DNA from: Amylostereum areolatum
Lineage: Eukaryota > Basidiomycota > Agaricomycetes > Russulales > Stereaceae
Direction: 5' to 3'
Length of the DNA stretch: 64,000 nt
NCBI GenBank assembly: GCA_012932865.1
Contig: SAXG01000006.1
Coordinates: forward strand, 496,001 to 560,000
The notes beneath the pieces were generated by a model, which saw only the letters and a program-made list of their open reading frames with translations, searched no databases and had not been told where the DNA came from. A program made the translations under genes and the position numbers. Below are positions 1 to 64,000 of the stretch, piece after piece (positions within the stretch are counted from its first letter, which is position 1; each line of letters opens with the position of its first letter).

Positions 1-1
1 A

Positions 2-960
2 ATTTTCGAGACACTCGCTCGTCTTGACAAGTATCATCCTAAACTACGGCAAGTTCTACTTTTTGACCGCATGTTTGCATCATGTATACCTAATGTTTGA
101 CGATGCTCCCTCATAGTGTACTCTTCCTCCACAACTGGCTCGTCAATCTTACAGGACGTGCCGATGGTTTCAAGGAGGTTGACCTTCTTCAAGAGCACCA
201 AAACTTTTGGGCGAAGGTACGTCTTGCTATCATTCAAGGTCTAAGCCTTGCAACTAAAAGATGTTGCTAGGTCATGTACACAGCCAAAGGCTCTAATAAG
301 AGTTGGGAGTGGCTCTCCATGATCACAGTCTGCATTTTCACGCTCCGCGACGCAATGCGCACCGTTCACAAATCATTCAAGATTCCTGAACTCGGCATCT
401 CGCATACAAGCCCAGCGGGGCAGGGAGATGTCGACGAACTGGCTGACGAGATGGCGAGGCAAAAGGTGCAAGAGTATGTGCCAAACCGACCGTCAAAACC
501 GTTCACGGCGCCTGTGCGGGATCTCTTCCACAATGGTGCAGACTACGCCAACCACCCCAAGGCTTTCCAGTCTTGCCGTCAAGATCCTCGCCGTGCACGT
601 TATGCCAACACGTCTAGTTCTATTCTAACAGCTAGCGTACCAATCGCGACATCCCACAATGGTCAGGTCCCCTACGAGCAGGAGTCGATGTTGAATGAAG
701 AAGCGAACACAGATGCGCCCAATGATCATCATCTCGATGAGACTGCTCAAGTCCAACACTTACCTGAGTACTTTGCGGACATTGTGCATGATGGTGTTAC
801 AGTGCACGATGACATGAATGAGCGTCCGACGGTGGAGGATCTCGCAGTGGACGAAGAGGAGTTTTATGGTATTAAGGGCAACATATGGGCACGGGCGGTA
901 CAAATGGTGGAAGATATGGAGGAGTTACAGCACGGAGACCATATGTATGAAAATCCGTGA
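2..960 (+). CDS. DUF6589-like protein, C-terminal part (5' end outside window)
   Basis: The frame is open from the left edge. Two introns can be placed: 73-116 (ends CTCATAG) and 217-270 (GTACGT...GCTAG). Splicing gives one frame of exons 2-72, 117-216 and 271-960, ending in TGA. The middle reads LHNWLVNLTGR, then LQEHQNFWAK and SNKSWEWLSM, the pattern I associate with the C-terminal region of basidiomycete DUF6589 proteins, a large family of unknown function often expanded in Agaricomycetes. The last 90 residues are acidic and low complexity. No catalytic motif is visible. The 5' end lies outside the window, so total length is unknown. The gene is convergent with the RecQ-bromodomain gene, whose stop is at 1775. 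Family assignment is from memory of the pattern and moderately sure; the exon structure is well supported by the kept frame. Confidence 0.6.
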
Positions 961-1774
961 CCGTTGTAACAAGTTTGAACATGTGAGGAACTAAGGATGG
1001 ACCGAGGCAGGAAGGATCAGTGAGGATAGCTGACGCACGGCGCGTGGTGACTCGGGATAGTTGCATGGAGATGGCGAGAGGCTCATGTTGCGAGAAATCA
1101 ACCCTACATGTAGATGCTGTAAGTGTTACAGCATCTGGGAGGTGAGAGCGCGGACGCACCTCGTCGGGTAGCACTCCGTTGTGACTGGCCCCGCATCACC
1201 ATCCGCCATGGAGACCACCCTTCCCTGCAGAGGAGACTGTTTTGAGGACATCTTCACGTCGCCGCGCATGGACCCGCTTGTCCTCAGGGCTCAGCATGAA
1301 CGGCATGCCGATTCTCCCGGGTCTGGCGCTGCTGGGTCTGATGGTGGGCCGTGGCTGAGCCAGGTTATTGCCTATATTTGGTGTTGACCAGTGGCCAGGG
1401 TTGCGTTGGCGTGCGGGATCCATGGTGTGTCTGCAAGTCGAAGGGATGACGAGGAAGGACAGACGTGAGGACAGAGAGAGGTTCCGGTGCGCTGAGTCGT
1501 TCGACGTTTGGACGCAGTTCATTGTACGGTCACATGACCACTATCAGCCGCCGACGCGCCCCCGGAAAAGTTGCCCTACCACTTCCTCACGCATAAGACC
1601 CCTTAGATTTTGGTGCGGGCCTCCTCAGTATGGTCTATTCATTCATATTTAAGTGTCCTTGGTATTCTCAACCTTGTTCTAGCCCGTCCCCAAGCAGAGT
1701 TTCTCCTCAGCTTAGTCAGCCCATCCATCGGAGCGGCGAGTCGCGACTACATGTCGTTACCCTCGCACAAGTAT
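961..1774. other. Intergenic region between two convergent genes
   Basis: No supported gene here. Short open frames on both strands have no recognisable motif and are not linked by plausible splice sites. It is presumably 3' UTR of both neighbours. Confidence 0.5.
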
Positions 1775-2223
1775 TCATTCGCCTGTGACAGAGGTTCAGA
1801 TATGCTCAAGAGGTTCAATAAGAGTACATACCATCATCTGAAACCAGTGCGAGGGCCCCAGGAAGATCCGGGTTTTGACGAGCATGATCTACAAGACAAT
1901 GTCGTACAACCCCTTCAAGTGTCACCGAGTCCAGCCATTCCTGAGAATCCTCGTCATAGAACATACGCGCATTGTTGAACATAAGTAGCCAGTCACCCAA
2001 GTACTCGTCCAGAGAATGATATCCGTTTTTTACCATGGCAATTCGTCCACGGATGCGCGAGATGGCCATAGGAGTCGTGATAACGGTGAAATACTCAGGT
2101 GCATGGCGCTATATCCTGCCGTCAGATGATATAGCTCACATCATTAAGAGTACTAGCACATACTGAGTTTCGTGCAAGGACCTTTTCAAACGATTGACAA
2201 AGCTTGCGCCCCGTGGAGTCCTC
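1775..2223 (-). CDS. Bromodomain-encoding 3' part of a RecQ-bromodomain gene, severed by an LTR element
   Basis: This is the downstream piece of the gene that starts at 25089. Exons are 2223-2164, 2108-1832 and 1782-1775, with introns 2163-2109 (GTATGT, CTGAC branch, ATAG) and 1831-1783 (GTATGT, CTGAAC, CACAG). Joined to exon 4 across the insertion, with one copy of the CCTTG duplication kept, the frame continues without a break and ends in TGA. The piece encodes most of a bromodomain: STGRKLC and FEKVLARNS of the ZA region, EYFTVITTPM (the P-M of the ZA loop), then LMFNNARMFYDED of helix B and the BC loop. The residue that normally is the acetyl-lysine-binding Asn (as in ARTYN of SNF2-type bromodomains) is Tyr here. 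In this allele the exons are cut off from their promoter by 20.6 kb of transposon. Confidence 0.85.
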
Positions 2224-2228
2224 CCTTG

Positions 2229-2775
2229 TGTTAAGGACGGTCCTTATCACGTGACAAGCGGCTCAGGCTACAGTACTCTTATGCGTGAGAGGTGGGATCA
2301 GGTGATCCAGACGTCTCGGTTTATACGAAGGTAAAGGTCAATAAGCGAAGCAGTAAGTCTTCACGGAAGACTTAGGCGAGCTTATTAACTTAGTTTGGAT
2401 TCTCTTTAGTATGCTTAAGAGGAGGTTCTTATTAGAACAGTCCTGTATTTACAAAGAGAACGAGCTGAGGAATAGCTCGTTCGTTGAGCCTCCTTTTATA
2501 TGAAAGGAGATCAAGTAAATAAATGTACATAAAGCAACGATCGTATCAAGTATCTATGGGGACGCGACTGTGGCACCGTCGTGGCTATGTTGTCGACATG
2601 TCGACGAACAGTGGCACTGCCGGAGCTGTGTTGTCGAGATGCCGACGAGCTGTGGCGCGGTCATGGCTATGTCGTCGGGACGGTTACGAGCTGGGGCACA
2701 GTCGTAATCCGTCGTTTAACGACGTCCTTCCGAATAAGGTAAGGGAAAATGAGATACCTTATTGGAGTTGTAACA
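2229..2775 (-). repeat. 3' LTR of the outer gypsy element (547 bp)
   Basis: Matches 22264-22810 over its full length with two differences seen by eye. Ends TGTTA/TAACA. It is the 3' LTR because the coding strand is minus. Confidence 0.95.
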
Positions 2776-2999
2776 CTATCCCCCTCTCTAGAGTCGACGT
2801 CTCGTCGATTTGCGAATCGAATGGGTTCCATGGGAAGTTCTTGAACACGTTCGTTCGGTCGACGCCATCGGTGGATGAAGATTATTGATGTGAGGGCGGT
2901 AAGGGCGGTAAGTGTCACGATCACACTTATGACGATGACAATTGATCGTGGAGTGGTCGCGGCGAACATTGTGAGATCGGGTGATTGAGTGGGCTGCAT
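2667..2999 (-). CDS. ORF5 of the outer element, one-pass membrane protein
   Basis: A 110-codon frame starts at ATG 2999 and runs into the 3' LTR. Residues about 19-42 form one strongly hydrophobic segment (SIVIVISVIVTLTALTAL and on) followed by RWRR, which predicts a membrane anchor with the C terminus inside. The last third is LTR sequence. Position next to the polypurine tract recalls env-type genes, but the ectodomain would be only about 18 residues and no Env motif is visible. Not recognised; the open frame could be chance, though the hydrophobic block with a basic stop-transfer is clean. Confidence 0.45.
   Translation of the reverse strand: MQPTQSPDLTMFAATTPRSIVIVISVIVTLTALTALTSIIFIHRWRRPNERVQELPMEPIRFANRRDVDSREGDSVTTPIRYLIFPYLIRKDVVKRRITTVPQLVTVPTT
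2776..2789 (-). other. Polypurine tract of the outer element
   Basis: On the minus strand the 14 bases abutting the 3' LTR read AGAGAGGGGGATAG, the expected plus-strand primer position for reverse transcription. Confidence 0.75.
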
Positions 3000-3074
3000 C
3001 GTGTTTTCTGATTTTTCTTATTTTGACGTTCCCTCTTCTTATGTTCGCTCAAAATCGGGTGATAGAATTCTATT

Positions 3075-3461
3075 CTACCGCTTCAACCACGACTCCACTA
3101 CCTTCATATCCTCCCCGTCCATCGTGGGAGATCCCAACCTATGCCCTATCCTCGCCGTCATGACGGGGTCGTCGGGGTCTCTGAACCGGGGCTCATGCCT
3201 CTTGAAGAGTCCTTTGATGCCGCACCTCCCCTTCGATTCCTGCAGCGCTTCTTCGTCGAGGCTTCTCGGCCTCTTCAGGGCGCGAGCGACGTCCAGACGG
3301 CTTAGGAGCTCCGTGACTCGCTTGAGATGATGAAGGAGTTCTTCGTCGCGTGGGTCGGGCGTGGGAGTACGCGAAGGAATGGGCGAGGGAGGAGGAGTGG
3401 CAGGAGGAGTGGTGTCGACGGTGGAGAGGTTGCGTGAGGACGGGGTGAGAGTAGAAGACAT
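3075..3461 (-). CDS. ORF4 of the outer element, small helical protein
   Basis: A 128-codon frame starts at an ATG preceded by an A-run (ACCAAAAAAATG). After a Ser/Thr/Pro-rich N terminus it has a charged helix (EELLHHLKRVTELLSRLDVA), then a basic segment and an acidic tail. It lies between ORF3 and the 3' LTR on the element's coding strand. It may instead be the last exon of ORF3, since ORF3 ends at a splice donor, but no clear acceptor was found. Not recognised. Confidence 0.45.
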   Translation of the reverse strand: MSSTLTPSSRNLSTVDTTPPATPPPSPIPSRTPTPDPRDEELLHHLKRVTELLSRLDVARALKRPRSLDEEALQESKGRCGIKGLFKRHEPRFRDPDDPVMTARIGHRLGSPTMDGEDMKVVESWLKR

Positions 3462-3820
3462 TTTTTTGGTAGGTTTGGGTGGTACGAGTGGGTTTTGTTA
3501 GACAGTGTCTGAGGATGTTGTTGTCGCTGTGGCTTTCCTTTTTATCCTTACGATGTGGAGAGGCAATGATGTAATCATTGCGTTCAATCGTAAGCAGGGG
3601 TTCGTACATAATAAAAAACGAGTCGTAAGCGAGCGATGCGTCCAGCGCGTCGCGGGGAGAATGCCAAGCGTTCGCCTTCCTCACAGCGATAGAGACCGGT
3701 ATAGTAGAGAAGTCCGAGGAGAATATGCGTGCGGATGAGGGCGCAGTCCATGATCAGTCCGAGGAGTATCGTAGCGGGAAATCGTAAAGGCGGGATGATA
3801 GGAATAAGATGGAAACGTAA

Positions 3821-3841
3821 ATGATGATGATGATGATGATG
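3821..3841. repeat. (ATG)7 microsatellite
   Basis: Seven perfect ATG units lie in the non-coding strip between ORF3 and ORF4 of the outer element. Confidence 0.9.
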
Positions 3842-3885
3842 TAAAGTCCGAGTGCGTATGAGTAAAAGTTCGTCCGTGCGCTTAC

Positions 3886-5827
3886 CAGGTCTCCGGCCAA
3901 TGAACCTTCGACTCCTCCGCTTCCTGCAAGTCCCAATCTTCTTTCTTCCAGAAGAGATCGTCGACGCGCCAGGAGTGATTGAAGCGCGAGGGGGGTTCTT
4001 GCTGAGTGCGGAGCATGGCGTCCTCCCAGTACAACCACTGTTCAGTGGCGTGCTGGGCGGCTTCGTGCGTCAGGCTCTCGCGTCGCGTGAGGAATCCCAG
4101 GAGCTGCCTGTGGGCGCGGGCGGTAGCATCGGTACGTCGGAGGTGGGGGTGGGATATCAGTGTTCCTGGACCGTAACTGATATCCGGACGGTCCGGGCGA
4201 GGGTGAGGAGGAAGAGTCTGTGGTCGGAGGGGATAGCAGGACCGAGATTGGGGGAAGTGAGGGGGAGCGCCCTTGCGACGGGGACAATCTCGGCGGAGAT
4301 GGCCTCGCTTGCCGCATTTCCAGCAGCATTTCCGCGGCTTCGAGGGAATCGCGTCCCACTCTGCCTGCGTCCACGTGGTTGGCTCGTTGCTCCATGGGTC
4401 CGAGGGATTCTCGGCTACTTCCTTCGTCTTGTCGTCCTTCTCCGATCTGTCCGTCGAGCTGTCCGATTCGTCCGCTGAACTGTCCGACTCGTCCGTTAGG
4501 TTGAGTTCCTGTCTCCTGCGAGCGCGCTCCTCCATCATCCGATCGACTATCCTCTTGAGTTCTCTGAAGTTCTTCCTCACCCGATGCATCGGGGAGTCTG
4601 AACTCTCTGATCCGCTTGACTGGTCTTCCGTTGGGCTCGGTAGAATCATGTTTACGTCGCTGTGCGGTGACTCGGGGATCCTGGGCGACGGGATTTCGAG
4701 CGTAGTCGGGGTGCGGACGTGGGAATGAGGGATAAGGGGCGTGGTTTCCGTGCCAAGGCATGGGAGTGTCGCTAGCAGATAGTGGGAATGGAGTTGGCGT
4801 TCTATGCACGGCGGGCAGCTGAGGAGGTGTCCTAGGTACCGGTCGCGGACTGCTGGCCGGTCGTCCGGTTGATTGTCCGGGCTCTGGAAGGACCAGGGAC
4901 TGTCCCGATAGCTCTCTTGGCAGGGGCTGTCTGAACTGCTCTCCGGGTAATCCGTTTCTAACGATGGGAGGCTGGACGGGGTTAAGCTGGGTGATGTCGG
5001 GGATGGGTAAGGATCCTGGTGGCGTAGGGGCGGTGACGGGTCGTGGAGGGGCATTAGGAAGGAACGGGGGTCTGGTGAGGGCAGATGCGATGGGATCGGG
5101 TCGAACAGTGTAGCCCGGGGAGATGTGATGTCCATGGAAGATAAGGTCGATGTCGGGGCCTTCCTTTGAAGACATATGGGGAACTCCAGTAGTTTCCATT
5201 CGTCTTCGGAGGATTTCTCCTTCGTAGGCGGCGCGGAAGGTGTGTCTTTCCCAGTTAAGCCAGTTAACTCTGAGTCCGACTTCAGTGAGGAACCTTCGGA
5301 GTTCTGCGACGTTGAGTATAGCCGCTGCGCTAGCTTCCTGAATCGTCGAAGGAGCTTGACCTCTCGTTCCTCCATTTCGGTCGAGAGCGTCAGGTACCTC
5401 AAGTCCAGCTGGTGGAGTTCTTCGTCGAGCATCTTGTTGTGGTCTTCCAGGATGCCCTGGACGTCGGCCGACTCCCTCCTGAGGTCGTCGATCCGCTGCC
5501 TGGCCTGTTCGATCGCTACTCCGGCTATCATGTGGGCTATCTGGTTCTCTAGGATCGGGGAATCGGGCGTTGGGACTTCCGTAGCTCCGGGCCACGGGGA
5601 TTGCATTAGCACCTGTGAGGAATCCGGGTGCTTCAGTTAGGGTTCTTCTGTGTGCTTCTAAGCGGCTTACCCCTTGCTCTTCCGTCTGTTCTTCCGTCTG
5701 GTCCTGACCTAGACGGAGAAGGTACTGACTTAATTGCAAGGATTGCTGCCGATCGAGCGATGAAGCAGTCTCCGCAGAGGGCGCGTTCCTGTTGAGAGTG
5801 GTGAACTCGGTTGCAGACGAGGCGGAG
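3886..5827 (-). CDS. ORF3 of the outer element: coiled-coil and zinc-knuckle protein, spliced
   Basis: The gene starts downstream of pol at 13359 (ATG TCG ACC AC, 13359-13349), is interrupted by the nested gypsy, and resumes at 5827. Exon 1 is exactly 56 codons once the insertion is removed. An intron at 5670-5613 (GTAAGC donor, CTAAC branch, CACAG acceptor) joins it in frame to exon 2 (5612-3886). Exon 2 has a long heptad-like helical stretch (about residues 95-160), a Ser/Pro-rich linker, an acidic Ser/Asp repeat, and a CCHC knuckle CWKCGKRGHLRRDC near residue 485-500. It ends at a second consensus donor (GTAAGC, 3885), so more coding sequence may follow. Function unknown. The knuckle suggests nucleic-acid binding, perhaps a second Gag-like protein in the position where env lies in retroviruses (inference). 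Confidence 0.7.
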
Positions 5828-5832
5828 GTGGT
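4042..5832 (-). other. Second long open frame overlapping ORF3
   Basis: A 598-codon frame on the same strand shares exon 1 of ORF3, then reads through the intron and stays open over about 1.5 kb in a different frame from exon 2. Most of it is Pro/Arg/Ser-rich, as a GC-biased shadow would be. But if the 58-bp intron is retained this is what would be made, so an alternative product is possible. The exon 2 frame, with its coiled coil and knuckle, is the better candidate for the main protein. Confidence 0.4.
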
Positions 5833-6290
5833 TGTCATGAACGGTCTATAATTTTCTTTTTACTTTACATCGGTTACACGCTTTAGGACTTATCGACTTA
5901 TCACCGGTCCGGCTCCACCTTGGCCCGGACCCGGCTCATCTATATCCCGCCCGGACCCACGTGACTCATCTCGGTCCGGGTCTGACTCCTTTCTCTTGAC
6001 TCATGCTGTACGATACTGACTCACGCTGTGCTCTTTTACATACGACTGCTTACTTATACTTGGTCTGCTTACTGATCGCCGTGTATTGGTTGCTTACCTA
6101 AGTCTCTCTCCTCTTGTGTATATAAGGCTCGCTCTCGCTGTACATATTCCTTATCTCGAGCTAGTCAATTCTACCGACTTTGCTTGCTTTCCCTCGTCTG
6201 TCGCCGTGTCTGATCGGCTCCCCTCTGTCGTCCTCATCTTCTAGTCAGCTGTGTCGTAACTTGGTGCTGTCGCACTAGTCGTTGCTGACA
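5833..6290 (+). repeat. 5' LTR of the nested gypsy (458 bp)
   Basis: Begins TGTCATGAAC and ends GTTGCTGACA, followed by TAAGCTCGAGATC, a probable primer-site region shared in near-identical form with the TRIM element. Confidence 0.95.
6119..6126 (+). promoter_or_regulatory. TATA box in the LTR of the nested gypsy
   Basis: TATATAAG lies in the LTR about 170 bp before its 3' end, the expected place for the U3 promoter. The copy in the 3' LTR is at 13177-13184. The TRIM LTR has the same TGTATATAAGG block on the minus strand. Confidence 0.65.
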
Positions 6291-6761
6291 TAAGCTCGAG
6301 ATCTGTTTACTCTTGCACCACCCTACGACCGTCCCTACGTACTGTAGCGTAGTAGTAGTAGTACCCGTCTGGTACTGACCTTGTTCTTCCCCCGTGCCGC
6401 CCTAGACCGTTGCCCCCAGAGTACGCGACTCGTTACCCTGACATTGTGGTCGTGCGCACGTATACCGGTGCCGGCTTGACGTTTCCTCGAAACGTTACAC
6501 CTACTCGAGACTCTCCAATACCAGGAGTTGAAAGCTCAGAGGTGACAGTAGAAGGTGCACCTTTGGTGTAGGAAACGAGTAAAAGCGGCGAAAGGAAAGC
6601 GGTTTAGGAAGTCTTTGGGCTCGTGTCCCCTAGACGAAGAGACAGCCAACAGGTCGAGAAGACTGAGGCAGACCGTCTTGCGATCTCATAACAGAACCAC
6701 CCTCCCTCGACAAAATCTTCCCTTGCCGCACAGAGTAACCATTTCGACTGGGGGCTCGTGC
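6291..6761 (+). other. Untranslated leader of the nested gypsy
   Basis: Lies between the 5' LTR and the first good Gag ATG. A run of open codons precedes the ATG at 6762 but has no protein character. Presumably holds the primer-binding and packaging signals. Confidence 0.5.
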
Positions 6762-8726
6762 ATGGAAGATTGGCGCTCGCAAGTACAAGAATTCATCCCC
6801 ATCAGCCACGACGCTATCATCTCCCTCATCAACGAATCTAGAGACCCTTGGGCCTGGCACAATTGGAAGGTCGCCCTCGGCGTAGAAGAACTTGAAGACT
6901 CCATCATAGACGTCCACTTCTATCGCCTCAAAATAAGCGAACAAGGAAACGGAAACCTCTACGTCTACTCCTGCCCATACGTCACCTACCGCTACAAACT
7001 CGAGCAACCCCCAAAATCCTTCTACGCGCCCAACGAGAAAATACCAGTGGACACTCGACACACCCACCGCCTCCTTACACCAGGCAACACCCCCAGCCCC
7101 ACACCAGAGCCAGAGGTCATCGACCTCACCCAGCCAGAGGTCATCGACCTCACCCACTTATAAACAATTCCCTAGTTCGGACTCAACGGCTCCGACTCCA
7201 GTTCTGACTCCGACACCGACGTTGAGGACGAAAACTGCTACATATATCCCCTCCCTCTAGGCTTCACTGAACGAGGAAACGACTTCTTTGTCCAACTCGG
7301 AGACACCACTGTCGAAGTCGCCTTCGTAGCAACCCAAACAAGTGGCATCAGTTGGTACTTCGCCAACGAAAGCCAAGACGACCTCACTGAAGCCGACTTC
7401 AACCTCATCGCCGCCTCCGCCCTACCGCCTGTCACCGACGAAGACTTCTACGACCTCGACGAACCAATCATGGCTGCCCAGTGGATCCGCACCGACCCCC
7501 AACCCCCTCTCCCCACCGAACTTGCCAACTGCACCGAAATCGGTGGAACATGGAACATCGTCATCGGCCAAACTGGCTCTCCCATCCAACACATGAATAA
7601 CGGCACCGACGATGCCTGGCTCATGGAAGTAAATGGCCAATGGGTCGCCATCCCTGCCGTGCTTGTTGCTGCCCTCAACCTGCCACCCCCCACCGTCAAC
7701 GTCACGGCCCCCCCCATCACCGTCAACCCCCCTGCGGTCACTGTTAGTGCCCCAGCCGCCGCCGCCGCCAGACCCCCCCGAAAGAAAGTCCACGCGAAAA
7801 CTCCTGAAGGCTTCTCTGGGAAACGAGAGGACTTCAATGACTGGATGCGGTCGTGCGAGGAATACATGCGAGCCGCTGAGGATGACCTCGTGACGGACAA
7901 GGACAAAGTCCTCTTCATTCTCACCTACATGACGGGGGAGGCAGCACGCACCTGGAAGGCCGAGTATGAGGATGCACACTTGGCCAATGGAGCCATGGTC
8001 GCCTGGGTGGACTTCCACAAAGCACTCAAAGGGGCCTTCACCGACGTCAATGAGCAGCACCGTGCCGCAGTCGAACTGGACGGGTTCAAACAGACGAAGG
8101 GTACCACTGCCCATGAATACTTCGCCAAGTTCGAGCAACTCGCAAGGAAGGCAGGATACTCCACGGCGCAGGACCCTATCCACCTCATGCAGCTGCTCAA
8201 ACACAACGTCTACTATCGGACCATCGACTCCATCTACGACAGCGGCCACGTTCCTCAGAAATATGAGGACCTCAAAGAGCGCATCATCCTGATCGACGGT
8301 CTACGACAGGAGCGGGAGGACCTTAAGACCCAGCGCAGTGGACCCGTGCAGAACCAAAAACCCAAAGGACAAGGATCGACCAATGGGCAACAAGGGGGGC
8401 AGGTCCCATGGCGCCGCGATGGAACCGGCACGGTGCACGGTGGCAAAGGTCAGCCGATGGACGTCAACCGTGTCGACATCAAGGGGCGATGCTTCCGCTG
8501 CGGACAGAATGGCCACCAGGTGCGGGACTGCAGGGTGGACGTGAAGAACATCCGAGACATGTGGGGGAGGGACCGGTACACGGAACCACCAAAGCGGGAG
8601 GCTCGAGCACAGACGTTCGAGACACCCACCGCCTGGGCTAGGAGCCTGTCGGCCGAAGATCGGAAAAGCGTGATGGACACGCTTCAAGCTCAGCCGAAGG
8701 TGGAGGAGAAGAAGGAGGGTTTTTGA
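6762..8726 (+). CDS. Gag of the nested gypsy, with an internal intron or stop pair
   Basis: Starts MEDWRSQVQEF at 6762. The frame meets TAA (7161-7163) and TAG (7173-7175) but is otherwise continuous to TGA at 8726. A 60-bp intron at 7116-7175 (GAG|GTCATC ... CTCAC ... CCTAG) would remove both stops and keep frame, though its donor is weak; stop readthrough is the alternative. Unspliced, the short product ends in a repeated EVIDLT motif, which matches SUMO-interacting motifs. The second part contains a capsid-type domain (EGFSGKREDFNDWM onward, AREYF-like helices) and a CCHC knuckle CFRCGQNGHQVRDC. The last codons are GGT TTT TGA, a -1 shift site. Confidence 0.85.
8717..8723 (+). promoter_or_regulatory. 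Probable -1 ribosomal frameshift site GGGTTTT, nested gypsy
   Basis: G GGT TTT precedes the Gag stop TGA (8724-8726). Pol is open in the -1 frame; its first ATG is at 8738, so Gag-Pol fusion by slippage is the natural reading. Confidence 0.72.
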
Positions 8727-11700
8727 GGGGGCTGACGATGTACACGGCATCTGAAGCCCAAGTTTCTGTCTCTCGCTCATCTGGTTTTGTGGCGCCTCGG
8801 TGGCCTGGTTCTCGTTTACATATGCGCATTGTTGATTTGGACTGTACTACTACGGGGGATATCCCCATTATGACTTCTCTTACGGACTCTATCGGTACGG
8901 GCACGCGTCCCGTTGTTATTTTAGATACTCAGGCTTCGATTTGTGAGCCTTCGGCTTTGGATATGGCTTCGGTTTCGGCTTCAGTTTTGGATACGGCTTT
9001 GGATACAGACTCGGTTTTGGATATGGACCCTGTGAAGTCAGGGACAATGCCGTGCGATGGAAGGGGCACGGCGCCCAAATCATGTTATATGGCACCTGGA
9101 ACGGCTCAATGGACGCTTCGTCGCTTAAGGGAAGACAAACCCGAAAGTGCGATTGCAATCCTTCGCATCTGGACACACCACCGACGCCGTGACGAGGCTA
9201 CTTATGAAGCCATCAAGGAAATAACTGGCATGGGAGATGAGTTAGCATGTCAAGCCCTACTAGAGCTTGCCACTCCTATGCAGTTCATACGCTCCTCCAG
9301 CGCCAAGGAACAAACGGTCATTCCCACACAACTGGTGGTAAATTCCAAGCGCATTGTCAAAGCTCTCGCACTCCTGGACAGTGGTTGCACTGGCTCGTGT
9401 ATCAACACGAAGTTTGTGCAGGAAAATCACATCCCCACGCGACGGACTGCTCGCCCAATCCCAGTACGAAATGCAGACGGCACTCTCAACACAGGAGGTC
9501 CCATCACGGAATATGTCACACTTCGCCTAAATATTCAAGACCATGAAGAAAACATTGATCTGGCGGTCTCCAATCTAGGAGATACGGACCTTTTCATTGG
9601 ACATGAGTGGCTAAAGAAGCACAACCCTCACATCGACTGGAAATCCGGGTCAATTGAATTCGACCGATGCCCTATCAGCTGCTCTCGTCCCCCTCCCCTC
9701 CTCAATATCGATGATGATGAAGAGGAGGAGGAAGAGCCAGTCCACATGGAAAAAGACGAGCAGCTGTTTGCCTTCGACTGGGATGGCTACAAAGCAACAT
9801 ACCGCATCCGGACCCATGCATCGGACATTGCAATTGAAGAGCACGCTAAGAAAAAGGAACAGACCTTCTCTGAGCGAGTCCCAACGGCGTACCACGAATT
9901 CAAGGACATCTTTGACAAAGACGACTTCGACAAGCTCCCTAAGCGACGCCCATGGGACCACGCCATTGAGCTCACTCCTAACTTCAAACCCGTTGATTGC
10001 AAAGTTTACCCCCTCACATTAGATGAGCAGAAGCAACTGGACACCTTTTTGGAAGAGAACCTGAGATCTGGCCAGATCCAACCGTCCAAATCACCCATGG
10101 CCTCCCCATTCTTCTTCATCAAGAAAAAAGACGGCTCGCTACGTCCTGTGCAGGACTATCGAAAGCTCAATGAGATGACAATAAAGAACCGTTACCCGCT
10201 CCCGCTCATCCAAGAGTTGGTTGACAAGCTTAAGGGAGCACGGCACTTTACCAAGCTCGATGTCCGATGGGGGTACAACAATGTTCGGATTAAAGAAGGG
10301 GACGAATGGAAAGCTGCATTCCGCACGAACAAAGGTCTCTACGAGCCTACAGTCATGTTCTTCGGACTCACCAACTCCCCATCTACGTTCCAAGCCATGA
10401 TGAATGACCTGTTCAAAGACTTGATCCACCAAGGAGTCGTGGTCGTCTATTTGGACGACATCCTCATCTTCACACATACGCTAGAAGAACATCGTCGGAT
10501 AGTCAAGGAGGTCCTTCGGATCCTGCGAGAAAACAAACTCTATCTGAAGCCAGAAAAGTGCGAGTTTGAGAAGGCAGAAATCGAATACCTGGGCATGATT
10601 GTCGGCGGAGGAAGGGTTCGCATGGATCCAGCAAAGGTCGCGGCAATCACCAATTGGCCAGCCCCCAAAACGAAGAAACAACTTCAATCGTTTTTGGGCT
10701 TTTGCAACTTCTACCGTCGCTTTATCAAGGACTTCAGCGGCATTGCTCACCCAATGACTAAACTCACTGAGAAGACGGAATGGGTCTGGGACACCCCACA
10801 GCAGGAGGCTTTTGAGGAACTCAAGCGACGTATAACATCGCAGCCAGTCCTAGCAATCCCTACAGACGATGGGCAGTTCCGTGTCGAGGCGGACTCCTCT
10901 GACTATGCCACGGGCGCGGTACTTTCGCAACAACAGGACAATGGCAAATGGCACCCGGTCGCCTTCCTCTCAAAGTCCCTCAGCGAAGCTGAGAGGAACT
11001 ATGAAATTTATGACAAGGAACTACTGGCTATCATGACGGCACTAGAGGAATGGAGACAATACCTCATGGGGGCACGACAGGAGTTTGAAATCTGGTCGGA
11101 TCATCGCAATCTCACGTACTTCCGCAAGGCACAGAAGCTAAATCGGAGACAAGCACGATGGTTAACGGAGCTACAAGAGTATCATTGTACGCTACTCCAC
11201 AAGCCTGGCAAAACAATGGGTAAACCCGATGCTATTTCCCGACTAGCGGGCCTTGAGAAGGGGGAGAAAGACAATGAAAACATTGTACTCCTGAAACCAG
11301 AACTCTTTCGCGCCCTCAACCATGCAGGAATTATAACCAATGGACCTGACAATGTCTTCATTGAGCGGATTCAGGAGGCTACCTTACTCCGAGACCATGC
11401 AGTAGAACGCGCCTTAGCACTCAAAGTGAAGGGATGGCTGGAACACGCAGATGGAACGATCACCTGGCAACACAGACTCTATGTCCCAAGAGACAAAGGA
11501 CTCCGTGCAGACATCATCCAAGCTCATCATGACAGCCCGCTTGTCGGTCATCCAGGACGATACAAGACCCATGAGCTCATCACGCGCAACTACTGGTGGC
11601 CTGCCATTAGAGACGATGTCCGGAAATATGTTGAAGGATGTGAGACCTGCCAACGTACCAAGATTAGACATGATCGCATTGCCGCTCCACTCCACCCACA

Positions 11701-12898
11701 TGACCCACCACAAGCACCTTGGGAGCATGTATCCATCGACTTTGTCATGCCGCTCCCAGTCTCGGATGGAAAAGACGCTATCTGCAATGTGAACTGCATG
11801 GGTACCAAGCAGGTTGTATTCTGGGCCACGACCAAAGACCTAACGGAGGACGAACTTGCCTTCGAGTACCTACGCGAGGTGGTCCCCCATCATGGAATTC
11901 CTAGAAAGATCGTCAGCGACCGTGGCAGCGTGTTTGTCTCCAAATTCACCACGGCATTGTTCCAACTGTTAGGCATTGAAGGGAACCCGTCCACGGCGTA
12001 TCACCCTCAGATGGACGGACAGACCGAACGCTCCAACATGACCATGGAAAACTACCTTCGCATCTTCGTCAATCAACGACAGGACAATTGGACACGTTAC
12101 CTCCCACTTGCCATGACTGCGCTCAACAACATAGTCCATAGTTCGATTGGGATGTCTCCCAACTTTGCCAACTATGGTCGGGAACTCTACCTGGGGACAA
12201 ACCCTCGACGTGAAACAGACAACCCATCGGCGAACGAGTTTGCACAACGCATGCGAGACATCTATGAGGAAGCCCGCTCTGCGCTAAAGGCAGCACAGGA
12301 CGATCAAAAGCGCTTTTACGATCGCAAGAAGGACGAACCAATAGATTACAAAATTGGAGACTTCGTCTGGCTGGAAGCCAAGACCAGAGATGGCCAAACC
12401 GTAATCAAAACGGCACGTCCTATGCAAAAGCTAGATGACAAGCGCTTTGGTCCTTTCGAAATCCTGGAGAAAGTCGGAGCGTCGGCTTACAAGCTTCGCC
12501 TCCCTACATCCTGGTCACGAAAACATCCGGTCTTCAACGAGTCCCTCCTATCTCCACACAATGGTCCCGCCTTTGACAATCAGAAAGCACCTACACCTCC
12601 ACCGCCAGAGTTAGTCCAAGGAGAGGAAGTCTATGAGGTCGAAAAGATTATAGACTCCAAAAAAGTTGGTCGTGGCTTCAAGTACCTCGTCAAATGGAAA
12701 GGCTACCCAGACAATGACAATACTTGGGAGCCTCTCACCAATCTCCAGAATGCCAAGAAACGCATTGACGACTTCCACCGTGAACATCCGGGTGCCCCGA
12801 AACCTGCACGCCTTAATCGTTGGAAACTCCTGTCGGAGGAAGAAACTGGATCTGATTACGACGAGGACGTCGAATCTAAGGAAGGGGTGATGTCATGA
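8723..12898 (+). CDS. Pol polyprotein of the nested gypsy
   Basis: About 1391 codons without a break. After a linker of about 200 residues (with an Asp/Ser-rich degenerate repeat near 8950-9030) come the aspartic protease (LLDSGCTGSCI, about residue 218), reverse transcriptase (YLDDIL, about 575), RNase H (FRVEADSSDYATGAVL, about 720), integrase with HHCC zinc finger (HHDSPLVGH ... CETCQRTK, about 934-980), catalytic core (SIDFVMPLP, VSDRGSVF and the TERSN helix), and a chromodomain (YLVKWKGYPDNDNTWEP, about 1300-1350). The gene order and chromodomain place it in the Ty3/gypsy chromoviruses. The stop codon lies inside the 3' LTR. All catalytic residues that can be judged by eye are present. 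Confidence 0.96.
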   Translation: MRGLTMYTASEAQVSVSRSSGFVAPRWPGSRLHMRIVDLDCTTTGDIPIMTSLTDSIGTGTRPVVILDTQASICEPSALDMASVSASVLDTALDTDSVLDMDPVKSGTMPCDGRGTAPKSCYMAPGTAQWTLRRLREDKPESAIAILRIWTHHRRRDEATYEAIKEITGMGDELACQALLELATPMQFIRSSSAKEQTVIPTQLVVNSKRIVKALALLDSGCTGSCINTKFVQENHIPTRRTARPIPVRNADGTLNTGGPITEYVTLRLNIQDHEENIDLAVSNLGDTDLFIGHEWLKKHNPHIDWKSGSIEFDRCPISCSRPPPLLNIDDDEEEEEEPVHMEKDEQLFAFDWDGYKATYRIRTHASDIAIEEHAKKKEQTFSERVPTAYHEFKDIFDKDDFDKLPKRRPWDHAIELTPNFKPVDCKVYPLTLDEQKQLDTFLEENLRSGQIQPSKSPMASPFFFIKKKDGSLRPVQDYRKLNEMTIKNRYPLPLIQELVDKLKGARHFTKLDVRWGYNNVRIKEGDEWKAAFRTNKGLYEPTVMFFGLTNSPSTFQAMMNDLFKDLIHQGVVVVYLDDILIFTHTLEEHRRIVKEVLRILRENKLYLKPEKCEFEKAEIEYLGMIVGGGRVRMDPAKVAAITNWPAPKTKKQLQSFLGFCNFYRRFIKDFSGIAHPMTKLTEKTEWVWDTPQQEAFEELKRRITSQPVLAIPTDDGQFRVEADSSDYATGAVLSQQQDNGKWHPVAFLSKSLSEAERNYEIYDKELLAIMTALEEWRQYLMGARQEFEIWSDHRNLTYFRKAQKLNRRQARWLTELQEYHCTLLHKPGKTMGKPDAISRLAGLEKGEKDNENIVLLKPELFRALNHAGIITNGPDNVFIERIQEATLLRDHAVERALALKVKGWLEHADGTITWQHRLYVPRDKGLRADIIQAHHDSPLVGHPGRYKTHELITRNYWWPAIRDDVRKYVEGCETCQRTKIRHDRIAAPLHPHDPPQAPWEHVSIDFVMPLPVSDGKDAICNVNCMGTKQVVFWATTKDLTEDELAFEYLREVVPHHGIPRKIVSDRGSVFVSKFTTALFQLLGIEGNPSTAYHPQMDGQTERSNMTMENYLRIFVNQRQDNWTRYLPLAMTALNNIVHSSIGMSPNFANYGRELYLGTNPRRETDNPSANEFAQRMRDIYEEARSALKAAQDDQKRFYDRKKDEPIDYKIGDFVWLEAKTRDGQTVIKTARPMQKLDDKRFGPFEILEKVGASAYKLRLPTSWSRKHPVFNESLLSPHNGPAFDNQKAPTPPPPELVQGEEVYEVEKIIDSKKVGRGFKYLVKWKGYPDNDNTWEPLTNLQNAKKRIDDFHREHPGAPKPARLNRWKLLSEEETGSDYDEDVESKEGVMS

Positions 12899-13348
12899 AC
12901 GGTCTATAATTTTCTTTTTACTTTACATCGGTTACACGCTTTAGGACTTATCGACTTATCACCGGTCCGGCTCCACCTTGGCCCGGACCCGGCTCATCTA
13001 TATCCCGCCCGGACCCACGTGACTCATCTCGGTCCGGGTCTGACTCCTTTCTCTTGACTCATGCTGTACGATACTGACTCACGCTGTGCTCTTTTACATA
13101 CGACTGCTTACTTATACTTGGTCTGCTTACTGATCGCCGTGTATTGGTTGCTTACCTAAGTCTCTCTCCTCTTGTGTATATAAGGCTCGCTCTCGCTGTA
13201 CATATTCCTTATCTCGAGCTAGTCAATTCTACCGACTTTGCTTGCTTTCCCTCGTCTGTCGCCGTGTCTGATCGGCTCCCCTCTGTCGTCCTCATCTTCT
13301 AGTCAGCTGTGTCGTAACTTGGTGCTGTCGCACTAGTCGTTGCTGACA
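12891..13348 (+). repeat. 3' LTR of the nested gypsy (458 bp)
   Basis: Partner of 5833-6290. Its first eight bases supply the pol stop codon (TGA at 12896-12898). The polypurine tract AAGGAAGGGGTGA lies directly before it at 12878-12890. Confidence 0.95.
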
Positions 13349-13502
13349 GTGGTCGACATTGCTAGCTGAGACGATCGGATTGGTGGAGGAAGTGTTGGCT
13401 GCGTTTGGGGTGGTGGACATTGGTGATCTGTCTTGTTGAACCCGTAGGGTTTTTATCCCCCCCTTGTTGGCAGTGCATTCGCCTGAATGCCGTTGAGTCT
13501 CA

Positions 13503-16473
13503 CTAATGTCTCACTTTCGTCTTGCGTTTCTTTCGTCTTGTTGGTCTTCCTTCTCGCTGCGTTGCGTCGGTTTCGTCGCGATCAGTGGTTTCTGTGTTGG
13601 TATCTTTGATTGGCTGTGGTGGCAACTTCGGTGCCTTGGGGTTATTCCGATGGAACTCTGCGATCGCATCTTTTGATCCCTCTAGATTAGATGCTGGTTC
13701 CCATGTGTTACCGGAGTCTGGGTATCCTTTCCATTTTACGAAGTAATGTAGCGGTTCTGAATATCGTTTGTCTAATTTTGAGGCTACTATCGTTTCTAGT
13801 TCGTAGAGTTCTTCATCGTTTACTAGTTCTGGAGGTGGTCTTTCGTAAGCTTCGCCGTATTGTTCTGTTTCTTTGAATGGAATCAACAATGCTGCGTGGA
13901 ATACTGGATGTATTTTCCACTTCGTCGGTAGTTCTAGGCGGTAGGTTACCGGTCCTATAACCTTTTCGATTTTGAATGGGCCGAATCGTTTCGGTGCTAG
14001 CTTGGTTTTCGGGTATACCGTGTTAAGGTTTTTTCCGTCTAACCATACTTGGTCGCCTTGTTTGAGTTGATCTCTTAGCGTGAACGTTTGATCATGCTGC
14101 ATTTTCATCAATTTAGCAGCTATTTCCAGACTTGCTTCCGCGTTGTCCCATGCGTCCTTAAAGTTTTTTATTCTTTCTTCGGCCGTCGGTATTCGCGGAT
14201 CGGTTGGTATTGCCGGATTGAAAACCGGTTGATACCCGTGTAGGAGTTCGAATGGGGAAGCTTTCGTAGCTGAATGTTGCCTTATGTTGTGTGCAAATTC
14301 TGCTTTTGGTAGGAGTTTCGCCCAATTCGTTTGATCTCCGTTGCAGAATGCTCGAAGATATTGTTCTAACTCTTGATTCACTCTTTCTGTTTCGCCATCT
14401 GTTTGGGGATGATACGCTGTACTGAGCGATGAAATAACTCCGAGGCTTTCGCAGATGGATTGGAATACTTTGGATGCGAATTGAGGACCTCGGTCCGATA
14501 TCATTCTTTTCCATAGTCCAAATCGTCTGTAAACGTTGTCGATCAGAAGGTCAGCTGTTTCTTCTGCGTTGATCGTCTTTAGGCACGGTGTGAATACTGC
14601 GGTTTTGGTGAACCTATCGACGACTACGTTGATCGAATCGAATCCGTTGGAGATCGGAAGATCTGTAATGAAATCTGATGTGATTGTTTCCCATGGTCGT
14701 TCTGGTATTTCCGTAGGTTGTAATGGGTGTTTCGCCGGATGCGTGACATTCTTCGTTGACTGGCATACGGGACATCCTTGAACATAATCTTTTACGAAGG
14801 AAATCATCTTTGGCCACCAAAAGTTTCTTTGTACTAGTTCTAGAGTTTTCATTTCGCCTGGATGTCCAATCGTTTCTAGATCATGATGCGATTTTAGGAT
14901 CATGCGCCTGAGTTCGAGATTCTGTGGTACATAGATTTTTCCTTTTCTGATGATCAGATCGTTCTCGAAGTTCCAGTCTTCGATTCCTTTTGCGAGGGTG
15001 CGTGGTCCCGATCTTTTGATCGTATCTAACGCCGTCCAAACTTCATCATCTAGGTGAGAGAAGTTTCTTAGTTCTTTGAGAAGTTCCTTGTCTCCGACTG
15101 CTTCGACTGTTCCTCTTCCGGTGGCTCTAGCCCTGAAAACCGAAGGGTGAAGTAGGATGCGGTCGTCGTTGTCTGGAATATCTTCCTTATGATCTGGTCT
15201 TCTAGAGAGTCCGTCTGCTTTGTTTGTACTTCCTGGTTTGTGTACCAGGGTGTAGTCGAAACGGGACAGATACAAGCTCCATCGTGCTTGTCGTCGATTG
15301 AGTTTCTGAGCTGTTGTGAAATATTCTAGATTTTTGTGATCTGTCCAGATTTCGACTTTGTGGTTCGCTCCTTCTAGATAGTGTCGCCAGTGTTCTAAGG
15401 CTTTCACTACTCCTAAGAGTTCTTTGTCGTATATCTCGTAATTTTGTTCCGCGGGAGATAGTGATTTGGATAGGTACGCGACCGGATGCCATCTTTCGAT
15501 CTCGTCTGGCTGCGATAGGATGGCTCCGTACGCAAAGTCGGAGGCGTCACTCTCTATGCGGAATGGTTTGTTTTCATCGGGCATGATCAAGATCGGGGAC
15601 GATGTGAATTCTTGTTTCAGTCTTTCGAAAGTACGTTCACATTCGGCCGTCCAGTTCCATTCGTGGTCTTTCTTTGTGAGCTGGAATAGGGGTCTGGCGA
15701 TCTTGGAATAGTCTTTGATGAAGCGTCGATAGAAATTTCCAAATCCGAGGAATGATTGGACTTCTTTTACTTTCCTCGGTGTGGGCCATTCGGCTAGCCC
15801 TTGGACTTTGACCGGATCCATCTGTACCTTGTTGTGCGTGATTATCACGCCTAGGTACTCGATCGATGGTTGTTCGAAGAAGCACTTCTCCGGTTTGAGG
15901 AATAGATCGTTCCGTTCTAGAAGTTGGAGGGCTTCTTTCATAATTCTTCTATGTTCGTCGAGTGTTTCTGTAAATATCAGTATGTCATCCATATAGACCA
16001 CTACTTTTCCGGTGTCTATTAATTCTTTGAATAGTGCGTTCATCATTGCTTGGAATGTTGCGGGTGAGTTGGTTAGTCCGAAGAACATCACCATTGGTTC
16101 GAAAAGGCCTCTGTTTGTTTTGAATGCCGCTTTCCATTGATCTCCTTCCTTGATCCGAACATTGTTGTATCCCCATCGGAGATCGAGCTTTGAGAAGATT
16201 TTAGCGCCTTTTAATTTGTCGATGAGATCTGAAATGAGCGGTATCGGGTATTCGTTTTTGACCGTTATCGAGTTAAGATAGCGATAGTCCTGTACTGGTC
16301 GGAGAGATCCATCTTTCTTCTTGATAAAGAAGAAGGGTGACGATATCTCTGATTTTGATTCTCGGATGTACCCTTTTCGTAAATGTTCGTCTATGAATGT
16401 GTCCAGTTCCTTTCGTTCTGGTACCGTCATTGGGTATACTTTGCAATTTCGAGGTTTCCATCCTTCAGTCAGG
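13503..16473 (-). CDS. Pol of the outer element: RT, RNase H, integrase, chromodomain
   Basis: Continuation of the pol frame downstream of the TRIM insertion. Order of domains: reverse transcriptase with VVYMDDIL (catalytic YMDD) and FFGLTNSPATFQ; RNase H with FRIESDASDFAYGAIL; integrase with an HHCC zinc finger (HHDLETIGH ... CPVCQSTK) and the catalytic core (TSDFITDL, ISDRGPQF, then the Glu-bearing helix after TDGETERV); and a C-terminal chromodomain with YFVKWKGYPDSGNTWEP. The tail is basic (RRKKRKTK). This is the Ty3/gypsy gene order, and the chromodomain puts it with the chromoviruses, whose integrases are thought to target chromatin marks. No stop or frameshift was seen. Confidence 0.93.
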
Positions 16474-16965
16474 TGTCAGCAACGGTCTACCTGCGATGCA
16501 GGTTCAGGACGTCGCGACGAGGTACAAGGCGAGGAGAGACGAGGATAGGACGAGGTATGAACTAGGTAAAACGAAGGTGTGGATCTACCCCTACAGCACT
16601 TAGGGAGGATCCCCCAGGTAGCCGGAGAATAGAAAAGGTCGAGATGACCCCTCCTCATAGATTAGTGAGCCCTTATATACATGAGGATAAGGACCCAAAC
16701 GAAGACAAACAAAGCCGGAGTAGGAGTGGGTCAGGACGGACTACGAAGTGGGTACCACGGAGTACGAAGTGGGTCACAGCACGAGGCGAGGTAAGTATGA
16801 CTCCATGGTCTAGATCATGACCGAGGAAGCCGAGAAGACCGGTATGCCCGAAGGGCCGGACGCAATGCGAAGCGAGGCGAAGTCCGATGCGAGGTCCGAT
16901 GGTAAACTACTATAAACTACAATAAATGTAGGTCCGATGTATACAATTTGGAGGCGTTCATGACA
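16474..16965 (-). repeat. LTR of the TRIM-like element (3' on its own strand)
   Basis: 492 bp, matching 18732-19223. TATA-like TATATAAGG on the minus strand at 16671-16679. Confidence 0.93.
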
Positions 16966-18731
16966 TTACCCCCAATTCACATTCATTGTCCTCAATGATC
17001 AGCCAAAAAACATGAACGAATTAAGGCCGGTTCCAAAAACCGAAAAAAATGGAACATTTTTACCTAAAGGGTCTGGCGCTTGGATCGCGTCGCCTCGACG
17101 CTCAGCTGCGCTCTCGCTTTGGGCGAGGCTCTCTTCAGCACTTCGTTGGGGCTCGCTAGCCTACGATCGCCCTGCGACCCTTTACCCGAAGGTATCCCGA
17201 ATACCGTGCGAGCTCTCTCCAAGAGCTCGCTCCATTTACTGCCTCTAGTACCTTCGACCAAAAACGACTTTGCGAAACTAGGTAGTTTCGGTAGCAAAGT
17301 CGCGCGACAGAAGCGAACGAAGTGAGCGTACAGAGCGTGTAAGCGGCCGTCCGAAAAAAATTGTCCGAAGGCAAAACCGATGCGAAGAGTGGCCAAATTA
17401 AGGCCGAAAACGATGCGAAGAATAGCCAATCCGTCGGCTAGCGCTCCTCGTCTCAAGGATTCGAAGTGGCCAATTCGTCGGCCAGCGCTTGAACGATGAT
17501 CAATATGCTTTTCAAGGCGAAGCGAACGCGGAGCGGCCTGAGTTTAATGTCTTCGGCGCGGACAGGAACGATGTGGCCTTTTCGGCCCGAGCGATGAACG
17601 ATGACTTCTAGCGAGGGAGGCGAAGCGGAACCAGTAAAACGACTACGAGGCGGTGCGATGGTGTAATTGTCTTGGCCAATACTTTTTGACTTGTGGGTCG
17701 CTTCCACATTAGGCCTAAGACCCCGAGGATACCGAGGCGATGCTTGAGTGTAATCTTTAGTTTATTTCTAGAGCCAGCCTGCTCAGGGTCATTACGGACC
17801 CGATGGACGATCGATGCGAGGCGGTGCGAGGAATCCGGGGCGCGCGTGCTTATATGGATTGTTCTGAAACCGTCAAAGACGTTTCGCTTTCTTCTTCCGG
17901 CGCGGTGCGATGCGACGATTCCATGCCTTCTAGCATGGGGAGGCGAAGGGGAACCAGGGGGGCGAGGACCAGAGCTTTTGTTAAGCCTTTTCCGAGGAAC
18001 GGAACTGGCCCGTATCGCGGCAAAACGAGGCAATGGTGGATAAGTTTAAAACATTCTAGACCCGCTATGCGTGGTCTAGCCCGGTGGCGGTCATTCCAGG
18101 ACCTGAACGTCATAGTTTAATGAGGTTAACTCCGACAGGAGCCTCGTGTCATTGCGGACCCGTGCTTTTCTATGCGAAGTGAACGCCGGTGCCCTTTGAT
18201 AACGGAGGTAGTTCTCCGACCCGATGATTGCGATTCAGGTGACCATTTCGTCGGTCAGCGCTCCTATGATAGGATCCGGTGATGGCCTAACCCCGAAGGG
18301 CAGTGATCTCCATTCCAGCGGTGCGTCGGTGATACGGCGACTACCATAAGTTTATCGTCCTTGGCGTGGATGCGGGGTAGTTTAACGTCATCTCGGACGT
18401 GACGATGCGAAGCGAAGTACAGTAGTCCGAGGCGAAGCGTTCGGCAGTTGACCAATCCCCGAAGGGAAAGGCATCAAGGCCCAGGCGCTGGGAATTACCA
18501 GCTAACCTGTTATAGACCCCTACAGCGCAGGCATAAGGCCACAGTGCTGCAACAGTTCCGATTAAGGCATTAGGGCATAGGGCCCGTGCCAACTCGATGT
18601 ACAGTGCGAGAGTTCGACTTAGATCCGAGGGTGACCAGTACGTCGGTCGGCGCTCCCCAAAGGGATATGGCAATGCAAACGTAAAGTACGACGAAGCGAC
18701 GCGGTGAACGATGAGGAGGATCTCGACCTTA
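16966..18731 (-). other. Non-coding interior of the TRIM-like element
   Basis: Rich in short imperfect repeats of GATGCGA and GAAGCGA type. The small open frames here have no protein character. No protease, RT or integrase motif in any frame. Confidence 0.7.
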
Positions 18732-19223
18732 TGTCAGCAACGGTCTACCTGCGATGCAGGTTCAGGACGTCGCGACGAGGTACAAGGCGAGGAGAGACGA
18801 GGATAGGACGAGGTATGAACTAGGTAAAACGAAGGTGTGGATCTACCCCTACAGCACTTAGGGAGGATCCCCCAGGTAGCCGGAGAATAGAAAAGGTCGA
18901 GATGACCCCTCCTCATAGATTAGTGAGCCCTTATATACATGAGGATAAGGACCCAAACGAAGACAAACAAAGCCGGAGTAGGAGTGGGTCAGGACGGACT
19001 ACGAAGTGGGTACCACGGAGTACGAAGTGGGTCACAGCACGAGGCGAGGTAAGTATGACTCCATGGTCTAGATCATGACCGAGGAAGCCGAGAAGACCGG
19101 TATGCCCGAAGGGCCGGACGCGATGCGAAGCAAGGCGAAGTCCGATGCGAGGTCCGATGGTAAACTACTATAAACTACAATAAATGTAGGTCCGATGTAT
19201 ACAATTTGGAGGCGTTCATGACA
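18732..19223 (-). repeat. LTR of the TRIM-like element (5' on its own strand)
   Basis: 492 bp partner. The two differences to the other copy are close together (near 19120 and 19134). Confidence 0.93.
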
Positions 19224-20145
19224 TCAGGTCTATCGCGTGATCCCAAGGTCTGCTGATTGGGAAGCGTTCCGACGCTTTCTTTTCGAATACCTTCTGATAC
19301 TGTTTGTAACTAGATGGAATCATCTCATTGAGTGTCTTCTTCTTCTCTCCTATGGCCGCTCTTTCTGCGAGTTCTTGTGCCTTGGTTGCTCTTGCTGTTA
19401 TCCAGATACCGGGTTCGTTTGCTTCTTTTGCAATCGGCATTGTTTCTACGTCCGTTTTTCCATGGAACGTTCTGACTATCCTGATATCGGCGAGATCGGA
19501 GTTGGATTCGGGATCTTCTTGTTCTTCTACCGTTGCGTGATGGTTGATCTTCTGTTCTTCGAATGATTGTAGAGAGTGTTCGTCTTTTCCTTGGACGATC
19601 ATTGTTCTGCTGGTAGTGACGCACGTACCTGGACATGTCTGTAGTGTAATCTGTCTCTTTCTCCAATCAATATGAGGATTGTGTTTCTTGAGCCAAGGGG
19701 TTCCTAAGATTACTTCGTCTCCTCCCAGGGCTGTGACGAACAATCCTAAGTTTTCGCGGTGAATTTCTCCGTTGGTTCCTTCCATCGTCATTGGAAGGTA
19801 CACTTTCTGTTTGATCTCTCCTAGAGTGTTCCTAGATCCATCAACGTTGTATATCGGTATTGGCTTCTTTAATTGGATCAGATTCATCTTGTGTTTTCGT
19901 ACGAAATCTGGATGGATCAGGGTGCTGCTTGCTCCGCTATCTAGCAGTGCCTTTGCGGCGGCTTTACGGAACTTTCCATGAAACGTAACAGGTATGTGAA
20001 TTGATAGAGCGTGCGTTGCTCCATCTTGGTATGACCTTATATACACTGTTCTATTTACGTCATCTCTTGTGTCCTGCACAGGAGATCGATTTGAAAAGTT
20101 CATTGTCTGTGTCCTTTCAACAGCCGCGGTTGAAGGACGATTCAA
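19224..20145 (-). CDS. Pol of the outer element, protease part (cut by TRIM insertion)
   Basis: It is entered by -1 frameshift from gag; the first codon of the open frame is TTG, not ATG. It carries a retropepsin-like aspartic protease with LLDSGASSTL as the catalytic DSG motif and the later GDEVILGTPWL flap/second-half pattern typical of Ty3 elements. It runs to the TCAGG duplication at the TRIM insertion in the sequence RPWDHAIDL, and resumes at 16473 with the expected RT-proximal residues (GWKPRNCKVYPM). The joined pol is 3888 nt, exactly 1296 codons with the stop, so nothing else is broken. Confidence 0.85.
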
Positions 20146-22257
20146 AAACCCTGATTGTCTTTGAACATGTTGGCAGTGCGTGCGAACGTTTCACTGTCCA
20201 TCTTATTCACAAGCTTGGTGATCTGATCAATCGGGGATTCTTCTTCTGTTAGATTCGCCGTTCGTGCATTGATCGTTGTTTGGGTACGTTTCTCTGGGCA
20301 GTTCCTGGAGATATGTCCTGGCTTCCGGCAATAGAAGCATGATCCTGACTTCTGGAGTTCGGTATGTTCTTGCGGGGTAAGGCGTCTGAAGTTTCGGCCG
20401 TTGTTCCCTGTTTGTGCCGCTCTGGCGGTGGTCGCGTTTCCTTTATTCCCATTTCCTTTTCTGAATGGAATATATGTCTGTGGTTTCTTGTATAGGAGTG
20501 TGAGATCACTCGTCGGGTTCATTGGTCTCGTGTAATGTCGTTGGAACGCTTGCGCTTCTCTCCAGTTATTGTCAATGCGTAATGCGAGTTCGTACCATTC
20601 ATCAATATCGTTCGAGATGTGGTCTCTTTTGAGGATCTCAACCACGATATCATTGCGCAGTCCTCTCTTGAATTGGTCGATCAGTGCCTTATGATCGTAG
20701 CCTGCTTCCATGGCGTAGTCCCTGAAGATTGTAATATAATCTTTGGTTTCCATAGTCCCTTGTTCTAGGCGCTGTATATTGAATCTAGTGTCTCTTCCTG
20801 GGTCTATTTCTCCGAAGGTTTCTAAGAAGGCGTCGCGGAATGCCGTCCATGGGAGGTATACTTCTGGATCTAGACCACGATCTCGTATTTTATCGATCTT
20901 ACTTATTAAGAGGGACGCCCAGTGGAGGGCTGGTCCATCGGTGAGATGCGAGAGTACAAAGGTTATCTTACGCATGTTGGCTGCATACGCGTTGGGAAAG
21001 GCTATGAAGCGAAGTACGCATTGTTCTATGAACTTTGCTGCTTTCGCTCGATCTCTTCCGTCGTATACTCCCAGTGCGTTTAGTTTGAATCCTTTGTCCT
21101 TATCATCGGGTTTTGATCCGATTGTGCCTGTTCCTCCTGGTGGGGAATTCCCTGGTGGGTGCTTCGATTCTTTCGGAAGATCCGCGGTTGCTCCTCTTCC
21201 GAAGACGTAGTCTCTGACTTCTTTTCCCTTTTTGTTATCTTTTGATTGGTTGGAGAGTGATGGTGATGGTGGCGTTAGCGTTCTCCATCCTATTGGGTCG
21301 GTCGTACCAAGTCCTAGGGGGAATCGAGTCTCATGTCTCGGTTTCGCGGGATCGGCTGGCGTTGGAGTTGCAGGCGTCTGGCGCGGTACATTAGTCTCTC
21401 CAGGGGGGACATTGCTAAGTGTGGTGGCGGGGTTGGGTATCGAGGCGGCGGCGTCTCCCATTGTTGTGACGTTCTCAGGTTTTCCAAATAGATTTCCTTG
21501 TCTTCCTCTTGTGGTTCCGAAAATGTCGTCAGGTGATTGGGATCTTGTTGGGTTCTCTGTATGTTCTTCCGTTTCTGCTGCGCTCGATGGGCGGCTTTCT
21601 CGACTTCCTCCGGGATCGGACTTAATTTGGGGGTTTGATATAGTTCTCTTAGGTTCTGGCGCGGTTTCCTCTGGAGGTGGTGCGGCTGTTGCGGGTTCTT
21701 GAGGATGCTGGAGTTCGGTTCGAGGGTTCTGTGGTTCGGTTGTCGTATCGGCTGTGTCGGTATCGGGATTAAATTCCCAGTAGTCCTTAATATTCCCGGT
21801 GTAAGGCTTCTCTTCGACCTTTTGTGCGTCCGGGTGTTTCCAGAGTTCTTCTGATGAGAGGGGCCCGATATGAGGTCTTGAATAATCTGGGCGCTTCCAA
21901 TGTGAATTGTCGTAGCTTCCGTCTTCTTTTTCTCTTTTGGATCTATCTTTGAAGTATTCTGCAGCTGGGGGAAGGTTGTATCTGTATATGGGTGGGTTCC
22001 ACTGGTATGCGTATGTCCCTTTGCTTTCTTTCGCGACAAGGGCTCCGTCGTAGTAAAAAAGGAGATGATAGGGGTCGAATGTCCAGCAATGATCTTCGTT
22101 TCCGTTAGGGAATTCTCGACTGCAGTTTGATTGGAGTTGAGGGATCTCAAAATCTGATGGTCTTTTTTCAGCGGGTTGTTCCGCTGACTCCGTGGTGGGT
22201 GTTTCGTTTGACGCTCTGCGCCAAACTGTAGGGTGAGCTAGTGTAGAGGAGAGCTCG
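20142..22257 (-). CDS. Gag polyprotein of the outer element (no obvious AUG)
   Basis: The frame is open from about 22257, just inside the 5' LTR, to TGA at 20142, about 705 codons, but its first ATG is only at 21461. The upstream part has clear protein character (EDHCWTFDPYHLL, FYYDGALVAKESKG), so translation probably starts upstream by a non-AUG codon or after splicing; CACCCTACAG near 22236 could be a splice acceptor. The C-terminal half holds a retrotransposon capsid-like helical domain (RLEQGTMETKDY region) and one CCHC knuckle, CFYCRKPGHISRNC. The gene ends in GGGTTTT-TGA, a site suited to -1 frameshifting into pol. A longer-looking frame at 21314-22150 is a shadow. Confidence 0.8.
20145..20151 (-). 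promoter_or_regulatory. Probable -1 ribosomal frameshift site GGGTTTT, outer element
   Basis: Reads G GGT TTT in the Gag frame and is followed at once by the Gag stop TGA. It fits the X XXY YYZ rule, and pol is open in the -1 frame from this point. The nested gypsy has the same heptamer at its own gag end. Confidence 0.7.
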
Positions 22258-22263
22258 TTCTAG

Positions 22264-22810
22264 TGTTAAGGACGGTCCTTATCACGTGACAAGCGGCTCA
22301 GGCTACAGTACTCTTATGCGTGAGAGGTGGGATCAGGTGATCCAGACGTCTCGGTTTATACGAAGGTAAAGGTCAATAAGCGAAGCAGTAAGTCTTCACG
22401 GAAGACTTAGGCGAGCTTATTAACTTAGTTTGGATTCTCTTTAGTATGCTTAAGAGGAGGTTCTTATTAGAACAGTCCTGTATTTACAAAGAGAACGAGC
22501 TGAGGAATAGCTCGTTCGTTGAGCCTCCTTTTATATGAAAGGAGATCAAGTAAATAAATGTACATAAAGCAACGATCGTATCAAGTATCTACGGGGACGC
22601 GACTGTGGCACCGTCGTGGCTATGTTGTCGACATGTCGACGAACAGTGGCACTGCCGGAGCTGTGTTGTCGAGATGCCGACGAGCTGTGGCGCGGTCGTG
22701 GCTATGTCGTCGGGACGGTTACGAGCTGGGGCACAGTCGTAATCCGTCGTTTAACGACGTCCTTCCGAATAAGGTAAGGGAAAATGAGATACCTTATTGG
22801 AGTTGTAACA
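22264..22810 (-). repeat. 5' LTR of the outer gypsy element (547 bp)
   Basis: Partner of 2229-2775. Directly inside it, the Gag frame is already open. No TGG-starting primer-binding site is evident next to the LTR, so a tRNA-fragment or self-primed mechanism is possible (inference). Confidence 0.95.
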
Positions 22811-25089
22811 CCTTGCGCGTACGACCTCTAAACAATTGATGAAGATCAACTTGAGTCGCTCACGGGTACTTTTTAAGTCGGCCTTGTGTGCGCGAGTCTG
22901 TGCATCTTGTAAGTCCGCGGCGGAGTCATGGATGGATTGTGATACCACGTCCGGAAAGGACCTGTGCATCATCAACTGGATTGCGGTCAGGACTTCCCGT
23001 CCAAACCGAGGAGCCCAGTGCCAGCGGACCCGGGCCTCAACATCCCCCATCGTGTTGAGAAAACTTGCTCCAGAAGCGAGGCTGTTCACCACAGCATCAC
23101 TCATGATTGACCGCCCGGTCACGATGATTTGGCCCGGCCATTCACGCGCAACAATTGTCGAACGCAACTCCTTCAACATTGTTTTTGCAGCATCCTGAAC
23201 AGCGGGGGGGCTTTGCGCACGGCGCCCTGATGGCAGTCTGGAGGGGTCATCAAGTTCAATCCGCTCCACCACAAACTTGTCTGGGTGGCAGTTGTCACAT
23301 CGAGTGCAACGTCCCGGTGGTGTAGCAGCACTTTCCGGCGTCCCGATAGTCAGCGACTCTGTAGTACAAATATGAGCGACTCTCGTGCATCGGTCCGAGT
23401 GAAAAGTGACCGTACCTTTCCGATGGTTCTCGAAAAAGTTGTCCCAAGGAAGACGTCGGCAGCCTTTGGTGGCTACATATTGCGCCAGATGAAGCTCGTC
23501 GCGTGTGGCAAGTGCGCCGTGGTACCGTGACTCCTGTACACTGGGGACTTTCAATCCTCCACCCGCTGCGTCATCGGCAGTGACGGTCTCGATTCGAACG
23601 CCCTCAGCTTCGTCGACACGCATTGGTTGCGGCACCTCGACTTGACCAACCACAGCCACAACATTTGGGACTGGAGCGGCTTGCAGAGACACCTCGGGCC
23701 CATCTCCTCCTGGCAAATGGACTCGGACTTCTTCGGCACCCGAAAGAGCCACGCATTTGCGGTAGTATGCAGCTGAGACATAGAGGATACCTTCACCGAT
23801 TTGTGACGGGTCACGCACGCAACGCCCGAGTTTTTGCACCAGCGAGCAGAACGTCTTCGGTGCCTTCCACAGTACAACGCGCTGAATGTTTCGTAAGTCC
23901 ATCCCCTGTACACGACAAGTTCAGACCGGTCTCGGAACAATGAGTCAGGAAGAGACATACCCAACCCAGCGCGTCTGTAGCTGGGACGACACGGATCCGA
24001 GAAAGACGGAGTTCTTCCAGGATACGACTCTTGTCGTCTTCGTCAATGAACCGGTGGTAGAACTCGACAACGGTTCCAGGAATCGACGCAGGCAAGTGGA
24101 TGCGAAGAAAATCTTGGATGGCCTCGGCATCCATGCGGTTGTTCACGTAGACAAGCGTGATGGGGATGTCCTCTGGTACGACACTGTTGATAGGGATGAG
24201 TGTGAGGAGGTCGGCCATACTGTCCTCCGGATGCTGTATCGTACGAACAGAGAGTGCAATGTTTTCTTTCCTATTTGAGACCATAACGCGCACGGAGTTT
24301 GAGGTGAATTGCAACTTCTCCTGAATATCGGACACAATTGCGCCAGGCAAGGTCGCTGAGCATGCCAGCACAGGAGTTCCGGGTTTGAGGAGAGATCGCA
24401 GGGCGCCAATCCGAGCATACTCAGGACGAAAATCGTCTGTTCCCCATTCAGAGACTGCATGAGCCTTGTCGATGACCAGGCATATGCATGCGTCGCAGAA
24501 ACGTTGCATGTGCAGAACCGTGCTCCCAAACGCGTTGCCCAAGGCAGTCTCGGGGCCGACAAACACGACCCGGTATTTGTTTAAAGCGACATTCTACAAC
24601 AGGTGCTTTATTAGCTCTCTGAAAAGCAACATACAACTAGATGGGCGTGATTCACATACGTTCATGAGCACATCAATGTTTTCGCACTTCAAATGGATGG
24701 CCACAGCCGCGATACCGGCTGCATTCAACAGCATCGCCTGGTAAAAGTTCATTAGGTATTGTAGCCCCTGATTATACAGATTAGAGACGTACCTGCTCCT
24801 CCATGAGAGCCACGAGTGGGCTGATAGTAAGTAAACTCTTCTCGGTCTCCATTTGGGCGGTATCTGGGGCATCCTGAGGCAGCGAGTGGTAAAACAGAGG
24901 AAGAACGAAGGCAAATGTCTTCCCAGCCCCTGTCGGAACGTCTAGAAGGACGCTGCGTCCCTCGAGGATATGCCGGGCAGCCTCCTCTTGAAACGGACGC
25001 AGACTAGGAAGGTTGAATGTGGCACACAACCGGCGTGAAGCGTCGCGGAAACGGGCCTCGTCGAGACCCGGGTTTTCTGGTTGGGACAT
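22811..25089 (-). CDS. RecQ-type DNA helicase, 5' part of a RecQ-bromodomain gene
   Basis: Exons 25089-24793, 24737-24660, 24593-23961 and 23905-22811; all three introns have GTACGT or GTATGT donors. With the 3' exons at 2223-1775 the coding length is 2448 nt, exactly 816 codons. RecQ motifs in order: RPFQ (motif 0, residues 31-34), PTGAGKT (Walker A, 52-58), SPLVALMEEQ (Ia), DKAH (motif II, about 167-170), ACSAT (III), VYVNNR (IV), DALGWGMD (V), QKLGRCVRD (VI, about 360-368), then a Cys-rich segment ending CDNC (about 539-542) like the RecQ zinc-binding domain. No winged-helix or HRDC domain was recognised; instead the C terminus runs into a bromodomain (about 682-785). Motif II has Lys where the catalytic Glu of DEAH is expected, so ATP hydrolysis may be impaired. 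Family role: 3'-5' unwinding of DNA in the nucleus. The reading frame is undamaged up to the transposon. Confidence 0.88.
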
Positions 25090-25922
25090 CTGGGATGGTT
25101 AGAAAGGAGAGGAGCAACATACTGAAGGGTTTTTCGGAGGGCAGCCGTGCTCTGAGACATGATAGGAGTGAGACTGGTGAGACACGATAGCGGGAGTGTT
25201 GTTTAAGGCCAATCATGGCCCGAGGTGTATTTTGAAAGCCCTTGGGCCAAACCAGAGGCAAAATCGACTGTATAGAGTGGATATTACACGTTTATAAGGA
25301 CGGGGGAAGGGCGAGCACAGTGGTATAGGCAGCCGAAGGGGTAAGTGTCGCGTCGCGGTCCAAGACGCGCGCGCTGAAATCCACTAAGTCTCAACATATC
25401 GTGGGAATAAACTTCCACTCTACTCGTTCACGCGTCAGTGATTCCAGTCCCTGCGGTGACGTGCTAATGCCGGCTCGCCTCAGGGACTGGTTCGAGTCTA
25501 TCGCACTGCTACCTTAGGTGTCGATGTTTGGCATGATGCTAACACGTTCAAAGACTGTTGCTTGGATTGTTTGACAGCCATAACGGAGTTATATATGATC
25601 AGGATTCAGTTATTCCGTCTTCATCAGATCTATCAGAGGTGACGAAAGTACTGTAAGTCTGTAAGTGTAGCTGGGAGGATTGAGGTGCCTGGCGCCTGGG
25701 AAATGGTCGCGAGGGCCAAACGTTGGCGAATAGGAGGCGAGAGAAGCGACGTCGAAGACTGGCGTAAAGTTTGCGTACATACTGTACCCGGTGCGTTTGA
25801 GGTTTCCCCGGGGCCGATGACGGTCATTTGAACCAACCATTCTCTTTCCACACTCTTTGATCCACGGATTTTTGAACTTCCATCAACGTTCCGCACGCAA
25901 CCCGCGTCGCAGGCATTGTACC
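25090..25922. other. Intergenic region between divergent genes
   Basis: Separates the divergently transcribed RecQ-bromodomain gene and a membrane-protein gene, so it should hold both promoters. I see no tRNA, repeat or coding exon. A hairpin-like GACTGGTTCGAGTC near 25490 resembles a tRNA T-loop but lacks the rest. Confidence 0.5.
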
Positions 25923-27906
25923 ATGCAACGTTTCGCTCTCGGACTATTCCTATCGTTCGTCGTGCGCTGGCCGTCGGCGCTTCATCATGGGACGACTGCT
26001 AAACAACTGGAACAACTGGAGCAGGTGAGCAGCCATAATACTCTCCGTACTGTAGCTCTTGCTAATCGAGCGCTGCCACTAGGGCTTTCTTTTTGACTAC
26101 GATCCGCCCGGGACAACTGCGCCTATACCTATAACAGGTTCGCCCTTCTGAACCCGCGATCTCGTACACTTGTCCCAACCCAACCTTTAGAACAATGCGA
26201 GAGGTTGCACCTTACGTGGGATAGGAGTACTGCCACTGGGTATGTTTCCACCTTGCGTTGAGAGCTTTGTACTACTTGTGCTCAAAGTCTACTCAGTCCC
26301 AGTCCACACGCTCCTTATTACCTTCAGATCTACACCTCGTCAGTGTATTCACGTGTTTGCAAAAACCGGCGTCGCTCACGATTGTGCCACTGGCAGCGCG
26401 TTCATCGTTCCTTTTGTCGTAGATGCAGGTAGTGGGACCACTTTCGTAAGCCCCCGTTGGTCTAACGCGCGCGTCTTGTTCACGTATCAGCAGGATTTCG
26501 ACGTCCCCTTTATCCCTGGCACCCAGGTTAGACGTTTCCCGATAAGCTGTGTGTGGCAATATCCTTATGCATCTTCCAACTACACAGTACCAGATATGTA
26601 TGGTGAGCAATTCGTCCGAGTTTCTGTATGTATATCTGAAGTCTGGTCATCCTCCTCAGTTTGACACGAACGGCATATCAGGTGGCTGCCAGGCGATCTA
26701 TACTGTCATAGCCAATACAACCTCCCAAACACCTTCTTGCACCAACGTGACTTTCCCTGCCGGCGCTATGGATGTTGAGGCCGAGGATCACCAGGGCCAG
26801 TGGTCTCAGTACGGCTGGGTAGAGGAGGTGCGTCATACGTGGTCTACACCTTGAAATCGTCCTCAACTACAAAATGCATCCTAGTGCACTGATATAACAG
26901 TCACGCCAAAGAATGGGACACCGCCATACACATTTACGGTATGCGAGCTCTATATCCTTATGTCCTCCTGTGGCGGTTGTCCTGACAGTGCTGTAGGTGG
27001 CCCCAGCCTTGCGACCGCCTTTGAACATCACATCCACGAGTCGAGATGCAATCAGCTGGACTGTATCCCTGGTCGGTCACTATGTGACTGTCGCATCAGC
27101 TTTCTGCTGACGAACCTCCAGGACTTTGGATTCCCTTTCTTCATCTCCTTAGTCGACTCTCAAGGCAACAAATGGTCCAATGGACCCCTACACAGCTCCT
27201 TAGGAACGACTACCTGCAGAAGCCGTGGAAGGTAACGGTCCCAGCTCTCCTTCAATGTATATCACTCAACAGCGTGTAAATCAGCGTATCTCCTGCTGCG
27301 GCCATAGGTTCTGGGATCGGAGGGTTGGTGTTAGGGGCGCTTATAGGCGTCATCGGGCTCCTTCTTTTCCGCCTTAAATTTGGTGGATTGAGATATAAGC
27401 GAGCCGCCAAGGATATACTGTCTCCAAAGTCAAGCTACGATATTAACCCTCTAGCATACCACGACCCCAGCGACATTGGGATGCCTCCCATGGGATCACC
27501 TGACTCGCCTGATGCTTTCAGCGGCAGCAGTCGAGCCAATGCCTCGCAACACAACCAAGCATACCACATCGAACCATTCACCCTTTCCGGCAGAGAACCT
27601 TCCAGCACAGCCCCAGGTGTGAGCGCGCTGTCAAGTGATCCATCGGCCACTTCAAGTACACAAAGCAATTCACCCCACGATGTCCCCCATCCTCCTTCTC
27701 ACCCTTTGACGGCATCTGAGTCTCGGGTCTATGTCGTGCATCATGATGGTGGTGGTGCGCCTGTAACGGTCTATACCGACAACGGCGCTGAAGTGGTCGA
27801 ACTTCCTCCAAATTACGCCGACAGTCGAAGACCTCCGCCGCCACGACCACTACAGTCGTCAGACCGCATCCGAAAACCGCCCCGAGGAGCATACCGGCTT
27901 GGGTAG
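25923..27906 (+). CDS. Type I membrane protein of unknown function, 12 exons
   Basis: Twelve exons can be joined: 25923-26024, 26083-26137, 26191-26239, 26297-26338, 26397-26445, 26494-26526, 26588-26602, 26660-26827, 26885-26938, 26997-27071, 27122-27231 and 27285-27906. The total of 1374 nt is 458 codons with stop. The N terminus is a signal peptide (MQRFALGLFLSFVV). The ectodomain has Ser/Thr/Asn-rich beta-type sequence with repeated WS, Cys pairs and several NxT/S sites. A Gly-rich transmembrane helix (SGIGGLVLGALIGVIGLLLF) follows, then a low-complexity cytoplasmic tail ending in VYVVHHDGGGAPVTVY and a Pro-rich end. I recognise it only as a conserved basidiomycete surface protein family with no known role. 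One exon is only 15 nt. Confidence 0.85.
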
Positions 27907-28230
27907 CCCTGACCTCTCCCCGTGTACTTATACTTTGTTATTTGACTCTTCTCAGGTTGTTTTTGTCTGTGAACACCGTTCGGCGCCGGTCACCATTTAC
28001 ACCGACCCAGAACCTACTTTGCCCTTACCCAAGGTGCAGCATCTCATTCTTGATATATGTATATTTTGTTGGTCTATGTACCCCCTCTCATGCGTGGCAT
28101 ATCTTACCTTTGTTCTCATATTGAAGCTGCTGCAGATAGAGGGACCACAGACACTGACCCAGTCGAGAATAGTGCTGGTCTATCAAACACCGGCTGCCAG
28201 GACCTTCGCTTCCTGATCATCTTTTGCGTT
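27907..28230 (+). other. Duplicated copy of the membrane-protein tail exon
   Basis: Around 27955-28030 the plus strand encodes QVVFVCEHRSAPVTIYTD, clearly related to VYVVHHDGGGAPVTVYTD in the preceding gene's last exon and preceded by CTTCTCAG, a possible acceptor. It may be an alternative last exon or a decaying tandem fragment. Confidence 0.45.
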
Positions 28231-28632
28231 GTGGGTAAGAATGTAAAGGTTAGTGATTAGTCGCACAAGCTCGGGCAGTCGTCCGGCTTGATCAAACTTC
28301 GTTAAGTTCTACCATCTGAAGTTCTTTGACAACTATCGTGGTAGGGCGATCATACGTGCGGGCGACGAAGTATCCCTCCGTCAACAATGGATAACGGAGC
28401 AGTGAGCACAGATCATTGAACTCCCGCCATTTTACGATGATAATCAGCCTGGACTAACAGAAGCTACATAAGTAGGGGGTCAAGCTCGGTACCCAAGCGG
28501 CGATGAAGGAGTTAAACACGATACATATAGGTATATCTTATTTAAAAAGACTTGACCTGGGGGCGGACTATGTATATAGTAAGTCGCAGGAGTGTGTGAG
28601 CCGATAATGCGAAAATATACGTGCGGCGTCGA
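28231..28632. other. Intergenic region
   Basis: AT-richer strip between convergent genes. Nothing recognisable. Confidence 0.4.
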
Positions 28633-30361
28633 TTACGCGGCGATGTAGATGCCCATTGGACACGGTCTCCAATTCGATTCCGTACCAGGTATTCGCCAAC
28701 CTAGCGGCAGTCCAGCGTTACCCTCGCGTGTATCGAGTGCGATAGCAGCTGAACCAGCCACATCAGACAACTCCACACCGTGGGCAAAATCGTTTGGTAC
28801 AGCAAGTACTTTGTTGAGGCGCTTGTCCATGATCTGTATGTCATCGTCTTTCCATGGCTGATCCACCTGTATGTGATGCTTGAATGTGATGTGCCAGAAT
28901 GCAGAAAATAGGACTAACAGCACATGGCTCACCGGTAGGAGTCAAAATCGATTTGGAGACTGCGTCCAGGTGATCGTTGCTTTCACAGAGCGCTTTTAAC
29001 AAGGCCCAGGCACTAGATGTCCGATAGCATCGAGCGACGAGGAGAGATTCAGGGTACTAACCCTGGAAAGTCCGTTGTGTTACCCGTCTGCGGACCGAGC
29101 CCTACCGCAAGCGCAGTGAATGCATCTTGCTTTGCTGTATGAATTTCCACTGCACGATGAGGGCGTGGACGCAAGAGCCACATGACCCAGCTAGCCAAAC
29201 ACATCTCGTAAGAGACGTGATCACTCGTCGTTTCAAGCGTGGAAGGTTGGCTATCCGATTCGGTGGACGAATCTTTTGGTCGCGATAAAAGGCGGGATAT
29301 ACTCCGAGTCAAGAGCGTGGAAGTGAATGTTGAATGATGCGATTCAAGGCTCTGTAGAAGGGGTTCCCAGAGAGCGATCAGAACAGATGGGGTATGAAGG
29401 ACGCCTTTGGGCAGAGCACGTTTCCTGAACGACGATCAGACTGGACTTCAAGTGTTCGAAAGGCGGGAACTCACTTCCTTGACACCGGAACAAGGACACC
29501 CCTCTGAATGAGTTCTTCCGACAATTGTTCCAAAGCCCATGCCTCTTCGTCGTTGCCAGAGTCTTGTCCAGTCCAGCCAAATTCACCGGTGGAAACATCG
29601 ACATCAACTCTGGCTTCTGCAACCCAACGTTCAACATCACGTAACACCTTGTTGATGTCGGCTTGGTAGTGCGAGAGCAAGGTTGTGTCTTTGGTAACTG
29701 CTTTCATGAGAAACTTGTACTGAGCAAGAAGGGGGGCGATGGGTCGAAGAGGAGCAATGTGTTGATTTGAACTGCCGGCGGGGTTCAGAGTGGGAAGGAG
29801 GTAGTTATGCAAAAGCCAGTCCATGGACTGGGAATAAACCATTAGGGAACAGATCTCGAAAGACAGTCGAGGTGGGCACATACCTCATGCGCGGCCTCTC
29901 TCAGCAACTCCAAGCTTGGCATGTCTTCGTGGGTGGCTGCATGACGCAGCTCGACCAGCCAGACCGGAAGACCCATTTGGGCTGCGATCGATGCAATAGA
30001 GCGAGCATATGCACCCACTTGAAGAGGATCGACGAGGCCGTTGACTAGGCGAATGAGGGCCGTCGCGTAGCTTTGCCTCAGAAAGAGGGAGGAGGTAGAC
30101 GATGTATGATCTTTTTCATCTTGTAGAATGACAACAAGGATGCTGAGGATAGATTCGAGTGCATGGGGTAGAGCAGTGACCGTCTTCCACGCTGAGAGCT
30201 TGAATATTGTGCATGAGCAGGTGCGATGAGGATATAGAGGAACGCACCCTTTGCATCGCGAGAGTTTTTGATTGGTAGTCAGCTGTGTCTGAATATATCC
30301 ACGAGCATAGTTCGTCAAGTTCGACCAAGGAGATCCACGGTGTTTTTTGAGGTATCCTCAT
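28633..30361 (-). CDS. LAS1: LAS1-type pre-rRNA endonuclease
   Basis: Exons 30361-30248, 30198-29884, 29827-29475, 29424-29062, 29012-28933 and about 28866-28633. The N terminus MRIPQKTPWISLVELDELCSW and the block SYATALIRLVNGLVDPLQ, then LPVWLVELRHAATHE, are the Las1 family core. RHAATH is the HEPN nuclease motif (R-H-x-x-x-H type) that in yeast cleaves ITS2 of the 27S pre-rRNA, in complex with Grc3. The C terminus WRIPGTESNWRPCPMG is the conserved tail. The gene acts in the nucleolus/nucleus in 60S biogenesis and is essential in yeast. The last splice junction is off by one base in my reading (the first five exons leave one extra base), which may be a sequence error or a missed splice choice. 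Confidence 0.9.
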
Positions 30362-30719
30362 TTGCGAAAGATGAAATGAGCAGACGTCCTGACCTGGCTC
30401 TGAGCCTCTGATTCCAAGATCTGCGCTGGAAGTTCACTGACCAGGGAAGCTAGTGAAGCTTTGAAGCTGAGCGTTGAAGCGCTGAAGCGCTGAAGGTTCG
30501 GCGCTTGAGCGCCACGATCACGGGTACGCGCGTCCTTCTTTGCTATCTGTGGGCGCTTCCGGTGACGGGACCGCATGCTTCCCTGACTCCTGAGTCAAAT
30601 GAATCAAGGGAATCAATATAAGTAACACACCTAAAAGCTGCCTGTACCCTCCTGTACCGTCTTCGAGTCTTCCATCTTGCCTGGTTCCCCCGCCCACACA
30701 GCTGGTCGCCTCCTCATTC
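30362..30719. other. Divergent promoter region, LAS1 / ABC transporter
   Basis: Contains short tandem-like repeats of TGAAGC (GAAGCTTTGAAGC..., 30450-30500) immediately upstream of LAS1. No gene. Confidence 0.45.
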
Positions 30720-33700
30720 ATGGCCGACCTCCAGCTGGTTTTAACCTCTGGCCTAGCAGTCATCGAGAGCCACAGTTCGACGCCGTACGTCATTCGCCGG
30801 TGTCCCCGGTTCATCCCCTCTGACAGTAGGTTCGGTTCTGTAGAGTCTGGCGCCGCGCTCTCGTCATCCCTGCATATGTTGCCGCCGTCTCCTTCATTCT
30901 CATAGTTTTACACGTCACCGCGTCCTTTGGTCCTGTAAAGAGGTTTTTCTCCAAGTCACAGGAAGAGGAAAGCGTTCTGGCGCCGGACCCAAGGACGACC
31001 GACACCTCCACTGGGCTGTTGTCCGCGGTCAAAGGACACGTCAATGCGCTGGGAGGCCCCCGAATCTTCGTTTGGAGGGTCATGCGCATGCTGTCGGTGT
31101 TCGCTCTTCTCGGCCTTTCCGTGGCTACTTTTGCGCAGGATGAGGAGAGTCGCGTGAGCGGTAGTTCGTTCGATGCTCTGAGTAAGCATTGGGGCAAGAA
31201 ACATCATAGAAAACACAAGAAGAGCCATACCGATGGAATGTTCACCAAGCACGAATGGGTGGACTTGGTATTGTGCTTGACATATGTGCGTAGTTATCCC
31301 CGAGTATATTCGCAATTGTTCTTACCGCCCCTCTAGCTTTACGCGTCATTTTTGGCCGTCTTCACCGTTGTGTCCAGACGTTCAGGCGCTAGTACCGCTG
31401 GCGCGCATCTCGCCATCCTTTTGCTCGTCATATTCTCTGTTTATGCGTACCGTGATATCTGGCCGTTGGCGACGTACACGTTGACGCCAGAAGACTTGCG
31501 CGAGGGGCCATTGCTGTGGGCGAAGGTCGCTCTTCTGGGATTTGCTGCCATCCTCGTTCCTCTCGCTGTACCTCGACAGTACCGCCCTTACAACCCCAAG
31601 GTGCTTTACTCGTGTGTATAACGATTTTGTAGTTTTAACAGGTTAGCATTGCAGGAACCCTCCACTCCTAGTCCTGAACAGACGGCGTCCATCTTGTCCA
31701 TGTCGATATACTCCTTCCTCGACCCCGTCATCTTTCTGGCCAACCGTACGCCCCACATCTCCTACGAAGAGTTGCCTGTTCTTTCGGACTACGATGAGAC
31801 TCGGAACTTGGTTCATAGAAGCTTCAAGGTATGTCCGCAATTGTGCCCAGAAGATCGTATCTTGAACGGCGTTCGTCCCTAATAGCATCTAGATGTCTTT
31901 TCCGGAGCCAAGAAAAGACACCTATTCTTTGGCCTTATGTCCGTCTTTGGTGAGTGCATCCCGAGATTCATCCGTTCAGTGTCTGACTTGCTTTAGCAAA
32001 GGAATATGTCGTGATGTCAATTATGATGATCATCAGAGTGAGCCAACTAAGCCCTCGTTTCCTTCGAGAGTAATGTTAATGCATTGACCTAGGTCATGTC
32101 TGCCTTCTTGGCTCCCGTAGGCATCAACCGGCTTTTGAAGTACGCATATTGCACCATTGACTCCTACTAGATATACGAGTTCATTGTTTGTTCTAGTTAT
32201 CTCGAGACGCATGGTGAAGGTGCTGTCGTGCGCCCCTGGGTGTGGGTTACAGGACTTTTCTGGGGCCCCTTCGTTGGGTCCTTGGCAATGCAATGGTACA
32301 TCTTTATCACGGCACGTTATTCTCACCTTGGAAACTGGACGACGCTAATTTACCTGTTTAGACGGGCACACTTGTTCGAACGGAAGCCATCCTCACCCAG
32401 CTTGTCTTCGAGCACGCTTTGCGTATCCGCATGAAGGCAGAGACATCCGAAGATATACGCTCGACCCCAGGCACGCCTGACACCGCTTCCTTGGTGGAAG
32501 AACCTGGGAGCGATGCAAGTGGCTCCGGTAGCGGTGACGAAACCTTGCATTCGGGAGATTCACAGTCCACCACGAGTAAAGGCAAGAAAAGGCAGCCGTC
32601 TGTGCCAGAATCCACTTCAGACCACGTCAAGAAGGATGACGAGCAACCGGACGCTGCCAAGGCGGGCAATCTCGTAGGCAAAATCAACAACTTGATATCA
32701 ACAGACCTCAACAATATAACTGCCGGTCGCGACGTCTTGTTCATCGGTATGTGCAGTCGTCTGTCCCAACCATTGTCTTTCCGACATCGAGGGTCTTTCT
32801 CAGTGTTATACACGCCCGCCCAATGCGCCATCTCCATCTGGTTCCTGTACACTATCCTGGGTTGGAGGTACGTTGACGCAATTTTTGGTGCATAATAAAT
32901 CCTCATGGGAACCCAGTGCCTTCGTCGGAATGGCCGTTATGGTCTTGCTCTTTCCGGTCCCGGGGTATGTCGCCGGTATGATGCAGGGTGTGCAGAAGGA
33001 GACTATGAACAAGGTGCGTTTTCTGGGTGTGAGTCTGAAGCGACGATGGCGAGCTATACGTATAGACGGACGCGCGCGTGCAAGCCGCGACTGAAAGTGA
33101 GCATACATGTCATACTGTTTTATATCGCGTTAACGACCCTTTCTAGCAATGAGCGTTCTCCGCATGATCAAGCTATTCGGTTGGGAGCAAAAGATGAGCA
33201 AACGATTGCAGGAGAAGCGCGATGAGGAAGTCAAGTGGATCAAGTTCCGTGCAATGCTGAACCTCTCAAACAATATCATCAAGTAAATGACATGCCGATC
33301 TTGTCTTTGCGCGTGACTGACTACCTATCAGCTTTGTCATCCCGATTGTCCAGATGATTGCTTCGTTCACCACCTTCGTAAGCAGGCTACTGTGTAAAGG
33401 CCATCGCTAACGACTAATTGGCATCCCTTCAGACTGTCATTATGAAGAGAGACCTTAGTCGTACATCTTTTTCCTTCACTGTCGGCTGTACCTTTCGCTG
33501 ACTTGACACACAGCCTCGATCGTCTTCTCGGCAATGGCAGGCGAGTCCAACAAAATTTCCAAGCTCGCAGTGGATTCTAACTGAATATTCAGTCTTTGAC
33601 CTTCTACGCGATCAACTCCACATGGTGTTTTATATGCTCACCCCAATCGTACAGGGTTGGTGCACCATGCTGTCTCGTCTACTTTGCGCTCTGACTTACC

Positions 33701-36700
33701 CACTTAAAGGCAAAGTATCTCTGGACCGTCTCACGACTTTTCTGCAGGAGGTATGTATCTATACAACTCTTGCAGACTTGTACTCACACTGCACACAGAC
33801 AGAACTGTTGGATGAATTCAATAATAGCGGTAACGGGGAGGCGCACGTTATGCTCTCTGATGCCTCTCGGTTTGACAAGGAGGTCATTGGGTTCCATGAC
33901 GCCAGCTTCACATGGTCAAATGACACTGTTTCCGATGGCACTTTGACTCCTTCCCGCCGGCGGTTTGTCCTTCGCATCGAAGATGAACTCGTATTCAAAC
34001 GCGGTTCGATCAACCTTGTCGTGGGGCCGACTGGCTCGGGCAAAACTTCCCTCTTGATGGCTCTGCTAGGTATGCTCGACCATTCTTTCATCGTCGAGGA
34101 CTCGAGAGCTTGTCACTCACCAGTACATAGGCGAACTTCACTTCGTTCCACTTACACCTGGCTCTTGGTTCAACCTTCCTCGCCAGGGAGGAGTGGCATA
34201 CGCCGCACAAGAGTCGTGGGTACAGAACGAGACCATCAGAGTGAGTTTTGTCATTCGTTTACGAATATATACTGACGGTCTCTTAACCATCACAGGATAA
34301 TATTCTGTTTGGCTCTGCCTTTGACGAGGATCGGTACAACAAAGGTGAATACATCGTAATCTTTGGGTTGTCCGATGATCGAACAACATCGACAGTGATT
34401 TACCAATGTGGATTGAAGCGCGATTTGACTCTATTCGATGCCGGTGACCAGACCGAAGTGGGTGAAAAGGGACTGACTCTGAGGTGTGTTTGCATTTTAT
34501 GCATCGTGGCAGTTGTTCACTCTCGTCCGACAAACACAGTGGTGGGCAGAAGGCGAGTGAGGTTTATTTGACTGATGCCCGTATTCTCATACATCTGTAT
34601 CATGCAGGCTCGCGTCACATTGGCTCGGGCAATATACTCATCGGCCGAAGTCTTGCTGCTCGACGACGTATGTAGTATGGGAATCGTTGCCTGCTGTGCT
34701 TCGCTGACTTGGTCCATCAGGTACTCGCTGCGCTGGATGTTCATACAGCAAAATGGATTGTCAACAAATGTTTCAAGGGTGATCTCGTCCGAGGTCGCAC
34801 GGTCATACTCGTCGTAAGCACCAATATTGTCGTTTGTGAATGATACATAACATGCCATCTCCAGACGCACAATATTGCGATGGCTACCCCTATCGCCGAT
34901 TACGTTGTGTCCCTCGGAGTGGATGGTCACATAGCCTCTCGTGGTACTGTGTCTGATGCCTTGGCTGTCAACAAGGCCTTGCAGCATGAGGTCCAGGAAG
35001 AGAAGGAAGTCATAGAAAAAAGCGACAAAGAAGTTGATCACGATGATCCCGATGGGAAGTCAAAGCAGGCGGATGGCAAGCTTATCGTCGCAGAGGAGGT
35101 CGCGTTGGGTCACGTCAGCTGGTCAGCTTGTGAGTCGCCTATGCATTTGACCTTTCTCGTTCGGCTAATTTTATCCATGTGGGACCTCAGTGAACCTCTA
35201 CTTCAAGGGTTTGGGTGGTAACTTTGCCGTCCTCTTTTGGATCACATTTGTGGGGGGGTATTTTATAAACGACTTTTTCTCTTCCCTTCAGACGTGGTTC
35301 CTGGGCTATTGGGCGGAGCAATATGACTTGCGTCCTTCTTCGGAAGTGAGCGTGTCTTTGTGAGTCGTTATGGTTCTGCGATACAAACCTGAAGCTCATG
35401 TCTTCCACGCTAGCTACCTGGGCATTTATGCGCTCCTTCTTCTGTGTGGGATCGTCGCCTACGCTTGTGCTTCTCTCGTGTACGTGCAAGGTACCGTTCG
35501 GGCATCCAAGAAGATTCATAAGGAACTTGTTGATTCCATCTTGGGCACAACCTTGAGGTATGGAGGAGTGTCGAACGAGTGGGAGTTTTATTCAATGGAT
35601 TGGCAGGTGGCTCGATATCACCCCGACATCACGAGTTATTACACGATGCACACAAGATATAGGTGCCGGTATGCTTCTGTCCCTCGTTGTCGCGCTATAT
35701 CAGTCTAATCCCGTCCACAGTCGATGGCCCTGTGGCACACAATTTCGATGGGGTGGTTGAAGTCACCGCAGCTATGACAATCAAACTCGCCGCAGTTGTA
35801 ATCGTGACGCCAATCTTTCTCGTCCCCGGGATCATCATATCGGTTATGGGGGGCTGGTGTGGGCAGCTTTATATGGCAGCCCAGCTGGCGGTCAAGCGAG
35901 AAATGAGCAACGCAAAGGCTCCCGTTGTCGGTCACTTCGGCGCCGCTATTTCCGGCCTCAGTGAGTGATTTTTGCTCACTTCTCCTGTCTTGTTTGTTCA
36001 CCATGTCGTACCATAGCTTCTATTCGCGCGTACGGCGCACAAAATCCGTTCCGGCTCGAGTCATACGGGCGTATCAATCGGTATACTCGGGCTGGTAGGA
36101 CTTACTACAACTTGAACCGGTCAGCTCTCTGGTCAGTGTAATCTCGGTCATTGCTGATTTAACTGGGTTTCAGATGGGTTAGCTTGCGTATCGACCTTCT
36201 TGGGGGTCTCTTCTCTGCAGCACTCGCCGCATACCTTATCTATGGGCCTCGAAACATCCTTCCTTCCAACACTGGGTTTGCCCTCACACAAGCTGGTACG
36301 CTGTTTGTATACTTGACATGTGTATGTCTGACTTGCGATCGCAATGGTAGTGAGCTTCAGTGGAATGATCCTTTGGTGGGTGCGCATCTTCAACGAATTT
36401 GAGGTCAACGGTAAGTTGTCATAACCTCACCTGGTCCTATCATAGCTAATGAATGCATCGACGGTCTCTCAGGAAATAGGTCCGTTTTTCTCAGTCCGCA
36501 GTGGGAGGGCATCGTTAACCTTCGCTTAGCTTGGAACGCATTCAAGCCTATATTGACATTGAGCAAGAGCCCCGACCGACCACGAACGGTACCCCCCCTG
36601 CTTATTGGCCTGCTAGTGGCGCTCTCCGCGTCGAGAAGCTGTCCGCACGCTATTCTTCCGTACGTTGCGACCGGAATGTGCACATCCAATTTTTAACGCG

Positions 36701-37771
36701 ATTTTAGGATGGCCCAAAAGTTCTCCACGATCTTTCTTTCGAAATCAAATCGGGCGAGCGTGTCGGCATCGGTACGTCTTCACTTTTGGCTTGCTGCGTT
36801 ATTGCTGATATCCCTTCCATTTCCAGTCGGAAGAACCGGTAGTGGCAAGGTGCGATCCCCCTTGTCAATACTGACTGCGACTAAATGGCTCGTTTACTTT
36901 ACAGAGCTCTCTGACCTTGTCTCTTCTCCGGTGTATATTCAACGAGGGCACTATCTACTATGATGGACTGGCAACGGACAAGATCAATCTGGATGCACTT
37001 CGGTCAAACATTACTATCATTCCACAAGTTGTCAGTGGGCCCTCATACACATAAGCTGGCACCCTGTCAACGACTAATTTATCCTTTAGCCTGAGTTGTT
37101 GAGCGGTACTCTGCGCCAAAATCTGGATCCCTTCGGCGAACGGGACGACGCAACTTTGAACGCCGCCTTACGCGCGGCCGGTCTCTTTTCGCTCCAAACC
37201 GAAGACGACGAAGGCCGGATCACCCTCGATTCTCAAATTGCTAGCGGCGGAGGAAACATGTCCGTCGGTCAGCGGCAAATCTTGGCGTTGGCCCGGGCAA
37301 TCGTACGAGGCAGCAAGCTGCTTATTCTGGATGAAGGTTCGCCTCCCACTAAATATTCTATCGAGGATTAGGCTGACTGTAATCTAGCTACCTCGTCAAT
37401 CGGTGGGTAGCCATTCACAGTCATCGATGCTGATCAACGGCTTACATCCTCTCCAGACTATGAGACAGATTCTATCATTCAGACCTCCCTTCGTAATGAG
37501 CTGGGTCCTGATGTAACACTGGTCACCGTCGCCCATCGTCTTCAAACAATCATGGATGCTGACAAGATCGTACGCCCTCCTCACCCCTACTTATACTAAG
37601 TTGGTCTAACAATCTCCATAGCTGGTCCTTGACGCGGGTCATCTTGTCGAGTTCGACACGCCGAGCGCATTGTTGAAGAAGGAGGATGGCATGCTGAAAT
37701 CGTTGGTAGACGAGAGTGGGGACAAAGAGACGTTGTACGCTATGGCGGCAGGGAAAGGCAGATCGTCATGA
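30720..37771 (+). CDS. ABCC/MRP-type ABC transporter
   Basis: A full two-half transporter spread over more than 20 exons, start uncertain (ATG 30720, or a later one after an unresolved first intron). The N-terminal hydrophobic region precedes TMD1. NBD1 has Walker A GPTGSGKTS (near 34030), signature SGGQKAR, and Walker B LLLDDV (Asp in place of the catalytic Glu, usual for ABCC NBD1). A charged linker (EEKEVIEKSDKEVDHDD) leads to TMD2. NBD2 has GRTGSGKSS, MSVGQRQ and LILDEATSS, then the H-loop AHRLQT. The end is at TGA 37769-37771. Family role: ATP-driven export of conjugates, xenobiotics or organic anions at vacuole or plasma membrane; the substrate cannot be told. The NBD1 signature motif is carried on a 13-nt exon (34540-34552) whose downstream intron starts with GC. 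Confidence 0.92.
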
Positions 37772-38158
37772 TTCTGCATGGATGGATGTGCTGTCCGATC
37801 TACATAACTTCCAAGTAGAACATAGGATAGAGAGCGAGGATGGACTTGATTCATGTGCTGAGTATGCGGACATTGAGGGACATCGGTTGAAGTTTGATTT
37901 AGATTCCTCAAAGGCGGCGCTTGGCGGCGCGTGCCGACGCGTGCTGAAGCGTGACGGAGTCTTCGAACGCGACGCGTTGTTGAACGTCGACTTGCCATTC
38001 CACTTTATCGCTTTGCGCTAGACCACACTTCTATTGATCTGAACGCACCCGCCCTTTACTTTTTGTGGAAATATCAAGGACATCTTCACATTCAAACATC
38101 CTCAAATTCCACGCCAATCGTTGAATCAATCCGACCCACGCGTCACAATATCTCAACT
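37772..38158. other. Intergenic region
   Basis: 3' UTR of the ABC gene and promoter of the first PIF1-like gene. No additional gene supported. Confidence 0.45.
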
Positions 38159-40786
38159 ATGCCCAAAGAGATACGGAAGAGATACCACGCTGTTCGAGTA
38201 GGGAGACAAGGTCCACGCATCTACGATACTTGGGATGAGGCAAGTGTTGTGTTCACGTATCTCCTCAGAAATAGCAATCTAAGCTGGAACTCACGAGTAG
38301 TGCGAGGAGAATGTCTGTCAGCTATCTCCAACTGCCAGGAAAGGCGTTCTCACACTGACGCAGTGCTCTTGTCAACTGCCACATAGACTTCCAGATTTCC
38401 GGGCGCGTTGCGTAAAGGATTCATGTCTCTATCCGATGCTCAAGACTGGCTCTCGGGCTTTCCTTGTGCGCGTTGCGCGCTAGCCGAGTCCACCGATAAA
38501 GAAGATGGTGAGTGGTTTCTCCATGATGTGTTCCGGACACTCGATGTCGATTGTTCGCAGGGACGCACAGCAGCTTGCCAGTGAAGACTGAGCGTGGTGA
38601 AAAAGTGGAACCTTTCGAAGTCCATCCAGGTGCCGCCATAGCATGCCCATCTCCCGACCAGGCCCCCATTACAGTGGCACCACCAATAGTTCTCTCTGAT
38701 GAGCAACGAGTCGTCCTTCAACGAATTGAAGCCAAGCAAAATGTTTTCTTCACAGGCTCGGCAGGTTGTTTTGTCCATCAAATACGAATACAGAGGTTAA
38801 CATGGACTAGGGACTGGCAAATCTGTCCTCCTTCGGGAAATCATCAAATTGTTTGGCCCTGAACAAAAAAAATGGTTGGCGATCACCGCATCAACTGGGA
38901 TAGCGTCTCTTAATATCGGAGGTACGACTCTGCACTCTTGGGCGGGAATTCGCCTCGGGAAAGAGACGGCGGAGAAACTTGCTGAGAAGATCATGTCCTG
39001 GCGGTCCATGAGCAAGATTAAAGATTGTTGGAGAGACGTGAAATGCTTGATTATCGACGAAAGTGCGTTATTAATGGCCTATCTCATCCTATCTTCTCAA
39101 CATGTCGTCTTGTGCAGTATCAATGATCGACGGCAGACTATTTGACAAGCTTGTGTGTCACGTTAAAGTAAGGCCAGAGAAAAGCCTGCTGACCATAACA
39201 TGTAGGAATACATTGCCCGCGTTGTCAGGAACAGTGAGCTGCCTTTCGGTGGCATTCAGGTTGGTCAAGTATGTATTTATATATAGACAGACACATTTCT
39301 GACTTCCTGTGAATAGCTCGTTATATCGGGAGATTTTTGTCAGCTGCCCCCAGTACCTGATCAGAAAGATGGCGCTCCGGTCCAAATCGTATTCGCTTTC
39401 GATGCCACGTCATGGAGCAGGTGTATCGGTCCCCCATTCACTCTAACACATGTTTTTCGTCAGAGGGACCAAGGTTCGTTCCAGCATTCATATGCCATTC
39501 GTGATCTGTTCGATGGTTCTTATTCTTGTCAGAATTCGTTGATATGCTTAACTCTATGCGTTTCGGGGAGCCCACCCCGCAGGCCATAGCGAAGTTCCAT
39601 ACGCTAGCGCGTCCGATTGAATACGACGACGGCATCGGGCCCACAGAACTGTACACTATGATACTACGTCGCGAATACTCTTTTCTAACGATTGTTTGTC
39701 CAGGTATCCAACCCGCAATGAAGTTGCAGGAGCGAACAAGTACCAACTAGGCCTATTGAAGGGGCCTGAACATTGCTACAAAGCCATAGACAGGGCTGGG
39801 AGGGACAGCCAAGGGAACCCGGTCACACGCGAAATAATGAAGATCATTCTAGATCGACTGGTCGCCCCGCCCTCCCTGACACTCAAGGTAGACCTAGTTC
39901 CACGACAGTATCCCAAGCATAGCTAACAAAGATCACCAAAGATTGGGGCTCAAGTCATGTTGATCAAAGTGAGCATGGCTCGCACACCTCCTTCGACCTG
40001 GCGCAACTCATGGATATACAACGCAGAACACGGTTCAAGGCCTACTTGTAAATGGATCGACAGGTGTAGTCATCGGGTTTTATACCTGGGAGGAGGCTGT
40101 TGAGATTGGGAAGACGGTTGTCGACACGAGAAGTGAACGAGACAAGCAGAAAGGCAGAGATATCCCTGAAATTGCCAAAAACTCAAAAATATCTTGGCCA
40201 CTAGTACGATTCACAAATGGACGCGAGATGCTTTGTATCCCAGTAGACTTTACAGAGGAAAACTCGGAAGGAGAACTCGAGGCTCAGCGTACCCAGGTGA
40301 CGGTGTCTACATTGCACCCTCAAAGTGAAGAACTGCACTTATTAGCGACTTGTCTAGGTTCCCCTCATTCTTGCTTGGGCCATGAGTGTGCATAAATCAC
40401 AGGGTCAAACTCTCTCGCGTGTCAAAGTGGATCTCCGGCGGACATTTGAGAAAGGACAAGGCAAGACTTATTTATGTTTCACGATTGTAGATGCGTACTG
40501 AAGGGCTGTTATATCGTTAGCATATGTGGCTCTTTCCCGAGCCACAAGCCTTGATTCTTTACAAGTTCTCAATTTTGATCCGTCTGTGTGCGTATCCATT
40601 TTCCATCGTACAAATGTATCTGACGTTCATTTGATTGCCCTCAGAGTCAGTGCCCATCCTCGAGTCCTTGAATGGTATCGATCTCTCGGAGGTTATCACT
40701 CAGGTTTGAGCCATAGCTACGACGAATACGACGAGTACATGGACGATGACGATGCCGTCGCCAGCTATTTTGACGGGCAGTCATGA
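38159..40786 (+). CDS. PIF1-like helicase with N-terminal hybrid-binding domain, copy A
   Basis: Starts [18 protein letters not shown], then IYDTWDE | C..N | FPGALRKGF and AQDWLSGF. This is the RNase H1 N-terminal (Cauli_VI-like) fold, which in RNase H1 binds RNA:DNA hybrids. After a linker comes a PIF1-type superfamily 1B helicase: GSAGTGKS Walker A (split by an intron after GSAG), TASTGIAS and TLHSWAG, LIIDE (II), [11 protein letters not shown] (III), THVFRQRD, and near the end [10 protein letters not shown] and YVALSRA. The tail is acidic ([11 protein letters not shown]). PIF1 enzymes unwind 5'-3' and act on G-quadruplexes, R-loops and telomeres. The intron after TWDE has a GC donor (38240-38241). 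It is the upstream member of a tandem pair with copy B and is full length. Confidence 0.9.
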
Positions 40787-40856
40787 CGACTGTCTTCGCA
40801 CATCGATCTTCACCATTTACATTTAAGTACTTGATTTATAGTTCCCGTCATCTTTA

Positions 40857-41068
40857 CAGCTATTTGCATATTGATAGAGCGCCCACGATTATTTCTTCAT
40901 CATAGGGAATCAGGCTCCGCGAGCTGCCGATGATTGCCGATTGGGCTGCGGCTCACGACGAGTTCTTCGTCACTGATCGCCCCTGATCGGCAGTACTCGG
41001 CAGGACGTCGGAGTCAAGAAGCCTGTGATGAAGGAAAAACCCAAGGCGCTCTATTATGCAAATAGCTG
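40857..41068. mobile_element. MITE-like element 1 (TA-flanked inverted repeats)
   Basis: 212 bp between TA dinucleotides (40855-40856 and 41069-41070). Terminal inverted repeats start CAGCTATTTGCATA and continue to AGAGCGCC with a 3-base indel. No coding capacity. TA target site and CAG-starting ends suggest Tc1/mariner-type mobilisation. Confidence 0.75.
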
Positions 41069-41214
41069 TAAGTTCTTGTTTTTGCACAGTAGTATCAATC
41101 CCACTGTATCATTACGCGCTCCATTTTCTGTTGCTCGGTCGCCTCGGTGTGTTTGTTATCAGCTCCTGGCCGAATGACCTGGGGCTGGGCTTTCAGCCTT
41201 GAGCTTTGAGCTTA

Positions 41215-41461
41215 CAGCTGTTTGCATAAAGGATGGCACTCACTGAAAAAAAACGGGCCTTCCCCAGACCTTCTGAAATGGAACTTCCGCGTCGCGAGAT
41301 AAGCGCCTTACTATCGGAGTTTGAACATCTTGTAGCTTAGCTATCGGAGGTTGAAATAAATGTAGCTATGACGTATGAATCTGTGAGATAAGCGCCGAGA
41401 AGGTAGGGTCGGACGTTCTGGGAAGAGACGCCACGAGTGCCATCCTTTATGCAAACGGCTG
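41215..41461. mobile_element. MITE-like element 2 (TA-flanked inverted repeats)
   Basis: 247 bp between TA dinucleotides (41213-41214 and 41462-41463). Inverted repeats of 27 bp start CAGCTGTTTGCATAAAGG with one mismatch. The interior has a direct repeat (GAGATAAGCGCC at about 41295 and 41385, and CTATCGGAG...GTAGCT twice). Its ends are related to those of element 1, so both belong to one family. Confidence 0.8.
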
Positions 41462-41791
41462 TAAAGATTGCCATTCCTAGTGATGGTGAGTTTGGTGCAC
41501 CGGCGCATTTTCGTCCAGAGTACGATACTTATAAGCATCCGCGGTGGAAGTCAAGAGTTGCGAGCCTGAGGAGACTCGTGCCGGTCTCTGTGTTGGTGTT
41601 ACTTCGACTTATATCTTAATCTGACTGCGTGCACGGATGAGAGGATTCCGAGAGACTCGGAGTCTCGGCCGCACCCGAGGTTGACTCCATCCAGACTCCA
41701 TCTGCGTCTACTTTAGGAGACTATTACCGCATCTGTCGTCGCGACCCACCTCGTTCCTGCCTCGTTCTAGTTCCAATTCTAGTTTCGCCTC

Positions 41792-44608
41792 ATGTCGCAA
41801 GAGCCTCGGAAGTATTACGCCGTAAAGATCGGCAAAGAAGGCCCACATATTTATAGGTCTTGGGGCGAGGTAAGTACGTGGGTGGTTGTAGCGCCAGTAA
41901 TTCCTCATTAACCAACCCTACCGGCGACCGCACAGTGCAAGACGAATGTATGTAACTTATCCCCATACACGCCTCGATGGTTTGAAACCCACGGTCTATA
42001 TAGGTCAAAGGACACCCTGGTGCGACATACAAGAGCTTCCTGTCCTTCGGTGCCGCCGAGGAGTGGCTTGCACCTGTCTCAAACTTGAATGGCACTCAAT
42101 GTACGTAAACGACCGTCGACGGGCACTCCTTTGACATTCTGCATGATCATGACTGGGAGCATGTTCTTGTAGCCTCTATCGAGCGCACCAATAACATCCG
42201 TCGTGGACGTGAAGACACCGCGTAAGTAGCGCATTGACGGCCTTCGACAGTGTATCCGAGGGACACAAATTTATCATGGTTGTGGCGTAGCATGCAGCCC
42301 GAAGACAGCGCTCACTCCGTGCCCAGCTCACCTTGTTTAGGTATAGAAACTGCTGACGTTCAATGTCCACCAAACGATGCTCGTGGTCAGAACTTGAACG
42401 GTAACCCCTGAGTCACGAATGCAAATCACGGTGACGCTGATCCGAACACGATTTGTGCAGAGACTGGTTCTACGGGAAATCCTTCCGGGGATGTTATATC
42501 CTCGCTGGAAGTACCACATGTTGTCCTTTCCGATGAGCAGCGTGGAATTCTTGAGCAAGTGAAGCTTGGCAAGAACGTATTTTTCACGGGCTCCGCAGGT
42601 CAGTTCTAGTTTTCTATCGCGACTGTTATGCTGCATCGTAATTTATCATGAGCAGGGACTGGAAAGTCAGTGCTGCTTCGGGAGATCATCAAGACTCTTG
42701 GACCACGACCAAGCTCCCGACTGGTCGTCACGGCATCGACAGGAGTGGCCTCCGTCAATATCGGAGGTACGACGCTTCACTCCTGGGCAGGCATTGGACT
42801 CGGTCAAGAGAGCGGGGAGATTCTTGCAAAGACAATATCAGAAGCCCCTTCCAGGCGAAAAGCAAAGGAACGCTGGATTACAGTTAGATGCTTGATCATT
42901 GACGAAAGTTAGTGTCGATGTTGCTATCACTGTCGGTTTCTACCCCAAACTTATGCTGTTTTCAAGTATCCATGATAAGTGCCACACTGTTTGACAAGCT
43001 TGTACGTTGCTCTAAATGGATCCTCTGCTCTTCTCAAGGAATTCTTTACTCCAGGAGTTCATAGCGCGTCGTGTGAGAGGGAACGACAAACCGTTCGGAG
43101 GCATTCAAGTCGGTCGCATCCATCTCCCATTGTGCAGTGTTTTACATGGACCGGCTCGCAGCTTGTTGTATCGGGCGACTTTTTTCAGCTCCCACCGGTT
43201 ACTGACAAACGAGCCAATCCATCTTTCACTTTCGATGCAAAGACGTGGAAAGGGTGCATAGGCAGGCCTGTCATCCTTACTCAAGTATTCCGACAGCGGG
43301 ACCAAGGTCTGCAGTACTGTGCGGTGTCTTTTCGGTGGAGGGTTAATTGATAGTAACAGGTTTCGTAACTATTCTCAATTCTATGCGATTCGGGAAATTG
43401 ACCCCCGAGTCCATTGCCAAGTTCATGGGACTCTCCCGTCCTATTGAATATATCGACGGTATCGGGCCAACCGAACTGTGGGTGTGGAGCTGCTACTCCC
43501 CTTTGAATTTCTTTCTCAATCCGCGTTGTGGTAGGTATCCTACCAAGGATGAAGTGGAAGGCGCAAACAAGTTCCATCTGGACCAAATCAACGAGAGACC
43601 TCACCTGTATAATGCCGAGGACCATGCAGGATACAACGACTACAATCGTCCCGTTTCCGAAGACGAAATGATCCGCAAACTCAACTCACTTGTTGCACTG
43701 AAGTCTGTCCCTCTGAAGGCAAGTCCGAGTCAAGGGACATGCTTCAGATATAGTACAATGCTAACAATGTAGCCTACAACAGACTGGCGCGCAAGTTATG
43801 CTGATTAAAGTGAGCGGTCGCTGGACATTGATTAAGCTCCCACTCAGAGGCCACAGAATATGCGGCAAGGAGTCCTCGTCAATGGGTCCACTGGAATTGT
43901 GATCGGATTCCGAAAACATTCTGACAATGCAACAGACGAGCCTCACACCGTCATTGGTCAGGATGACGACGTTGAACCTTCTACATTGGCCCCTAGCGAC
44001 CACAGAGAGTGGCCACTCGTGCGATTTACTAATGGTCTGAGGATGCTCTGTGTTCCCGAAGAATTCACAGTCGAAAATAGCACCGGAGGCATATTCGCAA
44101 AGCGGACTCAAGTAAGGTTATCTCGCCACGTCTTGTGCATGCATGAGTTAAATTTCGTTGTAGATTCCGTTGATCCTTGCCTGGGCTCTAAGCGTGCACA
44201 AAGCGCAGGGTCAAACGCTACAACGTGTTAAGATCGACATGCGCCGAACATTCGAAAATGGACAAGGTATGCGTCCTCTGGCGACAACGTATCTTCGTAT
44301 GGCAGATAATCTCACCTGGTAACTAGCCTACGTGGCATTGTCTCGTGCTACAAGTCTCGATTCATTGGAAGTTCACAACTTCGATCCCATGAAGTACGTA
44401 GCACTTGCGCCACATATAAAGTTCACAACTTACTGAATTCCACTGCAGGGTCTTGGTTCATCCCCGTGTGTTAGAATGGTATCAAGCAATTGGGTCGCCT
44501 ACAAAGGGTGAAAGCGATCAGTCACGAAAATTAGGCGACAGCTATGAACACCCCCACGACATGGATGACGACGAGGCCATTGCCAGTTACTTTGACAATG
44601 CTGCTTGA
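41792..44608 (+). CDS. PIF1-like helicase with N-terminal hybrid-binding domain, copy B
   Basis: Tandem paralogue of copy A with the same exon plan. N terminus [24 protein letters not shown] | CKTN | [15 protein letters not shown] and AAEEWLAP is again the RNase H1-type hybrid-binding domain. The helicase core has GSAGTGKS (same intron position after GSAG), [49 protein letters not shown] and YVALSRA, and a similar acidic tail ([13 protein letters not shown]). Start ATG 41792 and stop TGA 44606-44608. Both copies keep all helicase motifs, so both look functional. The intron after the first hybrid-binding exon has a GT donor, unlike copy A. Expected location is nucleus or mitochondrion; no clear targeting peptide is seen. 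Confidence 0.9.
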
Positions 44609-44838
44609 GATCTCGAGAGCTTGAGATGCCACTGGGTTGACTACTTTCCTATCCTCTTCGCAAGCGGTCATCTTGGATGTACTATTTATTGTCATATATA
44701 TAGCCCCACGTCATGCACAAAGCGACATGCACCTATTCTAAACAATCAAGTCGTGCTGGTATCATAGAAAGCAAAATGTATACTACGGATTACAGAGTGA
44801 TTACACGAATACCCCCGTATTCAAGGTAGATTCGTCGA

Positions 44839-47800
44839 CTACGGTCGCGGAGGGGGGGTGCGTTTTGAGCTGACAGTCACCGAGCTTTCTGAGGTAGAAT
44901 CGGTCGCGTAGGTCGACACAGTCGGACTGAAGGCCGTAGTTCTGTCGGCATCGTGCATGTGCTCTCCTGCTTCTTCTTTCGAGAAAGACATAGCTACCAT
45001 CGCCTCTTCCGCAAAATCTTCTGGGCGCATACTTTGTGGCCGAATCTGTGGCAACAAACTGACCGGGCGGCGAGGCGGAGACATTGCACCTTCCCTGCGT
45101 GCCCCAGGGTGAATACTGTTTGCCGGTCGAGGGGGTAGCTCCGGAGTGAAATCGGGCTCAGCGTGGGAAACAGGGGATATTGGGGTTCGGAGGGGGTGTG
45201 AGGGTGCGCCTTCAACTGGAGTGGCCAAAGAAGAGCCAGAGATGTTGGAAAATTGGGTATGGGATGAACCGAGAGAATAGACTGGTGTCGGCTCTCCAAG
45301 CGGCGCCGCGGGAAGAGGGGGGGAGCTAGGTGGTAGATGGTCGTCAAAGAGCATGTGTGCATGCAGGATGATATCCTCCATAAGTGTGTCCTAGGCGTAA
45401 AGTCAACAAACCACACTTATTAAACAAAAATAGTGCACCTGGCTTACATTGGAAGTCTGTATGCTCATTAAGTCGCCACCTTGGGGCATCTCATCTTCCC
45501 CAAACACCACGGTCCCGAAGATGATGGCCAGGTTCTTCGCATCCATCTTATTCTTCTCAGAATGCGCTGCGACACGGGCAAGGTGTTCGACCAGAGCTTT
45601 GAGTGATGCACGATGAACGGACGGAAGCCGACGGATCTTCGATCGAAGCAGGACAAAGTTGTTTGAGGTGTGTTCGTCTGACAGATGGGATCGTAAACGA
45701 TTAGTAGTCATCAGTTACTTGTATTTAAAACTTAGACTCACCGATCTCCTCAGTATGCTGTATACGATCTTGCTGTGGAAACTTGAAGATAGGCTCTGGC
45801 AATTGCCGCAAATACAGCTGATAGCATTGGTCAAGTAATGTCAGATGATGAGTTCGCATCACGTACCTTGAGAAGGGAAGAGACTGCATGCACATCATCG
45901 GTCATCGAGTTGAAGGCGAAATCATGCTCGTTTCGTTCGAGCTTGTGCTGGAGCTGTTTTCGGAACGATGCTATCAGGAGACAAGTTCTCGAAAAACCTT
46001 TCATACTGTCGTACCTCTTGGACAACGGCATGACGCCCAGAGACCTAAACATCAACTCAACTTCCAGCAAGAGGTCATAGAGGAGACACGGACCCTGTAA
46101 ATGCCCTCGACGGATAGGCCACGCTTGTCAACCTCGTCAATACAGAGCCGGATGATCTTGGGTATATCTCCTTCACCAAGCCCACGAGTCGTTGCGTAGT
46201 CTGACATGCTCACACCGAAGATGAGATCTTGACACTCTCCAACGTGATAATTATAGTATAAGATAGGTTTTGGGGTGGCAGACGCAAGGAGGCGGGGAAT
46301 CTGTGCGGCCAGGGTCATCTTGTCGTCTTCTGGAGAAACACTCTCGACAACAGAACGTGCGTGGGTCGCCAGGTGTGTCTGTGTAGAGCACGTTGCGCTG
46401 CAGAACGTTCAGCATACGGTGGGGGCTAATCATAGGGTGAGACGTGCATTAAATTATCTGTGTAGGAGATCATGATCTTCTGCACGGTTTCCCCTGCTTC
46501 CAGGTAAAATCGTTCCAGGCTCTTTATAAAACGTCAACGAGAAGCGCCTCTTAGTCGTCGAGAACGCTCACATTATAGCCAGCTTGCAGTATCTTGACTC
46601 GACGAAGACGTAAGGTCTCCAGCCAGTAGATCCCTTTGCGATATTCCTTGTCTAATACACCAAGCGGCTAAATACCGAAATGGAGAGTCTTATTACGCAG
46701 GACTCACCGGCTTCGTCCGCTTCTCGTTTGGATCGAACCATCCGCAGAGAGGCGTCTGCGCTGCGACCACCTACACCATCCTTTACGCTGGCACCTTTAT
46801 CGAGGAATGTCATCAGTTGGTTGAGCTGTCGTTTGCCTGAGGGTATGGTAAGCAGGTTTACCGCGCGGGTTAGAAAAGATAATATTACCTTGATGGGCTA
46901 GGTCAGAGAAGGATGTTGACGTGGGTGGCGAACGATTGCGGTTAGGCGCACTCCCAGACGGTCGTCTCTCCATGGGGCGAAGCGGTTGGGGTGCGGTAAC
47001 GGTGGGCCGGGAGGGCAGGTTAGGGTTGGACCTGGAGTTATTCATCGGAGCGCTGTCGCCATAGACGGGGGCTTGGCCTGCAACTGGGGAAACTGCGGAT
47101 GCCGCTCTGTGATCCTATTGAATTGCCATTCATTTAAGGTGTGCTGGTGGAACGAAATGAAGAGAACGAACCTCAACTTCCTGGCATTTCCTTAAGTATG
47201 CTCGCTTGAGCTTGGGTAGCGTGTTGTCTGCGTAGTCGTTGTGAGCACCCGCAGATTCCTTGATATCCTCCTTGACGCGCTTTCGAGTTCTTTCTTGGCT
47301 TTCCTGCCCATCAGTCAGTCCTAGTCGTGTAGTACGACCTGATAGAAGATACCTTCAATGAGACGAGAGGTCCGATGACGTCTGAGATGAGTGCGTTCAA
47401 GAAAGCCTGTCGTGTTTGCGTTTCTGAGCATGCGTGAGCATCTCCGCCAAACGATGATCGAGTTCAACACACCTCTGTCCACACTTTCCCTGATCTCTGC
47501 CCAGGCCTTCCTGGTCGTATTCAATTCAGCTCGATCGTCGAGATATGCATCGAAAGTCCTCGTCTTGCGATAGAGCTTGTTCAACGAATCGATGCTACGG
47601 GATGTGGAAACGAATGAGTATGAGATGAAGAAAGGAGAATTAAGCGCTCACTAGACCTCTTCGATCTTCTTCCTGTTCACAGAGCCAGCGTTATGGCTAA
47701 AATGTGAGAAAACTGTGAGAGACGACGCACCTGTCCATGAAGAAGCCAAGGTACGAGTCGTTGATAACTTTGAGCTGGTAATCGAATTGGTTTATAGGAC

Positions 47801-47858
47801 CATTTGGGGGTGCCTCTGTAGAGGAGCGCGTGGAGGGTGCGTCCGTAGGGCCGGACAT
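44839..47858 (-). CDS. F-BAR/RhoGAP protein (Rgd1-like)
   Basis: Starts MSGPTDAPSTRSS at 47858. F-BAR pieces in order: QLKVINDSYLGFFMD, HNAGSVNRKKIEE, LNKLYRKTRTFDAYLDD, NTTRKAWAEIRES, the AEMLTHAQKRK region and RKRVKEDIKESAGAHNDY, over several short introns. A Ser/Pro/Arg-rich linker follows, then a RhoGAP domain: GLGEGDIPKIIRLC, VEGIYRV (arginine finger in G-I-Y-R), and PSVHRASLKALVEHL with MDAKNLAIIFG. The tail is Pro-rich and ends PPPRP at 44839. The architecture is that of yeast Rgd1, a GAP for Rho3/Rho4 at sites of polarised growth; the exact Rho partner here is inferred. One intron (near 47730-47698) is only about 34 bp, so that junction needs care. Confidence 0.85.
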
Positions 47859-48609
47859 GGCGAGGCTAAGGATGGGTGATGTGAAGTTGTAGTTGAACTT
47901 GAGAGGACGCGCTCCCGAACCGCGACGGCACGTGTTGCGCGATTGTTGTAAATCCACTGAATCCAGATTCTAGTTTTTGGGTCTTGACAAGGTTCCTCCT
48001 AGAATCCCTGCTTGATGGTACATGGTACTTACGCTTCAGGAAACAATCGCTAGCATTGACCATGAGATACAGCTGGACTTGGCTCACGGCAGATATTCCT
48101 CATCATAATCGAGACGCCCTTGCTGCTAAGTGACTGTAGACTCATTATTGCAAGCTTGGGTCGAACATGTATTTATTCAAACAGAGCAAAATGTATAGTA
48201 AATGCGCAGGTGTGTACCAGGCGACGTAGAGTGAACATGGCAGGAAAGAGCTGTATGAACCGCATAGTCAAGCACCTCCCATTCCGACGCCGACGAAGCG
48301 TACGACGGATGCACAAGGCTGCGAGGCGCTCCGGCTTAATTGGGTCCCTGTTCCTCTCACCTCAAGAGACCATCTACCCCGAGCTGCAGAAAGAAAACAA
48401 AGAGTTGCTCTGCGACGAAAGCCGAGCCGTGGTGAGGGTTAATTGAAGAGAGGGAAAACGCGCACCGCGCAAATTGACTTTGTTCGAATCTTCCCACGGC
48501 TACGTCACCTGGGGTCACGGATTTCTTCTCATGCTCAGACTTCCGAAGGCCATGCTGCCAGGCGGAGTGTCGGGCAGCCATGTGCTCCCCCTCTCGACAA
48601 CAAACCACC
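47859..48609. other. Divergent intergenic region
   Basis: Promoter space of the RhoGAP gene and of the hydrolase-like locus. A short basic frame at 48238-48446 has no recognisable motif and is not called. Confidence 0.4.
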
Positions 48610-49804
48610 ATGCTCTCGCGTCTCCGTGCCGTCGCCGCTCACATCCCTCCCGCAGGTAGTGCCAAAGCCGCACTCGCCACTGCTGCCGGACAAACTGTAC
48701 ACAATGACAATCCGGCATGCTGTTCTGTCCCCGCTGCCGCATCCGACTACACCCCCAAAGGCTGCTTCCAGTCCTACGCCGGATTTGATCGCGTCTACAC
48801 GACTGGGCCTGCAAGTAGTGCACACTTGCACTTGTCACTATCTACGACATCTTTGGGTGAGACCGAGTGGTGCCTCCTCGCACGTCCTTTTCCATTCAAG
48901 TTCACTTCGATCGCGACTAGGTTCAAGCCCCAGACTCAGCAAGGCGCAGACTTACTTGCAGCTGCACTCGATGCTCGTGTTGTCATGCCCGACTTTTTCT
49001 CCCCGAGCCCGCCCTGGGACACGGCAGCGACATCCACCCAAGACTCCCGAAGACAAGGCCGCAGTTGCAGGCGTTCTTCGGCGGGCCAGCCAGTCCTCCT
49101 GATGCGGTGGATAAACTTTTACGTGTTGCACGTACGCTAAAAGCAGGATGGCGCCAAACGTGTGGTGGCATACGGTTTGTGCTGGGGTGTGTCCAATGGC
49201 TGGGGTGTGCCGGCAGATATCATTGACAGTGGATCTTTTAAAGGCGGCAAGGTCGCTATCTTAGCCGGCAGCAAGATCGACACTCCCTTGGATGCGATTG
49301 CCACTATACATCCCGCGTAAGAGTGTCCAATCAACTCCGTCATGATACTGGTCGTGAACCGTTCTAGACAGGCATGCTCAAGGCAGAAGATACGGTTTCG
49401 CTCGACATACCCATGGCAATCTATGTTTCGAAGGACGAACCTCAGGACCAGGTTCGCATGTTTCGGTCACTTGAAATTACTCCGCTCAACGTCAATTGTA
49501 TACAGTACGAAGGTATCGTCAACATATTAAAAGCAAAGCCATTCGCAGACAAGAACGACTTCGACTTGTATCCTACCATGTACGTGACATCACTGGCCAT
49601 ACCTGCTCCTGTCTTGATTATGTGGTCTATTGCAGGTTCCACGGGTGGGCTGGTGCGCCGCGCCGACCTAAGTAACCCTGAGAACAAGAAACTGTTGGTA
49701 GTATCGTCGTTAGTGAAACTCGTGGGTTTACTCACACTTCTCTATGCAGGTTCGAGGACGTGTACGGACGTCTTGCTCAGTTCGTTATTAACTCAGACGC
49801 GTGA
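48610..49804 (+). pseudogene. Dienelactone-hydrolase-like gene with several frame breaks
   Basis: Starts MLSRLRAVAAHIP at 48610. Conserved blocks of the family are all recognisable: ACCSVPAAASDYTPKG, VYTTGPASS, ALVTIYDIFG, QTQQGADLLAAALDARVVMPDFF, PEDKAAVA, FFGGPASPPDAVDKLL, GAKRVVAYGLCWG (nucleophile Cys), YVSKDEP (Asp), FHGWAG (His), and the tail DVYGRLAQFVINSDA. They lie in different frames, however: single-base shifts are needed near 48830, 49030, 49055, 49140 and 49650, beyond the three or four real introns. All three catalytic residues survive. Two readings are possible: a young pseudogene, or a good gene with consensus indels, since neighbours also show single-base breaks. A mitochondrial-type Arg-rich N terminus is plausible. 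Confidence 0.65.
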
Positions 49805-50216
49805 ATGTACCTACGGACGAGTCGCGCAATAACATGTATTTCTAAGCTACTGCCTGCGTGTATAGCATCAGCAGATCACCTAGCACGATTACATCCAAAA
49901 TTACGGATAATGCACGAGCCGTGTAACCGTACAACTCCGCCCAAAAAAATACCTCAGCTCTGGTTCGACTCGTATAAGCATTGCACACATAGATATCGTC
50001 AACTGATGGTATCGCGTTGCTGAGACTGTGAGGGGCATGCATTAATCGTTCTCCTCTTGGATCTTCGCATTGCTGTGTGCGTCGCTCGTTTTGAACATCC
50101 AGAACGGTCCTAATAGCCATCAGTCAGCTGACGGTTAGCCAGACTGAAACACCAGTACTACCTGTTGGGTCACCTTCGTACGCGACAACCGCGTGAATTG
50201 AATGGACCATAAGTAA
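49805..50216. other. Intergenic region
   Basis: Convergent 3' ends of the hydrolase-like and F-box genes. Nothing recognisable. Confidence 0.4.
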
Positions 50217-51719
50217 TCACAAAAATGACGGACCGTCTGCATGGTGTGCCCCCGTCCATGTTCCTACGACCCCTGCGGCGCTACCAGGACCTCCAATCTG
50301 GACACCTTCAGAGCTTAGAAGGACGTGAGATCAAAGGTAACTATATCGGACGCAGCACGCCATTGAGTAACTTACCTCCACTGATCCTCATTATCGTATA
50401 TGGAAACCTGTCGTTACAATACAGTCAGGAGTGAGTGCTTTTGCCAACAGCACACGTACAAAGCTCCAGCGGACGTTTCCGTCGGCCACTGACGCGAACG
50501 GACCCGCGCAAGCCGCGGTCGCTTTTCTCGAACGCGCTGAAGCCACCCATGGTGCCCGTAAACTTGATTGGAGGGTGCGTCGGATCGGGGAGCATCGCGA
50601 GCACCTCCGGATCGTCCTCGACAGATTCTACGTGAAGACTCATTCGCAAAAGACGCGAAGCTTCCTCAAAGTCATCGGTGAAGAAACCGGGATTATGGTG
50701 CGAGCTCTGGCGTGAGTTCGTCAGCGTACAGCGGGGGTCAGGTGAAGGGGACCTAAGTACATTGAACCCTACATAGATTGAGAGACGTCAGGTTGAGCGG
50801 TTAGATGGCCATTCAAGACGTGTTCGTCGTACTTATCAGGTCGCTGGATTCAGTAAATGTCAGTCGTGTCAAACAGGCTCTGACACAGAACATACCGATA
50901 GTCACAGAAACACACGACCCGCATCCAGCCCCCCTCAACCCCTGCCCAATCATTGGGCAAACGCGAAGGATCTAGTGGAGCCGAGTAAGGGCGCGTGGCC
51001 TCGAGCCCCTGCACGAGGGAGGCTGGCTGGAGCACCGTGGGCCATTGGGGGGCAAAGTCGCGAAGGTTCATGGTGACGACAGTGATGGCTGCCTGGATGG
51101 TCAGCCAGTCGGCCTCTTCGCCTCCTTCAAGGAAAGGCCCCCACTGGCATTCTTTGGTGTTGTTTCGGAGGTCGTAGATGAAGGCACGACTGGCTCTCCG
51201 TTGGTCTCTGAGCGACAGAACTTCGCCGAATTCGAATGTATGCGCGATGTACGCGCGAAGTTCGGCGACCGTAGGATCTGTCCCATCGAGAGGAACGTCG
51301 GAAAGCGTCTTGAGGACTTTTGTTGCCCATGCGATGTCCTTGGACGGCATTCGGATGGCAGCGATCGGTACAGGGGGGGCGGAGTGGATACATTCGAGAA
51401 CGGTGGTCAAATGACGGTCGATATTGGGGATGTCACTGGCGAGGCCTTCGGCAGCCACTCGTCGTTTGAGGGTAGTGGACCAGTCGAACGCAGAGTTATC
51501 GGTGTGATCGGCATGGGAATACTTTCGGGGATCATCGAAAGGATAGGCGAGGTAGAGCGACCTCCAGAGATAATTGTCGGGGGGATTGGAGACGAGACGG
51601 CGGTGATGGCGACATGTCTGCGCGAACCGTGCAACGTCGCGGGGATGAGAGAGGGCTAGGGCGTTCTCCACAACCTCCGGGGGTAGAGTTGTTATGTTCT
51701 GAGCTGCTGGGGAGAACAT
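50217..51719 (-). CDS. F-box-type protein
   Basis: Exon 1 is 51719-50896 and begins MFSPAAQNITTLPPEVVENAL, an F-box-like helix set (LPPEVV ... ARFAQTCRHHRRLV) expected to bind Skp1. The middle is helical and the C-terminal part holds the block WAGVEGGWMRVVCFCDYR, then SRLLRMSLHVESVEDDP, PPIKFTGTMGG, GSVRVS, NVRWSF, IYDNEDQW and EGVQIGGPGSAAGVVGTW, a pattern common in basidiomycete F-box proteins. Later introns include one before GTTTCCATATAC (about 50440) and one with donor GTAAGTTACT (about 50375). A single surplus base in GTCAGTGGCC (near 50490) breaks the frame between GSVRVS and the next block. It would be a substrate adaptor of an SCF ubiquitin ligase; the target is unknown. Confidence 0.7.
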
Positions 51720-51936
51720 CGCCGGTAGCTGTTAATGGGAGGCAGAACTTTGAGTACCAGCTACTTACTTACGTATAACTAATATACCGTGTCCGTGACA
51801 CCGTCTCAGGGAAGAGCCGGGGACTCGCGAGCCTTGTCGACATTGAACGCCGGCCCGGATTGGCCCGGAGACAGTCTCAGAACGAGGCTCACAAGCGCCC
51901 ACTTGCCTTGCCCTTGTCCACCCACTCAGACAAGCT

Positions 51937-53867
51937 ATGCGTCAACTGGCTGTACTTCCTTTGCTACTCTCCACGACTGCTGCTTGGGACTTTTCATTTC
52001 CCAACTTCTGGGATGCACCCTCTCAGTTGCCTTTGAGCGCACCGGAGTCTTCGACGCCCTCCTCGCCACGCGTCGCCATCGTCGGCGCAGGCGCCGCTGG
52101 TTCCTCGTCCGCCTTCTGGATAAGCAAAGCGAAGGAGCGGTTTGGTTTAGATGTCGACGTCGACATCTACGAACGTAGTGACTACATCGGTGGAAGTACG
52201 TTCGTCGTTTTTGCACTATCGTCTTGTGCTTGAGCGCGCTTATTGCAGGGAGCACGACTGTTTATCCATATGGCAATGCGTCTTTCGCCCCCATCGAGCT
52301 CGGCGCATCTATATTTGTACCTGGGAATAAGAACATGTGGAGGGCCTCTGAAGAGTTCAATTTGACGCGGGCCAACTGGGAAGGAGAAGACAGCGGGCTG
52401 ATGGGTATATGGGATGGCCAGGCTTTCGTGCTCACGGTGCGTGCACTTACGGTTTCTCAAGACCTCAGTGCTGACCCTGTCGTAGCAAGGCACCGTGGGT
52501 GGAACTGTCGGCTCGTGGTTTGATACTGTCAAGGTCCTCTGGCGGTACGGCTTTTCAGCACCACATAAGGCCCAGACTCTGTGCGTGCTCCGATCCATCA
52601 TCCGCATCTTGAAGTCAATATTGACGTGAGCACGAATTAGTGTCAAGACAATGGTAGACAAATTTCAAGAACTCTACCATCCAAACGCAATTCGCTGGAG
52701 TAACATCTCCGCTCTTTCAGAAGCATTTGACTGGTCGGAGCAGGTTTCGCAGACGGGGTCCGAATACTTCCAGTCGAAGGGTGTGCCCAAGCTTTTTATA
52801 ACCGAGCTCATCGAGGCCGCCACCCGTGTGAACTACGCGCAGGACGTGGACACCATCCACGGTTTGGAGTCCGCGGTGTCGTTGGCGGCCAACGGCGCGT
52901 CCGCCATCGCGTCCGGGAACTGGCGCGTTTTCGACGCGTTCGTGGAGCGCTCCGGCGCGCGGAAGCTTCTCAATACCGAGGTGCGTTTTACTCGCGCCGT
53001 TCAGCACAGAAAACCCGACCCGGACCTCGTGTGCAGGTCAAGTCCGTGCAGCGCAAGTCGGACGAGTTGTGGACTGTCAAGAGCACGGCCGGGAGCGCTG
53101 ACTACCGCGCCGTCATCCTCGCCGCACCCTACCACAGCACGTCCATCTCCCTCCCCTCTGCCGTCGCCGCGTCCATCCCCGAACAGCCTTACGTCCACCT
53201 GCACGTCACCCTCCTCTCCACGACGGCACCCGCGCCGAACGCCACCTACTTCGGGCTGAAGGAAGGAGCCAAAGTGCCCACGACGGTGCTCACGACACTC
53301 GACGGCGTGCGCCGTGGGGGTGTCGCGCCCGAGTTTAACTCGCTCACGTACCACGGTCCGATCGTGGACGCGGCGACGGGCGAGGCGACGGAGGAAATGG
53401 TTGTCAAAATATTCTCGATGGCGCCGGTGTCGGACGTGTGGCTGGGGGAGATGTTCCAGGGCCAGGTTGGCTGGGTTCTGCGCAAAGAGGTGCGTTTTCT
53501 GATTGTGATTCATTTCTCTCTCGCGCGCTGAACCGAATTTCTCGCGTCGCAGTGGGATGCGTATCCGATCCTTCCGCCCACGACGGCGTTTCCTCCCGTC
53601 AAACTCGACCGTGGATTGTACTACGTGAATGCGTTCGAGCCGTACGTGACCTTTTTTGTTGCTCTTTTCCTTTTTCGTCCCTTGCTGATGAACCGTGTGG
53701 GCAGGCTGATCTCCACCATGGAGACCGAGACCATCGCGGCGCGTAACGTTGTGGATCTGCTGCTCGCGGAGGAGTTCCAAACCGGCATCTGCGCGCCTGC
53801 GGCTGAGGGCAGTGATGAGCCGCCTGCGCCGACGAAGGCAGACTTTGTGTACGGCTGGGATTGCTGA
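51937..53867 (+). CDS. Prenylcysteine oxidase (prenylcysteine lyase)
   Basis: Seven exons: 51937-52195, 52249-52436, 52486-52580, 52641-52980, 53037-53489, 53553-53641 and 53705-53867; 1587 nt, exactly 529 codons with stop. Signal peptide MRQLAVLPLLLSTTAAW. FAD-binding Rossmann motif VAIVGAGAAGSSSA followed by the acidic DIYERSDYIGG. Then the family blocks ELGASIF, NISALSEAFDW, FITELIEAATRVNY, HGLESAVSLA and, near the end, LDRGLYYVNAFEP and NVVDLLL. The enzyme splits the thioether of farnesyl- or geranylgeranylcysteine during turnover of prenylated proteins, using FAD and O2, in the lysosome/vacuole or secretory path. No frame break was found, in contrast to both neighbours. Confidence 0.93.
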
Positions 53868-54178
53868 GGGACGCCAGTGCTCGGCGGGAAGGGGTATTTA
53901 AACGTTGGATTATTGATGACTTATACGTATATGGATTCTAAGCTAGGTTACGACTGCGACATGCTTATTTCGTTCTCTTTCTTGGTTCGAACGGTTACGC
54001 TATGCTACGAAATGCAGAAGATGTCTACATCCATGGCGAATTTCGGGTTTTGGTACATCGTGAGTGCGTGATCAGCCTTTTATATGTACTTACAGGAAGA
54101 ATAGATTGGGGTGGGTAGGTACTGACGTATATTTTGGTTTGTGTGGCGCCGTCGTCACCAGCACCACGGGATAATGCA
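53868..54178. other. Convergent 3' region
   Basis: Between prenylcysteine oxidase and the ammonium transporter. No gene. Confidence 0.4.
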
Positions 54179-56099
54179 TTAGACATTCTCAATGTGTGTG
54201 TGATCGTCGTTCCCATTGCCATTGATGCCTTTTTCGGGGATGGTGGGGAGGTGGGAGCCGTTGATGTCAGGGTGGCCATGACGGTCTCCTGCGGCGATGG
54301 GATGCATTTCGGCGCCGTCGGGAATTTTGTCGTTGGGCAGACCAGGACGAGCGGTCCAATCCTGTGTAGTCCCTGCGGACTTCGATATAGTCTGTCGCGA
54401 ACTCTCCGATCTGGGACGACACGTCAACGCTCGATGCGAGAGGGAGAAAGCAACGACACGACACACTTGATCTTCGTCCATCCCGAGCGTTTGCGCCGTG
54501 TCGTCGCCGCGGAGGTGCAAGCCCGGAATCATGTCGATGCTCTTTGCGATGAGCGCGGTGACGACGAAGGTGTAGCCGCATGCGGCGCACGCGTACGCGA
54601 ACTGAATGTACAACTGCTTGTAATTGTGGTCAAGCCAGCCACCGCGAATGGACGTGTTCACGCCGTCGAGCGAGATGACGGACGCGTCCGCGAACAGGCC
54701 GTTGGTGAGCAGGCCGATAATCCCGCCGACGGCGTGCTCCGCGAACAAATCGAGCGCGTCGTCGATGCGCAAAAGGAATTTGACTGTGGGGCGCAAAGCG
54801 TGAGAGGGGAGGAGGGGGATGGGCGAGAGAAGGGAAAGACGTACGCTTGGTCGCGTAGTTACACACGGCGCCAGTGACAATGCCCATAATGACCGAGGCC
54901 CAGGCCGGTATATTGCCCGACGCAGGGGTAGCGGCGACGAGACCTGCGATGGTTCCCGAGCAGAAGCCAACCGCGCTCCATTTGCGCTCGTAGCGGTAAT
55001 CGAGCATGCACCAAACGATGCCACCGAACGCGGCGGCGAGCATGGAGTTCCAAACGGCGTAGACGGCGCGAAGGTTGGCGCCGAAGGCGCTGCCGCCGTT
55101 GAAGCCGAGCCAGCCGAACCAAAGGAGGAAGGTGCCTAGGGAAACAAGGGAGACGTTGTGCGGGCGGAAGTTGAGGAGCTCGCGTTCGCTACGTCGGCCG
55201 AGAACCCAGGAGTACGCCAAACCTCCGACGCCGCTGCCAATTTCGACGGGGCCTCCACCTGACGGTGAGAGATAAGAAAAATAACACGTGAGCGGGATGA
55301 GATGATTGTGAGGTTATGGAGGGGGGAAAGCGGACTAACCGGCATAGTCGAGAACTCCCCAAGACAAACCCCAGCCATTGACTGCCCAGGCCCAGCAGGC
55401 GAGGGGGCAATAGACGATGGTCATCCAGACGAAAGCAAAAATCATGGCAGGGATGAGGCGCCCACGCTCGGCGATGCCGCCCATGAGAATACAAACGGTC
55501 ACGCAAGCGAACTCCATCTGATAGAAGGCGTAGAGGAGTTCTGGAATGAAGGGCGAGCCTGGGGATGGCTCGGCGAGGACACGCTGGAGACCGAAACGAT
55601 TGAGGTTGCCGATGAATCCATTGGTCGCGGTGGGAGAAAAGGCGAGAGAGTAGCCCCAGAAGTACCACTGGAAGATAACGACGGCGTTGGCGGCAGCGAC
55701 AGCCCAGATGAGGGAGAGAGCGGATTTACGGCGTGCGAGACCGGAGTAGAGAAAAGCTTTTTTTGACGGAGATGAAAAGGTGGAGGACGTGAAAGGAAAA
55801 TCGAGAGACGAACCAAGACCAGGGATCATGAGAAAGACGAGAGCACCTGCGAGGATGATGTATGCGACATCGCCCTTGTCGAACCTGCGGGGAAATTGGA
55901 AATTAGGGAATCGAGAAACGAGAAGAGGTGAGGGGAACTGAGTTCAACTGACGCGGACTGATCGACCTCGCCTGAAAACGAAAACGGTGAGTAGGTGAGA
56001 GAAATGAAAGGCGAAAGGACGTACGGAGAGAGAGCATTGTCGATGGGTTCTCCCGTCGTAGGACTTAGCAGTACGGAAGAGAGAAGAGGCCGAGGACAT
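54179..56099 (-). CDS. Amt/Mep ammonium transporter
   Basis: Core blocks read down the minus strand: FDKGDVAYIILAGALVFLMIPG, FLYSGLARRKSALSLIW, FQWYFWGYSLAF, MEFACVTVCILMGGIAERG, WMTIVYCPLACWAW, GPVEIGSGVGGLAYSWVLG, FGWLGFNGGSA, GLVAATPASG, HAVGGIIGLLTNGLF and LYIQFAYACAACGYTF: the eleven-helix Amt/MEP/Rh fold with its substrate-pore region. The C-terminal cytosolic tail has GEFATDYIEVRRDY, then AAGDRHGHPDI. Introns separate most blocks. The tail is out of frame by one base after RRDYT (near 54375). The N terminus is uncertain: ATG 56099 is the best upstream start, but the first exon's frame is not proven. It imports ammonium at the plasma membrane; fungal members are usually under nitrogen control, which cannot be checked here. 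Confidence 0.88.
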
Positions 56100-56476
56100 T
56101 GGAAGTTAGTACATAGATGACCTCATACCACTGCTATTGAACGGGAACATCCGAGTCCGATTCGAAACCCCGTGCGGCGTGCACCCCGCCGGATGTGGAG
56201 TGGTCAGCCTTGCCTTTCGCCCTCGATGTCTGCCGATGTTCGTGAACGTGTGGGACGAGGTCTGTGCTCTCGGTCGGTCTGCGGAGGACGAGAGGAGACG
56301 AGAGCGGGAGAACTTAGAAGTGGGTGACTAATCACGCGTTATTCACGCGTCGGTCGCGTCGAACGATTTTACTCCTTTTTTTCTTGGGTCCCGATTGGAT
56401 CCTGGCCCTCCCTCAAATATCTTCTCATCACCTTCGCCTTTCCTCGTGCGTTCCCCGTTCCCTCGCGCTCAACGCC
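56100..56476. other. Divergent promoter region, AMT / ERG5
   Basis: Lies between two divergent genes. Pyrimidine-rich just before ATG 56477, as is common for fungal core promoters. No gene. Confidence 0.45.
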
Positions 56477-58381
56477 ATGGCCACCCTCAAGGAGTACACC
56501 GTGTCCGCCTCCATCCCCTCTTCCACCTCTCCCGCTCTCTCCATCCCCATTCCCATCCTTCCTCGCCGCATCCTCCTTCGCCGCCAGCTGGATCTATACC
56601 ACCGCCGTTATCATCTTTTCTCTCCTTGCCCTCGAGCAAACCGTCTACCGCTGGAAGAAGCAGCAACTCCCCGGCGACAGATGGACAATTCCTCTCATCG
56701 GAAAGTTCGCCGATTCCCTCAAACCCACCATGGAGGGTTACATGAAGCAGTGGAATTCGGGTGCCCTCAGCGCTATTAGCGTGTTCAACATGTAAATCCT
56801 TCCCTGCCGTCATTCCATTCATTCCCTCAAACAATTGCCGTAAAGCTTCATCGTCATGGCTTCTTCCAACGACTACGCACGTAAGATCCTCAACTCCCCC
56901 AACCACGCCGAACCTTGTCTTGTCCACTCCGCGAAACAGATCCTTCTTCCCGACAACTGGTTCGTCGCAAACATCCCCTCTTTCTTTCCCACCCTTTTCC
57001 TCATCTCTTTCCCAGGGTTTTCCTCACCGGCAAGGCCCATGTGGACTACCGACGTGGTTTGAATGGCCTCTTCACACACAAGGCCTTGGGGTATTCATCT
57101 TCCCCGTCAATGCGCATATACTCTGCTCACTTTCGTCCAGCATGTACTTCGGCGCCATGGACACCATTACCCGTGAGCACTTTGCTCGGTGGTTGAAGAC
57201 CGCTGGTCCCGAAGGGAAGCCTCAGCCGATCATGATGCCCGTTCGCGACATGAACATGGTAACCTCTCTTCGCGTCTTCTGTGGCACACACCTCCCGGAA
57301 CACGCCGCCCAGGAGATCAGCGAGAAGTACTGGCTTATCACCCTCGCTCTGGAGCTCGTGAACTTCCCCTTGGCTATCCCTGGCACCAAGGTTTACCGAG
57401 CCATTCAGGCCCGCAAAATCGCACTCAAGTGGCTTGAGACTGCCGCCAACCTTAGCAAAAAGGCGATGGCCGAGGGCCGCGAGTCGACTTGCATGCTCGA
57501 CGAGTGGGTCAACATTCTCAATGAGCCCGCGTACAAGGGTCGCCGCGACTTCAGCGACCGCGAGATGGCCATGGTCGTCTTCTCTTTCCTTTTCGCTAGT
57601 CAGGACGCTATGAGCAGTGGCTTGATCTACGGTTTCCAGCACCTTGCCGACCATCCCGAGATCTTTGCCAAGGTTCGCGCCGAGCAGGAAGCCGTTCGCG
57701 GTGGTAATTACGACGTGCCCATGACGTTGGAGATGCTGGACCAGATGCCGTATCTGCGTGCCGTGGTTAAGGAGAGCATGCGTGTCAAGCCGCCAGTGAC
57801 AATGGTACGTGTCTCACCTGTTTGAGATAGCTCGGCGCTGACGTATGATTCAGGTACCGTACAAAACTACGAAAGCCTTCCCGATCGCCGAAGATTACAC
57901 TGTTCCATCCGGAAGCATGGTTATTCCCTCGTTCTACAACTCCCTTCACGATCCGCAAGTGTTCCCCGATCCCGACACCCTTCTTCCGGAGCGCTGGCTG
58001 GACCCGGAAAGCTCGGCGAACCAAAATCCGAAGAACTACCTCGTATTCGGAAGCGGACCGCACAAGTGCATCGGCATCGAGTACGCGACGATGAACATCG
58101 CGATCTGTTTGGCGCTGGGTGTGACGACGATGAACTGGGAGCACGTACGAACGGCGGAGAGCGACAAAGTCCAGTAAGTGCACTGCCTCTCGATCTGCTT
58201 ATGAAGCCTCGCTAAATGTGGCACCTGCAGAATCATCGCGACGTTGTTCCCTCAGGATGGGTGCATCATGAAGTTCACGCCCGATGGCATGAGCCTCATG
58301 AGAGGCAGAGTCGGCGACAGTTGTCGTGTCGCTGAGGACGGGGAAGAAGTACATAGAGACCATCGCGGCGTGGCGCGGTGA
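56477..58381 (+). CDS. ERG5: ERG5-type sterol C-22 desaturase (CYP61 P450)
   Basis: Exons 56477-56791, 56846-56959, 57016-57090, 57141-57804, 57854-58173 and 58231-58381. The N-terminal membrane anchor TTAVIIFSLLALEQT is followed by PLIGKFADSLKP, FIVMASSNDYARKILNS, FLTGKAHVDYRRGLNGLF, FLFASQDAMSSG (I helix), the K-helix VVKESMRVKPP, LLPERWL, and the heme ligand loop FGSGPHKCIG. These are CYP61 signatures. The enzyme introduces the C-22 double bond late in ergosterol synthesis in the ER, using NADPH via P450 reductase. Total exon length is 1639 nt, one base more than a multiple of three; the surplus base lies between the ATG and the anchor (about 56510-56575, Pro/Ser-rich). As a conserved single gene it is more likely a consensus error than a defect. 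Confidence 0.92.
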
Positions 58382-58962
58382 TCAGTAATACTCCACGAGC
58401 AGCATAATATACCCCGTCGTAATGGCACGGAACGGCCGACTACATTCGTTTTCTTACCCTCGGTGGATAGTAAAGAAGCTCTTGCAGTGTGTATAATTAT
58501 CAGATTCGGTCATCGAAAGAGTTCTGGCTTTGGCCAAGCGTGATGCGCGGGAACGTGACTTGCGCCGAGCTTGAAGATTCTGTCAGCCTGACGCTCCTTT
58601 TCCTTTTCCTGCCCTCATCTCTTTTCCTGTTTCTGTCTACATGCTATTGTGCCCAGGCTGATACTTGCAGGTTCCCCTCTAGACTATTAGGCAATCGGAC
58701 CTTCAGCGATATGACGTCGCAACATTCAAGTTCAGGCTGGTCCAGCGAAATTGTCTCAGACAGTACAGGATTCACGTCCTATGTTTCAACCTGTTGCAGC
58801 TCAGACTGGAGAGTTTCTTGCGCTGGTCTTAACTACACTTGTGTCATTGCGATCTTGACCGGCCTACAAGGATGATTAAATGTCGGCGTTTTGGTCGACT
58901 GTGTCCAGTCGTTCCCCGTCCTCGACCTTCCCGATCGCCCGCCCTATCCAACGTTTCCAGCA
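58382..58962. other. Intergenic region
   Basis: 3' region of ERG5 and promoter of the kinase gene. A short frame near 58489-58875 with a hydrophobic core has no support from splice sites or motifs. Confidence 0.4.
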
Positions 58963-60999
58963 ATGAACGCACCCAACCCCTACAAGATCCATCAGGACGT
59001 CCACAAGGTGAGGAGCCCGCGCATATCCCCTATCATACCCGCGAACATAAGCTGACGGACGGAGCAGTTTCGCAAGACGCCTCGAAGGTTCGCCACGCAG
59101 AACCCGCCTCTTACGGCGATCGCACGTCCTGCTCAAGAAGACGCAGCCCGGCCGAAGGTCATTCTCCAACGCCGCAAGCCCCTGTGCGCCATCCTCAATT
59201 TCGACCCCAACCAGCCCGAAGCTGCTCCTATCGACGACGCTCCAATACCCAAGATCGCTTGCGTGCCCCCTTCCCCACCTCGGGTCGCGGCGGCGCCTCT
59301 CCCAACCGCTCACATCGCGCTTGAGCAATTCACGCCCACACAGCTCCTCGGCCAGGGCGGTTTCGGCAAGGTCTACCGCGTAGAGGACAAGACGACCGGC
59401 AAGGCCTTCGCGCTCAAGGTCGTCGACAAAGCCGCTGCTCAAGCGGGGGCTAGTCAAGTTGATCAAGCTGGAGCAGCGCATTCTCCGCAAGCTTTCGGGC
59501 ACAGAAGGCGTGCTCGAGCTTCATGCGAGCTGGAACGACTGCGAGAACTTTTACATGCTCACGGTGTGTTTTCTTCCTTTCTACCTGATGAAGGGAAAAG
59601 ACTGAGCGAGCGAACGTAGGAACTGTACCCCACGGGAGACCTTCGTATGAACATGAAGCACGCCATGCGCCACAAGGACTTGGCCCAGTTCTGGATCGCG
59701 GAGCTCGTTGTCGCGCTCGACGCCCTCCACGCGCGCAAGATCATGCATCGCGACCTCAAACCGGACAACATCCTCATCGACCAAGATGGCCACCTCGTCC
59801 TGGCCGATTTCGGCATGGCGAGAAATTTTGGAGGAGATAAGGCGCGAGTTTGCCCGACAAAGGAGGGTGAAATTGGTCGGGGAGGAGCCTGCCGCAGGGG
59901 ACAAGGGAGGACATCACTAGTTCACCGTGTGGCACGCCGCGATACATGGCGCCTGAAGTGCTTCAAGGTCTGCCGTACGGCTACTCTGCGGACGTGTGGC
60001 CAGTCGGCGTCATATTGTTCATGATGATCTCCCACCGGGTGCGTCTCGTTACTTGTCGTCGTCGGTGTTCGGCACCTGTGCTCATTGGCGTGTTTTAGCT
60101 ACCGTTCAAGGGCCCCGGGACGAACAGAAAGGAGCATTGTGAGGTCGTGATGAACAACGAAGTGTCGTTCAAGGACGGCGAAGGCGACGAGATTTCCCGG
60201 GACCTTTCACTCAAGGTCGTTCTTCGCTCCATCTTTCCCTCAAGTTTTCGCCGTCTGACTCTCGACATAGTTTCTGGAAAAGGATCCTACCAAGCGCATC
60301 TCGTTGGCCGATGCCAAGCAGCATGCGTACTTTGCGACCACGTACGCGTTTTCCATCCCCGAGAAGCGTCGATGCACATGCTGACTTGTGAATCCCGTTC
60401 TGCAGCAATTGGGACGACATATCGGCCAGGAAGATGACGCCCCCTGTCATGCCCCCGACCCCATCTGCGTCTATCACCCTCCTCCCTGTCAAAATTACAG
60501 GGCGGCACCGAACTCGCGTTGGATTCTCCGGACGCTCATCCACAATTTAACTTTCGCCGCGCCTTCGTTCCGAAGCAAGGAATTCGCAGAGCAGTACAAC
60601 GCTGCCCGGAGGGCAGCCGTGAAACTGCAGCGCCCCCCCTCTCCTGCCCAGGTACCCGCGCCCCCACCGAATCCTTCCCCGGTTCTCGGCGCAGCCCTCG
60701 CACCCCCACACGCCCTGACCCGCGCCCAAAGCCACCTCGCAACATTGCGACGAAAGTTAGCAGTCGCGAAGCCCGGTCCGTCGACCAAGGTCAAGACGGA
60801 GAAGGAGGTCCCGAAGGCGCCGGAGGGCGAGGAAGATCCGTGGACGGCGGTGACGGAGTGCTCCGTGCTGAGGGTGGTGGCTGCCGTCGACGAGCTCGCT
60901 GTGCAGGAGGAAGGAGAGCGGAAGGCGGCGTGGTGGTGGACCGGGTTTGGGCGGACAAAGGAGCAGAAGCCGCATAGGGACTGCAGACAGGTGTCCTAA
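58963..60999 (+). CDS. AGC-like serine/threonine protein kinase
   Basis: Exon 1 (58963-59007) encodes [15 protein letters not shown]; after an intron ending at 59067 the frame continues through a Pro-rich N terminus into the kinase domain: [13 protein letters not shown] (Gly loop), FALKVVDK (ATP Lys), [12 protein letters not shown] (helix C), [12 protein letters not shown] (catalytic loop), LADFGMAR (DFG), [12 protein letters not shown] (APE), [31 protein letters not shown] and then NWDDI as the start of an AGC-type C-terminal extension. The tail is Ala/Pro-rich. Frame breaks of one base are needed in the G5 run at 59455-59459 and again near 60497 and 60550, so the end at 60999 is provisional. 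All catalytic residues seen are intact. The specific AGC subfamily and substrates cannot be named. Confidence 0.8.
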
Positions 61000-61430
61000 G
61001 CGCCGTGGCAATATGTTGGTTCTTCATGCAAGCGACCTTGTCTGATCATAATTTGGTGTGCTACCTAGTCTCCTCGCAAAGGCCCCCAGCCCGAGATCGT
61101 GGATCAAGAGAGGTCCAAGGCCAGTAAGTTACATAAATAACGAAGTAAGTGGGAGTCCAGATTCGTATGTAACATTCTAGCCCGTTGGATGCATCCTCCA
61201 CTACAACTGGGAACGAGAGCTGGGGGTCCATATAATCGTCCGTCACCGACGACCGTTGTAAGTAACAGTGGGGTGCGCCAGCGCCAGGGGGATGTAGGGG
61301 TGAATACAAAGGGCCGACTAGCGGAAGCGTATAAATGTACAGCTTATACCACGGCGCGGCCTCGAGGATGCTTGAGGTGCAGCTTGCGACTTCGTGCGCC
61401 TCTCGCGACGTCCGCGAGGTTGCGTTCAGC
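61000..61430. other. Convergent 3' region
   Basis: Between the kinase and a membrane-protein gene. No gene recognised. Confidence 0.4.
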
Positions 61431-62666
61431 CTATACTATGTCTGGCCCTATCCGTCGATTGGGCTTGAGCGGCAGGCTCGGATTCGGTATCGAGGACAGA
61501 GTGTTGTAGGACATGATCGACGCGGGGCTGGCCGACAGTGGGGAAATGTACGCCGCGTTGAGGGATTGGGGGAGCAGCGGCGCGTTCGACCCGGCGGACA
61601 TGTAACTGCGTCCGGTGGGCGAGGTGGGAGGATAGCCGTGATGATGGCTGTAGGGCGAGGGTGTGGCCTTCGACCTAGGCGACGATGGAGGACTCGCGCT
61701 CGCGTTTGGTGCAGGACGGGTGGTCTGCGTGCTCACGCGTAGGGGCGGTGGCGCCGCCGGCGGGGCGGCGGGTGGTGGGGTTACTTCCGTTTTCGGCGGG
61801 GACGACTCCTAGGAATGTGGAATAGGCCCCGGTGAGCTCGACCGTGAACCGTCGGACGCGAGGGTGATTTCGGGCGCGCGCACCGAAGGCGGCCAAAAGG
61901 GCGAGGAGCGCGATGAGCGCCGTTCCGCCTATGACGCCCCCGATAATCGCACCGGTGTTTGGGCTTGGGGCCGTGACCGAAGAGTCGCCATCGTCTAGGC
62001 TGCGAGAGGCAACGATGAACATCGAACGTGCGGTCCACCGTTTGGCATGGTCGAGGAAACGCACCTGTAGACTATGCGATCCAATATCGCGCGGGAGGCG
62101 CTGCCGTTGCGTCGTCCGTTTTGTAAGACGATAGTGTGGGGCGCGTTCGAGAGAGATTGGTTCGCGTATGCAAGCACGCGGTACTTGTATCCCGCGCCTG
62201 GGGACTGGAAGAAGTCGCCGACATGTTCGCCGTCGATGAAAAACTGCATATCTGTGGCAATTCCTGGCGGCGTCACGCAGTACACTTCCACAGTCACGCC
62301 TGAAAAGTACGCGTTATACACGCTATTCGGGAGAGTCGACGGACGAGACGCACCTGTGAACGATATCGAGGCGTTGAGGGGCGCGTTCGACGATCCGTCG
62401 AGGGACAGCGTTTGATCGAAGATGGACGAATGCCACGTCCCGTTCGTGGTCTTCGTCGGATTGGGCTGGCCATCGCAACTTGGACACGAAAAGGAATTTG
62501 CCCAAACGCCAGGGGGGGTATAGTTGACCACGGCACCGGTGTCGGGATCTCCGAAGGTGTCGTCGATTGTGATGTTCACCTGCTTGCAGTGTGCCATCAC
62601 CGTGGAATAGAAACAAACAAGAAGGCATGGAAGGGGAATTTTCACAGGAAGAGCAAGGAGCCTCAT
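61431..62666 (-). CDS. Secreted/one-pass membrane protein of unknown function
   Basis: Exon 1 is 62666-62065 and exon 2 starts at 61999 (donor GTGCGT, acceptor TCGCAG). Signal peptide MRLLALPVKIPLPCLLVCFYS. The ectodomain of about 180 residues has Asn-linked glycosylation sites, paired Cys (FSCPSCDG) and a beta-rich, carbohydrate-binding-like pattern (FFIDGEHVGDFF). A transmembrane helix follows the stalk (NTGAIIGGVIGGTALIALLALLAAF), then a basic cytosolic tail rich in Pro/Ser with GYPPTSPTG. One single-base break near 61740 separates the juxtamembrane part from the rest of the tail, which ends at 61431. This layout is common for basidiomycete cell-surface proteins of unknown role; I do not recognise a specific family. 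Confidence 0.7.
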
Positions 62667-63546
62667 GCGGACGAAGCGAGCTGGCGAAAGGAGAGAATGG
62701 GGTCAAAGCTGGCTAGCTGGCTGGCAGTGGGGAGGAGGGTCGTCCGACGAGAGAAGGCGGGGAGCGGGCCCCATCGGTTAATATAAGGCCAAGGTGCTGG
62801 CAACGTGCCGGGGCGAGAAGGCGTCTTATGCCAGCCGAGGAAGAAGGGGAAGGGTCCTTCGAAATCGGAAAGCCTTGGGTGCTCTATGAACATTGACGTG
62901 TTGCTGCCTGTCAGAAACTCGTCTCACGCCGGCACGTACGAGGATTTGCATAGACTTGCGGGGGCGTTGAGCGCCGTTGACAGGGCCAGAGGGGACAAGG
63001 TCCACGGCAAAAAAGACGAGTCTCCGATCGCTGTGGGTCCCAATCATCATGGTGGCTCAGTTCATAATGTCGGATCGAGGTGTGGACGCTCTTCGACCTG
63101 ACCAGAATCTGTTGACGGGTGTACTGTAATGCTCAACCTGCTGTATCTTCTTGCAGCCCCGTTGGCAAGAAAGGGCTGGTCAAGACCAGTTTAACGGAGG
63201 TTCGTACTCACTGCAAGCACCCCACCGCAGATACTAAACGAACATACCGTGCGGCTCCGTACAGGAACAGCTTTTACGTCGGCCGCCAGACAAGGTTCAG
63301 CTGCCGTGGCCACTATTGCACGAGCCTGTTCGCCCCGCGACCACGTTGGAGTGGAACTTCCGAGTTGAACTTCATTGAAGAGTGTAATAAAAGAAGGGTC
63401 ACGGAGAGCAGTCGGGACTCGGGAGCCGAGCAACGAAGCATCTTGTTGCGCGGCTGTGCCGGCGGCAAACTCAGCTCGTAATAACTTCGTATCAATCCGT
63501 ACTAAGTCAAATTCGAGCGGCCAAGGCCTTCCCGAATCCCAGACAT
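62667..63546. other. Divergent intergenic region
   Basis: No gene supported. Short frames here are GC shadows. Confidence 0.4.
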
Positions 63547-64000
63547 ATGTCCAGAGTATCTCTCCAAGACCCTCCGCAACCCAACGATGTCGAAGAGTAC
63601 CAACGCTCTTCACATCCCTCTCCGTGCAAACCCGGCGTTCTGCTCGCCGCCAGCGCTCTCCAGCTCGAGCTCGGGGAATCCGAGACGACGTTCAACACCG
63701 ACCACATCATAGTTTCACCCTTCCTGTCCCCCTCCCAGTCCAGCCTCTCACGCTCTTCTCAAGAGCTCCTCCAACCGCCCCCACCCGCTCCCCCGCCTCC
63801 CCCGCCCAGCCGTGTGCGCTTCCGATCCCGCGTGCGTATCAGCGGGCTGCGCCATACGCGCACGCACTCCCTCGACTCGTCCTCGGGCTCGCCCTCTTCC
63901 TCCATATCCGTCCCGCTAGAATCCAACCCTCGTGGCGTGTTGGGGCAGCGTCTATCCATGCTCACGCCCTCGATGTGGCAAAAACGCCTGCCTGCTCCCG
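63547..64000 (+). CDS. Unrecognised gene, 5' part (runs off the window)
   Basis: ATG at 63547 opens a frame that stays open to the window edge (151 codons). It begins MSRVSLQDPPQPNDVEEY, is hydrophilic, and has a PPPPAPPPPPP tract followed by basic and Ser-rich segments (RVRFRSRVRISG, HSLDSSSGSPSSS). A conserved-looking block LNPRG-type (ESNPRGVLGQRLSMLTPS) comes near the end. No signal peptide or domain is visible. It may be a regulatory or scaffold protein, but function cannot be assigned from this part. Confidence 0.5.
   Translation, partial: MSRVSLQDPPQPNDVEEYQRSSHPSPCKPGVLLAASALQLELGESETTFNTDHIIVSPFLSPSQSSLSRSSQELLQPPPPAPPPPPPSRVRFRSRVRISGLRHTRTHSLDSSSGSPSSSISVPLESNPRGVLGQRLSMLTPSMWQKRLPAP

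What the first reader, a model, noticed from the sequence alone, without database searches (positions are those of the whole stretch)
1775..25089. RecQ-type helicase fused to a bromodomain
When the 20.6 kb insertion and one CCTTG copy are removed, the helicase frame runs straight into a bromodomain: seven exons, 2448 nt, exactly 816 codons. The RecQ zinc segment (CDNC) is followed by about 140 residues and then the bromodomain helix Z, with the insertion falling between its two halves. I know of no described RecQ protein with a bromodomain, which would tie an unwinding enzyme to acetylated chromatin. The fusion is read from sequence; novelty and role are inference.
Basis: partly seen in the sequence, partly recalled or inferred. 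Interest (0 to 1): 0.9.

Follow-up and report, generated by a model that had tools for sequence, protein, structure and literature searches.

The report
Jumping gene's RecQ helicase with bromodomain
The helicase-bromodomain fusion is real, but it belongs to a mobile DNA element of mushroom-forming fungi rather than to an ordinary cell gene, and the copy in this window was later broken by a second mobile element.

The parts
1..25500 (-). Part inside the window of one DNA transposon copy (whole copy G000:C139:493265-521500, 28,236 bp; its other end lies 2.7 kb left of the window)
   Evidence: TIR TAGACTCGAACCA.. at both ends and 9-bp TSD TCGCACTGC on both sides
25444..25500 (-). RecQ-side terminal inverted repeat with subterminal hairpin (CCAGTCCCTG..CAGGGACTGG)
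   Evidence: same TIR and a similar layout at the other end of this copy
24793..25089 (-). RecQ-bromodomain gene, exon 1 (Walker A PTGAGKT)
24660..24737 (-). exon 2
23961..24593 (-). exon 3 (Walker B reads DKAH at 24470-24459; DExH in groups B and C)
23416..23905 (-). exon 4 (motif VI QKLGRCVR)
22811..23358 (-). exon 5, first part: CDNC zinc motif, helical middle region, start of bromodomain helix Z, up to the insertion
   Evidence: one exon in the C160 gene model
22811..22815 (+). TSD CCTTG, right copy
2229..22810 (-). Inserted Ty3-type LTR retrotransposon with chromodomain (LTRs 2229-2775 and 22264-22810), itself holding two nested LTR elements
2224..2228 (+). TSD CCTTG, left copy
2164..2223 (-). 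exon 5 continued beyond the insertion (rest of bromodomain helix Z and start of ZA loop)
1815..2108 (-). last exon: rest of the bromodomain; acetyl-lysine Asn position is Tyr (codon 1958-1956)
   Evidence: PF00439 E 1e-10
1..960 (+). 3' part of the convergent DUF6589 gene of the same transposon (continues left of the window), including the conserved LLQEHQNFWAK stretch at 184-216
   Evidence: PF20231 E 1.8e-7 on 274-957; DUF6589 matches C139:495033-496405

Best explanation
The gene encodes the accessory helicase of a cut-and-paste DNA transposon of mushroom-forming fungi, most likely of the AcademH lineage. The element has short TIRs (TAGACTCGAACCAGTCC..) with subterminal hairpins, makes 9-bp target duplications, and carries two convergent genes. 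DUF6589 is probably a DDE (RNase H-fold) transposase that cuts and joins the ends. The second gene is a RecQ-type helicase with a C-terminal bromodomain of the polybromo/RSC4/SNF2 kind. Inferred mechanism: the helicase unwinds or processes the hairpin-bearing ends or the gapped target, and the bromodomain docks the complex on chromatin, much as a chromodomain does for Ty3-type integrases. In most homologues with the domain the acetyl-lysine Asn is kept, so canonical reading of acetyl-lysine is possible. In the clade of this window it is replaced by Tyr or His, so docking there would have to be non-canonical. The window copy is a dead copy, split by a young nested LTR retrotransposon and carrying DKAH in Walker B. 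Shown by sequence: fusion, element boundaries, TSDs, copy number, gene pairing, insertion. Supported by a predicted model only: the transposase fold. Inferred: catalysis, end processing, chromatin docking.
Confidence: 0.72

Rival explanations
1. Host gene: a cellular RecQ helicase that acquired a bromodomain, serving genome maintenance on acetylated chromatin, and was then hit by a retrotransposon.
For: Fusion present in several genera; low dN/dS between group B copies.
Against: Gene lies between TIRs with a 9-bp TSD in the window copy and in six of seven sister copies; seven near-identical dispersed copies; frequent pairing with DUF6589.
Confidence: 0.06
2. Same transposon, but the bromodomain is a captured host exon without function, or serves only as a structural cap of the helicase.
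For: Acetyl-lysine Asn lost in window (Tyr), group C (Tyr in the alignment), group B (His) and Schizophyllum P0006 (Tyr); group C bromodomain scores only at the Pfam cut-off, E 2e-4; 36 of 46 other RecQ loci lack a detected bromodomain.
Against: Asn kept in 19 of the 20 PF00439-bearing homologues; dN/dS 0.13-0.15 for the bromodomain between group B copies.
Confidence: 0.25
3. The element is not AcademH but another superfamily with 9-bp TSDs (such as a MULE-like or an unnamed lineage) that independently carries a helicase.
For: 9-bp TSDs are not unique to AcademH (general knowledge, recalled); no Academ reference sequence could be compared.
Against: Helicase plus 9-10 bp TSD is the combination reported for AcademH, and AcademH is reported from Basidiomycota (passages of PMC10045372 and PMC10799480).
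Confidence: 0.25

Closest known systems
AcademH DNA transposons (Kojima 2020, known here only through passages of citing papers)
   Same: DNA transposon of fungi encoding a helicase; 9-bp TSD within the reported 9-10 bp
   Different: A bromodomain on the helicase is not mentioned in the passages read; the transposase comparison was not possible
RecQ helicases (WRN, BLM, RECQL5, bacterial RecQ)
   Different: No RQC or HRDC domain found by Pfam; instead a helical middle region and a bromodomain; encoded by a transposon
Bromodomains of polybromo-1, RSC4, SNF2/BRG1
   Same: Best sequence matches in the PDB for the bromodomain of P0003
   Different: Attached to a RecQ helicase; acetyl-lysine Asn replaced in the window clade (polybromo-1 domain 1 also has Tyr at that aligned position)
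hAT (Hermes), P element, RAG1/Transib transposases
   Same: Best VIA matches of the predicted DUF6589 model; D, D, E candidates conserved
   Different: About 10% identity; Foldseek E above 0.001; TSD 9 bp and a partner helicase
Chromodomain-bearing Ty3-type LTR elements (also nested in this window)
   Same: A chromatin-reader module on a transposition protein
   Different: Reader is a bromodomain and sits on a helicase of a DNA transposon, not on an integrase

Membership tests
RecQ helicase family | SF2 helicase core (DEAD + Helicase_C) with RecQ-like sequence | tested here: met
RecQ helicase family | zinc-binding segment after the core | tested here: met
   CDNC motif; fold alignment to RecQ cores runs to model residue 520; Pfam PF16124 itself did not score on the window, B or C proteins
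RecQ helicase family | RQC winged helix / HRDC | tested here: inconclusive
   No Pfam match; region 540-670 modelled mostly as helices; not searched alone
RecQ helicase family | intact Walker B (DExH) in the window copy | tested here: not met
   DKAH in the window; D-E-x-H found by pattern in 32 of 34 fungal homologues and in groups B and C
Bromodomain (PF00439) | profile match above cut-off | tested here: met
   window piece 41.8 bits, group B 45.3, group C 21.7 (exactly at the cut-off)
Bromodomain (PF00439) | acetyl-lysine-contacting Asn | tested here: not met
   Tyr in window, Tyr in group C (register less sure), His in group B; Asn in 19 of 20 PF00439-bearing homologues
AcademH | 9- or 10-bp TSD | tested here: met
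   criterion from a passage of PMC10045372
AcademH | encodes a helicase | tested here: met
AcademH | transposase homologous to Academ transposases | not testable with these tools
   no Academ reference sequence or founding paper held
DDE transposase | RNase H-like fold | tested here: inconclusive
DDE transposase | conserved catalytic D, D, E | tested here: inconclusive
   D157, D321, E569 of P0142 conserved in 55, 56, 55 of 56 and placed by strand/helix order; other conserved acids exist (e.g. E286, 56 of 56); no coordinates to measure, no assay

The most novel reading that the evidence does not exclude
A lineage of DNA transposons fused a SWI/SNF-type bromodomain to its transposition helicase, making a chromatin-reading helicase that guides a DDE transposase (DUF6589) to acetylated, open chromatin.
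Probability: 0.35. Interest if true: 0.82.

Novelty: new variant of a known kind. Interest (0 to 1): 0.62.

Why it matters
Chromatin-reader modules are known on retrotransposon integrases; a bromodomain on the helicase of a DNA transposon would be a second route to chromatin-guided insertion, and it is testable with multi-copy elements that look recently active. The work also suggests an identity for DUF6589, a family of unknown function common in mushroom genomes: a DDE transposase. It warns that gene models of mushroom-forming fungi named 'P-loop containing NTPase' or 'DNA 3'-5' helicase' can be transposon genes.

Tried and rejected
Host-gene fusion: rejected for this genome by TIR/TSD and copy number. 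Accidental adjacency of helicase and bromodomain across the insertion: rejected by uninterrupted paralogues. Search with the bromodomain part alone for wider relatives returned only P0003 and one partial protein 100% identical to it (P0241), so the origin of the domain was not settled. No bromodomain structure appears in the VIA listing of the P0003 model, whose rows are filled by helicases; the bromodomain region was not searched alone by fold and its identity rests on Pfam and phmmer. Literature: searches (DUF6589, 0 papers) listed no paper that from its title or shown abstract start describes a RecQ+bromodomain transposon or DUF6589; this covers only the held open-access library, and long result lists were seen only in part (20 of 468, 10 of 67). 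For PMC10799480, PMC12730594, PMC10045372, PMC8290104 and PMC12210899 I saw passages only; other papers only as search listings.

Full report
What is in the window. On the minus strand a helicase gene starts at 25089 and runs through five exons to 22811. It has Walker A PTGAGKT, motif VI QKLGRCVR and a CDNC zinc motif, and Pfam finds DEAD and Helicase_C. The reading frame is then cut by a 20,582-bp LTR retrotransposon (LTRs 2229-2775 and 22264-22810, 547 bp with 2 mismatches; CCTTG on both sides). Beyond it the frame goes on at 2223 and, after one intron, into 2108-1815, a bromodomain (PF00439 E 1e-10).

Intact relatives in the same genome. The window is G000:C139:496001-560000 of a 57-Mb assembly. 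Searching the two pieces apart gave the same pair of domains, next to each other, at ten other loci: C66:384438, C178:30665 and C160:72459 (group B, 54-71% identical by block), and seven loci of group C (41-57%). Gene models give 762 residues for group B (C160; my model lacks the start codon region) and 783 for group C (its end meets the end of the convergent gene model, so its very end is unsure). In the C160 model the zinc motif, middle region and bromodomain helix Z are in one exon, so the fusion does not depend on the insertion story.

It is a transposon. The seven group C copies are 99.95-100% identical over at least 6.6 kb, with one shared left edge. Two inverted copies on C66 gave the other edge: a 6,764-bp element, TAGACTCGAACCAGTCC.. 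to ..GGACTGGTTCGAGTCTA. Nine-bp target duplications are perfect in six of seven copies: the C66 pair CGCTCATGG and GGTGCACGG (read), and AAGTAATCC, CTTTCCAGC, TTATATCAC and CCCTATCCT. C23:830544 has none. The same TIR ends the window gene at 25500 and reappears with one mismatch at C139:493265, 2.7 kb left of the window, with TCGCACTGC on both sides. The window gene is therefore cargo of a complete transposon copy of 28,236 bp, of which about 20.6 kb is the later retrotransposon. Both ends of this copy share a subterminal hairpin layout.

How widespread. The search with group B scored 7,998 candidates and listed 120 of 190 hits; rows 1-34 are fungal, and 20 of those 34 carry PF00439, in Lentinula, Mycena, Schizophyllum, Favolaschia, Gymnopus and Tetrapyrgos. 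At least five of the other 14 (P0010, P0014, P0023, P0025, P0026) hold helix Z and then break off near the intron inside the bromodomain, and look like cut gene models. The nearest relatives of group B are Amylostereum chailletii proteins (79% over 75-78% of the query); the window helicase itself is closest to group B (65%). In the tree the window groups with group B and Amylostereum (100/100), then group C (97/95), then Schizophyllum P0006 (94/89, long branch). Of the 46 other RecQ loci in this genome, 10 have a detected bromodomain, so the domain seems to mark one lineage; weak bromodomains elsewhere could have been missed.

What the bromodomain can do. The best PDB relatives are polybromo-1, RSC4 and SNF2-type bromodomains. 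The acetyl-lysine Asn is present in 19 of the 20 PF00439-bearing homologues. It is Tyr in P0006, the window and group C (there the register is less sure), and His in group B; P0026, with Q and no PF00439, was left out. Yet between group B copies the bromodomain has dN/dS 0.13 (C160 against C66) and 0.15 (C160 against C178), the helicase 0.17 and 0.18, the middle region 0.28 and 0.29 (Nei-Gojobori, small counts). C66 and C178 are about 99% alike, so these are not independent, and each holds one stop in the helicase. The domain thus seems maintained, perhaps with an altered pocket. The window copy itself is dead on two counts: the insertion, and DKAH in Walker B.

Noticed in passing
window 5833-13348: Nested chromodomain Ty3-type LTR element on the plus strand: LTRs 458 bp identical, TSD GTGGT, gag and pol open; a young insertion inside the outer element.
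   Followed up: partly
window 16474-19223: Short LTR-bounded insertion (LTRs of about 492 bp, 2 mismatches; TSD TCAGG) with about 1.8 kb inside, lying between the outer element's minus-strand protease and pol frames; looks non-autonomous.
   Followed up: partly
L062 3560-6871 (C3): 3.3-kb relative of the transposon with TIRs and 9-bp TSD CGGATTCGA, holding helicase pieces but no detected bromodomain or DUF6589: probably a deletion derivative.
   Followed up: partly
G000 C23:830544-837307: The only one of seven group C copies without a TSD; a second copy lies 7 kb away in the same orientation, which hints at recombination or rearrangement.
   Followed up: no
G000 C66:321752-336197: Two near-identical copies in inverted orientation about 0.9 kb apart.
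   Followed up: no
window 25444-25500 and L070: The TIR contains GGTTCGAGTC, which resembles a tRNA B box (resemblance recalled, not tested), and each end has a hairpin-forming repeat around CAGGGACTGG.
   Followed up: no
G000 C128, C170, C145, C94, C70, C111, C66:426761: Seven RecQ/DUF6589 pairs in divergent rather than convergent orientation and without a detected bromodomain, suggesting separate subfamilies.
   Followed up: no
window 33622-63000: Ordinary gene fragments by Pfam in 5 of 10 ORFs scanned: ABC/AAA ATPase, F-box, prenylcysteine lyase, ammonium transporter, cytochrome P450.
   Followed up: no
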